The position numbers were made by a program, and so were the translations under genes. Positions 1-64,000 of a stretch of DNA of 64,000 nt are shown piece after piece. Position 1 is the stretch's first letter, and every line of letters begins with the position of its first letter. Source of the stretch: Actinokineospora inagensis DSM 44258 (GTDB lineage Bacteria > Actinomycetota > Actinomycetes > Mycobacteriales > Pseudonocardiaceae); contig NZ_AXWW01000005.1 in assembly GCF_000482865.1 (NCBI RefSeq), positions 1-64,000 on the forward strand, given 5' to 3'. A model generated the notes under the pieces. The model did not search any database. It saw only the letters and a program-made list of their open reading frames with translations, and had not been told where the DNA came from.

Positions 1-628
1 TTCTTGTTGTGGTGGTGGTTGAAGTCCTTCTCCCAGTCGAGCAGGTCGCGGTGTTTGGGTTTCCTGATCGGTGTCAGCATCCCGGTGCCGACATAGCCCT
101 TGTCGCCCATCCAGGCGGTCACGTCACGGTCATCCAGCATTCCGGATTCTCTCAGGCAGTGCGAGTCGTGTCGGCTTCCGGGAATCGGGTCCGACACCCA
201 GGCCAACCGGCCGGACAATGTACACGCGACCTGAAGGTTCATGCCGGTGGTGCGGTGCTTGCCGGAGTAGAAGGGCCGGTCGGCGGCGATGCGGTCGATC
301 GGGATCAGCGTGCCGTCGACGACCACGTAGGCGTGGCCGCGGCGCTTGGGTGTCCGCAACGCCGTTTGCAGCTTGGGCGCGCGCCGGGCGAGCAGGTCGA
401 CGGTCTCATTCACGTAACGCCAGCAGGTCGTGGTCGAGACCTCGAGTCCGGCGCCGATCTCGGCGAACGGCTCGCCCTTGCGCAGGTGGACCAGCACCAG
501 CAGGGCCTGGCGGCCCGGGTCGAGCTTGCGCCAGACCGAACCCAGCTCCTTGCGATGAGCACGAATCAGGCCGGAACGAACCTCAGGGTCCGAGGTGACA
601 ACGGCAGCGCGGCACGATAGAACAGCAT
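1..628 (-). pseudogene. IS5-type DDE transposase, frameshifted and cut by the window edge
   Basis: Read on the minus strand from an ATG at 628, this encodes an N-terminal helix-turn-helix region (KLDPGRQALLVLVHLRKGEP, then EIGAGLEVSTTTCWRYVNE) followed by the start of a DDE catalytic domain. The first acidic residue lies in VVVDGTLIPID and a second in GSRHDSHCLRES. This layout matches IS5-group transposases with a DDE_Tnp_4 domain. The reading frame breaks near 566-572: the first 20 residues (MLFYRAALPLSPRTLRFVPA) end at a stop, while the rest continues as GLIRAHRKELGS in another frame. The 3' part lies outside the window. It could be a dead copy, a programmed frameshift or an assembly error. 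Terminal inverted repeats were not found. Confidence 0.75.
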
Positions 629-772
629 CTTGAAGCCACTGGCGAACAGAACATCTTGGTCGATGCCTCTGCTAACAGGGGCTTCGCCACGTCCACACCA
701 CGCCACGTCGACCGCTGCCAACCCCGTGATCAACACAAACCCCCACCCGCCAACACATCTCGGCGAGGATGA

Positions 773-902
773 AAAGGACTCATTCCCGACAAGTACGGCG
801 GCACCTACCGGTACGTCGGTCACAACGCCACTGTCAATCTGAACGAGGCTGGCCAGGTCGTCACGGCGGGCACGCAACAGCGCGGGATGGAGAACACCAT
901 GA
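773..902 (+). pseudogene. C-terminal remnant of a polymorphic toxin
   Basis: The frame opened after the stop at 770-772 reads KGLIPDKYGGTYRYVGHNA, then TVNLNEAGQVVTA. It then loses frame. One frame over, the DNA reads ARNSAGWRTP and stops with TGA at 900-902, overlapping the ATG of the next gene as ATGA. A short deletion between QVVTA and ARNSAGW explains both observations. The GQVVTA-(W)AxNSAGW style of ending is typical of secreted toxin tips of RHS or WXG-type polymorphic toxins. No delivery domain or catalytic core remains, so this is a fossil tip. The toxin class was not identified. Confidence 0.5.
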
Positions 903-1159
903 GCGTCATTGACGAGATTCCTGACGAACACCGCGCCACCTTTATCAGGGTGCTGCAAGACCATAACCCCGCACTCCTGCACACCCTCCGCACCAGCACC
1001 ACACCAACCCAGGAAGCCTGGGAGATCGTGGAGGAAACGTTCATCAACGCGCTCAGTGAGCACTATGGGCCAGGACACGAGCCGGACGAGACCGGCAAGC
1101 GAATCGACAGCGCTTTGGGCGCGTTCATGACCCGCTGGCCCAACGACACGCTCACCTGA
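899..1159 (+). CDS. putative orphan immunity protein
   Basis: A small acidic protein of 86 residues starting MSVIDEIPDEHRATFIRV and ending MTRWPNDTLT. I chose ATG 899 because it overlaps the stop of the toxin remnant (ATGA) and has GGAG about seven bases upstream; an in-frame ATG at 887 is also possible. It lacks a signal peptide and membrane segments, so it should be cytosolic. Its family was not recognised. Its position directly behind a toxin tip is the usual place for a cognate immunity gene, which is the only basis for the functional guess. It seems intact while the toxin is destroyed. Confidence 0.55.
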   Translation: MSVIDEIPDEHRATFIRVLQDHNPALLHTLRTSTTPTQEAWEIVEETFINALSEHYGPGHEPDETGKRIDSALGAFMTRWPNDTLT

Positions 1160-1184
1160 TCTCTCGGGCGCAAACCAGGGAAAA

Positions 1185-1262
1185 CGGGCTGCCACAGGCC
1201 GTACAGGGTGACCGGTCTGCCCTTGATCAGCGAGGTGTCGAACAGCGAGATGATCCTCCCAG
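1185..1262 (-). pseudogene. short fragment resembling an NAD-dependent epimerase
   Basis: On the minus strand a run reads GRIISLFDTSLIKGRPVTLYG. This resembles the stretch found in NAD-dependent sugar epimerase/dehydratase proteins just before their GxxxRDFVxVDD motif. It then diverges, and nothing recognisable flanks it. The remainder of 1160-1513 shows no gene I can support. I treat this as a probable gene scrap. Confidence 0.25.
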
Positions 1263-1513
1263 GTACCGCGCCGCGCCTGGCTGGTGGACCTGCAGGTGAT
1301 ACAACGCCCCGCCCTGGCGACACCTCCGCCCGCGGTATCACGCCTCGACCTGATCTCCAGCGGCACCAGCCACCTCACGCTCGGCGCCATCGAACAGGCC
1401 TGCGCCACCAGGCACCGCGGCCTCGACCACCTCGACGGCGTGCAGTCCCCACGCAGCCGCAAAGCCTTCACCCCACAGGCACGGTATCGTGTTCTAGTCA
1501 CCGGCGCGTACCG

Positions 1514-2576
1514 TCACGCCAGTGGGGCGTGCGCACGGCACCATTCGCGTGGATGGACACTGGCCAGTCGTCGAGGATGCACGGCCACCAACGGCTTCGG
1601 ATCTGCTTCGTCGTGCAGAAGTTCGGCACGGATCAGGACCGCCCCGGCACCGCCGAGACCGCGGACATGCGACGAGATCAACGCGACCATCTCCGCGATG
1701 GTGACGTCAGCGTACCTGAACGGAAACCGCCGGACATCGGAAGCCCCAGCGGGCAAGACCCCTTCCAACCAGACCCCCGCCGCCACCGAGCCGTCGTGAT
1801 GGAACTCCACGATGGCCCAATTCACCAGTTCGTGGTGGTCCGACGAGTAGAAGTTGGAACGGAAAACCCACCGGCGCAGCCCAACCTGCGGGTTGAGTAC
1901 CACGTCCTCGGGAAGTCCGGTGATCATCCGGAGATCACGGGACGGTTGTCCCAGAATCGCAGTCACCGATGTTCGTGTCTCGTCGATCGCCCGCACCATC
2001 CGATCACGACCAGGTTGCCCGAGCAGGGACGGCACAGGCGCCGCCAAGCGCGCCGACACCGCCAGCCAGACCCCCTTCGTCACATCGATCTCGGAACGCA
2101 GGCCTTCGACAAGGCCCGCTCAACGCCGCCCGATCGTCGGACCGACGAGCAACGCGATCGCGGTATGCCTGCTCTAGCACATGCTCGGTCATCCATCGAG
2201 TGTCGGTCCCATCCCGATACGGCACACCTATAGCGTTCTTCTCACCGATCACATGCGGAGCATCCGAGCTGAGCGGTACGGACACCACGACCAACCCACG
2301 CTCACCGTTCTCATCGCTGAGCGGCTCGATCACCAAGCCGTTCACCATCGGTCGCACACGCCCATACGCCAGCGCCCGCAGCCGTTGACGCTCCCGCTCT
2401 CCATTCGGCACCGGGGCTAACTCGACAGCCTGCTCGTTCTCCTCACGGACCCCGTAGACGATCAACCCGCCGCGTGTGTTCGCGAACATCGCAACGTCCT
2501 TGGCGAACTCCAGGAGCTTCTTCTCGTCAGCCGCGGGCAGCGCTTGCTTCCAATCAAGATCGACGTTCTCGCTCAC
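1514..2576 (-). pseudogene. AlbA_2 (Schlafen-like) domain protein, frameshifted
   Basis: The minus strand from about 2576 encodes an N-terminal AlbA_2 putative nucleic-acid-binding domain. Visible signatures are VDLDWKQALP, ANTRGGLIVYGV and the GVPYRDGTDTRWM segment that usually closes the domain. The frame is lost near 2122. A 2-base deletion would join ...DDRAALS to AGLVEGLRSEIDVTKGVW, which continues another 180 or so residues to the stop at 1514 and has no recognised domain. GTG 2576 is a plausible start, but the protein may originally have begun further upstream, where the frame is also closed. Intact relatives are often regulators or defence-associated proteins. As it stands, no full-length product can be made. 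Confidence 0.6.
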
Positions 2577-3084
2577 CCGTGACTCGACCGCGCGCAGTAC
2601 GCGTCTGGGCGATCAACCTGCCGACCTCCCGCGCGCAACGGCGACGAGGGTCTGGCCGTCGCTGATACGTCCCGGGGTCTGCGCGGCATCCGCGTCGCCG
2701 TGGCGACCACTGCGGCCAGCGCGTCGACGAGGGGATCCTCATTCGGACGAGTGTGGACCAGGCCACTGTCGGTGGCCGCGGCGCCGGCGGTTGGTGGCGC
2801 CTACCCGTGGTCGGGGATGTGAAGGTGGGCAGCGGCATTCACTCGACTGTCCTTTCGGGATGTTTGCGCAAGCAGGTCCGGGCGGGGGATCGGCTTGGTG
2901 TGGGTGGATCGGGCGTGACGGCCCTGTCGAGTTCCGCGAGTGGGTCGGGACTCGACAGGGGCCGTGACGAGAGGGCGATCAGGATGCCGGCGATGCGAGC
3001 GCTCATGCCCCATGCCCGGATCAGGAAAGCGTTGTGGTGTGTGGGCGCGCTCGCCGCCTGTGGGGGGGTTCTGGGTCGGGTTGG
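2577..3084. other. stretch without a confident gene
   Basis: No recognisable gene is present. A 55-codon minus-strand frame (2839-3006, starting MSARIAGILIALSSRPL) has an ATG and plausible codon use, but no clear ribosome binding site or known relative. The overlapping longer frames look like antisense shadows. Confidence 0.4.
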
Positions 3085-3480
3085 TCAGGAGACGGTGGCC
3101 TGGCGCAGCACTGTCTTGACCTGGGGGACGAGTGTGTGCCAGCGCAGGCTGAGCAGGATCGAGGTGATGACGTCGAGGTGTGCGGCGCCGATGAGTACGA
3201 CTGTGGTGTCGGTGTCTGTCTGTAGGGCGGCTTTGACGGCGAGGACGGAGCGGTGGACTGAGGACACCTCGGGTACCGGTGGGTTGGCTCGGCCGGCGAT
3301 GACGTGGCGTGCCCTGGTGACCTGGGCGGTGAGGAACTTCTTCAGCGTGGCCGCGTCGACGGGGGGTGCGGTCCATTCGGGTTCGGGGAAGCCGGTCAGC
3401 TGTAGGAACGACTCGAACTCCTTGCCCGGGCTCTCCCAGATCGACTGGATTTCCTCGATGACCACCAGATACAGCGGCAT
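3085..3480 (-). CDS. hypothetical protein, possibly 5'-truncated
   Basis: A 131-residue frame starting MPLYLVVIEEIQSIWES with natural-looking composition: acidic N-terminal half, then VTRARHVIAGRANPPVPEV and a hydrophobic segment TVVLIGAAHLDVITSILLSL. No family was recognised. Its ATG lies exactly where RHS coding sequence begins on the opposite strand, and the minus-strand frame stays open upstream of it (GNRAKPD). The apparent 5' end may therefore be a recombination junction rather than a true start. No ribosome binding site stands out. Confidence 0.45.
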   Translation of the reverse strand: MPLYLVVIEEIQSIWESPGKEFESFLQLTGFPEPEWTAPPVDAATLKKFLTAQVTRARHVIAGRANPPVPEVSSVHRSVLAVKAALQTDTDTTVVLIGAAHLDVITSILLSLRWHTLVPQVKTVLRQATVS

Positions 3481-3485
3481 GTCCG

Positions 3486-5669
3486 GCTTGGCCCGGTTTC
3501 CTCAAGGTCACCACCCCACGCCAGGCGGGAGCGGTCGACACCTTGTTCGCGAACGGCGCGACCAGTGATCAGCGGGTGGAGACCGACCCGAACGGCAACG
3601 CCGCGACCTACACCCTGGACTCCGGCGGCAGGCCGATCTCGGTCAAGGACGCGCTCGGGCACGGCAAGGCGCAGACCTGGACGGCCAACAGCCAGGTCCA
3701 GACCACCACCGACGGGCTGAGCAACTCGACCACCGCGTCCTACGACACCACCGACAACCTGATCTCGGTGAAGCTGCCCACCGGCGCCCAAACCACCGTC
3801 GGGTACACCAACACCGCCCTGCCGAACCTGCCGACCTCGGTCAAAGACCCGGCGGGCAACGAGGTGACCCGCGAGTACGACGACGCGGGCAATCTCTACA
3901 AGGTCCGCTCGACCGCTCTGGCCGCCGATCTCGACGTCCGCCTGCGCAGCAGCCCGACCGGGGTGGTGACCAGCCGCACCGACGCCAACGGCAACCAGAC
4001 CCGGTTCGACTACGACAGCGCGGGGAACTTGATCACCGTGACCCCACCCGCCCCGCTCGGCGTGACCCGCTACGGCTACGACTCGCTCTCGCGGATCACC
4101 AGCATCACCGACGGCGCGGGCAAGAAGGTCGACTACGCCTACGACAAACTCGACCGCGTCGTGGCCATCAGCTCCGGCGGCACCGTGTTGCAGGCCAACA
4201 CCTACGACGGCAACGGCAACCTGATCACCCGCGCCACTCCGACGGTCACCACCGCGTTCACCTACGACACCTACCCGATCGGCAGCCTGCCCACCTCGGC
4301 CCAACGCACCCAGGGCACCTCCGTCGAGACCGTCTCCTACACCTACGACAAGGCAGGCAACCTCAAGACCCTCGCCGACCCCGCGGGCACCGCGACCTAC
4401 ACCTACGACGCCGCCAACCGACTCACCTCCCTGGCCGACGCCTTCGGCCAAACCACCACCTTCACCTACGACAACGCCGACCACCGCACCGGCATCACCT
4501 GGCCGGGCGCGGGCACTCAGACCAACACCTACGACACCGCGGGCAGACTCACCGCGCTGAGCGTGAAGAACACCGGTGGCACCGAACTGATCAAGGCCAC
4601 CTACAACTACAAGACCTCCGGCGGCGCGGACAGCGACCTGCTGCAGTCCAAGACCATCGCCGGTGTCACCACCGACTACACCTACGACACCCAGCGTCAC
4701 CTGACCAAGGCGGGCAGTGCGACCTTCACCGTCGACAAGGCCGACAACATCACGAACCTCGCTGGGGCCGCGCTGACGGTCAACGTCGTGAACCAGTTGA
4801 CGGGCAATGGAAGTCAGACTTTTGGCTACAACAGCGCCGGGGACCTGACTTCGGTTACGAATCCGACTACTGCGCACGAGTATTCGGTGACGAACCAGCT
4901 CGTGCGCTCGACGACCAGCGGCGCGCAGACCTTCGTCGCGAGCTATGACACGGTCGATCAGTCCCAGCCGCGCACGATAGCCGAACCCGGCACCGACCAC
5001 GTGTTCAGCCAGACGGCGCTCGGCACGAGCAGTGTCGTCCGCGGCGGCACGCGAACCAGTGTCAGTCGCGATCCGGACGGTGCGCTGATCACGGAGAAGA
5101 TCGGTACCGGCCGCTACAACGTGGTGACGGACTATCAAGGCAGCGTTCTCGGCCTGGTGGACACAGCGGGCGCGGTCGCCGCGACCTACACCTACAGCCC
5201 CTACGGCGTCACCACCGCGACCGGATCTGCCGCGAACACCAATCCCTTCCGATACCTGGGCGGCTATACCCTGGTCAACGGTCAATCGGTGTTCGGCTAC
5301 CGCTATTACACCCCTACCCTCGGCCGGTTCACGAACCCGGACCCGACGAACCGGGAGCGCAACGCCTACGCTTACGCCGGATCCGATCCGATCAACAACA
5401 GCGATCCGACCGGTGGGAGTTTCCTTTCCACGGTCGGCGGGATCGTCGGAACAGCCGCGGGTGCGGCGCTCGTCGCGGCAGGATGTGCCGCCACTGGCGG
5501 GGTGGCGTGCGTTGTCGCCGGAGCCGTGGTCGGCGGCCTGACCGGCGGTACGGGTAGCGCCCTCGGCGCGAAGTTGAACGGCGATGACGACAAGGGCGTC
5601 GCAGACGACGGGCTCGACGGAGTCTGGGGCGGCCTGCTCGGTGGATTCCCGTGGGCCAGAGTGAAGTAA
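3486..5669 (+). CDS. RHS/YD-repeat protein, 5'-truncated
   Basis: This encodes a long array of YD repeats (FDYDSAGNLITV, YTYDKAGNLKTL, YTYDAANRLTSL) followed by the RHS-associated core end, seen as SVFGYRYYTPTLGRFTNPDP and NAYAYAGSDPINNSDPTGG. After the core comes a short glycine-zipper tail (GTAAGAALVAAGCAA...) ending FPWARVK instead of a recognised toxin domain. RHS proteins normally form a large shell around a C-terminal toxin and carry a long N-terminal part. Here coding homology starts abruptly near 3486 with no ATG, signal peptide or N-terminal domains; the first usable start is TTG 3543. It is probably a silent cassette or fragment left by recombination. Confidence 0.75.
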   Translation, partial: AWPGFLKVTTPRQAGAVDTLFANGATSDQRVETDPNGNAATYTLDSGGRPISVKDALGHGKAQTWTANSQVQTTTDGLSNSTTASYDTTDNLISVKLPTGAQTTVGYTNTALPNLPTSVKDPAGNEVTREYDDAGNLYKVRSTALAADLDVRLRSSPTGVVTSRTDANGNQTRFDYDSAGNLITVTPPAPLGVTRYGYDSLSRITSITDGAGKKVDYAYDKLDRVVAISSGGTVLQANTYDGNGNLITRATPTVTTAFTYDTYPIGSLPTSAQRTQGTSVETVSYTYDKAGNLKTLADPAGTATYTYDAANRLTSLADAFGQTTTFTYDNADHRTGITWPGAGTQTNTYDTAGRLTALSVKNTGGTELIKATYNYKTSGGADSDLLQSKTIAGVTTDYTYDTQRHLTKAGSATFTVDKADNITNLAGAALTVNVVNQLTGNGSQTFGYNSAGDLTSVTNPTTAHEYSVTNQLVRSTTSGAQTFVASYDTVDQSQPRTIAEPGTDHVFSQTALGTSSVVRGGTRTSVSRDPDGALITEKIGTGRYNVVTDYQGSVLGLVDTAGAVAATYTYSPYGVTTATGSAANTNPFRYLGGYTLVNGQSVFGYRYYTPTLGRFTNPDPTNRERNAYAYAGSDPINNSDPTGGSFLSTVGGIVGTAAGAALVAAGCAATGGVACVVAGAVVGGLTGGTGSALGAKLNGDDDKGVADDGLDGVWGGLLGGFPWARVK

Positions 5670-5677
5670 GGAGCCGA

Positions 5678-5869
5678 ATGGCGGAGCAGCGAACAAGACA
5701 CGAGTCGAGGCGGGTGCTGGTCGGTATCGCCGTACTCGCCGCACTGCTGGCGGTGGCGTTCCTCGTCGAGGACCGCGTGCCAATAGCCCCGGCCCTGGTC
5801 GGCGGCGCACTTGGCGGATACCTCGGCTACGGCTTGGTGCGCTGGCTGAAAGCCAGACGAAGCGATTGA
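5678..5869 (+). CDS. small membrane protein downstream of the RHS gene
   Basis: A 63-residue protein starting MAEQRTRHESRRVLVGIAV with AAGGAG five bases before the ATG. It has two hydrophobic segments (VLVGIAVLAALLAVAFLV and ALVGGALGGYLGYGLV) separated by EDRVPIAP, and a basic tail. It begins eight bases after the RHS stop, so the two are likely co-transcribed. That position is where an immunity protein would sit, and the glycine-zipper tail of the RHS protein suggests a membrane context, but no family match was recognised. An inner-membrane location is the only firm prediction. Confidence 0.55.
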   Translation: MAEQRTRHESRRVLVGIAVLAALLAVAFLVEDRVPIAPALVGGALGGYLGYGLVRWLKARRSD

Positions 5870-6067
5870 CAACAAGATGGGGAGCGGCAGCCATCAGGCC
5901 GCACCCCACGGTCGCTCTCAAGCTGATACGAGCCGCACCTAGAGTTCGTGCGTGGTAGGCGAGAACAGGCACCCCGGATGAACCGCTTGGTCTGAACGAG
6001 CCGGTCGAGTAGGGCGGCCGACGCCATCGCTTCGTTTCCTCACGTCTTATTGGTTCGAGCGACTGCC

Positions 6068-6475
6068 CGGAAGGCGACCACCAACACAGGTAGGGCAGTG
6101 CGAGCGCGATGCCGCGGATGGCACCCACGAGTTGGAACGGTGCCCGCAGGTCCAGTGCCCTCGCCACTAGTCCGCTGGCGAGGGCGCCCAGGGGGATGAA
6201 GCCCCGGCCGAGTAGGTCACCGGGGGACCACTTGTCGCCGCACGGTGGTCGCGACGATGTTGAACGACGCGGTGGCGAACCGTTAAGCGCCAGGGAGAAT
6301 CGGGCAGTCACCGCGTTCGAGCTGTAGCCGACGCCGAGGAATCCGACGACCTCGGCGCCTAGCGCGATCACCAGCGCGGGTATTGGTTTCGGTGGCGATG
6401 ACGATCCGCACGATGCCCAGCACGTCGACCGCGACGAGCGCCGCAGTGCCAAGTGGGTACATGGCACTCACGGTC
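6068..6475 (-). pseudogene. MFS transporter remnant
   Basis: Pieces of a major facilitator transporter occur in order in two minus-strand frames: YPLGTAALVAVDVLGIV, then ALGAEVVGFLGVGYSSNAVT, then SPGDLLGRG and IPLGALASGLVARALDLRAP. The last resembles the conserved segment after the loop in drug-efflux MFS proteins. Frame changes and missing N- and C-terminal halves make it non-functional. The rest of 5870-6067 holds nothing recognisable. Confidence 0.55.
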
Positions 6476-6479
6476 GAAA

Positions 6480-6612
6480 CCCGGAGTCGCCGACCTGGCT
6501 GCGACCCGGTTCCCGCTCTCGGAGGTCATCGTCTGCCTGCAGCAGCTCAGCGGCCTGGACTGCAACGCGGCCACTCTGCGCTTGGCCGCGCTGGGCCGAG
6601 GGCGAACTGGCC
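6480..6612 (+). pseudogene. fragment of an ArsR-like regulator
   Basis: The plus strand reads GVADLAATRFPLSEVIVCLQ, which resembles the beginning of ArsR-type regulators often divergent from MFS efflux genes in actinobacteria. It soon decays (LRLAALGRGRTG...) without a helix-turn-helix. It lies next to the MFS remnant, consistent with one decayed regulator-transporter pair. Confidence 0.35.
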
Positions 6613-6644
6613 AGGAAACCGCTGGACCTGGCGCACACCTTGAC

Positions 6645-6686
6645 GTCAGCATCCGGCTAGGGGTAGTAAGCGTAAGCGTGTCCGAG
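6645..6686 (+). repeat. left attachment-site copy and recombinase-tail remnant of the tandem elements
   Basis: This 42-bp segment closely matches 18002-18041: GTCAGCATCCGG, then TAGGGGTAGTAAGCGT, then GCGTGTCCGAG. It differs by a short gap and a duplicated AAGCGT. Translated, it resembles the LDVSIR end of the serine recombinase at 16300-18130, yet no recombinase gene lies in front of it. I infer it is the left boundary of element 1 and the trace of an earlier, now deleted, element. The 11-bp end is identical at 6676-6686, 18031-18041 and 27686-27696. Confidence 0.65.
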
Positions 6687-6829
6687 AACGGTTCTGCGCA
6701 TAACCCCTACGCGCCCAGGCTTCCGGATCTACGTTTTGTGCTGCCCGAAGGTTACTTGGGATCACGGATGTCAATGAGTGATTCGCGCCTAGTATTCGGC
6801 GGCAGTCGCGGAGGGTTTGGTCGACTGCG

Positions 6830-7011
6830 AGAAGTCATCGGCCGCCGATGGAGGAGCGGGCGCGCCGCGGCGGCGGGCGACGTCGTGTCGTAGTCCTTGG
6901 ACGATGGTTTTTCGAGACGAAGGATCGGTAGATGATGTCTTCCTAGGAGAGGCGGAAGAATTCGTCCATTTGTTGATGAGGTGGACGACGGCATTTGGGT
7001 TCGGTGGTCAT
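6830..7011 (-). pseudogene. decayed XRE regulator gene of element 1
   Basis: The ATG at 7011 overlaps the stop of the next upstream gene as ATGA, exactly as in element 2 (18650-18653). The DNA aligns with the intact gene at 18246-18653: both start MTT and share stretches equivalent to GCCGTCGxCCA, GAAGA and CTACCGATC. Here in-frame stops and frame changes interrupt it after about 23 codons (MTTEPKCRRP...FFRLS). It is a degraded copy of the element's first XRE gene. Confidence 0.55.
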
Positions 7012-7415
7012 TTACCGCCCTGGGCGGCGATGTGTAGCCAGGTGATAACCGCCGCACCTGCGATGGTTTGGGCGCGGTACTCGTCGACGGTGTCGGGAGG
7101 CAGGATTGCGGTGACGAAGATTGTCGCGTTGTTGGCGATTTTGCCGTTGATGCCGATCTTCGGGGAATCCAAGTCGGTTTCGCCGGTGAGGGTGACGTCG
7201 GGGTTTTGGAGTGTGTTGTGCCAGTGCAGGACTTGGGAGGCGGTTTCGGCGAGGGAGTCGGTCTGGATGAATACGGTGATCTCGTGGTCGGACTTCCTGT
7301 TGCCGCGGACGGACAGGTCGGCTTGGAACGGGTTGGGTAGGGCGTAGGTGACCAGGTGGAGGCCAAGTGTCGCGGCTAGCTCGACGAAGTTGTGAGAGAT
7401 GGTGGTGTGGGTCAT
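7008..7415 (-). CDS. conserved element protein of 135 residues
   Basis: Starts MTHTTISHNFVELAATLG and ends AAVITWLHIAAQGGK. It is clearly related along its whole length to the protein at 18650-19057; shared segments include HLVTYALPNPFQ, DLSVR, DHEITV and VITWL. No known family was recognised. The alternating beta-like pattern and lack of membrane segments suggest a soluble protein. In both elements it lies downstream of a DUF5753-like XRE gene and upstream of a small XRE gene, so it probably belongs to the element's regulatory module. An upstream in-frame ATG at 7430 is less likely, since the homologue starts at the equivalent of 7415. Confidence 0.7.
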   Translation of the reverse strand: MTHTTISHNFVELAATLGLHLVTYALPNPFQADLSVRGNRKSDHEITVFIQTDSLAETASQVLHWHNTLQNPDVTLTGETDLDSPKIGINGKIANNATIFVTAILPPDTVDEYRAQTIAGAAVITWLHIAAQGGK

Positions 7416-7530
7416 CAGGCGGGCTCCCAACGTGATTTTGAGCGGGCTACCGTTCGCAGCGAACTGGGCAGGCGAGAGGATTGCTGGGAAGAAATGGTTG
7501 AGAGGTCAATAGAGTGCCGCCGGGTTGGCG

Positions 7531-8394
7531 TCAGGCGAGCTTGCGTGTTTCCGGAGGGGAGACTGCCGAATTGTTGAGGCTGTGGTGCGGGCCGGAAATC
7601 TGTGTCAGGTAGTGGGTGATGAGGCTCTGATAGGTGGCGATGATGTGGGGTTGTTCGAGGTAGAGGCTTGAAGTGTGGAGCGGGATGTGCACGATTTTGC
7701 CGCGGCAGGCGGTGTCGAGTAGCTGGAAGGGGGAAGTTGCGTAGAGGGCCAGAATGCGCTGGTGGGTGAGGGCATGGATGGTGATGTGGGACTTCTTGGA
7801 GAGCGCTCGTAGGTAGCTGATTTGGTCGTTGACGAGGTGCTTGGGGGTGCCGCAGGTGGCCGGGTGGCCGATGACGAAGGTGAAGGTGGGCGGGTTGTAC
7901 CGGGTGAGCAGGGCGCGGCGGGATTCGTAGATGGTCGTGCGGGCCTGGACGGTGTGGGCGGGGATGAGAGGGGAGGTGGTGAGGAAGTGGTGGTGGTATT
8001 CGGGGGTGTGGAGGATGTCGGGGAGAGTGGTGGGGGCGTAGTAGGTGATGGCGGTGGAGTCGTGTTCGAGGTCGGCGATGGTGGTGGTGAAGAGGTCGGT
8101 GTTGTCGTCGTCGTGCCAGAACTGGGGTGCGCGGTCGTTGGCGGCGAGGGCTAGGAGGCGGTCGCGGTCGAGGCGGTTGGTGTGGTTGCAGGCGATGAGG
8201 AGGTGGGTTAGGTCGGCGGCGGAGACTCGGCGTTGTCCGTTGATGAGGCGGGAGAGTTTGGAGCCGTCCCAGTCCAGGGCCTTGGCGAGAGCCCTGTGGG
8301 TGAGTTGAGCGGCGTTCATGATGTGGCGGATCTCCTGGCCGACGATCCAGGAGCGGAGTGTTTTGGCGGGGCCGGGCTTGTTGTGGGCGGGCAT
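7531..8394 (-). CDS. XRE-family regulator with DUF5753-like sensor region
   Basis: 287 residues. The first 80 contain a helix-turn-helix of the XRE type (LTHRALAKALDWDGSKLSRL, then INGQRRVSAADLTHLLIAC). The rest resembles the DUF5753-type ligand-binding region of actinobacterial XRE proteins, with FWHDDDNTDLF, ITYYAPTTLPDILHTPEYH and the later YLEQPHIIATYQSLI. It is related to the protein at 19054-19884 in element 2. It probably regulates the element's own genes. About 115 bases separate it from the conserved gene at 7008-7415, which may share its transcript. Confidence 0.8.
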   Translation of the reverse strand: MPAHNKPGPAKTLRSWIVGQEIRHIMNAAQLTHRALAKALDWDGSKLSRLINGQRRVSAADLTHLLIACNHTNRLDRDRLLALAANDRAPQFWHDDDNTDLFTTTIADLEHDSTAITYYAPTTLPDILHTPEYHHHFLTTSPLIPAHTVQARTTIYESRRALLTRYNPPTFTFVIGHPATCGTPKHLVNDQISYLRALSKKSHITIHALTHQRILALYATSPFQLLDTACRGKIVHIPLHTSSLYLEQPHIIATYQSLITHYLTQISGPHHSLNNSAVSPPETRKLA

Positions 8395-8627
8395 GGGCGA
8401 GCCTTCCGCGCGGGATCTTGGGGTGTGACGGGCCTGTGCTGCACGGCTGATGGGTGTCCAGTCCGGGACAGGGCCGTGGGGACAAGACCGTCGGCTTGGG
8501 ACGGCTGGCAGGCGCGTCTAGCTGGGGTTTCTCTGGGGACAGGTACATCGCGAGGTGTCCCACAGGGCGTTGGCCTGGCTGAATCGGGCCGAGCCGGGGA
8601 GCGGGCGCTGGGACGGGTGAGCTTGTC

Positions 8628-8825
8628 CTAGGCGGCGTCGAGTTGGGTGAGGGCGGCTTGGGCGAGTTGGACGAAGCGGGTGAGGCAGGCGCGGTCGAAG
8701 CCGAATTCGAACGCCTCGGCGGTGGGGCCGACGAGGAAGTCGACTTGGTCGGCGTCGGGGTGGACGGTGGTGAGGATTTTGCAGTTGTCGCGGATGGCGA
8801 CCATGGTGATGACCTTGAACGACAT
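8628..8825 (-). CDS. small hypothetical protein
   Basis: 65 residues, starting MSFKVITMVAIRDNCKILT and ending FVQLAQAALTQLDAA. Soluble and mildly acidic; no family recognised. It sits between the DUF5753-like regulator and two other small minus-strand genes in element 1, with short gaps that suggest one transcript. No equivalent was seen in element 2. Confidence 0.55.
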   Translation of the reverse strand: MSFKVITMVAIRDNCKILTTVHPDADQVDFLVGPTAEAFEFGFDRACLTRFVQLAQAALTQLDAA

Positions 8826-8839
8826 GTGACCGGCCTTTA

Positions 8840-9037
8840 CTAGTCAGGGGATTGGCGGGCGCGGGCTCGAGCGGTGAGCTGCTGGGCGACCAGGACAAGA
8901 TCCTCGGCGAGTTGGACCTCCTCTTCGACGGCGGGCGGGGGCTTCAGGTAAGCGTCGGCGTCGAGGGTGGTGAGGATGTAATGGGCGATGCCCTGGTTGG
9001 CGGCGGCGAGGTTGGCGAGGAGGAAGCCGTCGGTCAT
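8840..9037 (-). CDS. small hypothetical protein
   Basis: 65 residues, starting MTDGFLLANLAAANQGIAHY and ending LVAQQLTARARARQSPD. The ATG overlaps the stop of the upstream gene (ATGA at 9034-9037), which fixes the start and indicates translational coupling. It is probably helical, with no signal peptide, and belongs to no recognised family. Confidence 0.55.
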   Translation of the reverse strand: MTDGFLLANLAAANQGIAHYILTTLDADAYLKPPPAVEEEVQLAEDLVLVAQQLTARARARQSPD

Positions 9038-9276
9038 TGGCCGGTCAGCCAGCGGCAGCAGGCGGTGATGTTGGTGGTGGCGTCCTCGAAGTTGTCGATC
9101 TCGGGGCCGTGGCCGAGGGTGTTGGCTTCGAGGGCGGTCTTCAGCGCCTGGATGTGCTGGTGGAGCTCGTCGAGGTCCTTGGCGAGGTAGGGAACGCCCT
9201 GGGGGCGGTGTGAGTACTCGGCCATGAGGTAGTCGCGCACGGCTGAAAACAGCGCAACTAGACGGGTGCGGATCAT
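9034..9276 (-). CDS. small helical hypothetical protein
   Basis: 80 residues, starting MIRTRLVALFSAVRDYLMAE, followed by a helical stretch (LAKDLDELHQHIQALKTALEAN) and ending TACCRWLTGQ. It is the first gene of a minus-strand operon with 8840-9037 and probably 8628-8825. No domain was recognised. The divergent neighbour at 9456 shares the intergenic region, so joint regulation is possible. Confidence 0.55.
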   Translation of the reverse strand: MIRTRLVALFSAVRDYLMAEYSHRPQGVPYLAKDLDELHQHIQALKTALEANTLGHGPEIDNFEDATTNITACCRWLTGQ

Positions 9277-9364
9277 GGTTCCATCTCCGGTTCGACTGTG
9301 CAGCGAGGGCGATTCCTCGCCGTTGTTGCCTATGCATCAGCCTATGAGCAGCGGGCTTCGTCGA

Positions 9365-9379
9365 ACACGGGATACGTGT
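9365..9379. promoter_or_regulatory. candidate operator in a divergent promoter region
   Basis: An inverted repeat ACACG-N5-CGTGT lies between the divergent genes at 9276 and 9456. It has the same arm length and spacer as the ATGCG-N5-CGCAT sites of element 2, which is why it is listed. No binding protein is known. Confidence 0.3.
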
Positions 9380-9455
9380 CGGAGGCGTGTGGGAGGTCTG
9401 TCGGGTGAGCAATCCGCTAGACTGATTTCGGCTGTGCTGCTAGGAGGTGGTTCCA

Positions 9456-10910
9456 GTGAGGCGTCGGCGGATGGAGTTGGTGGCGGCGCGGCGGGCTGCG
9501 GGGTTCTCCCAGGAGTCGCTTGCCGAAGCGCTGGGCGTTGACCGGACCACGGTGATGACGTGGGAAGCCGGGACACACGCGCCGACGCTGCATGTCCGGC
9601 CGAGGCTGGCTTGGGTGCTGAAGCGGTCGACCGAGCAGCTTGAGGAGTTGCTGGGGGAGCGGTCGAGGGCCGTCGCGTTCGAACGGCCCGACCTGGACCC
9701 GGCGTTGGCGTGGCTGGACAGGCATGCGGGGTGGGCAAGCGGAACGGCTCGTCAGCGGGTGGGCGAAGGGCTGGCCCGGCCCGTACCCGCCGCCGCAGTA
9801 GGACGTCGACACCTGGCGGACGCCCTCGCCAACTACTACGGGGGCGCGAACCAATACGCGGCCCAATTCGGCAGCGCGGATGTCTTGACCAGCGTATTCA
9901 CCCGGGCCGACTGGCTTGACCTTGGCTGCGCACTCTCACCAACGGGTGACGCGTTGATGACGTCGGCCGGGGCATCGGCAAACACCGAGTTCGACGAGTA
10001 CGCCGCCGGAGTGGCAACCCGCAAGCTCATCGAAGCCGTCACAAAGGGCACCCGGCTCACGGACGCCCCGGTGTACCGGCTGGTCGACATCTCGCCGAGC
10101 ACCGTCGCCATCCGGGGTCGGTTCGAAGTCGCCTCCTTCCTCGACTACGCCCTGACCGTGGACCTGCTGGAACAGGAGCTGCTGGACGTACTGACCGGTC
10201 GCACAACCAACCTGCCCCTCCGAGACGCCCGGATGCCGACCCTCGAATCCGTCGTTGACCTGCCGAATCGCCTGTGTGGGGGTGGCGTGCTGGCCCTGTT
10301 CGCCGTGGCGCGTCCAGCCGATCCGTACCGGGGCGCAGCCGACTACGTGCTGCTCGTCCAGGAACGATCGAAGCAGGTAGTCAACGCTGCTGGCCGCCTG
10401 GCGGTCATCCCCAAGGGCTTCCACGGTCCGCTGAACGACGTCCGCGCCGACTGCCGCATCGGCGCCACGCTCCGCCGTGAACTGGAAGAGGAGCTATTCG
10501 GCCGCGCCGACGTCGACATCACCGGCGGCCCGGTCCGGGCGGCCGAACCGATGCACCGCACCCGCCTGTCCGAACCTATGCGGTGGCTGCTCGCCGAACC
10601 CGGCCGCCTGCGCATGGAGTGCACGGCATTCGGGCTCAACCTGGTCAGCGGCAATTACGAGTTCGCTTGTCTCATTGTCATCGAGGACGAAGAGTTCTGG
10701 GAGCGATTCGGGGGCCACATCGAGGCCAATTGGGAGTCCGCCGGACTCAGGCAGTACTCATCCCGTGACGGCGATTCGCTCGAAGAACTGATCGCCGATA
10801 ATTCATGGAGCAATGAAGGGTTGTTCGCGATGCTCCAAGGGGTCCGGCGCCTTGCCGAGATCGGTGGCAACCGGGTACGCCTGCCGCCTGTGGAGTGGCG
10901 GGTCGGCTAG
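9456..10910 (+). CDS. XRE regulator fused to a Nudix-like domain (copy 1)
   Basis: 484 residues. An N-terminal XRE helix-turn-helix (GFSQESLAEALGVDRTTVMT, then WEAGTHAP) is followed by a middle region and a C-terminal Nudix-like segment with LAVIPKGFHGPL and IGATLRRELEEELFGRADVD, where RELEEE resembles the metal-binding core of a Nudix box. GTG 9456 is preferred: GGAGGT lies seven bases upstream, whereas the GTG at 9447 is inside that sequence. It is clearly related to the minus-strand protein at 11257-12759, especially in the C-terminal third (NYEFA, LIVIEDE, EANWES, WSNEGLFA). It probably senses a nucleotide-like ligand and controls transcription. Enzyme activity is uncertain. Confidence 0.7.
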   Translation: MRRRRMELVAARRAAGFSQESLAEALGVDRTTVMTWEAGTHAPTLHVRPRLAWVLKRSTEQLEELLGERSRAVAFERPDLDPALAWLDRHAGWASGTARQRVGEGLARPVPAAAVGRRHLADALANYYGGANQYAAQFGSADVLTSVFTRADWLDLGCALSPTGDALMTSAGASANTEFDEYAAGVATRKLIEAVTKGTRLTDAPVYRLVDISPSTVAIRGRFEVASFLDYALTVDLLEQELLDVLTGRTTNLPLRDARMPTLESVVDLPNRLCGGGVLALFAVARPADPYRGAADYVLLVQERSKQVVNAAGRLAVIPKGFHGPLNDVRADCRIGATLRRELEEELFGRADVDITGGPVRAAEPMHRTRLSEPMRWLLAEPGRLRMECTAFGLNLVSGNYEFACLIVIEDEEFWERFGGHIEANWESAGLRQYSSRDGDSLEELIADNSWSNEGLFAMLQGVRRLAEIGGNRVRLPPVEWRVG

Positions 10911-11260
10911 CTCGCGGCGGACGGCCACCGGACGGTCATGACGATCGACGGGGCCATGGCTTCCCAGGAGTGATCGACTCCCGGACCCCACATGACGTAG
11001 TCGCCGGGTCGGGTCATGGTCTGGCTGCCGCCGGTCAGGTCGACGCGGAAGTGGCCTTCGACCAGGACAACCAGGGTGGTGCGCTGATCATCGGAGGTCC
11101 ACTCGGGTCGCTTGTCGCCTTCCGGGTGCGTGCCCCACTTGACCTCAACGTCGCGAGACAACCGGACGCCCTGGGACGGGTCGATGAAGTGGCCGACGAG
11201 CCAGCCGCGGGTGTCGGTGGTGTCGTCGGCGGCGTTGCCGCTGGACCAGGCGGTGGTCAC
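10907..11260 (-). CDS. cupin-domain protein
   Basis: 117 residues, starting MTTAWSSGNAADDTTDTRGW. It has a small single-cupin pattern: GWLVGHFIDP, VEVKWGTHPEGDKRPEW, TTLVVLVEGHFRVDL and RPGDYVMWGPGVDHSWEA. Candidate metal ligands are the histidine in GTHPEGD, the glutamate in VEGHF and the histidine in VDHSW. Its GTG overlaps the stop of the upstream XRE-Nudix gene (GTGA at 11257-11260), and its own stop overlaps that of the convergent XRE-Nudix gene (CTAG at 10907-10910). It may bind or modify the small molecule sensed by the flanking regulators, which is inference. Confidence 0.7.
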   Translation of the reverse strand: MTTAWSSGNAADDTTDTRGWLVGHFIDPSQGVRLSRDVEVKWGTHPEGDKRPEWTSDDQRTTLVVLVEGHFRVDLTGGSQTMTRPGDYVMWGPGVDHSWEAMAPSIVMTVRWPSAAS

Positions 11261-12759
11261 TCGGTGATCTCCCAGTGGATCGGTGGCATTCTCACCCGCT
11301 CGCCGCCGATTTCGGTGAGGCGTCGCAGGCCCTGCAGTACGGCGAAGAGTCCTTCGTTGCTCCACGCTACATCACCCAGGAGTTCGCCGATCATGTCCGG
11401 GTCCTGTGTGGAGTAGCGACGCAGGGTGGTCGATTCCCAGTTCGCTTCGACCATTCCGCCGAATTGTGGCCAAAAGTCTTCGTCTTCGATGACGATGAGG
11501 CTGGCGAACTCGTAGTTGCCGTTGACGAGGTTCAAGCCGAATCCCGTGCACTCCGTGCGCAGGCGGCCGGGTTCGGCGAGCAGCCAGCGCATCGGGTCGG
11601 ACAGGCGGCTGGGGTGCATGGGGTCGGCGCTGCGCTGATCGCCCAAGGTGGAGTCGACGTCAGCGCGGCCGAACAGTTCCTCTTCCATCTCGCGGCGCAG
11701 GGTCGCGCCGACCTGGGCATCGGCGCGGACGTCGGTCACGGGCTGGTGGAAGCCCTTGGGGATGACGGCCAAGCGGCGGGCGGCGTTGATGACGTGACCG
11801 GAGCGTTCCTGGATCAGCAGGAGGTAGTCCGGGCCACCGCGGAACGGGTCGGCCGGTCGGGCGATGGCGGTCAGGGCCAGGGCGCCGCCGGCGCACAGCC
11901 GACTACCGACGTCGAACACGGTCGAGACGTCCGGGAGGTAGCGGTCCCGCAGCGGCAGCGACGTCCGGCCTGCGGCGATGGCGTCGACCAACTCCGATTC
12001 GAGCAGGTCCATGCTCAGCACGTACTCAGCGAACGGGACGAGGCCAACGGTGCCGTCGATGTGCTGGGGACCGATGTCGATGCTGGTCAGCCGGTACAGC
12101 GGCGCGTTGATGATCCGTGTTCCGAGCGTCAGCGTCTCGGCCAGGCGATTCACCGCGGCGTCAGCGTCGAGGGCGATTCCGGTACCGGGTGTTGTGGTTG
12201 CGCGCAGACGGTCATGCCCAGGAAGCAGCGGGCAGGCGCTGTCCAGCCAGCCTGGCCTGGTAGCGATGCTGGTGGAGATTGTCAGGTCGGCAAACTGGGC
12301 TCGGTAGGTGGGTGCGCTGCGGTAGTAGCTGGTGAGTGCGTCGGCGATGTCCCGTTGAGTGACGCGGGACCGTTGGTGGCCACGATCGCGGAGTTGGTGC
12401 GCGTCGAGCTGGTTCGCGCGAGCCGAGACGCGCGCTCGTGCCGTTCCCGGGTGCCAGTCGACCCGATCATCAACCCATTCCAGGGCTGTGACGATGTGCG
12501 GGTCGAGAGTGAGGCGATCATCCTTGGCCGCGGTGGTCAGTTCGGCGAACCGTGCGCGGACGTCAGCCGGTGCCTGCGCTAGCGCCGTGTCCAAGAGTTG
12601 CTGCATCTCCGACTGCGGCTTGAGGCTCGGCTTCTGGTGCCAGGCCGCGACCGTGCGAGCCGAAATCCCCAGATGCGTCGCGAATGCTTCCTGGCTCAAC
12701 CGCAAGGAATCCTGCAGCGCGCACGCCGTTCGACCGGTCCACGCGCTGGCATTCGCCAT
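11257..12759 (-). CDS. XRE regulator fused to a Nudix-like domain (copy 2)
   Basis: 500 residues, starting MANASAWTGRTACALQDSLR. An N-terminal helix-turn-helix (LSQEAFATHLGISARTVAAW) is followed by a linker and a C-terminal Nudix-like domain (RRLAVIPKGFHQP, GATLRREMEEELFGRADVD). It shares nearly all C-terminal motifs with 9456-10910 (PMRWLLAEPGRLR, ECTGFGLNLVNGNYEF, EIGGERVRMPP), so the two are paralogues. It is translationally coupled to the cupin gene. Regulation or nucleotide-sugar/nucleotide sensing is plausible; no substrate can be assigned. Confidence 0.7.
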   Translation of the reverse strand: MANASAWTGRTACALQDSLRLSQEAFATHLGISARTVAAWHQKPSLKPQSEMQQLLDTALAQAPADVRARFAELTTAAKDDRLTLDPHIVTALEWVDDRVDWHPGTARARVSARANQLDAHQLRDRGHQRSRVTQRDIADALTSYYRSAPTYRAQFADLTISTSIATRPGWLDSACPLLPGHDRLRATTTPGTGIALDADAAVNRLAETLTLGTRIINAPLYRLTSIDIGPQHIDGTVGLVPFAEYVLSMDLLESELVDAIAAGRTSLPLRDRYLPDVSTVFDVGSRLCAGGALALTAIARPADPFRGGPDYLLLIQERSGHVINAARRLAVIPKGFHQPVTDVRADAQVGATLRREMEEELFGRADVDSTLGDQRSADPMHPSRLSDPMRWLLAEPGRLRTECTGFGLNLVNGNYEFASLIVIEDEDFWPQFGGMVEANWESTTLRRYSTQDPDMIGELLGDVAWSNEGLFAVLQGLRRLTEIGGERVRMPPIHWEITE

Positions 12760-12868
12760 GTGTGTTCCCCCGACTTGTGCGGTGTTCCTGCGGTATTCGT
12801 GCAGTGCTTGTGCATGGGGATGACCGCGGTTTCAGCCTTGAATCAGTGGTGTGGAAATCACCCGGATC

Positions 12869-13246
12869 TCACTCGTCGCTGGTGTTGCGGACGACGGTCG
12901 TCAAGTCGGTTCGCATGCCGTTGAGTACTTCGGACAGTTCGGCGATGCGCTGTTCCAGCGAGTCCAAACGCGACACCAGGCGGTCCTCGCGGTCGGCGGG
13001 TTCGTCCGCGCTCGGCGGTGTTCGCCCGTGCAGCACCGCGTCGAGGTGCTGGGGGTGCAGGCCGAGCGTGATCGACAGGGCTTCCAGGGTCCGGGCGCTG
13101 CGGCGGCGCTCCACCGTGTGGTGCTGGAGTTCGCGGACGGTGGCCTGGGACACCTGCGAGCGCTCCGCGAGCTCCCGCTGCCGCCACCCGAGCACGTTGA
13201 CGCGCTCGTTGATGGTCTTCGCGACCGCCGCCCAGTCTTCCGACAC
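12869..13246 (-). CDS. XRE-family regulator
   Basis: 125 residues, starting MSEDWAAVAKTINERVNVLG. It has a helix-turn-helix (RQRELAERSQVSQATVRELQ) and a C-terminal coiled-coil-like segment (LVSRLDSLEQRIAELSEVL) that may dimerise. It is related to the regulator at 18246-18653 in element 2 (shared WxAVAxTIxxR, RTLEAxS and LGxHPxHLDA). It is divergent from the excisionase-like/WhiB/Tra operon starting at 13406, with a strong inverted repeat between them. It is a good candidate for the repressor of element 1 transfer genes. Confidence 0.75.
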   Translation of the reverse strand: MSEDWAAVAKTINERVNVLGWRQRELAERSQVSQATVRELQHHTVERRRSARTLEALSITLGLHPQHLDAVLHGRTPPSADEPADREDRLVSRLDSLEQRIAELSEVLNGMRTDLTTVVRNTSDE

Positions 13247-13357
13247 GCATTCCTCCGCGCTCCGCCGTCAGCGCTGACATTAGCGCCTTAACGCCTTCTC
13301 GCGGCGACGCCCGCCCATTTCGCGCGGCGCGTCGGACTAACACGTCGGTTACGGAGC

Positions 13358-13385
13358 TGATTTCAGCGTAAATCTGCTGAAATCA
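13358..13385. promoter_or_regulatory. candidate operator upstream of the transfer operon
   Basis: A perfect 10-bp inverted repeat, TGATTTCAGC and GCTGAAATCA, is separated by eight AT-rich bases. It lies 21 bases before the first start codon of the transfer operon and about 110 bases from the divergent XRE gene. This is the expected place for a repressor site covering both promoters. Confidence 0.55.
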
Positions 13386-13405
13386 TTCAACCTTTGGGGT
13401 CAATC

Positions 13406-13579
13406 GTGGGCTTTTACTCCATTCGGAAGACGGCTCGGATATTCGGCGCACCGCAATGGCGAGTGCACCGGGCGATCCGGCTGGGAACATTGCGGTCGAC
13501 ACGGCGAGGCGGGTGGCTGGTGGTGCCCGCGTGCGAGGTCGCGCGGTGGTTGGACGCGGCGGGGGTGCGCCGTGGATGA
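13406..13579 (+). CDS. small excisionase-like DNA-binding protein
   Basis: 57 residues: MGFYSIRKTARIFGAPQWRV, then HRAIRLGTLRSTRRGGWLVV, then a short tail. This is the pattern of a MerR/excisionase-type helix-turn-helix: a helix around the TARIFG segment, an R-rich recognition region, and a W-V-V-P hairpin leading into EVARWL. I chose GTG 13406; TTG 13394 is also open. It heads the operon with the WhiB-like, membrane and Tra genes, and overlaps the next gene by 8 bases. It probably binds element DNA, perhaps as the Xis partner of the recombinase. Confidence 0.6.
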   Translation: MGFYSIRKTARIFGAPQWRVHRAIRLGTLRSTRRGGWLVVPACEVARWLDAAGVRRG

Positions 13580-13892
13580 CCTGTGGCTGATCGGCATCGC
13601 GTGGCGGCTGGACCGGCTGCGCTGGGTGCCGACATCGGTGTTGGACTCGGCGGTCCGGCGAGACGGAGCATGGAACACCGGTTCGCCGGACTGGTCGGGG
13701 ACAGATCGGGAGATCGCGGGCCGATTGTGCGCGGGCTGCCCGGTGCAGGACGAGTGCCTGGAACTGGAACTGCGGACGTCCGGCGAGTCGACTGTCGGTG
13801 TGTTCGGCGGGATGACAGATGAGGACCGCCGGGCACTGCACCTGCACTGGTTGCGCCGGGGCGAGCGGTATGAGCGAGGGCCGCAGGCATGA
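13572..13892 (+). CDS. WhiB-like protein lacking one cluster cysteine
   Basis: 106 residues from GTG 13572. The C53-x2-C56-x5-C62 group (LCAGCPVQDECLE) and the GVFGGMTDEDR turn match the WhiB family, whose members bind a 4Fe-4S cluster through four cysteines and act with sigma factors. The usual first cysteine, about 20-30 residues upstream, is absent: that region reads GAWNTGSPDWSGTD. The protein may bind a different cluster, use another ligand, or no longer bind iron. It is translationally overlapped on both sides, which places it firmly in the transfer operon of a mobile element. Confidence 0.7.
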   Translation: MDDLWLIGIAWRLDRLRWVPTSVLDSAVRRDGAWNTGSPDWSGTDREIAGRLCAGCPVQDECLELELRTSGESTVGVFGGMTDEDRRALHLHWLRRGERYERGPQA

Positions 13893-14209
13893 TCAACCTG
13901 ACGATTACCCAGGTCAGCGCTGGTGTGGGCGTCCTGCTGGTCCTGTTCGCGGTCTGGCGGTCCGGGGCGCGACGTGCCCAGGCGGCGGCAGAGGCGACCC
14001 GAAGTGGTGCTCGGTTGTTGTCACTGTTCGGGCGAGTGCTGTTCAACGCCGGCGTGATCGTGTCGGTCCAATGGGTGGTGATCACGCCCCCCGGAAGCCC
14101 GTGGTTGCTGCTCACCGTGCTCGGGGTGCCCGCGTTGTTCGCCGCGTATGCCCTGACCAAGGCGCTGACCGTCACCACCGTCGACACGTCTTCAAGGCGG
14201 CGCCGATGA
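13889..14209 (+). CDS. small membrane protein of the transfer operon
   Basis: 106 residues with an ATGA overlap at both ends (13889-13892 and 14206-14209). Hydrophobic segments are seen at about 10-24 (SAGVGVLLVLFAVW), 48-64 (VLFNAGVIVSVQWVVI) and 70-92 (WLLLTVLGVPALFAAYAL). It ends in a basic tail (SSRRRR). No family was recognised. Its tight coupling to the Tra gene suggests a role in the membrane stage of DNA transfer, such as anchoring or spreading. Confidence 0.65.
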   Translation: MINLTITQVSAGVGVLLVLFAVWRSGARRAQAAAEATRSGARLLSLFGRVLFNAGVIVSVQWVVITPPGSPWLLLTVLGVPALFAAYALTKALTVTTVDTSSRRRR

Positions 14210-16173
14210 ACACCAAGTTGTCGTGGTGGCAACGTTCACCCTGGATACCGGTGTGGTTGAAGTCCTGGCGCGATGCCCTGGCGCTGCTGATTCGTGCGCC
14301 GTGGCTGTTTGCCGGGGCGACAACTCGCGGCGCGGTCGCCGTGGTCCGGTGGTGGCGGGGTTGGGTGACGGTCCGGGACTACCGCGCGGCAGCCGAGGCA
14401 TCGGAGAAGCTGGCCGACAAGTTCGAGCCGATTCGGGCGTTGACCCTATTCCGCTGGAAGGTCACCGCCGCCGTGACTGTGGTCAGCGTGGTCCTGTTGG
14501 CGGTGTTGGACCTGCTCTACGGACTCCTGTGGGAGGTCATCGCCGGAGCGGCGGTCGGCTTGGCCATGCTCGGCCGACGCAAGGAAGGCAGCCCTGGACG
14601 CCGCGCGGTCCTGGCCGGACCGCGGGCGTTGACCTGGACAATGGACCCGCAAGTCCTGATCGACGCCTTCCGAGACGCCAAGCTCATCGGCAAGGACGAG
14701 ACGCTGCGACTGGTCGAACGCGCCCGGCGCGACGGCGCGGGCTGGTCGGTCACCGTTGACCTACCGGCAACCCGCAAGGCTGCCGACGTCATCCGCAACC
14801 GGGACGCGCTGGCGTCCGCGCTGGCTGTCGACGAGGTCCAGCTCAGCGTCGAACGGGTTCGCGGCAACGGCGGACACGCGGGCCGGGTCGCGATGTGGGT
14901 CGCCGACGCAGATCCCTACGCGACACCACCGGTCCGAACCCCGCTGGTCGACGCTGCCAAGTGGGACGCCTGGCAACCGGTCCCATTCGGACGCGACGCG
15001 CGAGACCGGCGCATCGATCTGCCTCTGGTGTGGACGTCCCTCCTGATCGGCGCGATTCCTCGACAGGGCAAGACCTTCGCCGCCCGGCTCGCCGCCGCCG
15101 GCCTGGTCCTCGATCCACACACCCGCCTGTACGTAGCCGACTTCAAGGCCGGAAAGGACTGGGACGCCTCGGCGCAGGTCGCCCACCGCTTCATGTCCGG
15201 CGACGACACCGAACATATCCTCACCCTGGTCGGCTGGCTCATCGAGTTGGTCAGCGAGGTGCAGGCCCGTTTCCGCCACATGCGCACTCTGGACGACACC
15301 ATCTGCCCGGAGTCGAAGGTGACACCAGCGATGTCGCGGGACATGCCGATCACCGCGTTGTTCGTCGATGAGGTCCAGGTCCCACTAGAGGACCGCACAC
15401 CGATCAAGATCGAGGACCGCCGTGCGACCGCAGGCGAGTACATCGGCGAGTTGCTGACGTGGCTGGCTAAGAAAGGCCCCGCCGCCGGGCTTGTACTGGT
15501 CTTGGCCACCCAACGCCCCGACTCCAAGACCATCCCCTCCGGCCTGCGCGCCGTACTCGGCTCCCGGTTCGCCCTGCGCGTCATGGACTGGCGCGACTCG
15601 AACATCGTCCTCGGCGAACAGATGAACACCCGCGGCTATGACAGCAGCCGCCTGCTCGCCGCCCACAAAGGCGTCGGCATCCTCCGCCCGGACGGCGAAA
15701 CCCACTCGGACGGCTTGGCCGTCACGGTCCGGACCTACTACATGCCCAACGAGGACTGGCGAACCATCTGCGTGCGCGGCCGAGAACTGCGCGAAGCCGC
15801 AGGCACCCTCACCGGCCACGCCGCCGGACCCGACACCACCCCAGCACTCGACCACGTCCCAGTCAGGGCCATCGAGGCCAGCACACCCCCGGACGATCTC
15901 CCAGAACCCCTGGACGCCGTCGTGCGCTACCTCGGCGACGACCTGGACACCCGCGAGTTCGTCCCCACCGCCGAACTCGTCGATGCCCTCGACGTCGAAC
16001 CCACCGCCTTCGCACGCCAGATGGCCACTCTCGGGTGCAAGCCACTGCGCAACCGCACCCCCACGGACGACGGCGAGACCCGCCGCGTCCGCGGCTACCT
16101 CACGGCAGACATCCGTACCGCCATCACCCAGGCATCATCCACCGATTTCAGCTCACCCGGGCACGACTCATGA
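14206..16173 (+). CDS. FtsK/SpoIIIE-type conjugal transfer translocase (intact)
   Basis: 655 residues. The N-terminal 130 contain hydrophobic segments around 25-50 and 85-125 (VTAAVTVVSVVLLAVLDLLY), so it is membrane-anchored. The motor domain has a Walker A motif GAIPRQGKT near residue 282, YVADFKAGKDW, Walker B ITALFVDEVQ near 385, and the sensor-like VLATQRPDS. The C-terminal part (EFVPTAELVDALDVEPTAFA) looks like a winged helix. Proteins of this type in actinomycete integrative elements and plasmids move double-stranded DNA between mycelial cells. It is the intact counterpart of the broken gene at 23847-25748. Start ATG 14206 overlaps the upstream stop. Confidence 0.85.
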   Translation: MNTKLSWWQRSPWIPVWLKSWRDALALLIRAPWLFAGATTRGAVAVVRWWRGWVTVRDYRAAAEASEKLADKFEPIRALTLFRWKVTAAVTVVSVVLLAVLDLLYGLLWEVIAGAAVGLAMLGRRKEGSPGRRAVLAGPRALTWTMDPQVLIDAFRDAKLIGKDETLRLVERARRDGAGWSVTVDLPATRKAADVIRNRDALASALAVDEVQLSVERVRGNGGHAGRVAMWVADADPYATPPVRTPLVDAAKWDAWQPVPFGRDARDRRIDLPLVWTSLLIGAIPRQGKTFAARLAAAGLVLDPHTRLYVADFKAGKDWDASAQVAHRFMSGDDTEHILTLVGWLIELVSEVQARFRHMRTLDDTICPESKVTPAMSRDMPITALFVDEVQVPLEDRTPIKIEDRRATAGEYIGELLTWLAKKGPAAGLVLVLATQRPDSKTIPSGLRAVLGSRFALRVMDWRDSNIVLGEQMNTRGYDSSRLLAAHKGVGILRPDGETHSDGLAVTVRTYYMPNEDWRTICVRGRELREAAGTLTGHAAGPDTTPALDHVPVRAIEASTPPDDLPEPLDAVVRYLGDDLDTREFVPTAELVDALDVEPTAFARQMATLGCKPLRNRTPTDDGETRRVRGYLTADIRTAITQASSTDFSSPGHDS

Positions 16174-16310
16174 GCAGCACCGACGAGGTCCAGGTACGCG
16201 TTCCTGTCGAGCTTCCTCCACTTAACCAGCGCGCATCCCGAGCACTCCTTGCCATACTGGTCGAACTGACCACCACCGAGCCTGCCGACGAGGTCGATCA
16301 TGACTTTTGA
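16170..16310 (+). CDS. small linker protein between Tra and recombinase (element 1)
   Basis: 46 residues, starting MSSTDEVQVRVPVELPPLNQ, then RASRALLAILVELTTTEP. The start overlaps the Tra stop (ATGA), and the stop overlaps the recombinase start by 11 bases. It is related to the protein at 25745-25972 in the same position of element 2, with the shared pattern PxLNxRAxxxLLAILVxxTT. Conservation and double overlap support a real gene. Its function is unknown. Confidence 0.65.
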   Translation: MSSTDEVQVRVPVELPPLNQRASRALLAILVELTTTEPADEVDHDF

Positions 16311-18130
16311 AATCAGCCCCGACCCATGGGCGACGCTCGACCAGTTGATGGGCATCGAGGTCACCGACCTGGTCGACGACGGCATCGGTGACCTCGCGTT
16401 CTACGGCCGGTGTTCCACCGAGGACAACCAGGACCCGGAGACGTCCCGAGGGTGGCAGCACGGCAACGCCGGGAAGTTCGTCGGGCCGCTCGGTGGTCGG
16501 ATCGTGGCGGACTTCTTCGACATCGGCCAGTCCCGTTCCGTGCCCTGGGAACGCCGTGACCAGGGTTCCCGGCTGCTGGCCGCGCTCAAGGACCCGGCCC
16601 GCACCTGGTCGGGTGTGGTGGTCGGTGAAGGCACCCGGTGCTGGTTCGGCAACCAGTTCTCCCTGATTGCACCTCGGTTCGAGGCATACGGCGTTGACCT
16701 GTGGGTGCCCGAACTCGGCGGGAAGTACGACCCGCGCAACCCCTCCCACAAGATGCTGATGAGCGTCCTCGGCGGCATGAGCGAATCCGAACGCCAACAC
16801 GTCCAGGCCCGGGTCCGCGCGGCGATGGATGCCCAGGTCGTCAACGAGGGCCGCCACCAGGGCGGCCGGGCACCCTACGGCTACCTGACCGTAAACGGCG
16901 GCCCGCATCCGAACTCACGTAAGGCCGCCGAAGGGTTTCACCTGCGGGTACTGACGGTCGACGAACCGGCGGCCGAGGTCGTGCGCCGGATCTTCGCCAG
17001 CTACCTCGACGGCAACGGCGACCGTGCGATCGCCAACGGCCTGAACCAGGACGACGTCCCGTGCCCCTCTGCCCTGCGACCGGAGCAGAACCGGCACCGC
17101 CTGGCCGACGGCTGGCAGGCCCGGCACCGTGCGCGCGATCCTGGAAAACCCCCGCTACACCGGCTTTGCCGTCTTCGGACGCTGGGTGAAGCACGAGGTC
17201 TTGGCCGACCCGGACGACGTCGCCGCCGGGCACGTCGTCAAGTTCCGACGCGCTTCGCCGGACCGCGTCGTTCGGTCCCGAACCCAAGCCCACCCGGCCA
17301 TCGTGTCGGTGGAGACGTTCACCGAAGTTCAGTTGCTCCGCCGCTCGAAGGGAGCCGGTGGCCTGCAATCGCGGTGCAAGCTGGAACGCGGTCCGAAGCT
17401 GACCAAGCGGGTCTACGCACTGCGTGGCCGAGTCCGCTGTGCTCACTGCGAGCGCCGAATGGAAGGCACACCCCGGCAAAGCCGCATCTACTACCGATGT
17501 GCGGCCCGCTCCATCGTGCCCGGCTCGCCGATTCTGGTCACTCACCCCAAGAACATCTACCTGCCCGAAAGCGCTGTTCTCCCGCAACTCAACGGCTGGA
17601 TCGGCGGCCTTCTGGCACCGGAGAACCGCGATGCGACTGTCGCCGCACTCGTCGGTGTCCACGGCAACGCGCCAGATACCCGCACCGAACAGCTTCGCAA
17701 GCGGATCAAGGACGCCGAGACCCGCCTCCGGCGACTACGCGCCGCGATCGAGGCCGGAGCCAACCCCGCGGCGTTTGTCGATGCCGTCAACAGCGGACAA
17801 GCCGAACACGACGCCGCCCGCACCGAACTGGACGCCCTGCCCATCAGCCACGCGGTTGGTCCCGCCGAGATCGACGCCATGATTGACTACCTCGACACCA
17901 TCGGCCGTGAGATCAACGACGCCAGCCCCGCCAGGCTGCAGGAGTTGTACACCGCTCTTGACCTGGAACTGCTATACAACGCAGAAGACCGGATGCTCGA
18001 TGTCAGCATCCGGTCTGGTAGGGGTAGTAAGCGTGTCCGAGGAGCGAGGGACGCACTACTCACCCGTCGCCCTTACTGCAAGCATCTGGACTGTCGTGCC
18101 GTGTCGCATCTGGCCGGAGATCACCATTGA
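16300..18130 (+). pseudogene. serine recombinase of element 1, frameshifted
   Basis: The N-terminal resolvase domain includes the catalytic serine motif FYGRCSTEDNQ, FFDIGQSRSVPWERR and GGMSESERQHVQARVRAAMD. A Recombinase domain (GGRAPYGY, ILENPRYTGF) and zinc-ribbon cysteines (RCAHCERRMEGTPR, YYRCAAR) follow, then a coiled-coil segment. The frame breaks near 17118-17125: one extra base separates DGWQA from TVRAILENPRYTG, which the element 2 protein reads continuously (DGWQATTVRSILENPRYTG). The 3' end passes through the attachment site (LDVSIRSGRGSKRVRG) and continues 20-odd codons into element 2 before stopping. Unless this is a sequencing error, no active integrase is made. Confidence 0.8.
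18002..18041 (+). repeat. attachment-site copy at the element 1/element 2 junction
   Basis: GTCAGCATCCGG, TAGGGGTAGTAAGCGT and GTCCGAG match the left-end site at 6645-6686. The last 11 bases (GCGTGTCCGAG) also match 27686-27696, where they form the 3' end of tRNA-Leu. The length fits a serine-integrase att site. The following 200 bases to 18245 contain no gene I recognise. Confidence 0.65.
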
Positions 18131-18245
18131 GGATGAGCTCCGAAGTGTCGTCCACTGCTCCTCGGCTTCTGTGTGGGATATCGCGTGGAACGGCGGTCGG
18201 GAATAGCAGGTTTGCTGGCGCGGACTCGTTCGAGTCTCTGGGTGA

Positions 18246-18653
18246 TCATCCAGGTCGTTCCGTGCGGTCAGGGTCGTGCTCGGTGGGTTCGGGGCGTCCG
18301 ATGAGGTTGTCGAGGAGGTTGATGAGGTTGGTGATGTAGTGGGCTGCTTGTTCCAAGTGGTTGTGGAGTAGGCGGAGGTTGTCGGCGAAGGGGTCGAGGG
18401 TGGCGAGTTCGCGGGGGATGGGTGGTTGGCGGTTGTGGGCGATGGCGTCGAGGTGGGTGGGGTGGAAGCCGAGGGCGGTGGAGACGGCTTCGAGAGTGCG
18501 GGTGCCTCGGCGGCGGATGATGGCGCGCCGTAGTTCTCGGATGACGTTTTTGGAGACGCCTGATCGGTAGACGAGTTCTTCTTGGCTGAGGTTGAGAAAT
18601 TCCATTCTCTGGGTGATGGTGTGGGCGACGGCACTCCAGTTTTGGGTGGTCAT
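18246..18653 (-). CDS. XRE-family regulator of element 2
   Basis: 135 residues, starting MTTQNWSAVAHTITQRMEFL. It has a helix-turn-helix in LSQEELVYRSGVSKNVIREL and a basic RRRGTRTLEAVS segment, followed by GFHPTHLDAIAHNRQPP and a leucine-rich helical tail that could dimerise. It is related to 12869-13246, and its direct positional counterpart in element 1 is the pseudogene at 6830-7011. The ATG overlaps the upstream stop (ATGA), so it is co-translated with 18650-19057. Probable element repressor. Confidence 0.75.
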   Translation of the reverse strand: MTTQNWSAVAHTITQRMEFLNLSQEELVYRSGVSKNVIRELRRAIIRRRGTRTLEAVSTALGFHPTHLDAIAHNRQPPIPRELATLDPFADNLRLLHNHLEQAAHYITNLINLLDNLIGRPEPTEHDPDRTERPG

Positions 18654-19057
18654 TTGCTTCCGCGTGCGGCGTCGCGCAGCCAGGTGATGACCGCTGTGTC
18701 GGTGATGGTTCGGTCGCGGTATTCCTCAACGATGTCGGCAGCCAGGGTGGCGGTGACGTAGAGGGTGATCTTGTCTGCGATGTTGCCTGAGATGGTGATT
18801 TGAGGGGATTTGTATTCGGTGTCGCCGGTGAGGGTGGGTAGGGATTTGTGGAGGGTGTTGTTCCAGTGTAGGAGCTGGGTGGCAGTTTCGGCGAGAGATG
18901 CGGTGTTGATGGTGACGGTGATTTCGTGGTCGAACTTCTTGTTGTTGCGGACGGACAGGTCGACTTGAAATGGGTTGGGCAGGGCGTAGGTGACCAGGTG
19001 GTGGCCGAGGGCAGCGGCCAAGGTGACCAGGTCGTGGGTGACGGTGGTGTGACTCAT
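18650..19057 (-). CDS. conserved element protein of 135 residues (element 2 copy)
   Basis: Starts MSHTTVTHDLVTLAAALGHH and is collinear with 7008-7415 of element 1 (YALPNPFQ, DLSVR, DHEITV, LAETATQLLHW, VITWL). It is soluble and its family was not recognised. It is overlapped at both ends (ATGA at 19054-19057 and 18650-18653), placing it in the middle of a three-gene regulator operon. Keeping the same partner genes in both elements suggests it works with the DUF5753-like regulator. Confidence 0.7.
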   Translation of the reverse strand: MSHTTVTHDLVTLAAALGHHLVTYALPNPFQVDLSVRNNKKFDHEITVTINTASLAETATQLLHWNNTLHKSLPTLTGDTEYKSPQITISGNIADKITLYVTATLAADIVEEYRDRTITDTAVITWLRDAARGSK

Positions 19058-19884
19058 GAGGTCTGCTCTCCGGTGATGGTTGACAGCTTCGCGGTTGTCG
19101 ACAACTGGGTGATGGCGTGGTGGGACTGGTCGGCGGTGAGCGCGTCGACGCGCAAGAGGGCGGCGGTGGACTCGTAGGCGCGGAGGGAGTCGCGGTCGGA
19201 AAGGTAGAGCGCGCCTCCGTTGATGCGCAGGCGGACAAGCGCGCCGCAGGCGGTCGTGTTGATCAGGGTGAAGGGGGTGTCGCAGCAGGGTGGGGTCACG
19301 CTGGGGGAACAGAGACGGATGGCGATGTGGGGTCTGCTCGCCAGGCCAAGTAGGTCGTTGACGCGGTCTTGGTCGACGTCGGGTGCGGTGAGGGCGCTTC
19401 TGGTGGTGAGCAGGGTCAACCGGGCCAGGGAGGGGTGATCAAGTAGCGGCGATCGGTCGGTAGGGGTGTACCGGCGTAGTGAGGTTCCTGGTGTGCCGCG
19501 GAGGATGGCGGGCAGGGTCGTGGGGGCGTAGCAGGTGATCACGGTGGTGTGGAGTTCGAGATCGGTGAACAGGTCCGCGTAGTGGTTGGTGTCGCGCTGG
19601 TTGAACCAGTGGTAAGACGCGCCATGGTTGGCGGCTAGGGCCAGGAGCCGGTCGCGGTCGGCGGGATCGGTAAGGCCGCAGGTGACGAGCAGGTGGACCA
19701 GGTCGGCAGGCGCGACGCCTCGTTGACCTCCGATCAGGCGGGACAGCTTGGTGGGGGTCCAGCCCAATGTGGCGGCGAGGTCGCCGTTGCTGTACCCGGC
19801 GGCTCGCATCAGGCGACCGATTTCCTGGCCCAGCAACCACGACGGCAACGAGCGGGCCGGGTTGGCCCGGCGGTCAGTGAGCAT
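19054..19884 (-). CDS. XRE-family regulator with DUF5753-like sensor region (element 2)
   Basis: 276 residues from ATG 19884, starting MLTDRRANPARSLPSWLLGQ. It has a helix-turn-helix (YSNGDLAATLGWTPTKLSRL, then IGGQRGVAPADLVHLLVTC) and a sensor region with ITCYAPTTLPAILRGTP and GALYLSDRDSLRAYESTAALL. It is related to 7531-8394 of element 1. The reading frame is open upstream into the preceding gene (to 20316) because that gene has lost its own stop, but the homologue's length supports ATG 19884. It is coupled to 18650-19057 by ATGA. Confidence 0.75.
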   Translation of the reverse strand: MLTDRRANPARSLPSWLLGQEIGRLMRAAGYSNGDLAATLGWTPTKLSRLIGGQRGVAPADLVHLLVTCGLTDPADRDRLLALAANHGASYHWFNQRDTNHYADLFTDLELHTTVITCYAPTTLPAILRGTPGTSLRRYTPTDRSPLLDHPSLARLTLLTTRSALTAPDVDQDRVNDLLGLASRPHIAIRLCSPSVTPPCCDTPFTLINTTACGALVRLRINGGALYLSDRDSLRAYESTAALLRVDALTADQSHHAITQLSTTAKLSTITGEQTS

Positions 19885-20316
19885 GACGCGGCGCCTCGGT
19901 GAGTTCGGCGGCGATGATCGAGAGCGCGGCGGCGGCGTGCCCCCGAAGGTCAGGTCCAGCCGGCGGCAGGTGCTGGTGGCGGCCATGGTGATGTGTCCTT
20001 GTGCTGGTTGGGCCACGGCGACAACTGCGGTGGCGTGACGGAACACGACGTCAGATCCCGGGATGGCGCAGGTCGAGGCGAGTGCCTTCACTGCTCCTGG
20101 ATTGAGAACGACGCTGAAGGTGGAGACCGCAGCGGGGTGAATCCACACTGCCCGCTGGTCATGGGCAAGGTCGAAAATCGTGGTCGCGTGCGTGCCGTCC
20201 GGCAGCTCGCCTTTGAGGCACCACCGGTGGGCGAACAGGCCGTAGACGGGGCCGTGGCGGACGATCAACGCTTCAGCCTCATGGGAGAGGCCGAGGAGTC
20301 GTCCGCGCGGCGACAT
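19874..20316 (-). pseudogene. hypothetical gene with a probable frameshift at its 3' end
   Basis: From ATG 20316 the frame reads MSPRGRLLGLSHEAEALIVR, then GELPDGTHATTIFDLAHDQR and AVVAVAQPAQGHITMAATST. After CRRLDLTFGG it runs in frame into the next gene. In another frame the DNA continues HAAAALSIIAAELTEAPRHA and stops at 19874-19876, overlapping the ATG of the next gene. That is the ending expected in this tightly overlapped operon, so a small indel in the GC-rich run near 19930 is likely. No family was recognised. It starts 3 bases after the stop of 20320-20916. Confidence 0.45.
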
Positions 20317-20319
20317 CGG

Positions 20320-20916
20320 TCAGTCCACGATCACACAGTCGCGGAGTTCGCGGACCAGGTTGGATGCCAAGACCCAGGGTGCGGCCGCGTCGGAATGGGC
20401 GACCATGGCGAGATCGACAGCGGCGACGCCGGTGTTGCCGGGTCGGTAGCGCATGCCTTGGACCCCGGCGATGTCGTACACCTGCGCCCGCACGAGGGCA
20501 TATCCGTCCCGCAAGGCCGGACACGCGTGGACCGACAGTTCGGCGCACGGGCGGCAGATCGGGGGTTCGGTGACGCCCATGCGGTTGGGCCAGCCCGGCC
20601 AGTCGGCGCGGTGGTCGAGCAGGAGCCAGAGGACGCCGTCGGGGGCTTGGTCGGCGGGTTCACCGCAGACCTGGCACAGCAGTCGCCGCATCGCGCGGCG
20701 TTGGCGGAGGGAGTGGACCTTGCCGAAGAGGGGGCGGCCGGTGCCGGGGGTGGAGGGGACGCGGACCCAGAGGATGCCCGAGCGGTCGCGATCGCCCATC
20801 GTTTCGTCGGCGTAGGCGATGCCGACGCCGTTCGGGTGACGGATCACCGTCGGGATGACGGGGGTCTCGGTGCTCCACGAGGTGATGTAGGGGACGTGGA
20901 TACGGGTGTCAGGCAT
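20320..20916 (-). CDS. conserved protein with a CxxC zinc-binding pattern
   Basis: 198 residues, starting MPDTRIHVPYITSWSTETPV. Features include RHPNGVGIAYADET, GILWVRVPSTPGTGRPLFGK and two cysteine pairs (LCQVCGEPAD and CRPCAEL) that could bind zinc. I recall similar proteins next to XRE regulators in Streptomyces, but their role is unknown to me. The start overlaps the stop of the upstream XRE gene by 8 bases, so it is expressed with it. Confidence 0.65.
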   Translation of the reverse strand: MPDTRIHVPYITSWSTETPVIPTVIRHPNGVGIAYADETMGDRDRSGILWVRVPSTPGTGRPLFGKVHSLRQRRAMRRLLCQVCGEPADQAPDGVLWLLLDHRADWPGWPNRMGVTEPPICRPCAELSVHACPALRDGYALVRAQVYDIAGVQGMRYRPGNTGVAAVDLAMVAHSDAAAPWVLASNLVRELRDCVIVD

Positions 20917-21250
20917 CGAAGGCCGCCACCTGGTCAAGCGACAGGCCGCCGTGCAGGAGGACGGCGCGGAGGATGCTGGACGTCGGTTCGAGGCCGTTGG
21001 CGCGGTGGATGCGGTCGGCGACGGCCAAGAGCAGGGCGGCCGGACGCGCGTTCAAGGCCGGGGCCAGGGTGACAATGCGCGGCAGGTCGGGATGATGGGT
21101 GCCCTTCTCGTAGCTGCGCATGGTCTGTTCGGGAATCTCGCAGGTCTCGGAGAGTTCACGCACGGTGGTATCAGTGGCGCTGCGGTACTCCGAAAGTGTG
21201 AGGGCAAACGCCAGGCGATAATCGCGGAGGGCGTTGTTGTGGTGTCGCAT
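20909..21250 (-). CDS. XRE-family regulator, likely binder of the ATGCG-N5-CGCAT sites
   Basis: 113 residues, starting MRHHNNALRDYRLAFALTLS. The helix-turn-helix is TTVRELSETCEIPEQTMRSY followed by EKGTHHPDLPRI. It is the first gene of the leftward operon 21250-18246. ATG 21250 is favoured over the longer open frame to 21352, because the longer frame would cover the palindrome at 21337-21353. It is divergent from the XRE-TPR gene at 21412, with that palindrome between them, so autoregulation is likely. Confidence 0.7.
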   Translation of the reverse strand: MRHHNNALRDYRLAFALTLSEYRSATDTTVRELSETCEIPEQTMRSYEKGTHHPDLPRIVTLAPALNARPAALLLAVADRIHRANGLEPTSSILRAVLLHGGLSLDQVAAFDA

Positions 21251-21336
21251 CGGCGCCTGTTCGGGTTGTCCAACGGGAACTGATGCGACGTTATGAACAG
21301 CGCCGATGTGTTTCGGCACCCCGAAGGCATGATCTT

Positions 21337-21353
21337 TATGCGCGCAACGCATA
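21337..21353. promoter_or_regulatory. candidate operator (TATGCG-N5-CGCATA)
   Basis: A perfect 6-bp inverted repeat with a 5-base spacer lies between the divergent genes at 21250 and 21412. Its core, ATGCG-N5-CGCAT, recurs at 23490-23504 before the transfer genes. Confidence 0.55.
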
Positions 21354-21411
21354 GTGTGTGCTTCTCGGGTCTAATGTGGAGTTGAGATCACCGCAGCGGG
21401 TGGGAGAGCCG

Positions 21412-22767
21412 ATGTCGGGCCGGTACTGCATGAGGTGCGGCGGCAGGCTGGCGCGGGACACGCGGGTCAGCATGTGCGCGCCGTGCCGGCAGGTCAGCGG
21501 CGTTGGGACCGACCACGCGCCGGACCTGGGGTTGGACTTCTGGACGACCGACCAGATGAAGGACGCGTTCGCGACCAGGGAGATGGGCGCGGTGGTGCGC
21601 GCCTACCGTTACCACCCAGCGCACGGGCACAAGGCGCTGCCGCAGGAAACGGTCAGCCGGTGGCTGGGCACCGTGACGCAATCTCAACTCAGCCGGATCG
21701 AGTCGGGTCGGAACAAAGTTGACACCCTGGCAAAATTGATCCACTACGCGCGTGCACTGAAGATGCCCGCAAATCTTCTGTGGTTTTCATTGCCGGATGA
21801 GCCTGGCTCGATCCCGTTGCCGCGCTCGGACGAAGTCCTGGCTTTGCCAGACGGGCCGCTGGTCCCGGCCGCGAGCATCAACACTGGGTCTGCCATCGCC
21901 GACACATTGCTGAAGACGCTCGACCACTACGCGAGCACGGACAACCTTGCAGGGCCCCGGTCGCTGGTTCAGGTTGTACCGCAACAATTGCGATTCATCG
22001 AGGAACTGTTGCAGAAGGCGCGGGGTAGGGATCGGGCGCAGTTGCTCCGGGTCGCGGCTCGGTACGCGGAGTTCGCGGGCTGGATCTACCAGGACACCGG
22101 CACGCTGAACGCCGCGATGCAGGTGTCCGGGGAAGCGTTGGACTTCGCGCAGGAGGCCGAGGACGACGAGTTGGCCTCCTACATCCTGATGCGCCGGAGC
22201 AACATCGCGGCCGATGCCAAGCGGCACGACCTGGCGTTGAAGTTGGCCAACGCCGCGCTGACCCAGTCCACCAAGCTCACCGCCCGACTGCGTGCGTTGG
22301 CGCTGCGCCAGCAGGCCCACGTGTACGCGCAGAAGGGTGATGTGGCGGGGTGTGCGCGGGTCCTGGATGTGGCGTTCAAGCTGGCCGAGCGGTCGTCGGA
22401 CTCCGAGATGGACCTGGGGCACTACTGCACGCCGGAGTACTTGGAGATGGAGGCGGCCCAGTGCTGGGTTGAGTTGGGGCGTCCGCACGAGGCGATCGAC
22501 TCACTCAGGCAAGGGTTGTCAGGGTGGCAAGCCGAGTTCCGGCGGGATCTGGGCTTGTGCCTGGCCAGGTTGGCCATGGCGCACGCTGTCGAGGCTCAGG
22601 CAGATCACGCGGTGCAGGTGGCACGCAGTGCGACCACGATCGGGCTGGAGACCAGGTCACATCGGATCGCGGTGCAGTTGGGGCGCATTCCGGCCGCGCT
22701 GGAGTCGTCGGGTGCCGATGAGGAAGCGATGCGAGTTCGACGGCTGGTAAAGTCGCTGGGGTCATAG
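21412..22767 (+). CDS. XRE regulator with TPR-like repeats
   Basis: 451 residues from ATG 21412, with GGGAGA upstream. A short cysteine motif at the start (YCMRCGGRLARDTRVSMCAP) may bind zinc. A helix-turn-helix follows (VSRWLGTVTQSQLSRIESGR), then about 250 residues of helical TPR-like repeats (LLRVAARYAEFAGWIYQDTG, ALRQQAHVYAQKGDVAGCAR, LARLAMAHAVEAQ). This is the typical build of actinobacterial regulators that sense peptides or partner proteins. It is followed after 9 bases by a creatininase-family gene, an arrangement I recall from other actinobacteria. Confidence 0.8.
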   Translation: MSGRYCMRCGGRLARDTRVSMCAPCRQVSGVGTDHAPDLGLDFWTTDQMKDAFATREMGAVVRAYRYHPAHGHKALPQETVSRWLGTVTQSQLSRIESGRNKVDTLAKLIHYARALKMPANLLWFSLPDEPGSIPLPRSDEVLALPDGPLVPAASINTGSAIADTLLKTLDHYASTDNLAGPRSLVQVVPQQLRFIEELLQKARGRDRAQLLRVAARYAEFAGWIYQDTGTLNAAMQVSGEALDFAQEAEDDELASYILMRRSNIAADAKRHDLALKLANAALTQSTKLTARLRALALRQQAHVYAQKGDVAGCARVLDVAFKLAERSSDSEMDLGHYCTPEYLEMEAAQCWVELGRPHEAIDSLRQGLSGWQAEFRRDLGLCLARLAMAHAVEAQADHAVQVARSATTIGLETRSHRIAVQLGRIPAALESSGADEEAMRVRRLVKSLGS

Positions 22768-22776
22768 AGTCTGCGA

Positions 22777-23490
22777 TTGAAGGTGCGCGTGATTACTGCG
22801 GCGACGTCGACCGATGAGGCCCAGCGCGGCGCGCGGGTGGCGATTCTCGCCGTCGGGAGTTTTGAGCAACACGGCGATCATTTGCCACTCATCACGGATA
22901 CGGTTGTCGCTGAGACTATCGCCGGTCGGCTTGCCGCCGAATACGATTTGTTCCGCTTGCCGCCGATCACGATGTCGTGTTCTCACGAGCACGCGGGATT
23001 TGCCGGAACGGTCAGCATCAGCGCGGCAACGTTGATCGCGGTCATCGCCGATGTCCGTGCGTCGTTGGCCGCGTCCGGGATCACCCGCCTGGTGCTCGTC
23101 AACGGCCACGGCGGCAACTACGTGCTGTCGAACATCGCCCAAGAGGCCAACACAGCCGGTCCGGCGGTGGCACTGTTCCCCGGGAAGCACGACGTTGACG
23201 CTGCTCGGGAGGCGGCGGGCATGGAGACTGACTCCCACGAAGACATGCACGGCGGTGAGTGGGAGACCTCCATCCTGCTCCACGCGCACTCGGATCTTGT
23301 CCGTGTTGGCTACGCCGATGCCGACTATGACGCCGTAGACAGGCCGCACCTGCACCTGATCGGCATGGCGGGCTACACGAAGTCGGGCATTGTCGGATTC
23401 CCATCGAAGGCATCGGCCGAGAAGGGGCGCAAGGCGCTCGATTCTCTGGCGAAGTCGTTCCGTGAGACACTGGACGCGCTCTCGATCTGA
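22777..23490 (+). CDS. creatininase-family amidohydrolase
   Basis: About 237 residues. Family motifs for metal binding and catalysis are visible: GSFEQHGDHLPLITDT, SCSHEHAGF, LVNGHGGNYVLSN and DMHGGEWETS. Creatininase-family enzymes are metal-dependent amidohydrolases acting on cyclic or formamide-type substrates; the substrate here is unknown. The start is uncertain: TTG 22777, GTG 22783 and GTG 22789 are all in frame. The gene follows the XRE-TPR gene by 9 bases and is likely co-transcribed. A metabolic enzyme as cargo inside a transfer module is unusual. Confidence 0.8.
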   Translation: MKVRVITAATSTDEAQRGARVAILAVGSFEQHGDHLPLITDTVVAETIAGRLAAEYDLFRLPPITMSCSHEHAGFAGTVSISAATLIAVIADVRASLAASGITRLVLVNGHGGNYVLSNIAQEANTAGPAVALFPGKHDVDAAREAAGMETDSHEDMHGGEWETSILLHAHSDLVRVGYADADYDAVDRPHLHLIGMAGYTKSGIVGFPSKASAEKGRKALDSLAKSFRETLDALSI

Positions 23491-23556
23491 TGCGAGTCGC
23501 GCATAAGTTTCATGCGCATTGAGCGAGAACTCGCGCGCATACACATAATGCGCGCG
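23490..23556. promoter_or_regulatory. palindrome cluster upstream of the element 2 transfer genes
   Basis: ATGCG-N5-CGCAT occurs at 23490-23504, overlapping the creatininase stop. At 23532-23556 lies a longer inverted repeat, CGCGCGCAT and ATGCGCGCG, with a 7-base spacer; an extra ATGCGCAT is between them. The first site has the same arms and spacing as the operator at 21337-21353. One repressor could therefore control both promoters. Confidence 0.5.
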
Positions 23557-23646
23557 ACTGGCCTAATCGAGGTTGTTCCGACCGTTTACTCGGATTCACG
23601 AGCTGGCGACAACGCCGGTTCGAACCGAGTAGACGGAGATCGAACC

Positions 23647-23850
23647 GTGGAACGCTGGGAACACCTTCAGAGCTGGCTTTTCCACCTGGGTTACCTGGGT
23701 GAGGAACTCGAGTGCTTCGCAGGCACCAGCCGTGGTGCCTGGCTGTACCGGCAGATCGCGCGGGAAGCGGCCCAAGCGGCCAAGGTCGCGCGCGAGTTCA
23801 TCGACGAGGTCGAACAAGCGTCGACCTACTACGCGGACGGTGGCCTGTGA
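23647..23850 (+). CDS. small hypothetical protein upstream of Tra (element 2)
   Basis: 67 residues from GTG 23647, with GGAGA seven bases upstream: MERWEHLQSWLFHLGYLGEE, then LECFAGTSRGAWLYRQIARE. Helical and acidic, with no membrane segment or known family. Its stop overlaps the GTG of the Tra frame (GTGA at 23847-23850). Positionally it replaces the small membrane protein of element 1, but the sequences are not related. Confidence 0.6.
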   Translation: MERWEHLQSWLFHLGYLGEELECFAGTSRGAWLYRQIAREAAQAAKVAREFIDEVEQASTYYADGGL

Positions 23851-25748
23851 AGGCTGGTCGTCGCTGGCGTACCCGGCCATCATTGGACGGCCTGTCCGTT
23901 CCGGCTGGCTGGAAGCGCGCGGTTGGTTGCTGTACGTCGCTCCGGGCCTGGTGTGGCACGGCCTATGGCGAGGTGCACGGTGGATCGTTCTGCGCGGAAT
24001 GCCGTGGCTGGCCAGGGTGTTGTGGCTCGCCGTCGTCGGCGCCTCGTGGTTGGCGTCGTGCCTTGGTCGGTATGTGCTGGCTCATCGCGAGTACGGGCCG
24101 CTGGTGCGGGAACTGGAGGTGGAGGGTGCGCGGGCGCATCGGCTCAAGCGCGCTCGTGACGCCTGGCGACGGACCGCGTATCGGCGGTTGTGGCTGGTCG
24201 TAGGTCTGATCGTCGCTTTGGTCGGAGCCACGGCGGTTCTGGCACATCGGTACGGATCGGCGATCTCCTGGTCGGCGTTGACGCTGGTCACAGGCGTGTT
24301 TGCCCTGGTTGGCAGGACGCGAAGGCCACCCACGGTGCGTCCCGAGGCTGAGCAGGCCCCAGGCCCGAGGGACCCGTTCCCGATCGCGGACGCCCATACC
24401 CGGGGGCAGGCGGCCGACTGCGTGGCACGTGCGGTGGGCGCCGAGGGGATCGAGTTGCGCGGGGTGGAGAGCACGCGGCGGACACCGTGGGGGTGGGAGG
24501 CCGCCGTGGTGCTCAAGCGCGGGACACCGGCCGGGCTGGTGGCCAAGGTCGCCGAGCTGGAGACCACCCTTGATCTCCCGTCCGGCGGGGTGCTCGCCGC
24601 ACCGGATCGCGGCCGACGTGCTCGTGTCGTGCTGCGACTCGCCGAGCGAGACCCGTTTGCCGGGGTGACAACTGCACCAGACCACGCCCCGGCGTCGTTG
24701 TCGATCAAGGATTCCCACGTGGTCGGCGCGCGGATGAGCGGCGATGACCTGCGGTTGTCCCTGTACGGCGTGCATGCGGTGGTCATCGGCGGCCCCGGTG
24801 CGGGCAAGTCGCAAACCCTGCGGACGCTGGCCGACGTGGTGTCTGCCTGCGCGGACGCGGTGGTGTGGGACTTGGACCCAGCCGGCAACGGACTTGAGGT
24901 ACTCGGCGGCGGTGTCAGCCGAGTCGAACGGGATCGGGCGGGTATCGAGGACGCTCTGGGAGGCGGTGGCGATGGCGCAGGTCCGCCCCCGGCTGCTGAC
25001 CCAGTTGGGCATGGGCGACGCGTGGGACGTGTCCCCGGAGCGCCCCGCCGTGGTGGTGTTCTGCGACGAGTACCCGCGCTTGTCCGACCAGGCGAAGGCG
25101 CTCGCGGTCGACCTGATCCGGATCGGCCGCAAGGCTCGGGTGACGCTGGTGTTGGCCGCGAGCGAGGCCACCTCGGATGCGCTCGGTGCTGCCGTCGCGG
25201 AGATCGCCGCCTTGAAGATCCTGCACGCCTGCCGACATGCGGACGTCCGCCTGGTCCTCGGCGCGAACATGATCGCCGACGGTTGGCGCCCGGACCGGCT
25301 CAACCCCGCGACCGGTGAGACACCCGAGGACGCGGGGGTCTGCTACGTCCACGCCGCCGGGGCTCGCGACCCCATCCTGAACAAGATCCGTCTGGTGCCT
25401 GCCGCTCGTGCGCGGCTCAACGGTTCGCACCGTGCCGCGCGGGGGCTGCCCCGCATAGATGTTGCCACCCTGGCAAAGCAAGTCGAGACGGACTCGGTGG
25501 ACCGCAGCGCTGTCGACGACGTGTTGACGGCGTTCGGCGCCGATGATCGCGTGTGGACCGAGACACTGCTGTCCAGGTTGGCCACCCTGCACGAGCGCTA
25601 CCGGGCTTGGACGGCGGAGGACTTGGCCGCCGTGCTGGCGCCGTTGGAGGTGCGGCCGGGTCAGGTGAAGATCGGTAGCCGCAACCGCAACGGGTACCGG
25701 CGCCTGTTCGTCCGCGAGGCGTGGGACGCCTACCGGGGTGGCCGATGA
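23847..25748 (+). pseudogene. FtsK/SpoIIIE-type transfer translocase, frameshifted
   Basis: Membrane-anchor segments (WLLYVAPGLVWHGLWRGARW, LWLVVGLIVALVGATAVLAH) are followed by the motor domain with Walker A GGPGAGKSQT, Walker B AVVVFCDEYPR and a winged-helix end (LEVRPGQVKIGSRNRNGYRR). The frame breaks near 24955-24961, between EDAL and WEAVAMAQVRPRLLTQLG, so no single product contains both Walker motifs. A second shift is likely near 23905, since the coupled GTG 23847 opens another frame. The equivalent gene of element 1 is intact. Loss of this protein should prevent self-transfer. Confidence 0.75.
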
Positions 25749-25972
25749 GGTCTACTCGGGTAGAGGCCGGTAGAGCCACCGGAATTGGCTCTGAGCAGGG
25801 CGGTAGGCGGGTAGAGCCCCGAATGCTGACCGTGTACCGCCACGGCTTGACGGTGCGTCGTCCGAGTGAACCTCCTGTGCTCAACAGGAGGGCCTACCTG
25901 ATCCTGCTTGCGATTCTCGTCGACTACACCACCATGGGAGATCCGGAGGGGAGGCATCGCGATGACCAGTAG
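25745..25972 (+). CDS. small linker protein between Tra and recombinase (element 2)
   Basis: 75 residues if started at ATG 25745, which overlaps the Tra stop (ATGA) as in element 1; ATG 25823 is an alternative. The conserved half reads PPVLNRRAYLILLAILVDYTT, matching 16170-16310. The stop lies 11 bases inside the recombinase gene, the same overlap as in element 1. Function unknown. Confidence 0.6.
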   Translation: MRSTRVEAGRATGIGSEQGGRRVEPRMLTVYRHGLTVRRPSEPPVLNRRAYLILLAILVDYTTMGDPEGRHRDDQ

Positions 25973-27707
25973 CCCATGGACGCGGTTCGATGAGTTGTTC
26001 GGTGTGGAGGCCACCGCAGACCCGATGAGCGACGCAGTTGGGAATCTGGCGTTCTACGGCCGGTGCTCCACCGAGGACAACCAGGACCCCGAGACGTCTC
26101 ACGGCTGGCAGCGCGGCAACGCCGAGAAGTTCGTGGGGCCGCTGGGCGGACAGATCGTGGCGGACTTCTTCGACATCGGTCAGTCTCGTTCGGTGCCGTG
26201 GGAGCGGCGGGAGGCGGCGTCGAGGTTGCTCGCGGCGTTGAAGGACCCGCGCCGTGCCTGGACCGGTGTGGTGGTCGGTGAGGGCACGCGGTGTTGGTTC
26301 GGCAATCAGTTCTCGCTGATCGCACCCCGGTTTGCCGCCTATGGCGTGGACCTGTGGGTGCCGGAGTTGGGTGGCAAGTACGACGCGCGCAACCCCTCCC
26401 ACAAGATGCTCATGAGCGTCCTCGGTGGCATGAGCGAGTCCGAGCGCCAGCACGTCCAGGCCCGGGTTCGCGCGGCGATGGACGCGCAGGTGGTCAACGA
26501 GGGCCGCTACCAGGGCGGTCGGGCGCCCTACGGATATCGAGTGGTCGACGCGGGTCCACACCCGAACCCGCGCAAAGCAGCCGAAGGGTTCCGCCTGCGG
26601 GTGCTTGCACTCGACGAACAGGCGGCCGAAGTGGTGGAGCGGATCTTCGCTGACTACCTCAACGGCAAAGGCGACCGAGCCATCGCCAACGCCCTCAACC
26701 GGGAGGCCATCGCGTGCCCGTCAGCGGCGCGGCCGGAGCAGAACCGGCACCGGATCGCGGATGGCTGGCAGGCCACCACAGTTCGGTCGATTCTGGAGAA
26801 TCCGCGCTACACCGGCTATGCGTTCTTCGGTCGGTGGATGCGGCGGGAAATGCTGCTCGACCCGGACGACGTGGGCGCGGGTCACGTGGTGCGGTTCAAG
26901 CGCGCGGACGCGGACAAGGTGGTGCGGTCGCGGGAGCAGGCGCACCCGGTGATCGTGCCGGTTGAGGTGTTCACTGAGGTGCAGTTGCGCAGGCGCGGCA
27001 AGTCCGCCGGTGGATTGCGCACCACAGCCAGGAACGAACGCGCCGAGCGGCCGACGAAACGCACCTACCTGTTCCGTGGGCATCTCCGCTGCGCGGTGTG
27101 TACGCGGAAGATGGAAGGCAGTCCGCGTAAGCACGGCATGTACTACCGCTGCCCCGCCCGCACTCTCGCGCCCGGTTCACCGGCACTGGCCAGCCACCCG
27201 CCCACGGTGTACCTGCGTGAGGAGCCGTTGCAGAAGATCGTCAACGAATGGCTGGTGGAAGTCCTGCACCCGGCCCGGGTTGATGCCACCGTGCAGGCCC
27301 TTCTCGATGCCCAGGTGACACCAAGCGGCGCGGCAGACCACGAGGCCGCCCGGAAGCGGCTCAAGGACGCCGAAGGGCGGTTGCGGCGCTACCAGGAGGC
27401 CATCGGCGCCGGGATCGACCCGACCGCCTTGGTTGACGCGATGAACCAGGCCCAAGCCGAGAAGGCAGCCGCACAGGCAGAACTAAGGGAGGCGCCCGAG
27501 CCGGGCACGGTCAGCGCGGCGGAGATCTACGCCATGATCGACTCACTCGGCGACGTCCAAGCCATGGTGGACAACGCCGACCCCGGCAACCTGGCCAGCC
27601 TGTACGACGCGATGGGGCTGGAGATCAGGTACTTCAACGACGAAGCGGCCGTCGAGATGACGGCCGCTCCACGGGTGAATAGCGTGCGTGTCCGAGGGGG
27701 GACTTGA
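25962..27707 (+). CDS. serine recombinase (integrase) of element 2, intact
   Basis: 581 residues from ATG 25962, with GGAGGGGAGG upstream. The resolvase domain has its catalytic serine at about S36 in FYGRCSTEDNQ, with conserved arginines in GQSRSVPWERR and SESERQHVQARVRAAM. Next come the Recombinase domain (ILENPRYTGYAFFGRWMRRE), zinc-ribbon cysteines (RCAVCTRKMEGSPR, YYRCPAR) and a coiled-coil region (RKRLKDAEGRLRRYQEAIGA) near the end. This is the large serine integrase architecture, which cuts and joins att sites through a serine-DNA bond. The last codons (SVRVRGGT) and the stop lie inside the tRNA-Leu gene. It is closely related to the broken gene of element 1. Confidence 0.9.
   Translation: MTSSPWTRFDELFGVEATADPMSDAVGNLAFYGRCSTEDNQDPETSHGWQRGNAEKFVGPLGGQIVADFFDIGQSRSVPWERREAASRLLAALKDPRRAWTGVVVGEGTRCWFGNQFSLIAPRFAAYGVDLWVPELGGKYDARNPSHKMLMSVLGGMSESERQHVQARVRAAMDAQVVNEGRYQGGRAPYGYRVVDAGPHPNPRKAAEGFRLRVLALDEQAAEVVERIFADYLNGKGDRAIANALNREAIACPSAARPEQNRHRIADGWQATTVRSILENPRYTGYAFFGRWMRREMLLDPDDVGAGHVVRFKRADADKVVRSREQAHPVIVPVEVFTEVQLRRRGKSAGGLRTTARNERAERPTKRTYLFRGHLRCAVCTRKMEGSPRKHGMYYRCPARTLAPGSPALASHPPTVYLREEPLQKIVNEWLVEVLHPARVDATVQALLDAQVTPSGAADHEAARKRLKDAEGRLRRYQEAIGAGIDPTALVDAMNQAQAEKAAAQAELREAPEPGTVSAAEIYAMIDSLGDVQAMVDNADPGNLASLYDAMGLEIRYFNDEAAVEMTAAPRVNSVRVRGGT
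27686..27696 (+). repeat. chromosomal attachment core at the tRNA-Leu 3' end
   Basis: GCGTGTCCGAG, identical to 6676-6686 and 18031-18041. Here it covers the 3' acceptor strand and discriminator base of the tRNA gene on the minus strand, so integration keeps the tRNA intact. Confidence 0.65.
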
Positions 27708-27772
27708 ACCCCCACGCCCGTTAAGGGCACTAGCACCTCAAGCTAGCGCGTCTGCCATTCCGCCACCCGGAC
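27689..27772 (-). tRNA. tRNA-Leu (anticodon GAG)
   Basis: The minus strand folds as a class II tRNA of 84 nt. The acceptor arm is GTCCGGG with CTCGGAC (one G-U pair) and discriminator A. The anticodon stem CTAGC/GCTAG encloses the loop TTGAGGT, giving anticodon GAG. A long variable arm with a TGCCCTTAACGGGCG hairpin and the T arm GGGGG-TTCAAGT-CCCCC follow. CCA is not encoded. It is the target of the integrative elements, whose DNA begins right after its 3' end. Confidence 0.95.
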
Positions 27773-27873
27773 TCGCGGGGTGTCCCGCGTGGTGTGGGCA
27801 TACCTTATCCGATGCTGTGGACCACTCCCAAACCGGGGCGCTGGGGTGGGGGTGGGGGTGGTAGGAAGGCGGG

Positions 27874-29196
27874 GTGAGTGAGCAGCAGAGCACCCTGGCC
27901 GAGGACGAGTCGGTGTTGTTGACCAGTGAGTTGATCCGGATTGACACGACGAATACCGGGGATCCGGCCACGGTGGTGGGGGAGCGGGCCGCGGCGGAGT
28001 ATGTGGCGGGGAAGCTCGCCGAGGTGGGGTATGAGACGACCTATGTGGAGTCGGGGGGGAAGGGGCGGGGGAACGTCGTCGCCAGGCTGGCGGGGGCGGA
28101 CCCCGGTAGGGGGGCGTTGCTGATCCACGGGCACCTGGACGTGGTGCCCGCCGATCCGTCGGAGTGGTCGGTGCACCCGTTCTCCGGCGCCGTGCAGGAC
28201 GGGTACGTGTGGGGGCGTGGGGCGGTCGACATGAAGGACATGTTGGGGATGACCCTGGCCACCGCCCGCCGGTTCAAGCGGGACGGGGTGGTGCCGCCGC
28301 GGGATCTGATCTTCGCCTTCGTCGCGGACGAGGAGGCGGGGGGCGAGTACGGGGCGCAGTGGCTGGTGGAGAACCGGCCGGAGTTGTTCGAGGGGGCGAC
28401 CGAGGCGATCAGCGAGGTCGGCGGGTTCTCGATCACCGTCAAGGACGGCGTGCGCGCGTACATGGTGGAGACGGCCGAGAAGGGCATCGCGTGGATGCGG
28501 TTGCGGGCCCGGGGGCGCGCGGGGCACGGGTCGATGGTGCACGAGGACAACGCGGTCACCAAGCTGACCCAGGCTGTCGCCCGGTTGGGGACGCACAAGT
28601 TCCCGTTGGTGTTGACGAACTCGGTGCGTGAGTTCTTCGCCGCCGTCACCGAGATGACCGGCATGGCGTTCGACGAAGACGACCTCGACGGTTCGGTGGC
28701 CAAGCTCGGGGCGGTCGCGCGGCTGGTCGGCGCGACCCTGCGGGACACGGCCAACCCGACCATGCTCAACGCGGGCTACAAGGCGAACGTGATCCCGTCG
28801 GTCGCGGAGGCCGTGGTCGACTGCCGCGTCCTCCCCGGCAGGCGGGAGGCTTTCGAGCGCGAGCTCGACGACATCCTCGGCCCGGACATCGAACGCGAAT
28901 GGGTGACGAGCCTTCCCTCGGTCGAGACCACCTTCGACGGCGCCCTCGTCGACGCCATGTCCGCGTCGATCATGGCGGAGGACCCGGGCGCCCGCACCGT
29001 CCCGTACATGCTCTCCGGCGGCACCGACGCCAAGTCGTTCCAGGCGCTGGGCATCCGCTGCTTCGGCTTCGCCCCCCTGCGGCTCCCGGCTGATCTCGAC
29101 TTCACCGCGCTGTTCCACGGGGTCGACGAGCGGGTGCCGGTGGACGCGCTCAAGTTCGGCACCCGGGTACTCGACCGGTTCCTGCGCACCTGCTGA
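27874..29196 (+). CDS. M20-family metallopeptidase (dipeptidase-like)
   Basis: 440 residues from GTG 27874. Metal-binding motifs of the M20 family (ArgE/DapE/Acy1/carboxypeptidase G2 type) are clear: LIHGHLDVVPA, YVWGRGAVDMKDM and FVADEEAGGEYGA. The dimerisation domain contains GRAGHGSMVHEDNAV, and SGGTDAKSFQALGIRCFGFAP comes near the end. No signal peptide, so cytosolic. It resembles, by position, the Rv2141c-type gene of mycobacteria. A related copy lies at 48173-49474. The exact substrate is not predictable. Confidence 0.9.
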   Translation: MSEQQSTLAEDESVLLTSELIRIDTTNTGDPATVVGERAAAEYVAGKLAEVGYETTYVESGGKGRGNVVARLAGADPGRGALLIHGHLDVVPADPSEWSVHPFSGAVQDGYVWGRGAVDMKDMLGMTLATARRFKRDGVVPPRDLIFAFVADEEAGGEYGAQWLVENRPELFEGATEAISEVGGFSITVKDGVRAYMVETAEKGIAWMRLRARGRAGHGSMVHEDNAVTKLTQAVARLGTHKFPLVLTNSVREFFAAVTEMTGMAFDEDDLDGSVAKLGAVARLVGATLRDTANPTMLNAGYKANVIPSVAEAVVDCRVLPGRREAFERELDDILGPDIEREWVTSLPSVETTFDGALVDAMSASIMAEDPGARTVPYMLSGGTDAKSFQALGIRCFGFAPLRLPADLDFTALFHGVDERVPVDALKFGTRVLDRFLRTC

Positions 29197-29343
29197 CGCG
29201 ACCGGTGGGGGCTCAGGCCCCTGCCGGCGCTTCGACATTGATTTGCCGGCGAACAAGGGGGTTGATTCACCCAAGGAAATGGTCGTCAACCGACAGCGAC
29301 TTCTGATCCGGTGAAGTCCGCTGGCACACGGTGGGGGTCTGGT

Positions 29344-32300
29344 ATGGCGGACACGCACAACGAGATCAGTGGTGGGCAGTTCGGCGGTCCGGTTGTGCAA
29401 GCGCGGCGGATTGGCCGGATTGTGGTCAACGCGGGGCCGGTGGATCCGGCCGAATACCCGCCGTTGGCGGGGTGGGGGGCGTTGCCGGAGATCACGCCTG
29501 CGTTGGCTGATCTGCTGGAGGCGCAGCGCGAGGCCGTGGACACGCTGCCGTACCGGTTGCTCGGGGTGCGACGGCCCGAGCTCGCCAAAGTGTATGTGCA
29601 GCAACGCATCCGGGCCCGTGACGACGCCGGGGTCGGGGAGGACGGGCGCGGGTCGGGGGAGGGCGCGGAGCGGCCGTTGTCGGCGGGGGAGGCGCTGGAC
29701 CGGGGCGGGCACCTGATCGTCATGGGAGAGCCCGGGGCGGGCAAGTCGACGCTCGGGCACATGTATGTGCAGCAGATCTGCGACTGCTGGCTCGGTGTCG
29801 AGGGCGCCCAACCGCCGTTGACCGAACCCGTGTTGCCGCTGCGGGTGCCCGCCCGCGCGTTGGCCGCTGACCGGACGTGGAGTGAACTGCTCGCCGATGG
29901 GGTTCGCGACACCGTTGGGCGGTTGCTGACCAGCGCGCCGGACCCGGCGTTGTTCTCCCGTCGCGCGTTCGGGGCGCGGTGGCTGGTGTTCATCGACGGG
30001 CTCGACGAGATCGCCGACGGGGCTACCCGGGAGCAGGTCATCCGGGCGATCACCATACGTATGCGTCGGTCCGAGCATTACCGCATGGTGGTGACCACCC
30101 GCCCGTTGCCCAACACCGAGATGGCCCCGTTCGACCAGGTCGGCGCGCACGCGTACACGATCCAACCGTTCGGGGCGCCGGAGTTGGACGAGTTCGCCAC
30201 CGCCTGGTTCCGCGCCCAGAACGCGCTGACCGCACGGGACCGCGCCGCCGAGTTCGTCCGGCAGGTCGGCGACGGCAGGCTGCGCGAACTCGTCCGCAAC
30301 CCGCTGCTGGCGACCATCACCGCCATCGCGCACACCCTCGAACCGCACCGCGAACTGCCCCGCAGCACGGCCAGCCTCTACCAACGCTTCATGGACTACC
30401 TGCTCACCGACGACACCAGCGGCCGCCGCACCCGCGACGAGTTGCGCCGGACACTCGAACACAGCCCGGACCGGCTGGCGCTGGCCACCTGGGTGGACGA
30501 CCACCGCGTCGACCTCATCGAAGCCCTCGCCGTCGTCCGCCTCGACACCGACACACCCCTGTTCGACGCGGCGCGCGACTGGGTTTTGGCCGCCCAGACC
30601 GGGGAGCCGCCGTCAGGCTGGGAGGAGGACATGCGCGCGTTGTTGACCAGCAGCGGCGTGTTCGTCCGCACCGAGGAGACCCTGCGTTTCTCCCACCAGT
30701 CGTTCGCCGAGTTCCTCGCCGCCCGCAGCCACGCCCGCGCCATCGGCCCCGAGTTCACCGACATGGACGACTGGATCGCGCGCGGCCTGCTCCCTGTCAG
30801 GCAGAACCACGCCCTGTTCACTTTCTTGCTGTGGGGACTCCGGGGCAATGAACTGGGTTTGGTGCTGCGCAGACTCCTGGAACGCGGCACCGACCACGTG
30901 CTCCTCGCGGGCAAACTGCTGACCGGCGACCTTCCGGTGGACGCCCACGTCGCCACCGAGATCATCGACCGCTTGGTGGACGCGCTCGTGGTCGCGGGCG
31001 CGGTCTTGGCTGATCCTGATACCGCTATGCGGCGGGTGCGCGATGTGCTCTCGACCGTCGGTGTGCACCGGGAAATCGTGCTGCGGCGAGTGGCGCGCGT
31101 GCGCGACAACGCAGACCTGCTTCCGAACACGCGCGTCGAGGCGGCCACTACGATTGGCTTGCTTGACGACCGCGTCGCTGCGGCGGACTGGTTGACCGAG
31201 TTCGCTACCGATGTCGAGCCGGACGTCCTAGTGTGGATCGCGGACGGCATCAACAGCCTCACCGCCGACAGCGGTCGCCGGATTGAGCGACTGGTCAGCC
31301 GACTTGCCCGGACCCGGCGTCACGACTATGTGGTGACCTTCGCCCATATCGCGGTCCTGGCGGACGCCAAGTTGACGACCGAGGCCACCGAACTGGCCCG
31401 CGAGTTCGTCGCCGCCATCCGGGCGGACCCACGCACCGACACCGACCCGCACCTTGTTCCCCTTTGCGACTCGACCGTGTCCGTGCCGATGCGATTCCGG
31501 GACTCCTGGGGACGCCGAGTCTCGGAAGACGACCGGTACACCTGGGCAGGCATCGCCGCGCGACTCGAAGAACTGAACCTTCCCGACGATGCCGCGTGGG
31601 CCGCGCATCGCTCACTATCCGCCGAGAACCGGATTTCGGAGTTCACCGAGGCGGCGACCGTGCTACTCGCGGTCGAGGGTGCTACCGCCGTGTCCACCAT
31701 CGTCAAGAACGCCGCCGCCCGTTCGATACAGCACCTGCTGGCCTGCGCCGACCTGATCCGCGAGCACAACCCTCCTGTCGCCGCGCACCTCGCCGCCCGC
31801 AGCCTCACCTGCCCCGGTGACCTGACTCGCGCTCAGACTGACAAGGCCGTCACGATCGCATTGGCAGGCGGATATGAGCCGGACGAGTTGGCGACGTCGG
31901 TGTTCACCGAGCAGTACCTGAAGGTGTACGACCGCGCCCAGTTCGCGTATGCGCTGTCCGTGCGAGGCCACCGTGACCAGGTGCGCGCGTACTTGCGTGA
32001 ACTTGTCGAACGAGGTTCTCTCGACCGGTACGAGTACTGGTGGGTCGTCGACACACTCGTGCGTGGTGGCACAGCGGATGACCGCGAGTACGTCCTCGCG
32101 GATGTTCAACACCGGTCACCCCAACACATCGCACAGGCGGCACCGGTGCTGCACAGGGTGGGGGATTCCGCCACGGCGGCCCGGCTCCTCCGTCAGGTCA
32201 TCGCCTGCCGCCCACCAACGCGCGTCCTGCTGGAGGTTGTTGACGACCTCGGCACCACTGCCCCGCCCGACCTGCGCGACGAACTCCTCGCTGCCTGCGT

Positions 32301-32784
32301 GGCCCGCATCGACGGCGGTGAGTGTCGCGACCTGAACCGACTGGCCGTGCAACTCGACAAAGCGGGTCGCCCCGAAGCGGCCGACATGTTCCGCCGAGCC
32401 CTGTTCCACGCCATGAACACCGAGAACGCCGAACTCCCCAAGATCACCGCCGCCTGGCTCACCGCTCAAGGTGTGCACGCCGCCGATCACGTCGTGCGGG
32501 AAGTCCTCGACCGCGACCTGCCCGCCCCGCTCCGCCTGGAGGTATCGATCAAGGTCGCGGAGTTCGGCGCCCTCCCGCAGGCGGTCCGGCTCTGGATCGA
32601 CATCGCCCTGCACCACGGTGAGGCCACCGGACCCGGTTTCACCGCCACCAACTGGCTGATCCGCACCGGCCACCGCTCCACAGTGGACCTGGCGATCGCC
32701 GACGCCCTCGCCCGGGGTGCCCTGTCCGCCCCGGCCCAAGCCCGCCTGCACGCCCTGCGCGCCTGGGTGGCCGCCACCGGGTAG
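29344..32784 (+). CDS. NACHT-domain NTPase with a long helical C-terminus
   Basis: 1146 residues from ATG 29344 (GTG 29311 is also open). The N-terminus begins MADTHNEISGGQFGGPVVQA, a tag-like motif I recall from many actinobacterial STAND and conflict proteins. The NACHT domain has Walker A GEPGAGKST at about 128-136 and Walker B WLVFIDGLDEIAD at 213-225, with TTRPLP just after. A winged-helix-like region ends near FSHQSFAEFLAARSHAR. The remaining 650 residues look like TPR/HEAT-type helical repeats suited to sensing. Bacterial NACHT proteins of this build can act in antiphage defence or signalling. No effector domain was recognised, so the role is open. Confidence 0.8.
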   Translation: MADTHNEISGGQFGGPVVQARRIGRIVVNAGPVDPAEYPPLAGWGALPEITPALADLLEAQREAVDTLPYRLLGVRRPELAKVYVQQRIRARDDAGVGEDGRGSGEGAERPLSAGEALDRGGHLIVMGEPGAGKSTLGHMYVQQICDCWLGVEGAQPPLTEPVLPLRVPARALAADRTWSELLADGVRDTVGRLLTSAPDPALFSRRAFGARWLVFIDGLDEIADGATREQVIRAITIRMRRSEHYRMVVTTRPLPNTEMAPFDQVGAHAYTIQPFGAPELDEFATAWFRAQNALTARDRAAEFVRQVGDGRLRELVRNPLLATITAIAHTLEPHRELPRSTASLYQRFMDYLLTDDTSGRRTRDELRRTLEHSPDRLALATWVDDHRVDLIEALAVVRLDTDTPLFDAARDWVLAAQTGEPPSGWEEDMRALLTSSGVFVRTEETLRFSHQSFAEFLAARSHARAIGPEFTDMDDWIARGLLPVRQNHALFTFLLWGLRGNELGLVLRRLLERGTDHVLLAGKLLTGDLPVDAHVATEIIDRLVDALVVAGAVLADPDTAMRRVRDVLSTVGVHREIVLRRVARVRDNADLLPNTRVEAATTIGLLDDRVAAADWLTEFATDVEPDVLVWIADGINSLTADSGRRIERLVSRLARTRRHDYVVTFAHIAVLADAKLTTEATELAREFVAAIRADPRTDTDPHLVPLCDSTVSVPMRFRDSWGRRVSEDDRYTWAGIAARLEELNLPDDAAWAAHRSLSAENRISEFTEAATVLLAVEGATAVSTIVKNAAARSIQHLLACADLIREHNPPVAAHLAARSLTCPGDLTRAQTDKAVTIALAGGYEPDELATSVFTEQYLKVYDRAQFAYALSVRGHRDQVRAYLRELVERGSLDRYEYWWVVDTLVRGGTADDREYVLADVQHRSPQHIAQAAPVLHRVGDSATAARLLRQVIACRPPTRVLLEVVDDLGTTAPPDLRDELLAACVARIDGGECRDLNRLAVQLDKAGRPEAADMFRRALFHAMNTENAELPKITAAWLTAQGVHAADHVVREVLDRDLPAPLRLEVSIKVAEFGALPQAVRLWIDIALHHGEATGPGFTATNWLIRTGHRSTVDLAIADALARGALSAPAQARLHALRAWVAATG

Positions 32785-32937
32785 GTGACACTCACCCGAG
32801 TGGTGGATTTCGTCGGGTTTGCGCGGACAGCAAGATCATCCGTACTTCGGGGTGGGTGTGGCAGCGCCGACTGTGTGCACGTGCAGAGGTTGCTCATGCA
32901 GTTATCCTGGGTTCAACCGCATCCTGGGAGATGAACC

Positions 32938-33336
32938 GTGAGCATGTCGTGGGACCGGCTGGTCGCCCTGCACAGCCGGGTCGAGCAGGAGCTGATCCGC
33001 GCCCTCGCGCCGCACGGGCTGGGGTTGTCGGAGTACCGCGCGCTGACCCGGTTGGCGGTGGCGCCGGACGGGGAGCTGCGGATGCAGTCGCTGTCCGAGG
33101 CGATCGGACTGAACCAGAGCTCGGTGTCCCGCCTGGCGTCCCGGTTGGAGCAGGCGGGCCTGGCGGCCCGGTCGATGTGCGCCGACGACCGACGCGGGAT
33201 CTACTCGGTGATCACCGACGAGGGCCGCGACCGGCAACGCGCGGCCAAACCCGCCTACGAACGGGCACTGCGGACGGCGTTGGAGCAGGCGGGGGCCGAC
33301 CCGGACATGGCGGCCATCGTCGCGTCGGTGCGTTAG
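32938..33336 (+). CDS. MarR-family transcriptional regulator
   Basis: 132 residues from GTG 32938 (MSMSWDRLVALHSRVEQELI). A winged helix-turn-helix is visible: MQSLSEAIGLNQSSVSRLAS, then RLEQAGLAARSMCADDRRGI, with the DDRRG wing motif typical of MarR. A terminal helix follows. MarR proteins repress neighbouring efflux or redox genes and respond to small phenolic ligands. The adjacent DUF2231 gene is a possible target. No operator was identified. Confidence 0.85.
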   Translation: MSMSWDRLVALHSRVEQELIRALAPHGLGLSEYRALTRLAVAPDGELRMQSLSEAIGLNQSSVSRLASRLEQAGLAARSMCADDRRGIYSVITDEGRDRQRAAKPAYERALRTALEQAGADPDMAAIVASVR

Positions 33337-33502
33337 CCGCGCCGGAATCGGGCGAATGGGAAATGCGCGGAGCGATCTGGTACCCCGTTCACGAGTTGAC
33401 CGCGCGGCTGAATTGGACGGCCGACTGCGCCGTGGAAGCATGGTGAACCGGTCCCCACGGTGATGCGTAAGGCTGGGCAAGATCCGCGAGTGGGAGGTAG
33501 GC

Positions 33503-33991
33503 ATGCCGGAGTTCATCAATGGGCTGCCCGTGCACGCGTTGGTGGTGCACGCGGTCGTGGTGTTGATCCCGTTGGCGGTGTTGGGCGCCATCGTGATCGC
33601 GGTGTGGCCTGCGGCGCGGCGGCGGATCGGGTGGATCGTGGTGGGGTTCGCGGCGGTGGGGACGATCTTGACGCCGATCGCGACCGACAGTGGGGAGTCG
33701 TTGGAGCGGCGGTTGCCGGAGAGCGACCTGATCAAGGCGCACAGCGAGCTCGGGGACCTGCTGATCTGGTTCGCGCTGGGCCTGTTGATCGCGGTGGCGG
33801 CGTTGATGGTGGTGGAGACGATCCCGGCGCGGGCGTGGACCAAGCCCGCGGTGATCGCGTTGGCCGTGCTGAGCATCGCGACCGGGGTGGCGGCGGGGGT
33901 GCACGTGTACCGGGTGGGGGACGCGGGCGCCAAGGCCGTGTGGAACGGGATCGACCAGCAGCCGGAGCGGACCGGCGGCGACGGCGACTGA
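33503..33991 (+). CDS. DUF2231-type membrane protein
   Basis: 162 residues, starting MPEFINGLPVHALVVHAVVV, preceded by GGGAGGT. Four hydrophobic segments (about 10-32, 43-62, 87-108, 120-140) and the early GLPVHALVVHAVVVLIPL with two histidines match the DUF2231 family of small integral membrane proteins. They may bind a cofactor through these histidines, but the function is not established. The C-terminus is polar (NGIDQQPERTGGDGD). Confidence 0.8.
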   Translation: MPEFINGLPVHALVVHAVVVLIPLAVLGAIVIAVWPAARRRIGWIVVGFAAVGTILTPIATDSGESLERRLPESDLIKAHSELGDLLIWFALGLLIAVAALMVVETIPARAWTKPAVIALAVLSIATGVAAGVHVYRVGDAGAKAVWNGIDQQPERTGGDGD

Positions 33992-33998
33992 GCCGGGG

Positions 33999-34211
33999 CT
34001 AGACGATCACGCCGGGCAGGCCCGCTTTGCGGACCTTGCGGCGGAGCCAGACCTTGCGGGTGCCGTCGGCGTAGAGGCGGACGGTGGACAGTTCCCAGCC
34101 GCTGAACTCGGCGTGGATGGCGAGTTGGGTGGCCGCGGTCACCCGGGACACGTCGGGGGGCAGCCGCAGCGGGAGGTACTCCCAGTCGCCGTCGGTGACC
34201 GCGTCGCTCAT
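33999..34211 (-). CDS. DUF5703-family protein
   Basis: 70 residues, starting MSDAVTDGDWEYLPLRLPPD. The pattern WEYLPLRLPPDVSRVTAATQ and GWELSTVRLYADGTRKVWLR fits the small DUF5703 family of actinobacteria, whose function is unknown. The ATG overlaps the stop of the upstream lipoprotein gene (ATGA at 34208-34211). This pairing resembles the Rv2138-Rv2137c order as I recall it. Confidence 0.8.
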   Translation of the reverse strand: MSDAVTDGDWEYLPLRLPPDVSRVTAATQLAIHAEFSGWELSTVRLYADGTRKVWLRRKVRKAGLPGVIV

Positions 34212-35206
34212 GGTTGCACCACCTGGACACCTCCTCCGTTGCCGGACGCGACGACCACGCGTCCGCTCGCTGGATCGACCGCGACCGCGTCGGGCTGAGC
34301 GACCGTGGGGTAGCGGTGCCGTTCGACGGGTTCGTCGCCGCCCGCGGTGAACGCGACGATCTCGTTGGTGGCGGTCAGCGTCACCCACACGAGGTCGCGG
34401 TTCGGGTCGTAGGCGATCGCGTACGGGGAGCCGGGTACGGGGTAGCGCTGGCGCATGAGCAGCGGGTTGAGCGAGAACGCCAGCAGGGCGCCGCCGCGGG
34501 TGTCGGTGACCAGGACCCGGCCCCACTTGTCGACGACGCCGTTGGTGGCGCCCTGCCCGGCGCGCAGGCCCTGGCCGATGGTCCCGTTGGCCACGTCGAG
34601 CTGGAACACCGCGTTGCGCAGCCGGTCGAGGACGGCCGCGCCGGAGCCGACGCTGTAAACCTGGTCGGCGCTGAGCAGTCCACCGGAGATGGTGCGGGTC
34701 TTGTCGCCGTCGAGCACCGTGACCTGTTTGCGGTCGCGCACCGCGACCAGCGTGCCTCCCTGGTAGGCCGCCGCGTCCACCACGGACCCGTCCACAGCGG
34801 ACTCGCTGACACCGCCGCCGGGCACCGAGATCCGCACGACCTTGCCGGGCACCGCCGCCAGCAGCACACCGTCCCCACCGGAGGTCAGGGAACCGGTCGG
34901 GCCGGGCAGCGTCACCACGCGCGGCGCGGTGGACAGGGCGTCGAGGTCGTAGAGGCGGACCTGCGCGCCGGTGGCGACGGCCAGGGTGCGCGACGACGGG
35001 TCGGTGGCCAGGGCGGTGACGGCGTCGGTGAGCGGCAGCACCGTCCCGGCCGGGGGAGTGGCGACGGCGGGGGAGCGGGCCGGGGTCGCGGCGACCGGGT
35101 TGTCGGTGACCATCAGCTCGTCACTGGGCTGGTCATCCGACGAACAGCCCGCGACGAGCGCACAGGCCAAGGCGGCCGACACAGCCAGGACAACCACGCG
35201 GGGCAA
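34208..35206 (-). CDS. secreted lipoprotein with a beta-propeller fold (LppL-like)
   Basis: 332 residues if started at TTG 35206, which has GGAGG six bases upstream; the open frame extends further 5' but that part is R/P-rich and unlike coding. The start gives a signal peptide (MPRVVVLAVSAALACALVAG) with lipobox LVAGC and then an SSDDQPSDE linker. The mature part shows repeated blades (LAVATGAQVRLYDLDAL, VVRISVPGGGVSES, GRVLVTDTRGGALLAFS, DAVAVDPASGRVVVAS). It is membrane-anchored outside the cell. The function is unknown; position and build suggest an LppL-type protein. Confidence 0.8.
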   Translation of the reverse strand: MPRVVVLAVSAALACALVAGCSSDDQPSDELMVTDNPVAATPARSPAVATPPAGTVLPLTDAVTALATDPSSRTLAVATGAQVRLYDLDALSTAPRVVTLPGPTGSLTSGGDGVLLAAVPGKVVRISVPGGGVSESAVDGSVVDAAAYQGGTLVAVRDRKQVTVLDGDKTRTISGGLLSADQVYSVGSGAAVLDRLRNAVFQLDVANGTIGQGLRAGQGATNGVVDKWGRVLVTDTRGGALLAFSLNPLLMRQRYPVPGSPYAIAYDPNRDLVWVTLTATNEIVAFTAGGDEPVERHRYPTVAQPDAVAVDPASGRVVVASGNGGGVQVVQP

Positions 35207-35448
35207 GCAGACCTCCGGGCACGGCGGGGACGGATCTGTCCAGCATCCCGCACCCGGCCCGTCGCGGCCACGTCCGTCCGCGTGTGTCGGCACACTTCGG
35301 GTCGGACGGCCCGGGGTCACTACGCCATGACGGCCGGATTTCACTGACCAAGGGACATTTGTTACGCCTGAAGAGTGATGTCGTCACCAACCCGTAACAC
35401 GGGCTGTGTCCGGGCCGACCCTGCAGGCACGAGCGCAGGGAGGCGGCG

Positions 35449-35928
35449 ATGGCGATAGACCCCATGCACCTGCCCATCTTCGGTGACCTCGACCCCACCG
35501 ACCCGCCCGCCCCGGTCCGCGCCGCCAGCGTGCTGCTCCTGCTCAATGTCGGGCTCACCGCCGCACACCTGGCCGTCATCAGCGCCCGCACCGACCACGA
35601 CGTGTCCGCGGCGCTGCTGCCGTTGTGCCTGGCCCTGGGCTTCGCGCTGGCCATCCGCGGCGGCCGCGACTGGGCCAGGGTCGCCTCGCTGCTGGTCGCC
35701 GGGATCGCGCTGCTGCTCATGCTCGGCGTGGTCGACGGCCCCCTCGGCGTCGCCGCGCTGGCCCTCTCCGCGCTGCTGGTGCTGGCCGCCGGGCACCTGT
35801 TGTACCGGCCCGAGGTGCGCGACTACTTCACCCCCGGCTCGGACGAGACCGCCGACGACACGATCGACGACCTCGACGGCGGGCCTAGTGCAGGCGCCGC
35901 TCCGGGTAGCCGAACTCCACGGCGCTGA
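35449..35928 (+). CDS. hypothetical membrane protein
   Basis: 159 residues, starting MAIDPMHLPIFGDLDPTDPP, with GGGAGG upstream. Four hydrophobic segments lie between about residues 24 and 118 (ASVLLLLNVGLTAAHLAVIS, LLPLCLALGFALAI, VASLLVAGIALLLMLGVV, LALSALLVLAAGHLLY). An acidic tail (DETADDTIDDLDGG) follows. No family was recognised. The last 44 bases overlap the convergent aldo/keto reductase gene. Confidence 0.7.
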   Translation: MAIDPMHLPIFGDLDPTDPPAPVRAASVLLLLNVGLTAAHLAVISARTDHDVSAALLPLCLALGFALAIRGGRDWARVASLLVAGIALLLMLGVVDGPLGVAALALSALLVLAAGHLLYRPEVRDYFTPGSDETADDTIDDLDGGPSAGAAPGSRTPRR

Positions 35929-36853
35929 CGTCGTCCAACGCCGATCTGATCGCGGCGGGCAGCGTCAACTCCTCCGCCGCCAGCGACCCGCGCAACTGGG
36001 CCGCGTCGCGCGCGCCCACCACCGGCGCCACCACCCCCGGCCGGTCCCGCACCCACGCCAGCGCAACCGCCAGCGGCGAGGTCCCCAGCCCGTCGGCCGC
36101 CGTGGCCACCGCCTGCACGATCCGCGCCGCCCGGTCCGTGCGGTGCCGCTCCACATAGGGCGCGAACACCGCCGACGCGCCCCGCGAGTCCGCCGGGGTG
36201 TTCGCGCGGTACTTGCCCGTCAACACGCCACGCCCCAGCGGCGCCCACGGCAGCACCCCGAGTCCGTGGTGCAGGCACGCCGGGACCACCTCGCGCTCGA
36301 TGCCGCGCTCCAGCAGCGAGTACTCCACCTGAGTGCTGACCAGCGCGCCCGCGCGGGCCTGCCTGGCCGCCGCCGTCGCGGTCTGCCAGCCCGAGTAGTT
36401 CGACACGCCCGCGTACCGGACCTTGCCCGCGGCCACCGCCGTGTCGACCGCGGCCAGGGTCTCCTCCAGCGGCACCGACTCGTCCCACGCGTGCAGCTGC
36501 CACAGGTCGACGTGGTCCACCCGCAACCGCCGCAGCGACCCCTCCAGCGCCGAGAGCAGCGCGCCCCGCGAGGCGCCGCCGCCGAACGGGCCGTCGTGGC
36601 GGCGGGCGACGGCCTTGGTGGCCAGCACCACGTGCTCGCGCGGCACCAGGTCGCCGAGCAGGGCGCCCAGCATCCGCTCGGCCTCGCCGTCGGCGTAGAT
36701 GTCGGCGGTGTCGAGCAGGGTGCCACCCGACTCGGTGAACAGCGCCAGTTGCGCGGCGGCCGCGTCGGCGTCGGTGTCCGCGCCCCAGGTCAGCGTGCCC
36801 AGGCCCATCCGGGAGACCCGCAGTCCGCTGCGCCCGAGGTGTCGTTGTTCCAC
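35885..36853 (-). CDS. aldo/keto reductase
   Basis: 322 residues from GTG 36853 (MEQRHLGRSGLRVSRMGLGT). The catalytic tetrad of the family is visible: Asp and Tyr in LLDTADIYADGEAE, Lys in VLATKAVA and His in LWQLHAWD. Cofactor-binding regions are YAGVSNYSGWQ, WAPLGRGVLTGKYR and VVAPVVGARDAAQLRGSL. It is an NADPH-dependent reductase of carbonyl compounds with a TIM-barrel fold; the substrate is unknown. It is divergent from the F420-type oxidoreductase, whose start is 85 bases away, so a shared promoter region is likely. Confidence 0.9.
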   Translation of the reverse strand: MEQRHLGRSGLRVSRMGLGTLTWGADTDADAAAAQLALFTESGGTLLDTADIYADGEAERMLGALLGDLVPREHVVLATKAVARRHDGPFGGGASRGALLSALEGSLRRLRVDHVDLWQLHAWDESVPLEETLAAVDTAVAAGKVRYAGVSNYSGWQTATAAARQARAGALVSTQVEYSLLERGIEREVVPACLHHGLGVLPWAPLGRGVLTGKYRANTPADSRGASAVFAPYVERHRTDRAARIVQAVATAADGLGTSPLAVALAWVRDRPGVVAPVVGARDAAQLRGSLAAEELTLPAAIRSALDDVSAVEFGYPERRLH

Positions 36854-36938
36854 GAGCAGCGAGCCTAGGCCGTGCCGGGGGGATCCAGCCCGGCCGACCC
36901 ACTGGCCAACCCGGTCTACTGGTGAGTAACCTCGGCCC

Positions 36939-37988
36939 ATGCGACTCGGACTGAACATGGGCTACTGGGGTGCCGGGAACGACGCGGCGAACCTGGAGCT
37001 GGCCAGGGAAGCCGACCGGCTGGGCTACTCGGTGGCCTGGGTCGCCGAGGCCTACGGCTCCGACGCGCCCACCGTGCTGGCCTGGGTCGCCGCGCAGACC
37101 GAGCGCATCGACATCGGCAGCGCGATCCTGCAGATCCCCGCGCGCCGCCCGACCATGGCCGCGATGACCGCCGCCACCCTCGACACCCTCTCCGGCGGCC
37201 GGTTCCGCCTCGGCCTCGGCGTGTCCGGCCCGCAGGTCTCCGAGGGCTGGTACGGGGTCAAGTTCGACAAGCCGCTGGCCCGCACCCGCGAGTACGTCGA
37301 CATCGTGCGCGCCGCGCTGCGCCGGGAACGGGTCGACTACCAGGGCGAGCACTTCGTCCAGCCGCTGCCCGGCGGCCCCGGCAAGGCCATCAAGCTCACC
37401 GTGCACCCCGTGCGCGACCACCTGCCGATCTACCTGGCCGCCATCGGCCCGAAGAACCTGGAGCTGACCGGCGAGATCGCCGACGGCTGGCTGGCCATCT
37501 TCTTCTCCGCCGAGCACGGCCGCGAGTCGCTCGACCTGATCGCCAAGGGCCGCGCCAAGGCGGGCAAGACCATGGCCGGGTTCGACGTGGTGCCCACCAG
37601 CCCGCTGGTCGTCGACGACGACTGGCGCGCCGCCGCCGACACCGTCCGCCCCTACGCCGCCCTCTACGTCGGCGGCATGGGCAGCCGCGAGCAGAACTTC
37701 TACAACAACCTCGCCTGCCGGATGGGCTACGAGGCCGAGGCCGCCGAGTGCCAGGACCGCTACCTCGCCCGCGACTACGCCGGTGCCGCCGCCGCGGTCC
37801 CGCTCGGCTTCCTCGACTCGACCTCGCTGCTCGGCCCGAAGGAGCGGATCGCGGAGAAGATGCGGGCGCTGGCCGAAGCGGGGGTCACCACACTCACCGT
37901 TTCCCCGGTCCTGCAAGATCTGGAGCGCAGCAAGGCGGCCCTGCGGGTCGCCGTGGACGCTCTGGATCTCGCGGGAGTCGGTAGTTGA
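36939..37988 (+). CDS. LLM-class F420-dependent oxidoreductase
   Basis: 349 residues, starting MRLGLNMGYWGAGNDAANLE. This is a luciferase-like TIM barrel: GYSVAWVAEAYGSDAPTVLA, IDIGSAILQIPARRPTMAAM, SGGRFRLGLGVSGPQVSEGW and LPIYLAAIGPKNLELTGEIA are characteristic. F420-using members transfer hydride with reduced deazaflavin F420, common in actinobacteria; the substrate is unknown. Its stop overlaps the TTG of uppP (TTGA at 37985-37988), so the two are translationally coupled. Confidence 0.9.
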   Translation: MRLGLNMGYWGAGNDAANLELAREADRLGYSVAWVAEAYGSDAPTVLAWVAAQTERIDIGSAILQIPARRPTMAAMTAATLDTLSGGRFRLGLGVSGPQVSEGWYGVKFDKPLARTREYVDIVRAALRRERVDYQGEHFVQPLPGGPGKAIKLTVHPVRDHLPIYLAAIGPKNLELTGEIADGWLAIFFSAEHGRESLDLIAKGRAKAGKTMAGFDVVPTSPLVVDDDWRAAADTVRPYAALYVGGMGSREQNFYNNLACRMGYEAEAAECQDRYLARDYAGAAAAVPLGFLDSTSLLGPKERIAEKMRALAEAGVTTLTVSPVLQDLERSKAALRVAVDALDLAGVGS

Positions 37989-38812
37989 CCTGGTTTCAAG
38001 CAATCGTCCTCGGCATCGTCCAGGGGCTGACCGAGTTCCTGCCGGTCTCCTCCTCGGCGCACATCCGGATCGTCTCCGAGCTCTGGTTCGGTGACGACGC
38101 GGGCGCCTCGTTCACCGCGGTCATCCAGCTCGGCACCGAGACCGCGGTGATCATCTACTTCGCCAAGGACATCTGGCGGCTGCTCAAGGTGTGGGTGCTC
38201 GGCGTGTTCTCCGCCGCGGCGCGCCGCGAGCCGGACTACAAGCTGGCCTGGTACGTGATCATCGGGTCGATCCCGATCTCGCTGCTGGGCGTGGCGCTCA
38301 AGGACGTCATCCGCACCGACCTGCGCAACCTGTGGATCACCGCCACCGTGCTGATGGTGTTCGCGGTGTTCCTGGCCATCGCCGACGAGACCGCCAAGCA
38401 GCGCCGCGACACCCTCACCCTGCGCGACAGCCTCGTCATGGGCTTCGCCCAGGCGATGGCGCTGATCCCCGGCGTGTCCCGCTCCGGCGGCACGCTGACC
38501 GCGGGCCTGGGCATCGGGCTGACCCGCGAGGCCGCCACCCGGTACTCGTTCCTGCTGGCCATCCCCGCGGTGTTCGGCGCCGGGATCTTCTCCATCCCGG
38601 ACGTCATGGACCGCAGCGGCCCCGGTGTGCAGGCAGGCGTCCCGCAGACCGTGGCCGCCACCGTCGTGTCGTTCGTCGTGGGCTACGCCTGCGTCGCGTG
38701 GCTGTTGCGGTATGTCTCCAAGCACAACCTGATGCTGTTCGTCTGGTACCGGATCGCGGTGGGCGCGCTGCTGTGCGGACTGCTCGCGACCGGGGTAGTC
38801 CCGGCGACCTGA
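37985..38812 (+). CDS. uppP: undecaprenyl-diphosphatase UppP/BacA
   Basis: 275 residues from TTG 37985. It has the two signature motifs of the family: GLTEFLPVSSSAH near the start and IPGVSRSGGT near residue 160. Seven or eight hydrophobic segments place it in the cytoplasmic membrane. UppP removes a phosphate from undecaprenyl (or decaprenyl) diphosphate so the lipid carrier can be reused for cell-wall synthesis; it also confers bacitracin tolerance. It is followed 25 bases later by a histidine phosphatase, as in mycobacteria. Confidence 0.95.
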   Translation: MTWFQAIVLGIVQGLTEFLPVSSSAHIRIVSELWFGDDAGASFTAVIQLGTETAVIIYFAKDIWRLLKVWVLGVFSAAARREPDYKLAWYVIIGSIPISLLGVALKDVIRTDLRNLWITATVLMVFAVFLAIADETAKQRRDTLTLRDSLVMGFAQAMALIPGVSRSGGTLTAGLGIGLTREAATRYSFLLAIPAVFGAGIFSIPDVMDRSGPGVQAGVPQTVAATVVSFVVGYACVAWLLRYVSKHNLMLFVWYRIAVGALLCGLLATGVVPAT

Positions 38813-38837
38813 TCGGCACCGCTTAGGCTGTTCGGCC

Positions 38838-39539
38838 GTGGCCACCGTCGTCCTACTCCGACATGCCCGCTCGACCGCCAACGGCTCCGGTGTGCTGGCG
38901 GGCCGCAGCGAGGGCGTCTTCCTCGACCCCACCGGCGAACGTCAGGCGGCCGAACTGGTCGACCGGCTCGCCGCGGTGTCGCTGAGCGCGATCGTGCGCT
39001 CCCCGCTGCCCCGTTGCGCGCAGACCGTCGCCGGGCTCGCCGACGCCCGCGGCCTGACCCCCGTCGTCGACGACGCCTTCGCCGAGGTCGACTACGGTTC
39101 CTGGACCGGCAAGGCGATCAAGGACCTGCTCGCCGAGCCGCTGTGGAAGGTCGTGCAGCAGCACCCGTCCGCCGCGGTGTTCCCGGACGGGGAGGGCTTG
39201 GCCGACGTGCAGGCCCGCGCGGTGCGGGCGGTGCGCGCGCACGACGCCCGGATCACCGCCGAACAGGGCGAGCGCGCGGTGTGGCTGCTGTGCAGCCACG
39301 GCGACGTGATCAAGTCGATCCTGTCCGACGCGCTGGGCCAGCACCTGGACACGTTCCAGCGGATCGTGGTGGACCCGGCCTCGGTCAGCGTGGTCCGCTA
39401 CACCGAGACCCGCCCGTTCGTGCTGCGGATGAACGACGCGGGCCGCGAGTTCGCCGGGGTGGTGCCCCCCGAGCCCACACCGGACGAGACCCCGGGCGAC
39501 TCCGGCGACGCCACCGTGGGCGGCTCCACCGGCCGCTGA
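38838..39539 (+). CDS. histidine phosphatase (MSMEG_4193-type)
   Basis: 233 residues from GTG 38838. The phosphatase signature LLRHARSTANGSG carries the catalytic histidine; a second histidine lies in LLCSHGDVIKSILSDALGQH. IVRSPLPRCAQTVAGLA and the acidic EVDYGSWTGK segment are also typical. The proline-rich acidic tail (PEPTPDETPGDSGDAT) is probably disordered. In many actinobacteria this gene is directly followed by DUF3090 and SCO1664-type genes; here those lie 16.4 kb further on. The substrate is not established. A strong terminator follows. Confidence 0.9.
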   Translation: MATVVLLRHARSTANGSGVLAGRSEGVFLDPTGERQAAELVDRLAAVSLSAIVRSPLPRCAQTVAGLADARGLTPVVDDAFAEVDYGSWTGKAIKDLLAEPLWKVVQQHPSAAVFPDGEGLADVQARAVRAVRAHDARITAEQGERAVWLLCSHGDVIKSILSDALGQHLDTFQRIVVDPASVSVVRYTETRPFVLRMNDAGREFAGVVPPEPTPDETPGDSGDATVGGSTGR

Positions 39540-39584
39540 CACCCCGCCGCTGACACCCCGGAGCTGATCGCCGCCAGAAGCACT

Positions 39585-39617
39585 GTGCGTGCCCGGTCGC
39601 GGTGACCGGGCACGCAC
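39585..39617 (+). terminator. terminator after the histidine phosphatase gene
   Basis: A perfect 14-bp stem (GTGCGTGCCCGGTC with GACCGGGCACGCAC) encloses the loop GCGGT. No T-run follows, which is common in high-GC actinobacteria. It begins 45 bases after the stop. Confidence 0.75.
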
Positions 39618-39632
39618 AGCGAGAGCGAATCG

Positions 39633-39699
39633 CGCGGGGCTAGAAGCCGAAGACCTGGTTGCTCTCGGCGATGGCCTCGCACTGGTTGGCGTAGCGGCG
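39633..39699 (-). repeat. duplicated 3' end of the subtilisin-inhibitor-like gene
   Basis: These 67 bases match 40001-40067 and encode, on the minus strand, the same last residues RRYANQCEAIAESNQVFGF and stop (39640-39642). Beyond the repeat the sequence diverges. The rest of 39540-40007 holds two terminators and no gene I can support. Confidence 0.8.
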
Positions 39700-39951
39700 G
39701 GACGCGACGAGGTGGGTGATGTCGTGGTCGCCGAGGCGTCCGTCGGCGCTTGCCGGTGCTGGCGGGCTGGAACCCGGGCAGCCTGCCGGCCCATCGCGAT
39801 CAGACTGCTGCCCACCAGGTCGCCGCCGCATCCGGTGTTCAGCGGCGGATGGTGGCGGCCGCCGGCTCGACTGCCGTGCTGCCCACCGCGGCCATGCTGC
39901 TGCCGATCGAACTGGCCCGGCAGGCAGTGACGCGTGTTCATGGCAGGAAGC

Positions 39952-39978
39952 GGGGCCGGTCAGGTGGTGACCGGCCCC
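39952..39978 (-). terminator. terminator after the inhibitor gene
   Basis: An 11-bp stem (GGGGCCGGTCA with TGACCGGCCCC) has a 5-base loop, located 30 bases past the minus-strand stop at 40008. The symmetric stem could serve either strand. Confidence 0.6.
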
Positions 39979-40007
39979 GCGATCGTCGACTGCTCGGTGA
40001 CGCGGGG

Positions 40008-40460
40008 CTAGAAGCCGAAGACCTGGTTGCTCTCGGCGATGGCCTCGCACTGGTTGGCGTAGCGGCGTTTGAAGTCGATGCCGGTGCCGCGCCAGGTGCC
40101 CTTCACCGTGACGGTGACCGGGTCGTAGTTGTAGGTGCAGATCTTGCTCTCGTCGCGGGGTAGCGCGTCGAGGTTGCCGCGGACGGCGGTGAGCGCGGCG
40201 CAGGCGGCGGCCGGGTCGGCGTGGTCGCTGCCGTCGGATGGGTCGCAGTAGAGGTGGGCGGTCTTGTCCTGGCCGCCGGCTGCCCGGTCCCAGTGGATGG
40301 TCAGGGTCAACGACGCGCCGGGGGCGGTGGCCAGTCCGACGCCGTCGGGTCGGGCGGAGTCGGCTCCGCTCACCCCCGTGGCCGCCAGGGCACCTCCCCC
40401 GAGAACGCTTCCCCCCAGGACGACGCCGAGCAGTGCGGCGCCGGTGAACACGGTACGCAT
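40008..40460 (-). CDS. secreted subtilisin-inhibitor-like (SSI) protein
   Basis: 150 residues from ATG 40460, with GGAG eight bases upstream. A signal peptide (MRTVFTGAALLGVVLGGSVL, then GGGALAATG) precedes a small domain with SLTLTIHWDRAAG, CDPSDGSDHADPAAACAAL, NLDALPRDESKICTYNYDPV and WRGTGIDFKRRYANQCE. Four cysteines could form two disulfides, as in Streptomyces-type SSI protease inhibitors, and the ending NQCEAxxxxNxVFxF is typical. The usual reactive-site region differs, so inhibition of a specific protease is inferred. A direct repeat of ACGTACC lies 30-50 bases upstream. Confidence 0.8.
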   Translation of the reverse strand: MRTVFTGAALLGVVLGGSVLGGGALAATGVSGADSARPDGVGLATAPGASLTLTIHWDRAAGGQDKTAHLYCDPSDGSDHADPAAACAALTAVRGNLDALPRDESKICTYNYDPVTVTVKGTWRGTGIDFKRRYANQCEAIAESNQVFGF

Positions 40461-40489
40461 CGAGGACAACTCCTCAGGTAGTTCAGCGA

Positions 40490-40509
40490 ACGTACCTTTC
40501 CTACGTACC
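40490..40509. promoter_or_regulatory. direct repeat upstream of the inhibitor gene
   Basis: ACGTACC occurs at 40490-40496 and 40503-40509, 13 bases apart, in the promoter region of the inhibitor gene. It could be an activator or repressor site; no factor is known. Confidence 0.25.
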
Positions 40510-40582
40510 CGCTCGGCGTCGGGTGAGGAGGTCACAACCCGGCCGAACACCCGATCGAGGGCGTAATTCGCCGGTCCGGGAG

Positions 40583-41236
40583 TCAGTCCCGCCGCACGGA
40601 GACCAGGTGCGTGGCGACCGCGGCCACCGCCAGCACGGCCAGCCCGACCGGCAGCAGCACGGCGACGGTGGGCAGCACGGTCAGCGAGTCGGTGGCCGTC
40701 GCCATCCGCTTGAACACGGTGTTCGGCGGCGACCCGGTGGTCAGCAGCGACGCGGCGACCAGCACCATGGCGGTGAGCAGCGCGTAGCCGGGGCGGGTGA
40801 ACACCAGCCGGGAGCACAGCAGCCCGATCGCGATCCCCATCGACGCGCACAGCAGGTGCGCCAGCAGCCCGACCGGCAGGTCACCGGCGCCGACGGGGCG
40901 CGGCTGCAGCGCGAGCGGCAGCGCCAGTCCGAGCACGGTCAACGCGAGCGAGATCAACCAGGTCACCGCGACCGAGGCGGCCAGCACCCTGGCGTGGCTG
41001 TTCGCGGCGACGACGGTGATCGCCCGGTGCGCGGGGTCCTCGACGCTGATCACCGCGATGGTCAGCCAGGCGGCGCACAGCAGCAGCGCGCCCGCGTTGA
41101 GCGCGTACACCCCGGGCAGCGGGCCGGAGTTGTTGCCGGACGCGACACCCGCGCAGGCGAAGAACAGCACGACCGGGGCGAGGAAGCGCTGGTTGTGCAC
41201 GGTGGTGGCGAAGCTGTAGCGGATGAGCGCGTTCAT
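40583..41236 (-). CDS. ABC transporter membrane subunit
   Basis: 217 residues, starting MNALIRYSFATTVHNQRFLA. At least six hydrophobic segments are visible (LAPVVLFFACAGVASG, ALNAGALLLCAAWLTIAVIS, VLAASVAVTWLISLALTVLG, LLAHLLCASMGIAIGLL, ALLTAMVLVAASLLT, LPTVAVLLPVGLAVLAVAAV). The ATG overlaps the ATPase stop (ATGA at 41233-41236), so it is the partner permease. It resembles ABC-2 type exporters in size but has no specific family signature. The substrate is unknown. Confidence 0.75.
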   Translation of the reverse strand: MNALIRYSFATTVHNQRFLAPVVLFFACAGVASGNNSGPLPGVYALNAGALLLCAAWLTIAVISVEDPAHRAITVVAANSHARVLAASVAVTWLISLALTVLGLALPLALQPRPVGAGDLPVGLLAHLLCASMGIAIGLLCSRLVFTRPGYALLTAMVLVAASLLTTGSPPNTVFKRMATATDSLTVLPTVAVLLPVGLAVLAVAAVATHLVSVRRD

Positions 41237-42111
41237 CGGGCGGCTCTCTCAGTGGTGGCCTCGTCGGGGCCCGCCTTCGCGGGATGGGCCTTCTCGGGGG
41301 TGACGCTGTCGACCGACCAGCCGTGCCGCAGCGCCACGGTGAGCAGGGCGTCGGAGTGCTCGCGGTCGACCCGGACGAACAGCCTGCCCTGGTGGGTGGC
41401 GGCGGTGAGCACGCCGTCGAGGCCGGACCACTCGGGGTCCTCGGTCTCCCTCGCCCCAGTGGCGGTCAGCGCGACCTCCATGACCTCGCGTTCCAGGTCC
41501 GCCGCCGGGGCGACCCGCCCGTCGGCGATGCGGTGCACCAGGGAGGCGTTGGCGCGGGTGACCGACTCGCGGTGGTCGGTGAACACCACCGCCCCACCGT
41601 CGGCGGCGACCTCGGCGATGATGGCGGCCAGCACCCCGTGCGCGTCGACGTCGAGCCCCGACCACGGCTCGTCGAGCACCAGCAGCCCCGGTGGCCGGAT
41701 CAACGCCTGCGCCAAGGCCACCTTCTGCGAGTTGCCCTTCGACAGGGTCCGCAGCGGGGAGTCGAACCCGCCCTGCAGCGAGAGCCGCTCCAGCAGCTCC
41801 TCCGCGCGCCGGTCGGCGTCCTCGGCGCTCATGCCGCGGATGCGGCCGAGGTGGCGCAGGTAGGCCAGCGCGGAGAGCCGTTCGTTGGGCGGGAACCGCT
41901 CGGGCACGTAGCCGACGACCTCCGGGCGGCCGGTGACGCTGCCCCGCGTCGGCCGGGTCACCCCGACCATGAGCCGCAGCAGCGTGGTCTTGCCCGACCC
42001 GTTGCCACCGACCACGGCGGCGACCACACCGGGCTCCACGGTGAGGTCGACCTCGTGCAGCACCCAGTTGCCGCCGCCGTACCGCTTGCTGACCGCCTCC
42101 ACGCGCAGCAT
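41233..42111 (-). CDS. ABC transporter ATP-binding protein
   Basis: 292 residues, starting MLRVEAVSKRYGGGNWVLHE. Walker A is VVGGNGSGKTTLLRL near residue 35, the signature TLSKGNSQKVALAQALI, and Walker B GLLVLDEPWSGLD, with the H-loop in VVFTDHRESV. A C-terminal extension of about 90 residues follows the ATPase core. It forms an exporter with the overlapping membrane subunit. It starts 23 bases after the GH92 gene, so all three genes are likely in one operon. Confidence 0.9.
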   Translation of the reverse strand: MLRVEAVSKRYGGGNWVLHEVDLTVEPGVVAAVVGGNGSGKTTLLRLMVGVTRPTRGSVTGRPEVVGYVPERFPPNERLSALAYLRHLGRIRGMSAEDADRRAEELLERLSLQGGFDSPLRTLSKGNSQKVALAQALIRPPGLLVLDEPWSGLDVDAHGVLAAIIAEVAADGGAVVFTDHRESVTRANASLVHRIADGRVAPAADLEREVMEVALTATGARETEDPEWSGLDGVLTAATHQGRLFVRVDREHSDALLTVALRHGWSVDSVTPEKAHPAKAGPDEATTERAAR

Positions 42112-42134
42112 GGGCTCACCTCAGGTCTGTGCCG

Positions 42135-45100
42135 TCAGTCCGTGTCGCGGCCCCCGTCCTCGGCCAGCAGTTGGACCTGGGCGAGCCGGGCGGGCGCGTT
42201 GAACACGAGACGGTAGTGCCGATGGTGTTCGGACGTTGTGACGTGAAACGGGCGCGTCTGCAGCCGCCACCGGAAAACCTGGTCGACCCGGCGGTCCAGG
42301 TCCCGCCAAACCCGCCCGTCCGATGATCCCTGCAGCGTCCACGACACCGGGTCCGGGCCTGCGCTCGCCGAGGTCAGCGTGTACAGCCGCACCCGACCGG
42401 CGACCGGCAGGTCGACCACACCGTCCACTGTGGTCTCGGTGCGGGCCGTGTCGTCGAACAACGGACCCGGCAGCCCGGCGGTGAGGTCGACCAGGGGCGG
42501 CCGCTCGCCCAGCGGCTCCGGCAACCGGTCGGCCGCCCACCGCGACGGCGTCGGCCCCATCGTGAACTCCAGGCGCGCGCCCGCGGCGACGGTGGCGTGA
42601 TCGATCCAGGCGTGCTCGTGCGGCTCACCGTTGACCAGCAACCGCTGCACATAGACGTTGTCGTGGCTGTTGTTGTGCGCCACGACCTCCAGGTCACCCC
42701 CGTCGAGGTGCACCACGGCGCGGCGGAACAACGGCGACCCGATGGCGTAGACGGGGGTGCCGACCCGCAGCGGGTAGAGGCCCAACGCGCTGAGCACGTA
42801 CCACGCCGACATCTCCCCGTTGTCTTCATCGCCGCAGTAGCCCTGCCCGATCTCGCTGCCCTGGTAGAGCCGGGCGAGCACGTCACGCACCAACTCCTGC
42901 GTGCGCCACGGTCGCCCCAGGTGCGTGTACAGGTACGCGATGTGGTGGGCGGGCTGGTTGCTGTGCCCGTACTGGCCCATCCGCACGTCCCGCGCCTCGG
43001 TCATCTCGTGGATGGCACGCCCGTAGGAGCCTGGGAAGGTGGCCGTCTCCGGGGTGGCGAAGTACTCGTCGAGCTTGTCGGCCAACGCGTCCGCGCCCCC
43101 GTGCAGCGCCGCGAGCCCGGCGGGGTCGTGCGGGACGGCGAACGCGGCGGTCCACCCGTTGGTCTCTGTGTAGTCGTAGCCCCACACGCGCGGGTCGTAC
43201 TCCTGCGGCGTCCACCGCCACGCCCCGTCGCGGCCCTGGAAGAACCCGATCGAGGGGTCGAAGTGGTTGGCGTAGTGGCGCGCGCGGTCGAGGAAGTAGG
43301 CGTGATTGTCGGCGTCGCCGAGCGCGGCGGCCATGGTCGCGATGCCGAAGTCGTTGATACAGCCCTCCAACGCCCACGACAAGCCCTCGTTGGTCGACAT
43401 CGGCGTGTAGTGCAGGAACATCGACCGGTCCAGGCCCTTGCGGCCGACGCTCTCGTCCGGCGGCACCACGGTCGCGTTGCGCAGCGCGGCGTCGTAGGCG
43501 TCGCGCACGTCGAACCCCGGGACGCCCTTGGCGTGCGCGTCGGCGAACGCGACGTCGGAGCTGGTGCCGGTCATGAGGTTGGCGTAGCCGGGGGAGGACC
43601 ACCGCGACACCCAACCGCCGTCGCGGTACTGCTGCAGGAAACCGTCGACCAACCGCCCCGCGCGGGTGGGGTCGAGCAACGCGTAGGCGGGCCAACACGT
43701 GCGGTAGGTGTCCCAGAAGCCGTTGTTGACGTGGATCCGCCCGTCCTTGATCGCGGGTGGGCTCACCGGGCTGGAGTAGCGCGGACCGGTCTCGGTGTCC
43801 TCGAAACCGGAGTTCGGGTAGAGGAACAGCCGGTACAGGCACGAGTACAGCGTGGTGAGCTGGTCGTCGGTGCCGCCGTCGACCTCGACCCGGTCGGTGA
43901 TCGCCGACCACCGGCGCCGCGCCTCGGCGCGCACCTGGTCGAAGTCGCGGTCGTCGAGGTTGGCCGCCGCCTGCTCCGGGCTGATCAGCGACGTCGCCAC
44001 CCGCAGCGTCACCTGCCGGGTACCGGGGGCGAACCGGACCAGCACCGTGCGGTCGCGCGAGAGCCACCGCCACCGGTGCTCGGCCCGCAGCACCGGCTGG
44101 TCCACCGTGGCGTGCAGGTACATCCGGCCCGCGCCGACCGACAGTCCACTTCGGACATCGGTGTAGCCGGTGATCGTGGTCCCGTCGACCTCGACCCGGC
44201 CCTTGATGCCGACGTTGTCCAGGACCAGGTTCGCCGGTCCGGGCGGGTAGCCGAACCGCAGCACCGCCGAGTGGTCACCGGGCGCGACCTCCGCGCGCAC
44301 CCCGTTGTCGAACTCGACCTCGTAGTGGAACGGGCGGGCGTGCTCACGCGCGTGGTCGAACGTCAGCGCCCGGGTCTTGCGGGCGACGCTGGTGCCGGTG
44401 GTCGGCATGAAGTGGAAGGTGTGCCGGTCGCCCATCCACGGGCTCGGCATGTGGCTGAGTCCGATCGCCTGCAGTGCCGGGCGGTTCCCGGCCGTGTTGC
44501 CGCGGTGGTACTCGTAGGACCAGTTCGTCACCGCCGCGTTGGTGACCGGGATCCAGAAGTTGAACCCGTTCGGCACGGCCGTCGCCGGGATCGTGTTGCC
44601 CCGGGAGAGGCCGCCGCTGGAGTGGGTGCCGCGCGTGGTGACGATCCGCTCGACCGGCTCGGTGGGGTGCCGCCGCGCGGGACCGATCACCAGGTCGTCC
44701 AGCCAGCCCGCGAACGCGGTGGGCGCCTCGGGGATGTCCACGGCCAGCAAGATCCGCGCGATCGTCCTGCCCGCCGCGGGGCGCAGGCTGATCGACCGGA
44801 AGTTCCACTGGTCGGGGAACAACGCCCGGCCCTGCTCGCGCGCGGCGATCGGGTAGCCGAGGTGGTCCCTCGCGTCGAGTGCGCTCAGGCGCGTGCCGTC
44901 GGTGAACACCAGGTCCACCGCGACGAACGTGCTGGCGTAACGCAGGTCGGTGAACTCGGGGAAGACCACGTAGGACAGTTCCGCGTCGGCGTCGACTACC
45001 TGGTCCGACCAGAACAACCGGTTCACCGCGACCCCGGGCGCCGCCGCCTCGCCCTCGTACCGCAACGCCCGCAACCCGGTGAACCCCACGCCCGCCTTCG

Positions 45101-45236
45101 CCGCGGGGGCGTTCGCCGGACCGGTACCGACCCGCGTGCGCAACGTGACGTCCGTGGCCGTGGTGCCCGATTCGGGCGCGTCGATCCAGGTGGGGACCGG
45201 GTCGGCCGCCTCGAACGACGTGCGGAACTCGGACAT
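42135..45236 (-). CDS. GH92-family alpha-mannosidase
   Basis: 1033 residues, starting MSEFRTSFEAADPVPTWIDA. After an N-terminal beta domain (GGLSRGNTIPATAVPNGFNF, HMPSPWMGDRHTFHFMPTTG), the catalytic domain has the GH92 hallmarks: NNGFWDTYRTCWPAYALLDP, YGHSNQPAHHIAYLYTHLG and GYCGDEDNGEMSAWYVLSAL. GH92 enzymes are calcium-dependent exo-acting mannosidases. The C-terminal 120 residues resemble an F5/8-type carbohydrate-binding domain (VSWTLQGSSDGRVWRDLD). No signal peptide is visible, which is unusual for a glycan-degrading enzyme and suggests an intracellular site or a wrongly placed start. Confidence 0.9.
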   Translation of the reverse strand: MSEFRTSFEAADPVPTWIDAPESGTTATDVTLRTRVGTGPANAPAAKAGVGFTGLRALRYEGEAAAPGVAVNRLFWSDQVVDADAELSYVVFPEFTDLRYASTFVAVDLVFTDGTRLSALDARDHLGYPIAAREQGRALFPDQWNFRSISLRPAAGRTIARILLAVDIPEAPTAFAGWLDDLVIGPARRHPTEPVERIVTTRGTHSSGGLSRGNTIPATAVPNGFNFWIPVTNAAVTNWSYEYHRGNTAGNRPALQAIGLSHMPSPWMGDRHTFHFMPTTGTSVARKTRALTFDHAREHARPFHYEVEFDNGVRAEVAPGDHSAVLRFGYPPGPANLVLDNVGIKGRVEVDGTTITGYTDVRSGLSVGAGRMYLHATVDQPVLRAEHRWRWLSRDRTVLVRFAPGTRQVTLRVATSLISPEQAAANLDDRDFDQVRAEARRRWSAITDRVEVDGGTDDQLTTLYSCLYRLFLYPNSGFEDTETGPRYSSPVSPPAIKDGRIHVNNGFWDTYRTCWPAYALLDPTRAGRLVDGFLQQYRDGGWVSRWSSPGYANLMTGTSSDVAFADAHAKGVPGFDVRDAYDAALRNATVVPPDESVGRKGLDRSMFLHYTPMSTNEGLSWALEGCINDFGIATMAAALGDADNHAYFLDRARHYANHFDPSIGFFQGRDGAWRWTPQEYDPRVWGYDYTETNGWTAAFAVPHDPAGLAALHGGADALADKLDEYFATPETATFPGSYGRAIHEMTEARDVRMGQYGHSNQPAHHIAYLYTHLGRPWRTQELVRDVLARLYQGSEIGQGYCGDEDNGEMSAWYVLSALGLYPLRVGTPVYAIGSPLFRRAVVHLDGGDLEVVAHNNSHDNVYVQRLLVNGEPHEHAWIDHATVAAGARLEFTMGPTPSRWAADRLPEPLGERPPLVDLTAGLPGPLFDDTARTETTVDGVVDLPVAGRVRLYTLTSASAGPDPVSWTLQGSSDGRVWRDLDRRVDQVFRWRLQTRPFHVTTSEHHRHYRLVFNAPARLAQVQLLAEDGGRDTD

Positions 45237-45379
45237 GCGATCACGCTACGCCCGGCTGACGACCTCTCGGTGATCTTCTGCCCGGATGGACGAGGGTGAC
45301 GGCGGTCATTCCCCCGTGAGCCGCCCGGGGCGGCGCAGTAGGGTCGCCTCACGCCGAACAACCAGGGGGGAGGAGCCGG

Positions 45380-45889
45380 ATGCCACCGGGGATCGGGGAA
45401 CTGTTCATCGCCGAGGTCGACCACGACGCCTGGCGCCGCCCGCTGCGCCCCTGGGTGATCACCGGCGCCGTCCTCGTCGTGACCGGCCTCGCCCTGCTGG
45501 TCGTCGGCTGGCTCGGCCTCGTCGTCGCGGCCGCGGGGGTGGTCGTGTCGGGCGTCAAGGTCGGCGCTTACATCGCCCGCCGCAAACGCCGCGCCGATCC
45601 GCTGATGATCGACCTCACCGGCGTCCGCCTCCCCACCGCCCAGGGCGCCGCCCACCTGCCCTGGGACGCGCTGCGCGCCGTCGTCGTCGACGGCCCCACC
45701 CTGCGCTTCCGCGTCCGCCCCAGCGTCACCCCCGCCACCCCCGGCGTCGAGGGCCTGCACCGCCGCGACGCCTGGCCCGTCGCCTCCGGCCCCGGCCTCC
45801 CCCTCGACACCCGTCTCTACGCCCGCCCCCGCGACGAAATCCTCACCGCCCTGCGCGACTTCTCCCAGGACACGGTCCGCATCACCTGA
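45380..45889 (+). CDS. hypothetical protein with two membrane segments
   Basis: 169 residues, starting MPPGIGELFIAEVDHDAWRR. Two hydrophobic segments (about 27-44 VITGAVLVVTGLALLVVG and 45-62) are followed by a basic stretch (RRKRRAD) and a soluble domain with LMIDLTGVRLPTAQGAAHLP, WDALRAVVVDGPTLRFRV and ALRDFSQDTVRIT. This layout suggests a PH-like or photosystem-like fold on a membrane anchor. No family was recognised. GGAGGAG precedes the start. Confidence 0.65.
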   Translation: MPPGIGELFIAEVDHDAWRRPLRPWVITGAVLVVTGLALLVVGWLGLVVAAAGVVVSGVKVGAYIARRKRRADPLMIDLTGVRLPTAQGAAHLPWDALRAVVVDGPTLRFRVRPSVTPATPGVEGLHRRDAWPVASGPGLPLDTRLYARPRDEILTALRDFSQDTVRIT

Positions 45890-46016
45890 GTGACCTCGTC
45901 GCGGGACTGGTCCGTCCGAGTGGTGCTCCCTCGGCGTGCACGTGAATCTGCACGGGCGGACTACAGTCTCCGCCACGGATGTCACTCGATCGTGCACTGG
46001 CAGGGGTGGTTCGAGC

Positions 46017-46706
46017 GTGATCTCCGCATTGAACGGCCAAGAGCGATCGCCACTGCTCGACCTCGTGCGCCTGACACCGGTGGTACGGCGGGGACGCGGC
46101 TCAGTGCCGATCGAACTGGTGTCGACACCAGCGGACGCCCCATACCTGACCGGAGTCGGCGGGCAAGGCGGCCTGGCCATCGCCCCCTTGTCGCCGATGA
46201 CGACGAAGGCACTGGGACACGGGCGGCCACCGGGAGAGCTGGCAGAGGTCTTACGCGGCGTCGAGGCGCGGATCGCCTTGGTAAGCCTGGCCGTGGGGGA
46301 GGGCGACGAAGAACCACTGCGCGCAGCCCTCGACGACGTGGAGGCGCGAGACGTGCTGGTGATAACCACCGGCGACAGCGTGGTCGCCGAACACCCGTGG
46401 ACAGTGCCAGTGCTCTCATGCACGTCATCCGGACGACCGAGTTGGTTCGTCGAACACGACCCGGACGCCCGCGGAGTGTTGGCACCGGGGGAGGACGTAC
46501 CGGGACCACGGGGCAACACCACCGGCAACGGGGTGGCGGCGGCGGTGGTGGCCAACACGGCATCCCTGCTGTGGTCCCTGTTCCCAACAGCCACCGCAGC
46601 ACAACTCCGCGCCGCCCTCCTCATCGGCGCCACCACCCGCCGCGCCGGCCCCCCACTCATGGACGCCGAACGCGCCCACGAACACCTCGCCCTCTCCGCC
46701 AGCTAA
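46017..46706 (+). CDS. degenerate subtilase-like protein without a catalytic serine
   Basis: 229 residues from GTG 46017. The order of motifs follows an S8 protease core: IALVSLAVGEGDEEPLRAAL (the strand before the Asn region), WTVPVLSCTSSGRPSWFVEH, VLAPGEDVPG (oxyanion strand) and GNGVAAAVVANTASLLWSLF followed by PTATAAQLRAALLIGATTR. Active subtilases carry GTSMAxP where this one has GNGVAAA. The N-terminal Asp and His motifs are also missing. It has no signal peptide. It may be a regulatory or structural derivative found in some actinobacterial conflict systems, or a decayed enzyme. Confidence 0.6.
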   Translation: MISALNGQERSPLLDLVRLTPVVRRGRGSVPIELVSTPADAPYLTGVGGQGGLAIAPLSPMTTKALGHGRPPGELAEVLRGVEARIALVSLAVGEGDEEPLRAALDDVEARDVLVITTGDSVVAEHPWTVPVLSCTSSGRPSWFVEHDPDARGVLAPGEDVPGPRGNTTGNGVAAAVVANTASLLWSLFPTATAAQLRAALLIGATTRRAGPPLMDAERAHEHLALSAS

Positions 46707-46908
46707 CCCGAGCATGCCGGAGTTGTGCCGCCGGACGTGAGCAACGCGGAATGGGCACTTCACCGCCGAACCGGATGGCCTGCGACGCGGCCGGGGACGC
46801 CGCTGTGCCCGGGTGCTTCCGGGTGGCCGGATACCAGGTCGACGGCGTTGTCGCCGAGTTCATCCGGGCCGAGCACCAATTCCCGACCATGTGACGTTTC
46901 CTTGTCCT

Positions 46909-47186
46909 AGACCAGGAAACGTCGATCGCCGCGGCCGCCATGACAATCCACGGCGACGTCGCCGTGCTCGGCGGTGCCTCGACCCTGCCCGAACATCGGG
47001 GCCAAGGCGCCCAGTCACGGCTACTGCGACACCGACTCCAAATCGCCGCCGAAGCGGGAACCACCTCAGCCGTCGCGACAGCCCGCCCCGACTCGGTCAG
47101 CGCGGCCAACCTCCGCAACGCGGGTTTCACCCTCCACCGACGCTCCTCGTGGACGGACGGCCTGATCGGCAGGTCCCAGCGGCGTG
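46909..47186 (+). pseudogene. GNAT acetyltransferase fragment
   Basis: The plus strand reads ETSIAAAAMTIHGDVAVLGG, then STLPEHRGQGAQSRLLRHRL and RPDSVSAANLRNAGFTLHRR. PEHRGQGAQSRLL is the acetyl-CoA-binding motif of GNAT acetyltransferases. The N-terminal half is missing and the 3' end runs into unrelated DNA. It is likely a remnant. Confidence 0.55.
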
Positions 47187-47202
47187 ATGTTGGGTCACGT
47201 GG

Positions 47203-47604
47203 GTGTGCCGGTGCGCGTGGCGAACGCGCGCAGGCCCGGCAGGGTGTTCGCGGTCGGGTGTCGCAGCAGGCTCGTGGCGATCTGCCGCCGTGTTCGTGTT
47301 GTTCTTCCGGGCACCGGACGGTCGGTTGGCCGCGCACGCGCAACTCGTGACCGCGCTGCTTGGCGTCGCCGTGGCCTCCTACCGGGCTGACGCCGGACAT
47401 CGCGACGCCGAACTGGCGTTGTTGCTGGGTGCGGCCGGGTTCCGCGCCGACTGCCAGACCGCCAAGATCCGCCGCGATCTGAGCGGACTGCTCTACGCCG
47501 ACGGCATCCACGACAGCTTGTTCCTGGCAGCGGGCAAACGCCACACCGGCACCGGGGACGACAGTGTGATCCCGGCGCCGCGTCCCGCTTCGACGACCGC
47601 GTAG
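47203..47604 (+). CDS. hypothetical protein, uncertain
   Basis: The central part has natural protein character: RAPDGRLAAHAQLVTALLGV, then RADAGHRDAELALLLGAAGF, then TAKIRRDLSGLLYADGIHDS and LFLAAGKRHTG. The first 30 residues are R/C/G-rich and may not be coding, so the start is unknown. No family was recognised. It could be part of a decayed gene, given the adjacent GNAT fragment. Confidence 0.35.
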   Translation: MCRCAWRTRAGPAGCSRSGVAAGSWRSAAVFVLFFRAPDGRLAAHAQLVTALLGVAVASYRADAGHRDAELALLLGAAGFRADCQTAKIRRDLSGLLYADGIHDSLFLAAGKRHTGTGDDSVIPAPRPASTTA

Positions 47605-47639
47605 CCGCGTCACCCGCGGGGGCAGGCGCGTCGCTGGGT

Positions 47640-48146
47640 TCAGGTGGTGCGTCTGCCGTGGTCGCACAAGACGGTGACGCCCTGGTCCACTGCCTGCAAC
47701 GCTGCGGTGAGGCGGTCGGCCAACAGTGGCTTCACCCTGGCCCGTGCCTCGATGAGGGTGTGGAAGCCCGCGGAAAGGATCTCGCCGTCGGGGAAGACCG
47801 TCCCGATCAGGTCGGTCTCGTCCAGGACGCCGCCGTCGAAGATGAAGATGACGCCTTCGGGGCGGGAGTCCTGGGGACGCACGTAGTCCACCACCAGCAG
47901 CCGACCCAGCGGGCGGTGCCAGCCCAGTTCCTCGGCCAGTTCGCGGGTCGCGGCCGCCCAGGGCGACTCGTCGGCCTCCACCGCGCCGCCGGGGATTTCG
48001 AAGTTCGGCTTGTACGACGGTTGGACCAGCAGTACCCGGTCTGCCCTGTCGCGGAACAACACCCCGGCGGCCATCCGCTTGCGGGCAAGACCCGCCACGT
48101 ACTGGTCCACGGGCAAGGCGGCGGTCGGCCCACCAGACTTCGACAC
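47640..48146 (-). CDS. Nudix hydrolase
   Basis: 168 residues from GTG 48146, with GGAGG six bases upstream; the GTG at 48152 overlaps that site. The Nudix box is complete: GGAVEADESPWAAATRELAE, then ELGW, matching Gx5Ex7REUxEExGU. It is preceded by VLLVQPSYKPNFEIPGGAVE. Nudix enzymes hydrolyse nucleoside diphosphates linked to another group; the specificity is unknown. The stop lies close to the short plus-strand gene at 47203-47604, and upstream on the same strand is the M20 gene, 27 bases away. Confidence 0.9.
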   Translation of the reverse strand: MSKSGGPTAALPVDQYVAGLARKRMAAGVLFRDRADRVLLVQPSYKPNFEIPGGAVEADESPWAAATRELAEELGWHRPLGRLLVVDYVRPQDSRPEGVIFIFDGGVLDETDLIGTVFPDGEILSAGFHTLIEARARVKPLLADRLTAALQAVDQGVTVLCDHGRRTT

Positions 48147-48172
48147 GGTCACCTCCGGCACCCTAACCCCAG

Positions 48173-49474
48173 CTAGGACGACAGGAAGCGGTCCAAGACC
48201 TCCACGCCGAAGCGTAGGCCGGTGACGGGGACTCGTTCGTCCACGCCGTGGGCCATGGCGCGGTAGTCGAAGTCCTCGGGTAGTAGGAGGGGGGCGAAAC
48301 CGAAGCACTCGATTCCCAGGCGGCTGAAGGCTTTCGCGTCGGTGCCGCCGCCCATGCAGTACGGGACGACGACTGCGGCCGGGTCCTGCGAGCGCACCGC
48401 CGCGGCCATGGAGTCGAACCAGGGGGAGTCGACGCGGGCCTGGACCGGGGGTTGGTTGGCGAGGAACTCCCGCCGCACGCCTGGGCCGAGTAGCTTGTCG
48501 ATCTCCGACAACAACGCCGCCTCAGTGCCCGGCAGCACCCGCGTGTCGACCTGCGCCCGCGCCACTCCCGGTATCACGTTCACCTTGTAGCCCGCCGACA
48601 ACACCGTGGGGCGGGTGCTGTTGCGCACCGTGTTCTCCACCAGCTTCGCCGCCGGGCCGAACCGGGCGATTGTGCCGTCCACATCGGACAGATCAACCGG
48701 CACGCCCAGCGCGGCGCCGACCCGCTCGATGAACGCCTCCACCGCCGGGCTCAGCACCACCGGCCACTCGTGGCCCGCCAACCGGTGCAGCGCGTCGACC
48801 AGCTTCACCACCGCGTTGTCGTCGTTGCGGCGGGAACCGTGGCCCGCGCGACCGGTCGCGGTCAACAACAGGTGCGCCGTGCCGCGTTCGGCGGTCCCCA
48901 CCGGGTAGATCCGCACCAGCGCACCGTCCGACCGCCGCACCGGGACCGTGTGCCCGCCCGACTCGCCGATCGCGGCCACGCACCCCTCGAACAGCTCCGC
49001 GTGCTCGCGCACCAACCAGTGCGCCCCGTAGTACCCGGTGTCCTCCTCGTCGGCGACGAACGCGAACACGATGTCGCGCTCCGGCGCCCTGCCCGCCGCC
49101 GCCCACCTGCCGAGCACGGTCAACACCGACGCGCACATGTCCTTCATGTCCACCGCGCCGCGGCCCCACACGTAGCCGTCGCGGATCTCACCGGCGAACG
49201 GGTCCACCGACCACTCGTCGGGATCGGCGGGCACCACGTCCAAGTGCATCTGCACCAGCAGACCCGGCAACTCCGGGCGTGACCCCGACATCCGCGCCAC
49301 CACGTTCGACCGGCGAGCCGCGCGCTCGAGCAGGACCGGCTTGAGACCGGCGTCGGTGAGCAGGTCGGCGACGAACTCCGCCAGTTCCCGCTCACCCTCG
49401 CCCTGCCCGTGCCCCCGGTTCGTGGTGTCGAACCGGATCATCCGCGCGCACAGCTCCTCGACCGGCTCCGCCAT
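48173..49474 (-). CDS. M20-family metallopeptidase, second copy
   Basis: 433 residues from ATG 49474 (MAEPVEELCARMIRFDTTNR), with GGGAGG upstream. Metal-ligand motifs are LLVQMHLDVVPADPDEW, YVWGRGAVDMKDM, FVADEEDTGYYGAHW and GGGTDAKAFSRLGIECFGFA. The dimerisation domain has GRAGHGSRRNDDNAV. It is clearly related to 27874-29196; the conserved last part (AMAHGVDERVPVTGLRFGVE) is almost shared. It may act on different peptides or acylated amino acids. It is probably co-transcribed with the Nudix gene downstream. Confidence 0.9.
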   Translation of the reverse strand: MAEPVEELCARMIRFDTTNRGHGQGEGERELAEFVADLLTDAGLKPVLLERAARRSNVVARMSGSRPELPGLLVQMHLDVVPADPDEWSVDPFAGEIRDGYVWGRGAVDMKDMCASVLTVLGRWAAAGRAPERDIVFAFVADEEDTGYYGAHWLVREHAELFEGCVAAIGESGGHTVPVRRSDGALVRIYPVGTAERGTAHLLLTATGRAGHGSRRNDDNAVVKLVDALHRLAGHEWPVVLSPAVEAFIERVGAALGVPVDLSDVDGTIARFGPAAKLVENTVRNSTRPTVLSAGYKVNVIPGVARAQVDTRVLPGTEAALLSEIDKLLGPGVRREFLANQPPVQARVDSPWFDSMAAAVRSQDPAAVVVPYCMGGGTDAKAFSRLGIECFGFAPLLLPEDFDYRAMAHGVDERVPVTGLRFGVEVLDRFLSS

Positions 49475-49653
49475 CGACGCACCCTCCCTCACCTGCGTGT
49501 GCTCCGTTCAGCTCAACCCTGGTCACACCCCCGCGCCGCCCGCAACGCGAACCCGGCCGTCAACCTGGTGTGACCAGTCGCACGCGGCTCGTGGGCGCCG
49601 GAACCGACCAGTACGCGGTTGGATCGATCGGCCCTGTGTAACCTCAACCAACG

Positions 49654-51279
49654 ATGGCCACCAGTACAGAACCGTCCCCGGACGTGGAACCTCCCCTGGG
49701 CGCGGACAAAGCGGACACCGCGGGAACCGTCGGCGGCATCGACGACATCAAGGTCGTCGACGTGGGCGATGTCGTCCCGGACGGTCGTGACGACCAGGTC
49801 GACACGCGGCCCAACCCGCTGCCGGTGCGCACCATCGCGCTCGGCACCGCGGGCAGTCTGATGATCCTGCTCAGCGCGTTCGGCGCGGCGGGCACCCTCA
49901 TCAGCGACCCGGTCCTCGGCAACAGCGCGCTGTCCTGGATCCGCTACGGCCACGGCCAGATGCTCGCCACCGCCACCCTCTACCTCGGTTTCGGCCTGGT
50001 CGTGTGGGCGTGGGTGCGGCTGGGCAGGCACGTGCTCGCCGGGCGGGTCGGCTCCCGACCGGTGCTGGTCGCCGCCGCCTGCTGGATGGCCCCGCTGGTG
50101 TTCTCCCCGCCGGTGTTCACCCGCGACGTGTTCTCCTACCTCGCGCAGGGCACCCTCCCGCTCTACGGGCAGGACCCGTACGCGGTCGGCCCGATCGTGC
50201 TCAACCTGCAACAGGTCGTGCAGAACGTGCACCCGTTCTGGCAGACCACCCCCGCCCCGTACGGCCCGATGTTCATCCTGCTGGCCAAGGGCGTCGCCTG
50301 GGTGACCGGCACGAACATGATCCTCGGCGTCATCCTCATGCGGCTGGTCCTGATGATCGGCCTCGGGCTGCTCGTGTGGGCGCTGCCCGGTCTGGTCCGC
50401 CACCTCGGCGGCCACCTGCCCACCACGCTGTGGCTGGCCGTCGCGGGCCCGATGACCGTGGTCCACCTGGTCGGCGGACCGCACAACGACCTGCTGATGG
50501 TCGGCTTCCTCGCCGCGGGCGTGCTGTGCGTGCTCGAACGCAAGCACGTCCTCGGCATCGCGCTGGTCACCCTCGCCGCCGCCGTCAAGGCCACCGCCGC
50601 GCTGGCGCTGCCGTTCCTGGTGTGGGTGTGGGCCGGGCACCTGAAGTCGACCTTCTGGAAGAACTTCACCCGCGCGGTCGCCGCCGCGGTCGCGACCACC
50701 GTCGTCACCTTCACCGCAGCCACCCTGCTCGCCGGGGTCAACCTGGGCTGGGTCAAGGCGCTGCAGGCCCCGACGATGATCGTCAACTGGCTGTCGCTGC
50801 CGACCGCCGTCGGCGAGTTCGCGCACACGGTCGCCGACCTGTTCTTCGACTCGAACAAGGCCTGGTTCGTCAACACCACCCGCGTCCTCGGCGGGATCCT
50901 GTTCTTCGTCATCGCCGCCCGCCAGTGGTGGCGCGCCCGCCACGGCGGCGCCGACGCCGTCCGCCGCGCCGCGTTCGTCCTCTTCGCCGTCGCCGTCCTC
51001 TCGCCCGCGACCCTCCCGTGGTACCTGACCTGGGGCTTCGTCATCGCCGCCGCCCTGCCGTGGCAGCGCACGCGGCTCGCGGTCGTGGTGGGCGCCGCGG
51101 TGTTCCTGGTGCTGACGTATTCGCCGGCGGGGGAGGACCTGCTCTACAACTGGCCCTTCATCGCCTGCGCGCTCGCCGTGTCGGTCCTGGCGGGTGTTTC
51201 CCTCCTCCGCCAAGACCCGCTGCGCCTGTTCGACGACCGCCACGAGTTGGTCCAGGTCAAGGTCCCGACGAAGGTCTGA
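49654..51279 (+). CDS. MptB-like polyprenol-phosphomannose alpha-1,6-mannosyltransferase
   Basis: 541 residues. An acidic, disordered N-terminus of about 60 residues is followed by 12 or more hydrophobic segments. The GT-C type loop signature FSPPVFTRDVFSYLAQGTLP contains the Asp expected to be catalytic. PAPYGPMFILLAKG, GGPHNDLLMVGFLAAGVLCV and AVKATAALALPFLVWVW are shared with MptA/MptB proteins. These enzymes add alpha-1,6-mannose from polyprenol-phosphate-mannose to the lipomannan or lipoarabinomannan core outside the membrane. The exact glycan here is inferred from family. Confidence 0.8.
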   Translation: MATSTEPSPDVEPPLGADKADTAGTVGGIDDIKVVDVGDVVPDGRDDQVDTRPNPLPVRTIALGTAGSLMILLSAFGAAGTLISDPVLGNSALSWIRYGHGQMLATATLYLGFGLVVWAWVRLGRHVLAGRVGSRPVLVAAACWMAPLVFSPPVFTRDVFSYLAQGTLPLYGQDPYAVGPIVLNLQQVVQNVHPFWQTTPAPYGPMFILLAKGVAWVTGTNMILGVILMRLVLMIGLGLLVWALPGLVRHLGGHLPTTLWLAVAGPMTVVHLVGGPHNDLLMVGFLAAGVLCVLERKHVLGIALVTLAAAVKATAALALPFLVWVWAGHLKSTFWKNFTRAVAAAVATTVVTFTAATLLAGVNLGWVKALQAPTMIVNWLSLPTAVGEFAHTVADLFFDSNKAWFVNTTRVLGGILFFVIAARQWWRARHGGADAVRRAAFVLFAVAVLSPATLPWYLTWGFVIAAALPWQRTRLAVVVGAAVFLVLTYSPAGEDLLYNWPFIACALAVSVLAGVSLLRQDPLRLFDDRHELVQVKVPTKV

Positions 51280-51292
51280 CCCTCGAAGACCC

Positions 51293-51332
51293 ACCGCTGG
51301 CGCCAAGTCCCCCCGGGCTTGGCGCCAGCGGT
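51293..51332 (+). terminator. strong terminator after the mannosyltransferase gene
   Basis: A 15-bp stem (ACCGCTGGCGCCAAG with CTTGGCGCCAGCGGT) has a 10-base loop and TTTT directly after the stem. It begins 14 bases past the stop and looks like a classic intrinsic terminator. Confidence 0.85.
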
Positions 51333-51355
51333 TTTCTGTCCGGGGGCCGGGCGGG

Positions 51356-51697
51356 TTACCAGAACGCGCGGCCAGGCTCGTCGATGACCTCGAGCAGCGG
51401 TCCGGGCGCGCTCTGGGCCACGACGTCGTCGAGCGGGTGCCAGCGGGAGTTGCGGTCGGGTCGGTACAGCCGCCAGTGGGCACCGTCGTGCCGCAACTGC
51501 GCGATCGGCCGGTGGGTCCACTCGGATCCGAGATCTTCGCGCCAGGGCGCCCTGGCTTCCAGGATCGTGACGTTCGACCCGCGCACGGTGTGCTCGACGC
51601 GGACCTGGTGGCGTGCGTGCTCGGGAATGCGTCGCTCACACCAGCGGGCGATCTGACGCAGGTGGATCTCGGGGGCGGGCACGCCGTCGATCCTCAC
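51356..51697 (-). CDS. DUF3024-domain protein
   Basis: 113 residues, starting MRIDGVPAPEIHLRQIARWC. The pattern RQIARWCERRIPEHARHQVR, then IAQLRHDGAHWRLYRPDRNS, then RWHPLDDVV fits the DUF3024 family of small soluble proteins with unknown function. Upstream (51698-51879) nothing was recognised. Confidence 0.8.
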   Translation of the reverse strand: MRIDGVPAPEIHLRQIARWCERRIPEHARHQVRVEHTVRGSNVTILEARAPWREDLGSEWTHRPIAQLRHDGAHWRLYRPDRNSRWHPLDDVVAQSAPGPLLEVIDEPGRAFW

Positions 51698-51879
51698 ACA
51701 CCGCCCACACCCACGGAGACGACACCCCGACTAGCCCACCGGCGCCGGTGGGTCTGTCCGGATTGCGAACGGCGCTATCCCAGTGGGCGTGAAATCGTGG
51801 TGATCAAGGCGGTGAATGTGGTGCAGAACGCGGTGCAATAGGGTCGCGGCGAGGGTGGGCGGGCGGTGAGGATGATCGT

Positions 51880-53175
51880 GTGTCTGGTGTCGCTGGCCCG
51901 CTGGCGCGTGCGCGGTCGTTGCTCCCCCTGGGGACGACGACCGCCACAGTGGGGGTGGCCTCGGCGCTGGGGGTGCCGTTCCTCTCGTTGTTCCTGACCG
52001 CCGAGGTGCACGCGGGCCCGTTCGCGCTAGGGGCGTTCCTGTTGGCAGGACCGATCGCCAGCGTGCTGGTCACGAGCCTGCTGGGCCGGTTGTCGGACGC
52101 GCGGGCGATCCGGACCAAGCTGATGATGGGCGCGGCCGCCGCGGGCGCGGTCGGCTACGGGTTGTACGTGGTGGTGCGCGAGTACTGGGTGCTGCTGGCC
52201 GTCGCGGTCACGTTGGTGGCCGCCAGCACGTCGTTGATGTCGCAGGTGTTCGCCTACGCCGGGCTGGAGCTGGAACGGTCCAAGACCGCGCGGGCGCCGC
52301 TGGTGATCAGCATGCTGCGGATGCTGGTGTCGATGTCGTGGGTCGCGGGCCCGCCGCTGGCCGCCCTGCTGGTCGCCGTCAGCGGGTTCACCGGGCTGTT
52401 CGGGGTGGTCGCGGGCTGTTACGTGCTGGTCACCCTCGTCGTCTCGCGCCTGCCCGAGCCGCGCGTCGAGCAGCACAAACCCGCCACCGGCCACACCCCG
52501 CCACGCAGGCGGGTCGTCCTCGCCGTCGCCGCGTTCGTGCTGATCCAGGGCGCCGGGTCGCTGGGGATCATGAACCTGCCGCTGTTCATCGCGGGCGACA
52601 TGGGCGGCTCCGCCGCCGACGCGGGCCTGGTGCTGGGCCTGTGCGCGGCCCTGGAGATCCCGCTGATGGTGGCGTTCGGCGCGATGGCGGTCCGGTTCAG
52701 CCAGCACACCCTCGTCCTGGTCGGGATGACCGTCGCCATCGCCTACCACGGCGTCATGGCGATGACCACCACCATCGGGCAGGTCGCGGCCGCGCAGGTG
52801 CTCAACGCCGTGGTCATCGCCGCGGTCATGGGGGTCGGGATCTCCTACTTCCAGTCCCTCGACCCCGGCCGACCCGGCGCGGTCACCGCCCTGTTCGGCA
52901 ACACCACCGTCGCCGGGACCATGATCGCCGGACCACTGGTCGGCATCGCCGCCAAGATCGGCTACCGGGACGCCTACCTGATGACCATCACCATGTCCGC
53001 CCTCGGCCTGCTCGCCCTCGCCGCGGCCGGGTCAGGCCAACGCCGCGCCCACCACGGTCAGCGTGCCGTCGTCGGCGTCCAGCACGGCGTCGACCCCGAG
53101 CGGGACGGTGAGCTGGCCAGGGCAGTGCCCGAACCCCAGCTCCCACACCATGGGCAGGCCGAGCCCGCCGAGTAG
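51880..53175 (+). CDS. MFS transporter (sugar efflux-like)
   Basis: 431 residues from GTG 51880. Twelve hydrophobic segments are present, with the MFS loop motif LLGRLSDARAIRTKLMMGAA between segments 2 and 3 and the central break RLPEPRVEQHKPATG. It resembles SetA/SetB-type sugar or drug efflux permeases, though substrate choice is not readable. The last 48 codons (after AAAGSGQRRAHHGQ) are hydrophilic and overlap the convergent LD-carboxypeptidase gene by 144 bases. This suggests the original stop was lost and translation now runs on into the neighbour's antisense strand. Confidence 0.85.
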   Translation: MSGVAGPLARARSLLPLGTTTATVGVASALGVPFLSLFLTAEVHAGPFALGAFLLAGPIASVLVTSLLGRLSDARAIRTKLMMGAAAAGAVGYGLYVVVREYWVLLAVAVTLVAASTSLMSQVFAYAGLELERSKTARAPLVISMLRMLVSMSWVAGPPLAALLVAVSGFTGLFGVVAGCYVLVTLVVSRLPEPRVEQHKPATGHTPPRRRVVLAVAAFVLIQGAGSLGIMNLPLFIAGDMGGSAADAGLVLGLCAALEIPLMVAFGAMAVRFSQHTLVLVGMTVAIAYHGVMAMTTTIGQVAAAQVLNAVVIAAVMGVGISYFQSLDPGRPGAVTALFGNTTVAGTMIAGPLVGIAAKIGYRDAYLMTITMSALGLLALAAAGSGQRRAHHGQRAVVGVQHGVDPERDGELARAVPEPQLPHHGQAEPAE

Positions 53176-53955
53176 GTCCTCCACCACCGCCGACACCGCC
53201 GCCAGGTCACCGCACCGCTCCCACGACCCGAGCGCGATCCCGGACACCCCGGTGAACCAGCCCGCCCGCAACAACTGCGTCAGCATCCGGTCAACCCGGT
53301 ACGGCGCCTCCGTCACGTCCTCCAACAGCACGATCGCGCCGTCCGGCGCCCGGTTGGCGTCGGTGCCCGCCACACCCAGCTCACCCACCACCAACGACAG
53401 GTTCCCGCCGACGGTGACCCCGCGCGCCACACCGTGCCCGGCCGTCGCCGTCCTCGGCCCCGTCAGCCGCGACACGCCCTCCGGTTCGAACAACGTCGCC
53501 CGCAGGTGCGCACGCGCCTCGGCGTCGAACAGGGTCCCGGCGATCATCGGCCCGAACAGCGTGACCACCCCGAGCCGGGCACCGATCGCGTCGTGCAGGC
53601 AGGTCGCGTCGCTGGACCCGACGAACACCTTCGGCGCCGCCGCCGCCAACTCGTGCCAGTCCAGCAGGTCCAGCACCCGCTGCGCCCCGTAACCGCCGCG
53701 CGCGCAGATCACCGCGGACACGGCCGGGTCGCACCAGGCGCGCTGGAAGTCCGCCGCCCGGTCGGCGTCGGTACCCGCCAGGTACGGCAGCGTCGGGTGC
53801 CGGTCCAGCACGTGCGCACCGACCCGCACCCGCAGCCCCCACGACTCCAGCTCCGCCACCCCGGCGGCCAGCAGCGCCGCGTCCACCGGGCCGGACGGGG
53901 CGACGACCGCCACCGTCGACCCGGGCCGCAGCCGCGGCGGCCGCACCCGGCTCAC
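53032..53955 (-). CDS. S66-family LD-carboxypeptidase
   Basis: 307 residues, starting MSRVRPPRLRPGSTVAVVAP. Family motifs: VAVVAPSGPVD, VICARGGYGAQRVLDLLDW, KVFVGSSDATCLHDAIGARL with the nucleophile Ser region, ALGSWERCGD with the catalytic Glu and GFGHCPGQLTVPLGV with the His. These enzymes trim tetrapeptides from peptidoglycan in the cytoplasm, helping recycling; some relatives cleave microcin-type peptides. The GTG start overlaps the stop of the S9 peptidase gene (GTGA at 53952-53955), so the two peptidases are coupled. Confidence 0.9.
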   Translation of the reverse strand: MSRVRPPRLRPGSTVAVVAPSGPVDAALLAAGVAELESWGLRVRVGAHVLDRHPTLPYLAGTDADRAADFQRAWCDPAVSAVICARGGYGAQRVLDLLDWHELAAAAPKVFVGSSDATCLHDAIGARLGVVTLFGPMIAGTLFDAEARAHLRATLFEPEGVSRLTGPRTATAGHGVARGVTVGGNLSLVVGELGVAGTDANRAPDGAIVLLEDVTEAPYRVDRMLTQLLRAGWFTGVSGIALGSWERCGDLAAVSAVVEDLLGGLGLPMVWELGFGHCPGQLTVPLGVDAVLDADDGTLTVVGAALA

Positions 53956-55889
53956 CGGGTCAGCTCCACCGGCGGCACGTCGGTCGCGAACCCGAACACC
54001 TGCCCGTAGAACGACAGCTCCGCCTCGTGCGCGGCGATGATCGTCTCCGCCTTGCGGAACCCGTGCTGCTCACCGGCGAAGGTCAGGTACGCGTGCGGCA
54101 CCCCGGTCCCGTCCAACGCCGCCACGAACCGACCCGCCTGCGCGGGCGGGCACACCCGGTCCTCCAGGCCCTGCAACAACAACACCGGCCCGGCGATCCG
54201 GTCGACGTGGTTGATCGGGGACAGCTCCAGGTACCGGTCGCGGCTCTCCGGCAACGGCCCGACCAGGCCCTCCATGTAGCGGGACTCGAAGTCGTGGCTC
54301 TCCACCCCGCCGTCCGCCCACGGCGTCAGGTCCAGGATCGGGAAGCTGATCGTGGCGCACCGGAACGTGTCCACGCTGGTCATCGCCGCCGCCGCGGTCC
54401 AACCACCCGCGCTGCCACCCCGGATCGCGACCCGCGCCGCGTCCGCCAGACCCTCCTTGACCAACGCGGTCGCCACCGTCGCGCAGTCGCGCACGTCGGC
54501 CACACCCCACTGCCCGTTCAACAGCTCCCGGAACGCCCGCCCGTGCCCGGTCGACCCCGCGTAGTCCACCGTCACCACGGCGAAACCGCGGCTGGTGAAG
54601 TACGCGATGTCCAGGTCCAGCTCGGCCGTGCAGTTCGCCGTCGGCCCCGAGTGCGGGTAGACCAGCAGCGGCGGCAGCTCACCGGCCGGACCGGCGAAAT
54701 CGGGGTTGGTCGGCGGGTAGAACAACGCGGGCACCCGGTACCCGTCGGGGCTGTCGAACACCCGCGCCTCGGGCTCCGGCAGGTACTCGGCGGCGGGCGG
54801 CCGCTCCACCTCGGCCAACCGGGTCAGCTCCCCGGTCGACAGGTCCAGGCTCACCGGCGCCCAGTTGTCCTTGGGGCCCGCCGCCGACGCGACCACGACC
54901 CCATCGGCCCCGGCGTCCAGGTGCACCCACACCGACAGGTCCGTGTCGACGTCGGTGACCGTGCCGGACCGCTCGTCCACGATCGCCAGCCGCTCCGTGC
55001 GCTGCACCGCGAACCGACCCTGGCCCAGCGGCACGAACCACCGGTACCCCAACTGCCACAGCGGCCCGCCCAGTTCGTGCTCGCCGGGCGCGAGGTTGAC
55101 GACGGTGCCGTCCAGGCCGATCCGGTGCAGGTTCCACCAGCCCTGCGGGTCGGTCAGCACCAGCAGCGCGTCCGAGGACTCCCACTCGACCTGGCACACC
55201 GCCTCCCGCGGCCCACCCGCGACAACCCGGTGCGGACCCAACGTCCCGTCCGCCGAGATCGCGGCCACGCACAACTGCGTGCCGTCCCACGGCATGTTCG
55301 GGTGCTCCCACCCGATCCACGCCGCGTGCCTGCCATCCGGGCTGGGGCGCGGCGACGACATGAAGTGGTGACTGCGCCCCAACACCCGCGGCTCGCCACC
55401 GTCGAGCGGCAACGCCACCAGCTCACGGTGGTCCACGGCGTCCTCCCGCACGCACCACACCTCGGTGCCGTCCGGGCCCGCCACCAGGTCGCTGTAGCGC
55501 CAGCCCTGCGGCGTCGGCGGCTCGGGGGAGATGGGCACGGGATCGACGCCGTCGTGGTCGGTGACGTAAACCCGCTGGTCGTCCCAGTTGGTGAACACCA
55601 CCCGCGCGCCCAGCACCAGGTACGGCGCGCCGCCGTACTCGTGCACCCGGTTGCGCACGTTCCACGGCGCCGCCAACACCTGCCGCGCTGCCGAGCCGTC
55701 TGGGCCGTTTGTGCTGTCGGGGCCGTCGTGCCGGAACAGCGCGACCCGCCCGTTCTCGTGCGGCAACCCGCGCAGCCACCAGGTCCGCGACCCGATCCGA
55801 CGCAGCCAACCCGGCCGCCCGCCGCCGCGGGCCACATCGGCCGCGGCCAGGGGCGACACCCACGTACCGTATGGAGCGATCTTCACCAC
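53952..55889 (-). CDS. S9-family prolyl oligopeptidase-like serine peptidase
   Basis: 645 residues from GTG 55889 (MVKIAPYGTWVSPLAAADVA); the frame is open further 5' but overlaps the divergent DUF3090 leader. An N-terminal beta-propeller (RPSPDGRHAAWIGWEHPNMP and similar repeats) precedes an alpha/beta-hydrolase domain. Its catalytic serine is in IRGGSAGGWTAAAAMTS, its Asp in LEDRVCPPAQ and its His in AGEQHGFRKAE. It cleaves short peptides, with the propeller limiting substrate size. There is no signal peptide, so it is cytosolic. It is coupled to the LD-carboxypeptidase gene, which may point to peptide recycling. Confidence 0.9.
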   Translation of the reverse strand: MVKIAPYGTWVSPLAAADVARGGGRPGWLRRIGSRTWWLRGLPHENGRVALFRHDGPDSTNGPDGSAARQVLAAPWNVRNRVHEYGGAPYLVLGARVVFTNWDDQRVYVTDHDGVDPVPISPEPPTPQGWRYSDLVAGPDGTEVWCVREDAVDHRELVALPLDGGEPRVLGRSHHFMSSPRPSPDGRHAAWIGWEHPNMPWDGTQLCVAAISADGTLGPHRVVAGGPREAVCQVEWESSDALLVLTDPQGWWNLHRIGLDGTVVNLAPGEHELGGPLWQLGYRWFVPLGQGRFAVQRTERLAIVDERSGTVTDVDTDLSVWVHLDAGADGVVVASAAGPKDNWAPVSLDLSTGELTRLAEVERPPAAEYLPEPEARVFDSPDGYRVPALFYPPTNPDFAGPAGELPPLLVYPHSGPTANCTAELDLDIAYFTSRGFAVVTVDYAGSTGHGRAFRELLNGQWGVADVRDCATVATALVKEGLADAARVAIRGGSAGGWTAAAAMTSVDTFRCATISFPILDLTPWADGGVESHDFESRYMEGLVGPLPESRDRYLELSPINHVDRIAGPVLLLQGLEDRVCPPAQAGRFVAALDGTGVPHAYLTFAGEQHGFRKAETIIAAHEAELSFYGQVFGFATDVPPVELTR

Positions 55890-56001
55890 AGGCAGGACCC
55901 TACCGACCCGCTCCACCCGGCCCGATACGGTGGACCGGTGCGGGGGCGACGGCGTGTACGGCCTGCTCGACGCCGCGATGTCCCATAAGGTCGGAGGTGC
56001 C

Positions 56002-56568
56002 ATGGCCCGTGTCATCCACGTCTTCCGTCAGCCCGACCGCTTCATAGCGGGCACAGTCGGGCAGCCCGGCGACCGCACGTTCTACCTGCAGGCCGTCGAG
56101 AGCGCCCGCACCGTCAGCGTGACCATCGAGAAACAGCAGGTCGCGGTGCTCGCCGAGCGCATCGGCTCGCTCCTGGAGGAGGTGCACCGCCGGTTCGGCG
56201 CCGAGGTCCCGGACGGGGTGCCCGACACGGAGGTCGACGCCGAGCCGCTGCAGGTGCCGGTCGAGGAGGAGTTCCGCGTCGGCACCATGGGGCTGGGGTG
56301 GGACGCCGAGACCCGCGCGGTGGTCATCGAGCTGCTCGCCGCCACCGAGGGCGAGGTGGACGAGTCGGTGGTGCTCGACGACACCGAGGACGGCCCCGAC
56401 GCCGTCCGGGTGTTCCTCACCCCCACCGAGGCCCGCGCCTTCGCCGAGCGCGCCGACCGGGTGGTCAACGCGGGGCGCAGGCCGTGCCCGCTGTGCGGGG
56501 AGCCGCTCGACCCGGCCGGTCACGTCTGCCCCCGGCAGAACGGCTACCGCCGCGGCGACGACGACTGA
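56002..56568 (+). CDS. DUF3090-family protein
   Basis: 188 residues from ATG 56002, with GGAGGT seven bases upstream. The family pattern is seen in MARVIHVFRQPDRFIAGTVG, YLQAVESARTVSVTIEKQQV and FRVGTMGLGWDAETRAVVIE. The C-terminus carries a zinc-ribbon-like CPLCGEPLDPAGHVCPRQNG. The function is unknown. In mycobacteria and Streptomyces it normally follows the histidine phosphatase gene, here 16.4 kb upstream. It is followed after 14 bases by the SCO1664-type gene, so those two remain an operon. Confidence 0.9.
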   Translation: MARVIHVFRQPDRFIAGTVGQPGDRTFYLQAVESARTVSVTIEKQQVAVLAERIGSLLEEVHRRFGAEVPDGVPDTEVDAEPLQVPVEEEFRVGTMGLGWDAETRAVVIELLAATEGEVDESVVLDDTEDGPDAVRVFLTPTEARAFAERADRVVNAGRRPCPLCGEPLDPAGHVCPRQNGYRRGDDD

Positions 56569-56582
56569 AGGACGAGGCCCCA

Positions 56583-57377
56583 GTGCTGCCCACCGACCCG
56601 GGCGTCGGCGAGTTCCTGCTGCGCGGTTCGCTGGAGATCGAGGGCAGGCTCGTCGACGCGTCCAACGCCACCCTGTTCTGCGCCATCGAGGCCGACGGGG
56701 TGGCGGCCCAGTGCGTGTACAAGCCGGTGCGCGGTGAACGCCCGCTGTGGGACTTCCCGGACGGGACCCTCGCGGGCCGCGAGGTCGCCGCGTACCTGGT
56801 GTCCCGGGCCGCGGGCCTGACCCTCATCCCGCCGACCGTGCTGCGGGACGGCCCGTTTGGCCCCGGCATGGTCCAACTGTGGGTCGACACCAAGGAAGGC
56901 GACGACCTGGTCGACGTCGTCGCCCCCGACGAACTGCCCCGCGGCTGGCGCGCCGTCCTCCACGCCCACGACCGCTACGGCGACCCCGCGGTTCTGGCCC
57001 ACTCCAACGCGACCCCCGTCGCCCTGCTGTCCGCGATCGACGTGGTCCTCAACAACGCCGACCGCAAAGGCGGCCACGTCCTGCACGGCACCGACGGCGG
57101 CGTTTATGGCGTCGACCACGGCATCTGCCTGCACCAAGAGCACAAACTCCGAACCGTGCTGTGGGGCTGGGCGGGGGAGGCGTTACCAGATGAGGCCGTC
57201 GACGCCCTGCACGCGCTGAACACCGCCCTGCGCGGCTCCCTGCCGGGGGAGTTGACCCCCCACATCACCCGCCGCGAGATCTCGGCGCTGTCCACCCGGG
57301 TCAAGGGCCTGCTGGCGGCCCCGGTGTTCCCCCGTCCGGACGAGGACGGCCGCCCAATCCCGTGGCCCGCCTTCTAG
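56583..57377 (+). CDS. SCO1664-family protein (PI3/4-kinase-like fold)
   Basis: 264 residues from GTG 56583 (MLPTDPGVGEFLLRGSLEIE). Features include CVYKPVRGERPLWDFPDGTL with a lysine typical of nucleotide binding, LLSAIDVVLNNADRKGGHVL resembling a kinase catalytic loop (NNADRKxGH) and GVYGVDHGICLHQEHKLRTV resembling the DxG metal loop. The family is linked to the PI3/PI4-kinase fold, but its substrate is unknown to me. It is coupled with DUF3090. No mshC gene follows directly, unlike in many relatives. Confidence 0.85.
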   Translation: MLPTDPGVGEFLLRGSLEIEGRLVDASNATLFCAIEADGVAAQCVYKPVRGERPLWDFPDGTLAGREVAAYLVSRAAGLTLIPPTVLRDGPFGPGMVQLWVDTKEGDDLVDVVAPDELPRGWRAVLHAHDRYGDPAVLAHSNATPVALLSAIDVVLNNADRKGGHVLHGTDGGVYGVDHGICLHQEHKLRTVLWGWAGEALPDEAVDALHALNTALRGSLPGELTPHITRREISALSTRVKGLLAAPVFPRPDEDGRPIPWPAF

Positions 57378-57422
57378 CCTGACCATCCCCTGAGTCCTGG
57401 CAAATATCAGCTTGTCTGTCAA

Positions 57423-57446
57423 ATTCACTATCAGCTATTCACTATC
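57423..57446 (+). repeat. AT-rich tandem site, left of the lectin gene
   Basis: The 10-base unit ATTCACTATC occurs twice, separated by AGCT, inside an unusually AT-rich patch. A variant with the same spacing lies at 58699-58722, on the other side of the lectin gene. Between this site and 57820 there is an open frame of 100 codons, but it is arginine-rich and has no recognised domain, so I do not call it a gene. Confidence 0.5.
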
Positions 57447-57819
57447 GAGATATTTGATGGTTAGCCGAAGGCGGAGGCGGCGGGAAGAGCGGACGTACGA
57501 ACAAAACAGCCACGAAGAGGACGGCTCGACTCGCTCAGACGGTGAGCATTGGGGGAGGAGTGCGTCCCCCGCGACACCGACGTTTTCAACGCCCCCGGTG
57601 GGGTGGCGCACCGGCCCGCACCTGAGGGCTCGGCGGCCCTGTTTCACTTCGTCGACGACGTTGACAAGGCGCAGGCGCTCGCGGGGACCGCGTGGTCGAG
57701 GTCGCCGCGGGCGGGGGTGACGCGGCGGCCACGCCCGACGCTGCTGCGGTGAGCGCGCAGAAGGAAGGACCGTGTGGTCACCCAGCCCATGGCCGGGTGA
57801 CCACACTTCCCGAAAGCCC

Positions 57820-58449
57820 TCAGACTGTTCCCGCGCGGAGGGTCCACAACTGCTCCAAGCCGCCATGGCAGGTCCACTGGATGACCCAGGAGCCCGCGGT
57901 GCGCAGGCCGCCGCCGACCGAGACGCACTTGCCGCTGTGGTAGTTCTGGATCTCGTACTCCGTGAAGTCCGGAGTACCCGTGTGGATGTTGTACGGCACC
58001 ACGGCGAAGAGTTGGTCGTCGGAGCCGTGGCAGGGGAACACCTGGACATTGGCCCCTTCGGCCACGGAACCGTCCTGGATGCTCAGGCACTGGCCGTTGA
58101 TCGAATTGACGAGTTCGTAGTAGTTGGCGTTGACCTGCACGGGAGTCCAGAAGACGGTGGCGTCGCCCGTGGTACCCGGGGTCTGGCCGAAGCAGTCCCC
58201 GATCCACGCGGCGCCCCGCCGTGTCGGGGCGTAGCCCAGGCATTCGGAGTGCGCGAGCAGGGTGGGTGTGTTGATGAACCGGTAGATCTGGTTGGGGATG
58301 ACACCTGCAAGCGAGGCCGTCCCCGGTGCCTTCGGCGCACTCGCGGCATTCGCCGGAGTCGCGGTCAGGGCCAAGGCCAGTGCCACAGCGCCGACCAAGA
58401 CCGCGCCAAGGCGGGCGAGGCCACGCCTGCGTCCGGTGGTGACGAGCAT
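57820..58449 (-). CDS. secreted ricin-type beta-trefoil lectin
   Basis: 209 residues from ATG 58449, with GGAGG seven bases upstream. A signal peptide (MLVTTGRRRGLARLGAVLVG, AVALALALTATPANA) with an ANA-AS cleavage region comes first. The mature protein shows RICIN repeats: YELVNSINGQCLSIQDGSVA, GANVQVFPCHGSDDQLFAVV, YEIQNYHSGKCVSVGGGLRT and WVIQWTCHGGLEQLWTL. Such domains bind galactose-type sugars outside the cell. No enzymatic domain is attached. The gene sits alone in an AT-rich-bounded segment, which suggests it is an insertion. Confidence 0.85.
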   Translation of the reverse strand: MLVTTGRRRGLARLGAVLVGAVALALALTATPANAASAPKAPGTASLAGVIPNQIYRFINTPTLLAHSECLGYAPTRRGAAWIGDCFGQTPGTTGDATVFWTPVQVNANYYELVNSINGQCLSIQDGSVAEGANVQVFPCHGSDDQLFAVVPYNIHTGTPDFTEYEIQNYHSGKCVSVGGGLRTAGSWVIQWTCHGGLEQLWTLRAGTV

Positions 58450-58698
58450 TCCCACTCCTCCACTCTGTGCTGTTCCCCCGTGCCCCCAGCAGCGCTAGCC
58501 GGCCATCTCCGGGGCCCAGCGAGCAGGCTCCTGCGTGATGGCGGTGAGGTCACTGTGAATACGAGCGCGGGTTACGCGTAAACCCAACGAGCAGGTCGGC
58601 CGGTCCTCGCCGCGGGTACCGGCGCGCAGGGCGGCCGTGCGTCCCTCGGTCGTCGCGAGATTCCGCTCCACCAACGGGAAACGCCCACTCCCCTGGTA

Positions 58699-58722
58699 AA
58701 TCGCCTATCAGCTATGCACTAT
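58699..58722 (+). repeat. AT-rich tandem site, right of the lectin gene
   Basis: ATCGCCTATC and ATGCACTATC are separated by AGCT, the same layout and orientation as 57423-57446. It lies about 250 bases upstream of the lectin start and 140 bases before DUF3097. Apart from this, 58450-58862 holds no gene. Confidence 0.5.
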
Positions 58723-58862
58723 CAAGATTACCGATAGCACTCAAGCACGGGCTCGCCGGAAACGCCTTCAACCAGACCCAACCCAGCCGAGACAAGGGGG
58801 GCCTGCCCGTTGGAGCGGGTGATCGGCGCGCCGTCGGCGGTGGGGCGGGGTGGGTCGCTAGC

Positions 58863-59678
58863 GTGGCGGGTGTGCGCTCTCATGACTACGGCGACATCCT
58901 CTCCGGCAAGCCGCGCAGGCAGATTCCCGAGGTGGTCGCTGAGACCGGCCTGGTGGTCGAGGACCCGGCGAGTGGGTTTTGTGGTGCTGTGGTGCGGTTC
59001 GAGTACGGGAATGTCGTAGTGGAGGACCGGCACGGTCGGCGTCGGTTGTTCCCGTTGGCCCCGGCGGGGTTTCTGGTGGACGGCCGCGCGGTCACGTTGG
59101 TCCGTCCACAGCAGCAGGGCGCGCCGAAGGTGACGCGGTCGGCGTCGGGGTCGACGCGGGTGGAGGGGGTTCGGGCGCGGACGGCGCGGGCGAGTCGGAT
59201 CTGGGTGGAGGGTGTGCACGACGCGGAGCTGGTCGAGATCGTGTGGGGGCACGATCTGCGCGTCGAGGGTGTGGTGGTGGAGCCGTTGGAGGGGGTGGAC
59301 AACCTCGCGGAGCGGGTCGCGGAGTTCGGGCCCGCGCCGCACCGGCGGTTGGGGGTGTTGGTGGACCACTTGGTGTCCGGGAGCAAGGAGTCGCGGATCG
59401 TCGAGTCGGTCGACAGCGCGCACGTGTTGGTGACCGGGCACCCGTATGTGGACATCTGGGAGGCGGTGAAGCCGTCGGTGCTGGGGATTGGCGGCTGGCC
59501 GCGGGTGCCGCGCGGCGTAGCGTGGAAGGACGGTGTGTGTGCCGCGCTCGGCTGGGGTGACCCGGTCGAGGGATGGCGGCGGGTGCGGGCGGCGGTGTCG
59601 GGGTTCCGGGACCTGGAGTCGCCGTTGGTGGGTGCGGTGGAGCGGTTGATCGATTTCGTGACGATCGACCCGGAGTGA
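58863..59678 (+). CDS. DUF3097-family protein
   Basis: 271 residues from GTG 58863 (MAGVRSHDYGDILSGKPRRQ). Conserved stretches include PEVVAETGLVVEDPASGFCG, RIWVEGVHDAELVEIVWGHD, LRVEGVVVEPLEGVDNLAER and VLVTGHPYVDIWEAVKPSVL, followed by WPRVPRGVAWKDGVC. This is the actinobacterial DUF3097 family. The VEGxxDAE element resembles a Toprim-like motif, suggesting a nucleic-acid-related role (inference). Soluble. Confidence 0.85.
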   Translation: MAGVRSHDYGDILSGKPRRQIPEVVAETGLVVEDPASGFCGAVVRFEYGNVVVEDRHGRRRLFPLAPAGFLVDGRAVTLVRPQQQGAPKVTRSASGSTRVEGVRARTARASRIWVEGVHDAELVEIVWGHDLRVEGVVVEPLEGVDNLAERVAEFGPAPHRRLGVLVDHLVSGSKESRIVESVDSAHVLVTGHPYVDIWEAVKPSVLGIGGWPRVPRGVAWKDGVCAALGWGDPVEGWRRVRAAVSGFRDLESPLVGAVERLIDFVTIDPE

Positions 59679-59723
59679 GTCGGTGTGGCCTCCCGGGGCG
59701 CGCCGGTCTGCGAGGATGACCAG

Positions 59724-60149
59724 ATGGCGGCGCTGCTCTGGCTGGTCGGTGGGGTGTTGCTGATCGCGGCCGAGGTGCTTTCCGGTGACTTCGTGCTGGT
59801 GATGCTGGGCGCGGCCGGGTTGGCCGCGGCGGGCGCCGAGGCGGTGTTCGGGCAGACCCTGTTGAGCGTGGCGGTGTTCGCGGTCGTGTCGGTGGCGTTG
59901 ACCGCGGTGGCGCGTCCGGCGTTGAAGCGGCGGATGCTGGGCCCGGCGGTGGCCGACAACGTGGCGGCGCTGGTGGGGGTCCAGGCGGTCGTGACGACGC
60001 GGGTCGACGGGCACGGCGGCCGGGTGCGGTTGCGCGGGCAGGAGTGGTCGGCGCGGGCGTTGGACGCGACGCAGGTGTTGGAGCCGGGGACCGCGGTGAC
60101 GGTCATGGAGATCTCCGGGGCGACCGCGGTGGTGTGGGCGGACCGGTGA
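59724..60149 (+). CDS. NfeD-family membrane protein
   Basis: 141 residues from ATG 59724. Three hydrophobic segments (ALLWLVGGVLLIAAEVL, FVLVMLGAAGLAAAGAEAVF, LLSVAVFAVVSVALTAVA) are followed by a small OB-fold domain with LVGVQAVVTTRVDGHGGRVR, LRGQEWSARALDATQVLEPG and TAVTVMEISGATAVV. NfeD proteins of this short type pair with SPFH proteins in membrane microdomains. The SPFH gene starts 28 bases downstream, so they form an operon. Confidence 0.9.
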   Translation: MAALLWLVGGVLLIAAEVLSGDFVLVMLGAAGLAAAGAEAVFGQTLLSVAVFAVVSVALTAVARPALKRRMLGPAVADNVAALVGVQAVVTTRVDGHGGRVRLRGQEWSARALDATQVLEPGTAVTVMEISGATAVVWADR

Positions 60150-60177
60150 GTGGGTTTGTCGTGGGTTGGAGGGTGTT

Positions 60178-61323
60178 GTGAGCGTGTCGGTGATCGTCAC
60201 CATCGTGGTGGTGCTGTTCGTCCTGATCGTCATGGTCAAATCGATCAAGGTGATCCCGCAGGCGCAGTCGGCGGTGATCGAGCGGCTGGGGCGGTTCCGG
60301 ACGGTGGCGGAGCCGGGGTTGAACTTCCTGGTGCCGTTCTTCGACCGGATCCGGGCGCGGATCGATCTGCGCGAGCAGGTGGTGTCGTTCCCGCCGCAGC
60401 CGGTGATCACCCAGGACAACCTGACCGTGTCGATAGACACCGTCGTCTACTTCCAGGTGACCGACTCGCGCGCGGCGGTCTACGAGATCGCGAACTACAT
60501 CATCGCGGTGGAGCAGTTGACCACGACGACGCTGCGCAACGTGGTGGGTGGGATGAGCCTGGAGGAGACGTTGACCTCCCGCGACCACATCAACGGTCAA
60601 CTGCGCGGGGTGTTGGACGAGGAGACCGGGCGGTGGGGGATCCGGGTGGCGCGGGTGGAGCTCAAGGCGATCGACCCGCCGCCGTCCATCCAGGACTCGA
60701 TGGAGAAGCAGATGCGCGCCGACCGGGAGAAGCGCGCGATCATCCTGACCGCGGAGGGCCAGCGGGAGGCGGCGATCAAGACCGCGGAGGGCAGCAAGCA
60801 GTCGCAGATCCTCGCCGCGGAGGGCGCCAAGCAGGCCACCATCATGGCCGCGGAGGCGGAGCGGCAGTCGCGGATCCTGCGCGCCCAGGGTGAGCGGGCC
60901 GCCCGGTACCTGCAGGCGCAGGGCCAGGCGAAGGCGATCGAGAAGGTGTTCGCCGCGATCAAGGCGGGTCGCCCGACCCCGGAGGTGCTGGCGTACCAGT
61001 ACCTGCAGACCCTGCCGGAGATGGCGCGCGGCGACGCGAACAAGGTGTGGATGATCCCCACCGACTTCGGCAAGGCCCTGGAGGGTTTCGCCCGCCAGTT
61101 CGGCCTCAAGTCCGACGACGGCGTGTTCCGCTACGAGCCGCCGCAGGAGTCGGTGACCTCGGCGCCGCAGTCCGACGAGGAGGAGGTCGCCGAGTGGTTC
61201 GACACCTCCACCGACCCGGAGGTCGAACGCGCGGTCCGCGCCGCGGAGGCGGTGGCCCGCAAGGAGGTCGACACGTCCCTGGCCGTACCGCCGGTCCTCC
61301 CGCGTCCCGCCGACGAGGTCTGA
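60178..61323 (+). CDS. SPFH/Band 7 (stomatin-like) membrane protein
   Basis: 381 residues from GTG 60178, with GGAGGG upstream. One N-terminal membrane segment (VIVTIVVVLFVLIVMV) is followed by the SPFH domain: VIPQAQSAVIERLGRFRTVA, PGLNFLVPFFDRIRARIDLR, TVSIDTVVYFQVTDSRAAVY and TLRNVVGGMSLEETLTSRDH. A long helical part (REKRAIILTAEGQREAAIKT and AEG repeats) drives oligomerisation. The acidic tail is probably disordered. Such proteins scaffold membrane microdomains and work with NfeD. Confidence 0.9.
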   Translation: MSVSVIVTIVVVLFVLIVMVKSIKVIPQAQSAVIERLGRFRTVAEPGLNFLVPFFDRIRARIDLREQVVSFPPQPVITQDNLTVSIDTVVYFQVTDSRAAVYEIANYIIAVEQLTTTTLRNVVGGMSLEETLTSRDHINGQLRGVLDEETGRWGIRVARVELKAIDPPPSIQDSMEKQMRADREKRAIILTAEGQREAAIKTAEGSKQSQILAAEGAKQATIMAAEAERQSRILRAQGERAARYLQAQGQAKAIEKVFAAIKAGRPTPEVLAYQYLQTLPEMARGDANKVWMIPTDFGKALEGFARQFGLKSDDGVFRYEPPQESVTSAPQSDEEEVAEWFDTSTDPEVERAVRAAEAVARKEVDTSLAVPPVLPRPADEV

Positions 61324-61336
61324 CCCCGCGCCACGA

Positions 61337-61362
61337 CGACCCGGTCCGGTGGGGCCGGGTCG
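61337..61362 (+). terminator. terminator after the SPFH gene
   Basis: An 8-bp stem CGACCCGG with CCGGGTCG, loop of 10 bases, followed by TTTGTCGTT. It starts 14 bases after the stop and may also serve the convergent gene at 61382. Confidence 0.6.
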
Positions 61363-61381
61363 TTTGTCGTTGCCGCCGTTG

Positions 61382-61870
61382 TCACCGGGTGGCGCGCCTG
61401 CGGACGAGTTCCTCGATGGCGGTGGGCAGGGTGGTCTCGAAGTCGATCAGCTTGGCCCAGGTGGGGGTGACCACGACGCGGACCATGCCGTCGTAGAGGG
61501 AGCGGACCTCGGCCTCCCACTCGACCCGTTGTTCCGGGCTCATCTGGTAGGTGCCGTTCATCCGCAGGTACTCCTCGGGGATGCCGTCGACCACGTCGAG
61601 TTCCACGCGCCCGCGGATGAGCAGGATCCGCGGCGGGTGGACCTCGGTGTCGATGGTGAGCGCCACGGCCGGGTTGCGGCGCAGGGACGGCAGCTTCGGG
61701 GCGTTCTTGGTGGTGCACATGACGATCTCGCTGCCATTCCAGGTAAACGCGATCGGCACATTCCGCGGCGTCCCGTCCTTGGCGACGTAGGCGAGCCGGG
61801 TGATGTCACGGGCGAGCAGTTCCCGGCTGATGGGGCGGTTGAGCACCTCGTGGACCTCGCGCTGCTGCAT
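61382..61870 (-). CDS. pyridoxamine 5'-phosphate oxidase-like split-barrel protein
   Basis: 162 residues from ATG 61870, with AAGGAG six bases upstream. The split beta-barrel pattern is seen in LLARDITRLAYVAKDGTPRN, VPIAFTWNGSEIVMCTTKNA, PKLPSLRRNPAVALTIDTEV and ILLIRGRVELDVVDGIPEEY. Members bind FMN, F420 or haem; the SLRRNPAVALTID stretch is common in actinobacterial F420-type PPOX proteins. The substrate is unknown. Confidence 0.85.
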   Translation of the reverse strand: MQQREVHEVLNRPISRELLARDITRLAYVAKDGTPRNVPIAFTWNGSEIVMCTTKNAPKLPSLRRNPAVALTIDTEVHPPRILLIRGRVELDVVDGIPEEYLRMNGTYQMSPEQRVEWEAEVRSLYDGMVRVVVTPTWAKLIDFETTLPTAIEELVRRRATR

Positions 61871-62133
61871 GATCGGCTCCTTCGCTGTCGGTGTGCTGAC
61901 CCGAGGACGGAGCCGCCCGGGGGTTCTCGACATCCGGCGCGCACCGGATTCAGCGGGTCAACGTCGTCGCTGGCTGAACTGGGAGTGGGTGCACAAGGTC
62001 CGGTCCCGCGTCGCGTTGGGCCGCCCGGATTGCGGCACGCCTACGGGGTCATGCGACCCAGCCTGGCCTCCCTGCACCGACTACTACCAGTGGTGCCGGT
62101 CTTCGTGTGCAACACCCGCGAGGGCGCAGCGCT

Positions 62134-62600
62134 CATCTGTTCCTCGCCCCCATTCTGCGGGTCATGCGGAAGGTGGAGTACTCGACGGTCCAGGTGTCGC
62201 GGGTGTGGGTGGTGGTGGCGAGGGTGTCGATCGTGAGGCGCGCGGCGGTGGCTTGGGCGCGCAGGTGGTCGAGGTCGCCGGAGGTGCCGAAGAAGACCAG
62301 CAGCCGACCGCCGGGGCGAGGTCCATGTCGTCAGCCACTACCTCGGCCGCGGTGGTGGCGAGGATCGCGTTGACGCCGCTGCCGGTGCCCATGTCCAGTA
62401 CCCGATCGTCTGCCCGGACCTCGTTGAGGAAGGCTTGGCTGAGCAGGCGGGAGGTCGAGGTGGTGGGTCGCACGCCCGGTGGCCGGCCGAGGTAGTCGAC
62501 GGTGGTCTGCGGGCGCGCCAGGGATTCTTGGTAGGCGTGCTCGTGCTGGCGCCGGACGCGTTCGACGTGGTCGGGGCCGAACCTGGGACCGCGCCCGGTT
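62134..62600 (-). pseudogene. SAM-dependent methyltransferase with an internal deletion
   Basis: The minus strand encodes an N-terminal part (FGPDHVERVRRQHEHAYQES, DYLGRPPGVRPTTSTSRLLS) and the SAM-binding motif RVLDMGTGSGVNAIL, then AEVVADDMDLAP. At once, in another frame, it continues with the far C-terminal part GGRLLVFFGTSGDLDHLRAQ and TWTVEYSTFRMTRRMG. The middle of a usual methyltransferase, roughly 100 residues, is missing. The 5' end abuts the winged-helix gene stop and has no clear start codon. It is non-functional. Confidence 0.65.
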
Positions 62601-63683
62601 TTAGATGACGTGGACGTCTGTGAAGCCGCGGGCGGTGGCGACGTGTTCGGCCTCGGCGGCGATCGTCTTCACGGTGGTGGCGGGGAGGGGCTCGAACGGG
62701 TCGAGGGTCAGGGTCAGGGTTTTGCCGGTGGTTTTGGTGCGCCAGGTGCCCGCGATCTCGCCGTGGATGAGGAGGGCGCCGGGGTTGCCGATGACCTTCC
62801 ACACCTGTTTCTGCCGGGTGACGTCGGGGACCAGCAGGGCGCGGTCGCGGGTTTGCAGCCAGGGGTCGAGTGGGGGCAGCAGCCGGACCACGTCCGGGGT
62901 GGGGGCGGTGCGCAGGGTGTCGAGGTCGGACTCGGGGAACCAGCGGCCGTCGCCGAGTTCGACCAGGTTGGTGGGCCAGGCGGGTTTGACCTGGGTTTGG
63001 GTGGTGTCGAGGAACGCGGCGACGTCGGCGATGGTGGCGGGGCCGTGCAGGCGCAGGTAGTCGGTGATCACCGGGGTGGGGTCGCCGGTGGTGGGGACGG
63101 GGTGGCGGTCGGGCAGGGGCCGCAGCAGGGTGGGGCGGTGTTCGGCGTGGACGGTGACGCCCGCGAACAGGCCGATGAGTTGGAAGAGGCTGCCGTAGAC
63201 GTGGGTCGTGGCGCAGGGGCCGCAGTCGAAGGCGTATGCGGCGGGCAGGCGGGCGGTGAGTTCGCCGCTGACCTGGCCGCGTGGTTTCTCCGTGTCGACG
63301 ACCTCGCGCAGGGCGGTGGCGGCGGTGGTGTAGGCGTGCAGGCCGGGGACACCGACGCGTTTGAGGGCGGTGCCGCAGGCGCCGAGGCGGGCCCACGCGT
63401 CGGCGTCGGTGCGCGGCCACAGCGCCCCGGCGAGGGCGGTGACGTCGGCGCGGCGCAGCAGGTGCGGTGCGCCGCGGTGCGCCCAGAGGGTGACGAAACC
63501 GTCGAGGTCGGGTTCGCCGGGGAGGCGGGCGGCGAGGGCGACCTGGGGGGAGCGGCTGCCTGCGTCCTGCACGCCGAGGTCGAACACGGCCAGGTCGGTG
63601 GCGGTCGTGGTGTCGCGGTGCAGGCCGTGGCGCAGGGCGCGGTAGGCGATGGTCTGCTCGCGGGGGATGTCCAGGTGCGCCAT
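62601..63683 (-). CDS. winged-helix DNA-binding domain protein (HTH_42/YcaQ-like)
   Basis: 360 residues, starting MAHLDIPREQTIAYRALRHG. The family layout is clear: ALAARLPGEPDLDGFVTLWA, HRGAPHLLRRADVTALAGAL, a central YLRLHGPATIADVAAFLDTT winged helix and LLPPLDPWLQTRDRALLVPD, then WKVIGNPGALLIHGEIAGTW. Bacterial YcaQ/AlkX-type relatives are DNA glycosylases acting on alkylated or crosslinked DNA. This protein belongs to the broader actinobacterial group, so glycosylase activity is likely but not proven. The motif after PDP is intact. Confidence 0.8.
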   Translation of the reverse strand: MAHLDIPREQTIAYRALRHGLHRDTTTATDLAVFDLGVQDAGSRSPQVALAARLPGEPDLDGFVTLWAHRGAPHLLRRADVTALAGALWPRTDADAWARLGACGTALKRVGVPGLHAYTTAATALREVVDTEKPRGQVSGELTARLPAAYAFDCGPCATTHVYGSLFQLIGLFAGVTVHAEHRPTLLRPLPDRHPVPTTGDPTPVITDYLRLHGPATIADVAAFLDTTQTQVKPAWPTNLVELGDGRWFPESDLDTLRTAPTPDVVRLLPPLDPWLQTRDRALLVPDVTRQKQVWKVIGNPGALLIHGEIAGTWRTKTTGKTLTLTLDPFEPLPATTVKTIAAEAEHVATARGFTDVHVI

Positions 63684-63710
63684 GGTGTTCCTCCGGGCTA
63701 GTCGATCGGG

Positions 63711-64000
63711 CTAGTCGATGCGCAGGACGCGGTAGCCCGCGACCGGGCCGGGTGTGGCGCCGCAACTGGCGGGCCGGGCGGGGCCGGTGGCGGGGCATTC
63801 GGCGACGGTGACCCGCCAGCCGCGGCCGTCGACGTGCCACACCCCGACCCGCCAGTTGCCGTCGTCGTCGGGTTCCGGGTCGCGTACGCGCAGCACGTCG
63901 GGGTGCACGGTGTTGGTCAGTTCACGCACCGCGAGTTCGGCGGCCTGCCCGGCGGGGACCCAGGTGGAGCGGCCGCGGCAGCGGTCGGTGACGACGGCGC
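63711..64000 (-). CDS. hypothetical protein, partial at the window edge
   Basis: The open minus-strand frame runs off the window. Visible residues are STWVPAGQAAELAVRELTNT, then VHPDVLRVRDPEPDDDGNWR and VGVWHVDGRGWRVTVAECPA, ending GYRVLRID. The natural start lies beyond the edge. The VRDPEPDDDGNWRVGVWHVD stretch suggests a small beta-rich domain; the family was not recognised. It is followed by the winged-helix gene after 27 bases. Confidence 0.6.
   Translation of the reverse strand, partial: AVVTDRCRGRSTWVPAGQAAELAVRELTNTVHPDVLRVRDPEPDDDGNWRVGVWHVDGRGWRVTVAECPATGPARPASCGATPGPVAGYRVLRID

Follow-up and report, generated by a model that had tools for sequence, protein, structure and literature searches.

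Organization of the tRNA-Leu(GAG) array

The window, meaning the whole 64,000-nt stretch of DNA that was analyzed, contains the array studied here at positions 6,645 to 27,772. An 11-bp border word, GCGTGTCCGAG, had been reported three times in the first-pass annotation. Exact matches in the window are confined to 6676, 18031 and 27686 (3 copies versus 0.18 expected; at least 3 in 2/100 shuffles), while the count with one mismatch permitted is unremarkable (7 versus 5.3 expected, 7 reached in 26/100 shuffles). The three copies delimit two elements lying at the tRNA-Leu(GAG) 3′ end; the gene occupies 27688-27772 on the minus strand, so the last copy covers its 3′ end. The proposal of integrative elements in tandem at tRNA-Leu is supported. 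The borders consist of the following features.

6644..6678 (+): integrase 3′-end remnant, ~35 nt, left half of the left junction, with the words GTCAGCATCCGG and GGGGTAGTAAGCG
6679..6686 (+): core TGTCCGAG, left end of element 1; the next base is A, usually G
18034..18041 (+): core TGTCCGAG, element 1/element 2 junction (P arm of 1 and P′ arm of 2)
27689..27696 (+): core TGTCCGAG, right end of element 2; discriminator and acceptor 3′ strand of the tRNA, reverse complement
27688..27772 (−): tRNA-Leu(GAG), tRNA call

The remnant is absent from the first-pass annotation. Both of its words recur in the 3′ end of the element 1 integrase gene, before 18034, and left junctions of other arrays likewise hold integrase gene (int) remnants. 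Such sequence likeness suggests that the remnant left of 6679 is the trace, perhaps the P arm, of a third element since lost.

Element 1 (type I) encodes:

7008..7415 (−): 135-residue protein, without a convincing family match
7531..8394 (−): XRE + DUF5753 regulator, domain search
9447..10910 (+): reg487, HTH protein, 50% identical to reg500 (alignment A1)
10907..11257 (−): cupin-like protein, slightly below the Pfam cut-off (scanned as 10910-11257)
11257..12759 (−): reg500, HTH and Nudix fold, structure model
12869..13246 (−): XRE regulator xre125, domain search
13394..13579 (+): small wHTH protein, Rv2175c_wHTH / HTH_17-like, under cut-off
13572..13892 (+): WhiB-type protein, PF02467 1.6e-10
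14206..16173 (+): Tra, FtsK/SpoIIIE type, start uncertain; PF01580 7e-6, phrog_1358 1e-23
16170..16310 (+): linker ORF, 46 aa, candidate recombination directionality factor
16300..18130 (+): serine integrase (int1), frameshift near 17125; 3′ end enters the element 2 left end

Element 2 (type II) encodes:

18246..18653 (−): small XRE-like protein, under the Pfam cut-off
18650..19057 (−): 135-residue protein, counterpart of the element 1 protein
19054..19881 (−): XRE + DUF5753 regulator, domain search
20320..20937 (−): p205, phrog_30088
20909..21352 (−): XRE-like regulator, under cut-off
21358..22767 (+): NsdA-family TPR regulator, NF053720 1.5e-47
22777..23490 (+): creatininase-family protein, PF02633 3.7e-60
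23512..23850 (+): p112, no family match in NCBIfam and PHROGs
23699..25748 (+): Tra, FtsK/SpoIIIE type, frameshift near 24850; C-terminal piece phrog_12531 2e-54
25721..25972 (+): linker ORF, candidate recombination directionality factor
25962..27707 (+): serine integrase (int2), intact; final codons and TGA stop within the tRNA gene

The two blocks had been described as sharing one gene order, which holds at their ends: both begin with an XRE/135-residue-protein group and finish with an FtsK-type Tra, a linker ORF and a serine recombinase. The middles, HTH-Nudix / cupin / HTH-Nudix / XRE / WhiB in type I and p205 / XRE / NsdA-family TPR / creatininase in type II, are unrelated, so the shared order is limited to the ends. 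One core gene is broken by a frameshift in each element (int in element 1, Tra in element 2), and relatives keep whole frames of both.

Integrase, linker and replication functions

The integrases carry N-terminal Resolvase, Recombinase and Zn-ribbon domains, as large serine integrases do, and S33 of the RCST motif, which we take to be the catalytic serine, is invariant (alignment A2). The attachment sites also have the features of this class, a short identity core of 8-9 bp and a dyad attP. The genes int1 and int2 are alike at 81% over 300 nt, and the C-terminal parts of their products are just 50% identical. Weak CcrB/CcrC profile matches of the window integrase recall SCC elements, whose large serine recombinases (CcrAB/CcrC) assemble composite arrays in tandem at a single gene's 3′ end; that target is a protein gene, the hosts are others, and we know of no conjugation protein in SCC elements.

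Relatives of the linker lie directly upstream of int in 74/79 loci, some of which have no type I or type II Tra, and the Rep-bearing locus L062 also keeps the linker beside int. Judged from these comparisons, linker, int and att form the constant unit of the family, with the ~50-residue linker accompanying int irrespective of the other genes, and the linker is a candidate recombination directionality factor. The 135-residue protein, which the first-pass annotation had placed within the conserved gene order, occurs in only 3/80 named integrase loci (L004, L005 and L016, all Actinokineospora) and in 0/28 longer stretches of other genera, 14 of which hold both element ends. These counts rule it out as a family marker.

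The working definition of an AICE given by Ghinet et al. (2011, PMC3218068) combines Int, Tra and Rep. Both elements have a serine integrase with the int 3′ end at the att core and an FtsK/SpoIIIE-type Tra (frameshifted in element 2), by which predicted functions they are AICE-like; a replication initiator was not found inside either. Contig C3 of the window's genome gave no match to RepSA, Prim-Pol or DUF3631, and a custom RepSA profile was negative against the window. RepSA matches are likewise absent from 79/80 named loci (the exception, L062, has RepSA beside int) and from 28/28 longer stretches, of which 14 reach both ends of the element. Only three relatives show a DUF3631 C-terminal match, a weak one of 22.6-24 bits, upstream of int in the Tra2 region. 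A Rep concealed in reg487 or reg500 is unsupported, as the reg500 model (pLDDT 85.5) has human NUDT22 as its top PDB match (E 4e-9), followed by further Nudix proteins, and represents an HTH-Nudix protein. The type I gene set (cupin, reg500, xre125, whiB, Tra) is complete in 49/80 named loci.

The serine integrase and the lack of Rep, both noted at first pass, therefore stand, but a serine integrase at tRNA-Leu does not set these elements apart: the AICE survey reports eight Mycobacterium AICEs with serine recombinases in one tRNA-Leu gene (PMC3218068), which resemble ours in this respect. Six genomes of a single genus belonging to the same taxonomic order show the same geometry, with the int stop inside tRNA-Leu(GAG) and an integrase 38-40% identical to the window's; we infer that they are this published group. 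They differ from the window in having RepSA beside int and no linker match. With pSAM2-type AICEs the window elements share an FtsK/SpoIIIE-type Tra, a tRNA 3′-end target and a Nudix protein (Pif of pSAM2 is described as a Nudix-domain protein for conjugal immunity, PMC3218068), but their integrase is of the serine and not the tyrosine type, RepSA is missing and the Nudix domain is fused to an HTH. Filamentous phages of the phiRSM group are also described as integrating at a tRNA 3′ end by a serine recombinase, although theirs is a small resolvase/invertase-type enzyme, the target is tRNA-Ser and the attP core, instead of being inside int, is located between ORF14 and ORF15 (PMC3816273).

The attP dyad and the integrase C-terminus

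The attP is a ~48-bp imperfect dyad centered just past TGTCCGAG. The coding 3′ end of int makes up the left arm, and the left end of the element supplies the right arm. The dyad was seen in 16 elements, including two remnants: 15 elements have 11-15 complementary positions among the 18 of the arm and one has 7, against about 4.5 for random sequence. A scan of 27 loci yielded 14 further left ends bearing the full core, two of which (L221, L223) lead the runner-up site by one point only, and none in the other 13.

Within the element, int carries the eight terminal bases of the tRNA, so the restored tRNA retains a paired acceptor stem. Pairing is 7/7 in 61/61 tRNAs tested, with host variants altered on both strands. 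The integrated int ends in VRGGT followed by a stop within the tRNA gene. This stop lies inside tRNA-Leu(GAG) in 59/80 named loci, and six more have the same stop where no intact tRNA was called; int continues into other sequence in 13 (at least three at contig ends, and L016 in an array), and in two the tRNA adjoins but the stop is elsewhere. Ten of 21 distant genomes, with integrases 38-44% identical, have the stop-in-tRNA arrangement, and the VRGGT-stop form is absent from the other 11.

In the predicted circle, int would read through attP into a conserved tail, xSCxLxTRLxL, and stop after ~14 codons. The first in-frame stop past attP falls at 11-17 codons in 20/28 elements, compared with 3/28 and 4/28 in the other frames and 13% at random places. 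Tail codons 10 and 12, which lie outside the dyad, are hydrophobic in 43/48 cells (0/10000 shuffles equal this), and codon 12 has a conserved second and variable first and third positions, a codon-phase signature. The motif derives from 24/28 elements (it omits three whose arm is of the other type and one whose arm is shorter by 1 nt) that are partly related and thus not independent. From this pattern, integration appears to replace the conserved int tail by a Gly-Thr-stop encoded in the tRNA gene. An end-recognized degradation tag in the circle tail is disfavored, since the final residues vary among elements. Folding of the naturally tailed L016 integrase gave a pLDDT of 72 overall and under 50 in the tail.

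It is possible, though we lean somewhat against it, that the integrase itself records whether the element is integrated: the circle would encode the conserved tail and the integrated copy the tRNA-supplied Gly-Thr-stop, and a newcomer on the tRNA side would restore the tail of the older int. The closest parallel is the integration-dependent immunity of mycobacteriophages, in which, as summarized in PMC8092301 citing Broussard et al. 2013, attP lies within a repressor gene, a tyrosine recombinase acts, and a junction stop shortens the C-terminus of the product. Here attP lies inside int and not in a repressor gene; the altered gene is that of the serine integrase, and the stop is in a tRNA gene. 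In the literature on attP sites within integrase genes, integration-dependent systems, tRNA-Leu serine elements, Pseudonocardiaceae elements, large serine recombinases at tRNA genes and directionality factors, mostly non-subscription, we recognized no description of a serine integrase with an integration-changed C-terminus. An attP whose left half is the coding int 3′ end, with the circle int extended into a conserved tail, looks new.

Growth of the array and its implications

In the 10 Actinokineospora arrays at a tRNA with at least two integrase traces, the tRNA-proximal integrase is the most complete or tied, a comparison suggesting that arrays extend at their tRNA end. At a site in another genus (L260), flank homology, up to 2373 bp at 90%, stops at the core in 6/6 pairs. 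A second such site (L272) shows this in 3/6 pairs only; in the remaining three, homology continues for another ~18 nt, entering a copy of a tRNA T-arm. Neither is an empty site: each already bears another serine integrase (~37% identical) beside the tRNA, and they are therefore pre-insertion sites. Within the window's genus, the int-free tRNA-Leu(GAG) copies (L139, L145, L158) have no left flank in common with an occupied site, and window positions 5414-6676 gave only short matches elsewhere. The array comparison and the pre-insertion sites agree with the earlier suggestion of accumulation by repeated insertion.

Taken as a whole, inferred steps included, the locus is probably an accretion array of AICE-like elements relying on a single serine-integrase/attP system whose target is the tRNA-Leu(GAG) 3′ end. 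A newcomer's attP would recombine at the right junction of the resident element, since only the tRNA half of the target would be needed and many sequences could serve as the other half. Tra would transfer the circle in double-stranded form, with no replication encoded by the element, the linker would act as the directionality factor, and the tail exchange would make circle-form and integrated-form integrases differ in activity, partner or stability.

That the array arose from co-integration of two circles or from duplication, and not by stepwise insertion on the tRNA side, is very unlikely. A. globicatena (G008) has the same order of remnant, type I, type II and tRNA, and the array may be old and inherited whole; against this, the type I att arm and integrase C-terminus are not alike in the window and G008, the middle modules of the two elements differ, as do the C-terminal parts of their integrases, and the before/after pairs in another genus place insertion at the core. 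Less improbable, but still unlikely, are ordinary decaying tRNA-Leu serine AICEs that have lost Rep, the tail and stop being by-products of attP DNA. AICEs of such a kind are published (PMC3218068), RepSA sits right beside int in L062 and in the six same-order genomes (one copy truncated), and each window element has a broken gene. Yet the absence of Rep is the rule even though the type I gene set is kept in over half the loci, and the tail codon pattern is in phase and outside the dyad. The linker ORF overlaps int or directly adjoins it, as it does Tra in element 1, and the small wHTH protein of type I is a possible excisionase in its place. A role of the linker as a mere translational coupler between Tra and int is a doubtful but sizeable alternative, which its persistence beside int in L062 and in loci without type I or II Tra speaks against.

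The data suggest why one tRNA gene gathers successive elements; they also provide numerous naturally occurring attP sites for tRNA-Leu(GAG), together with a predicted partner protein. A survey demanding Int, Tra and Rep jointly, as in the definition of PMC3218068, would pass over the type I family, which lacks Rep. What sets the direction of serine integrases is a question of central and practical importance, and an integrase family whose own reaction changes its C-terminus would be a natural system for studying control of direction by the tail; integrated copies in databases would then lack the native integrase end. If the proposal is true, the tail exchange would give the element an inherent switch of directionality or dosage, working alongside the directionality factor that the linker would encode.

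Borders and distribution of the elements

The first-pass annotation listed an 11-bp word, GCGTGTCCGAG, at 6676, 18031 and 27686; exact matching confirms these three copies in the window (expected 0.18), and 2 of 100 shuffles of the window held at least three. The family-wide core is TGTCCGAG, at window positions 6679, 18034 and 27689.

Tandem elements at tRNA-Leu(GAG) (27688-27772, minus strand)
6679-18033: element 1 (type I), 11.4 kb, serine integrase at the right end, pointing into the border
18034-27688: element 2 (type II), 9.7 kb, serine integrase at the right end, pointing into the border

Element 1 encodes a 135-residue protein, XRE-DUF5753, an HTH/cupin-like/HTH trio, XRE, a small wHTH, WhiB, an FtsK-type Tra, a linker ORF of about 50 residues and the integrase (int). 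Element 2 encodes an XRE-like protein, the 135-residue protein, XRE-DUF5753, p205, XRE, an NsdA-family TPR regulator, creatininase, p112, a different FtsK-type Tra, the linker and int. Element 1 has a frameshift in int near 17125 and element 2 one in Tra near 24850, in frames that are whole in relatives; because a different gene is broken in each, the two elements could in principle complement one another. To the left of the array, 3503-5414 is related to stretches longer than 900 nt in genomes G002 and G008, away from the array site, and 5414-6676 has short matches only.

The window is the start of its contig (C3) in a 7.28-Mb genome. The best 80 of 187 integrase relatives from the scan were kept (55-92% identity, mostly Pseudonocardiaceae according to the record titles), the nearest named one being from Actinokineospora globicatena (92%). 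All 16 Actinokineospora genomes contain integrase matches, and by manual reading 14 carry the family integrase or its C-terminal remnant beside tRNA-Leu(GAG). In G001 the integrase at this place is more distantly related, and the G012 array terminates at a T-arm-like sequence instead. Copies of tRNA-Leu(GAG) free of any integrase match occur at loci L139 (G014), L145 (G006, a short stretch) and L158 (G012). An order-wide sample gave matches at 1e-100 in 38 of 298 genomes and 15 of 76 genera. The window's genome has a second tRNA-Leu(GAG) (G000:C30:28245-28332, L163), also with an integrase C-terminal remnant, and several other Actinokineospora genomes have a second copy. One integrase 71% identical to the window's (L011/L236, JOAA01000007.1) comes from a 12.4-Mb genome labelled Rhodococcus rhodnii, a label that may be wrong.

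Overlap of integrase gene, attachment site and tRNA

At 59 of the 80 named loci, int stops at the TGA within the adjacent tRNA-Leu(GAG), its C-terminus reading ..VRGGT* or a near variant. Six further loci have the same stop and no intact tRNA call, two have the tRNA and a stop elsewhere (including L065, with an early stop in int), and in 13 int runs into other sequence, for example a contig end or, at L016, an array junction. By manual count, 10 of 21 distant genomes (38-44% identity) also place the stop in tRNA-Leu(GAG), and in several others int passes through the tRNA in another frame. Five distant integrases with such other-frame read-through (L185, L186, L188, L189 and L190) end 36-113 bases past the tRNA 3′ end.

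Joining the ends of 16 elements with both ends present (2 of them remnants) yields a dyad centred right after TGTCCGAG, with complementarity at 11-15 of 18 positions in 15 elements and 7 of 18 in one. This centre places the crossover at or near the same point, and the eight bases TGTCCGAG, which form the tRNA discriminator and acceptor 3′ strand, are supplied by the element. The acceptor stem is paired at 7/7 positions in 61/61 tRNAs tested, including two GACCGGG/CTCGGTC and five GTCCGGG/TCCGGAC, with the 5′ offset picked to maximise pairing and G-U pairs accepted.

In the circular element, int would continue through attP into the element's own left end. We analyzed this predicted tail in 28 elements whose left ends had been accepted (14 from the dyad set, remnants excluded, and 14 of 27 further loci). 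In 20 of the 28, the int frame would meet its first stop after 11-17 codons; the two alternative frames give 3 and 4, and random places 13%. Of these elements, 24 share the common arm (three with the other arm type and one with an arm one base shorter being excluded), and their commonest residues are G-x-[ST]-C-x-L-x-T-R-L-x-L. Codons 10-12 fall outside the dyad; codon 11 varies almost freely at every position, and codon 12 has entropies of 1.27, 0.25 and 1.55 by position. Codons 10 and 12 are hydrophobic in 43 of 48 cells (shuffle mean 10.6, maximum of 10000 shuffles 21) and in 33 of 38 cells of 19 more distinct rows. We take this codon pattern to reflect selection on the protein, with the caveat that the tail counts come from related elements and do not represent independent events. 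The tail is unordered in a structure model of the L016 integrase. At a tandem junction (L016; window 18034) the older int runs into the left arm of the newer element and so regains a circle-like tail.

Phage repressors shortened by integration through attP are described in PMC8092301. In those systems attP lies in the repressor gene, whereas in the window elements it lies in the serine integrase gene and the stop codon lies in the host tRNA gene, an arrangement for which we found no description in the literature searched.

Probable accretion at the tRNA

Manual reading identified ten Actinokineospora arrays at tRNA-Leu(GAG) with at least two integrase traces.

Arrays, by genome and contig
G000: C3 (the window's array)
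G003: C1
G005: C8 and C15
G007: C2
G008: C2
G010: C107
G011: C3 and C4
G014: C5

In all ten, again by manual reading, no other trace is more complete than the one closest to the tRNA, and an eleventh array, that of G012 at the T-arm-like site, fits the same pattern. This tRNA-side completeness, together with pre-insertion comparisons, supports the earlier proposal that the elements accumulate by repeated insertion. The comparisons come from another genus, Amycolatopsis (80 genomes, the genus of G104), where at loci L260 and L272 the left flank directly adjoins tRNA-Leu(GAG). The L260 flank is common to six loci at 82-90%, and all six diverge at the core end or one base on; past the core, three (L257, L264 and L271) carry a P′ arm, the left-end-side half of attP, like that of the window family, and the others carry other sequences. 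Of six comparisons with L272, three end at this border; the other three extend about 18 nt further and run on into a truncated T-arm copy.

Since a different serine integrase (~37% identical) already adjoins the tRNA at both L260 and L272, a resident element's right junction appears to have been the insertion target there. The comparisons support insertion of new elements next to the tRNA and suggest that the target half outside the tRNA is free to vary; the left halves seen include P arms (the int-side half of attP), ends of other elements and other sequence. Truncated tRNA-Leu copies (a T arm, then sequence like TACGTGGGATATCTCCC) occur at element junctions L263, L267, L268, L048 and L071, and are perhaps scars of another element type using the same tRNA.

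Transfer, replication and regulatory genes

Tra is type I in 56 of the 80 named loci, type II in 4, neither in 15 and too short to tell in 5; cupin, reg500, xre125, whiB and type I Tra occur together in 49. The linker lies directly upstream of int in 74 of 79 loci having upstream sequence, and in 1 of 14 more distant loci, by a profile with nine seeds, seven of them from the counted loci and matching by construction (weakest matches E 0.004). It is present even at loci with neither Tra type, and at L062, which carries Rep. Small and travelling with a serine integrase, the linker protein is the obvious candidate for the integrase's directionality factor.

Of the 16 Actinokineospora genomes, 12 contain RepSA, though not at the array sites. 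We ran a purpose-built RepSA profile (10 seeds) on the 80 named, 32 genus and 20 further loci and on the window, and matched only L062 and six distant loci, relatives from one genus with RepSA directly beside int (one copy truncated). As the named loci reach no further than 10 kb upstream of int and elements can be 16.9 kb long, the search was repeated on 28 stretches of 20 kb from other genera; none of them matched, and 14 include both ends of the element. Prim-Pol (50 genomes) and DUF3631 (38 genomes) gave no full-length match at Actinokineospora arrays, contigs of the named genomes being only partly assignable to loci. In line with the first-pass annotation, which saw no Rep, the window itself was negative for RepSA. 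Weak matches (22.6-24 bits) to the C-terminal half of DUF3631 (RepAM family) fall in the Tra2 region just upstream of int in three genomes, raising the question of an end common to Rep and Tra.

Weak DUF3631 matches, at the Tra2 C-terminus
G008:C2:346873-347094
G013:C211:32524-32742
G014:C5:256048-256290

Ghinet et al. (PMC3218068) take Int, Tra and Rep as their working definition of an AICE; because Rep was sought and not found, the window elements are not AICEs in this sense. They appear to function as AICEs do. The view that their serine integrase sets them apart is not supported, as serine integration at tRNA-Leu is already known in Mycobacterium (PMC3218068).

Two homologous HTH proteins, reg487 (9447-10910) and reg500 (11257-12759), face each other around the cupin-like protein, and most type I loci retain cupin and reg500. 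The reg500 model combines HTH and Nudix folds (pLDDT 85.5; structural match NUDT22, E 4e-9), and Pfam gives no Nudix match in reg500 up to E 0.1. Pif of pSAM2 is described in PMC3218068 as a Nudix protein conferring conjugal immunity, and by analogy reg487 and reg500 may act like Pif. If they do confer immunity, elements of unlike type could stack at the tRNA more easily than elements of like type.
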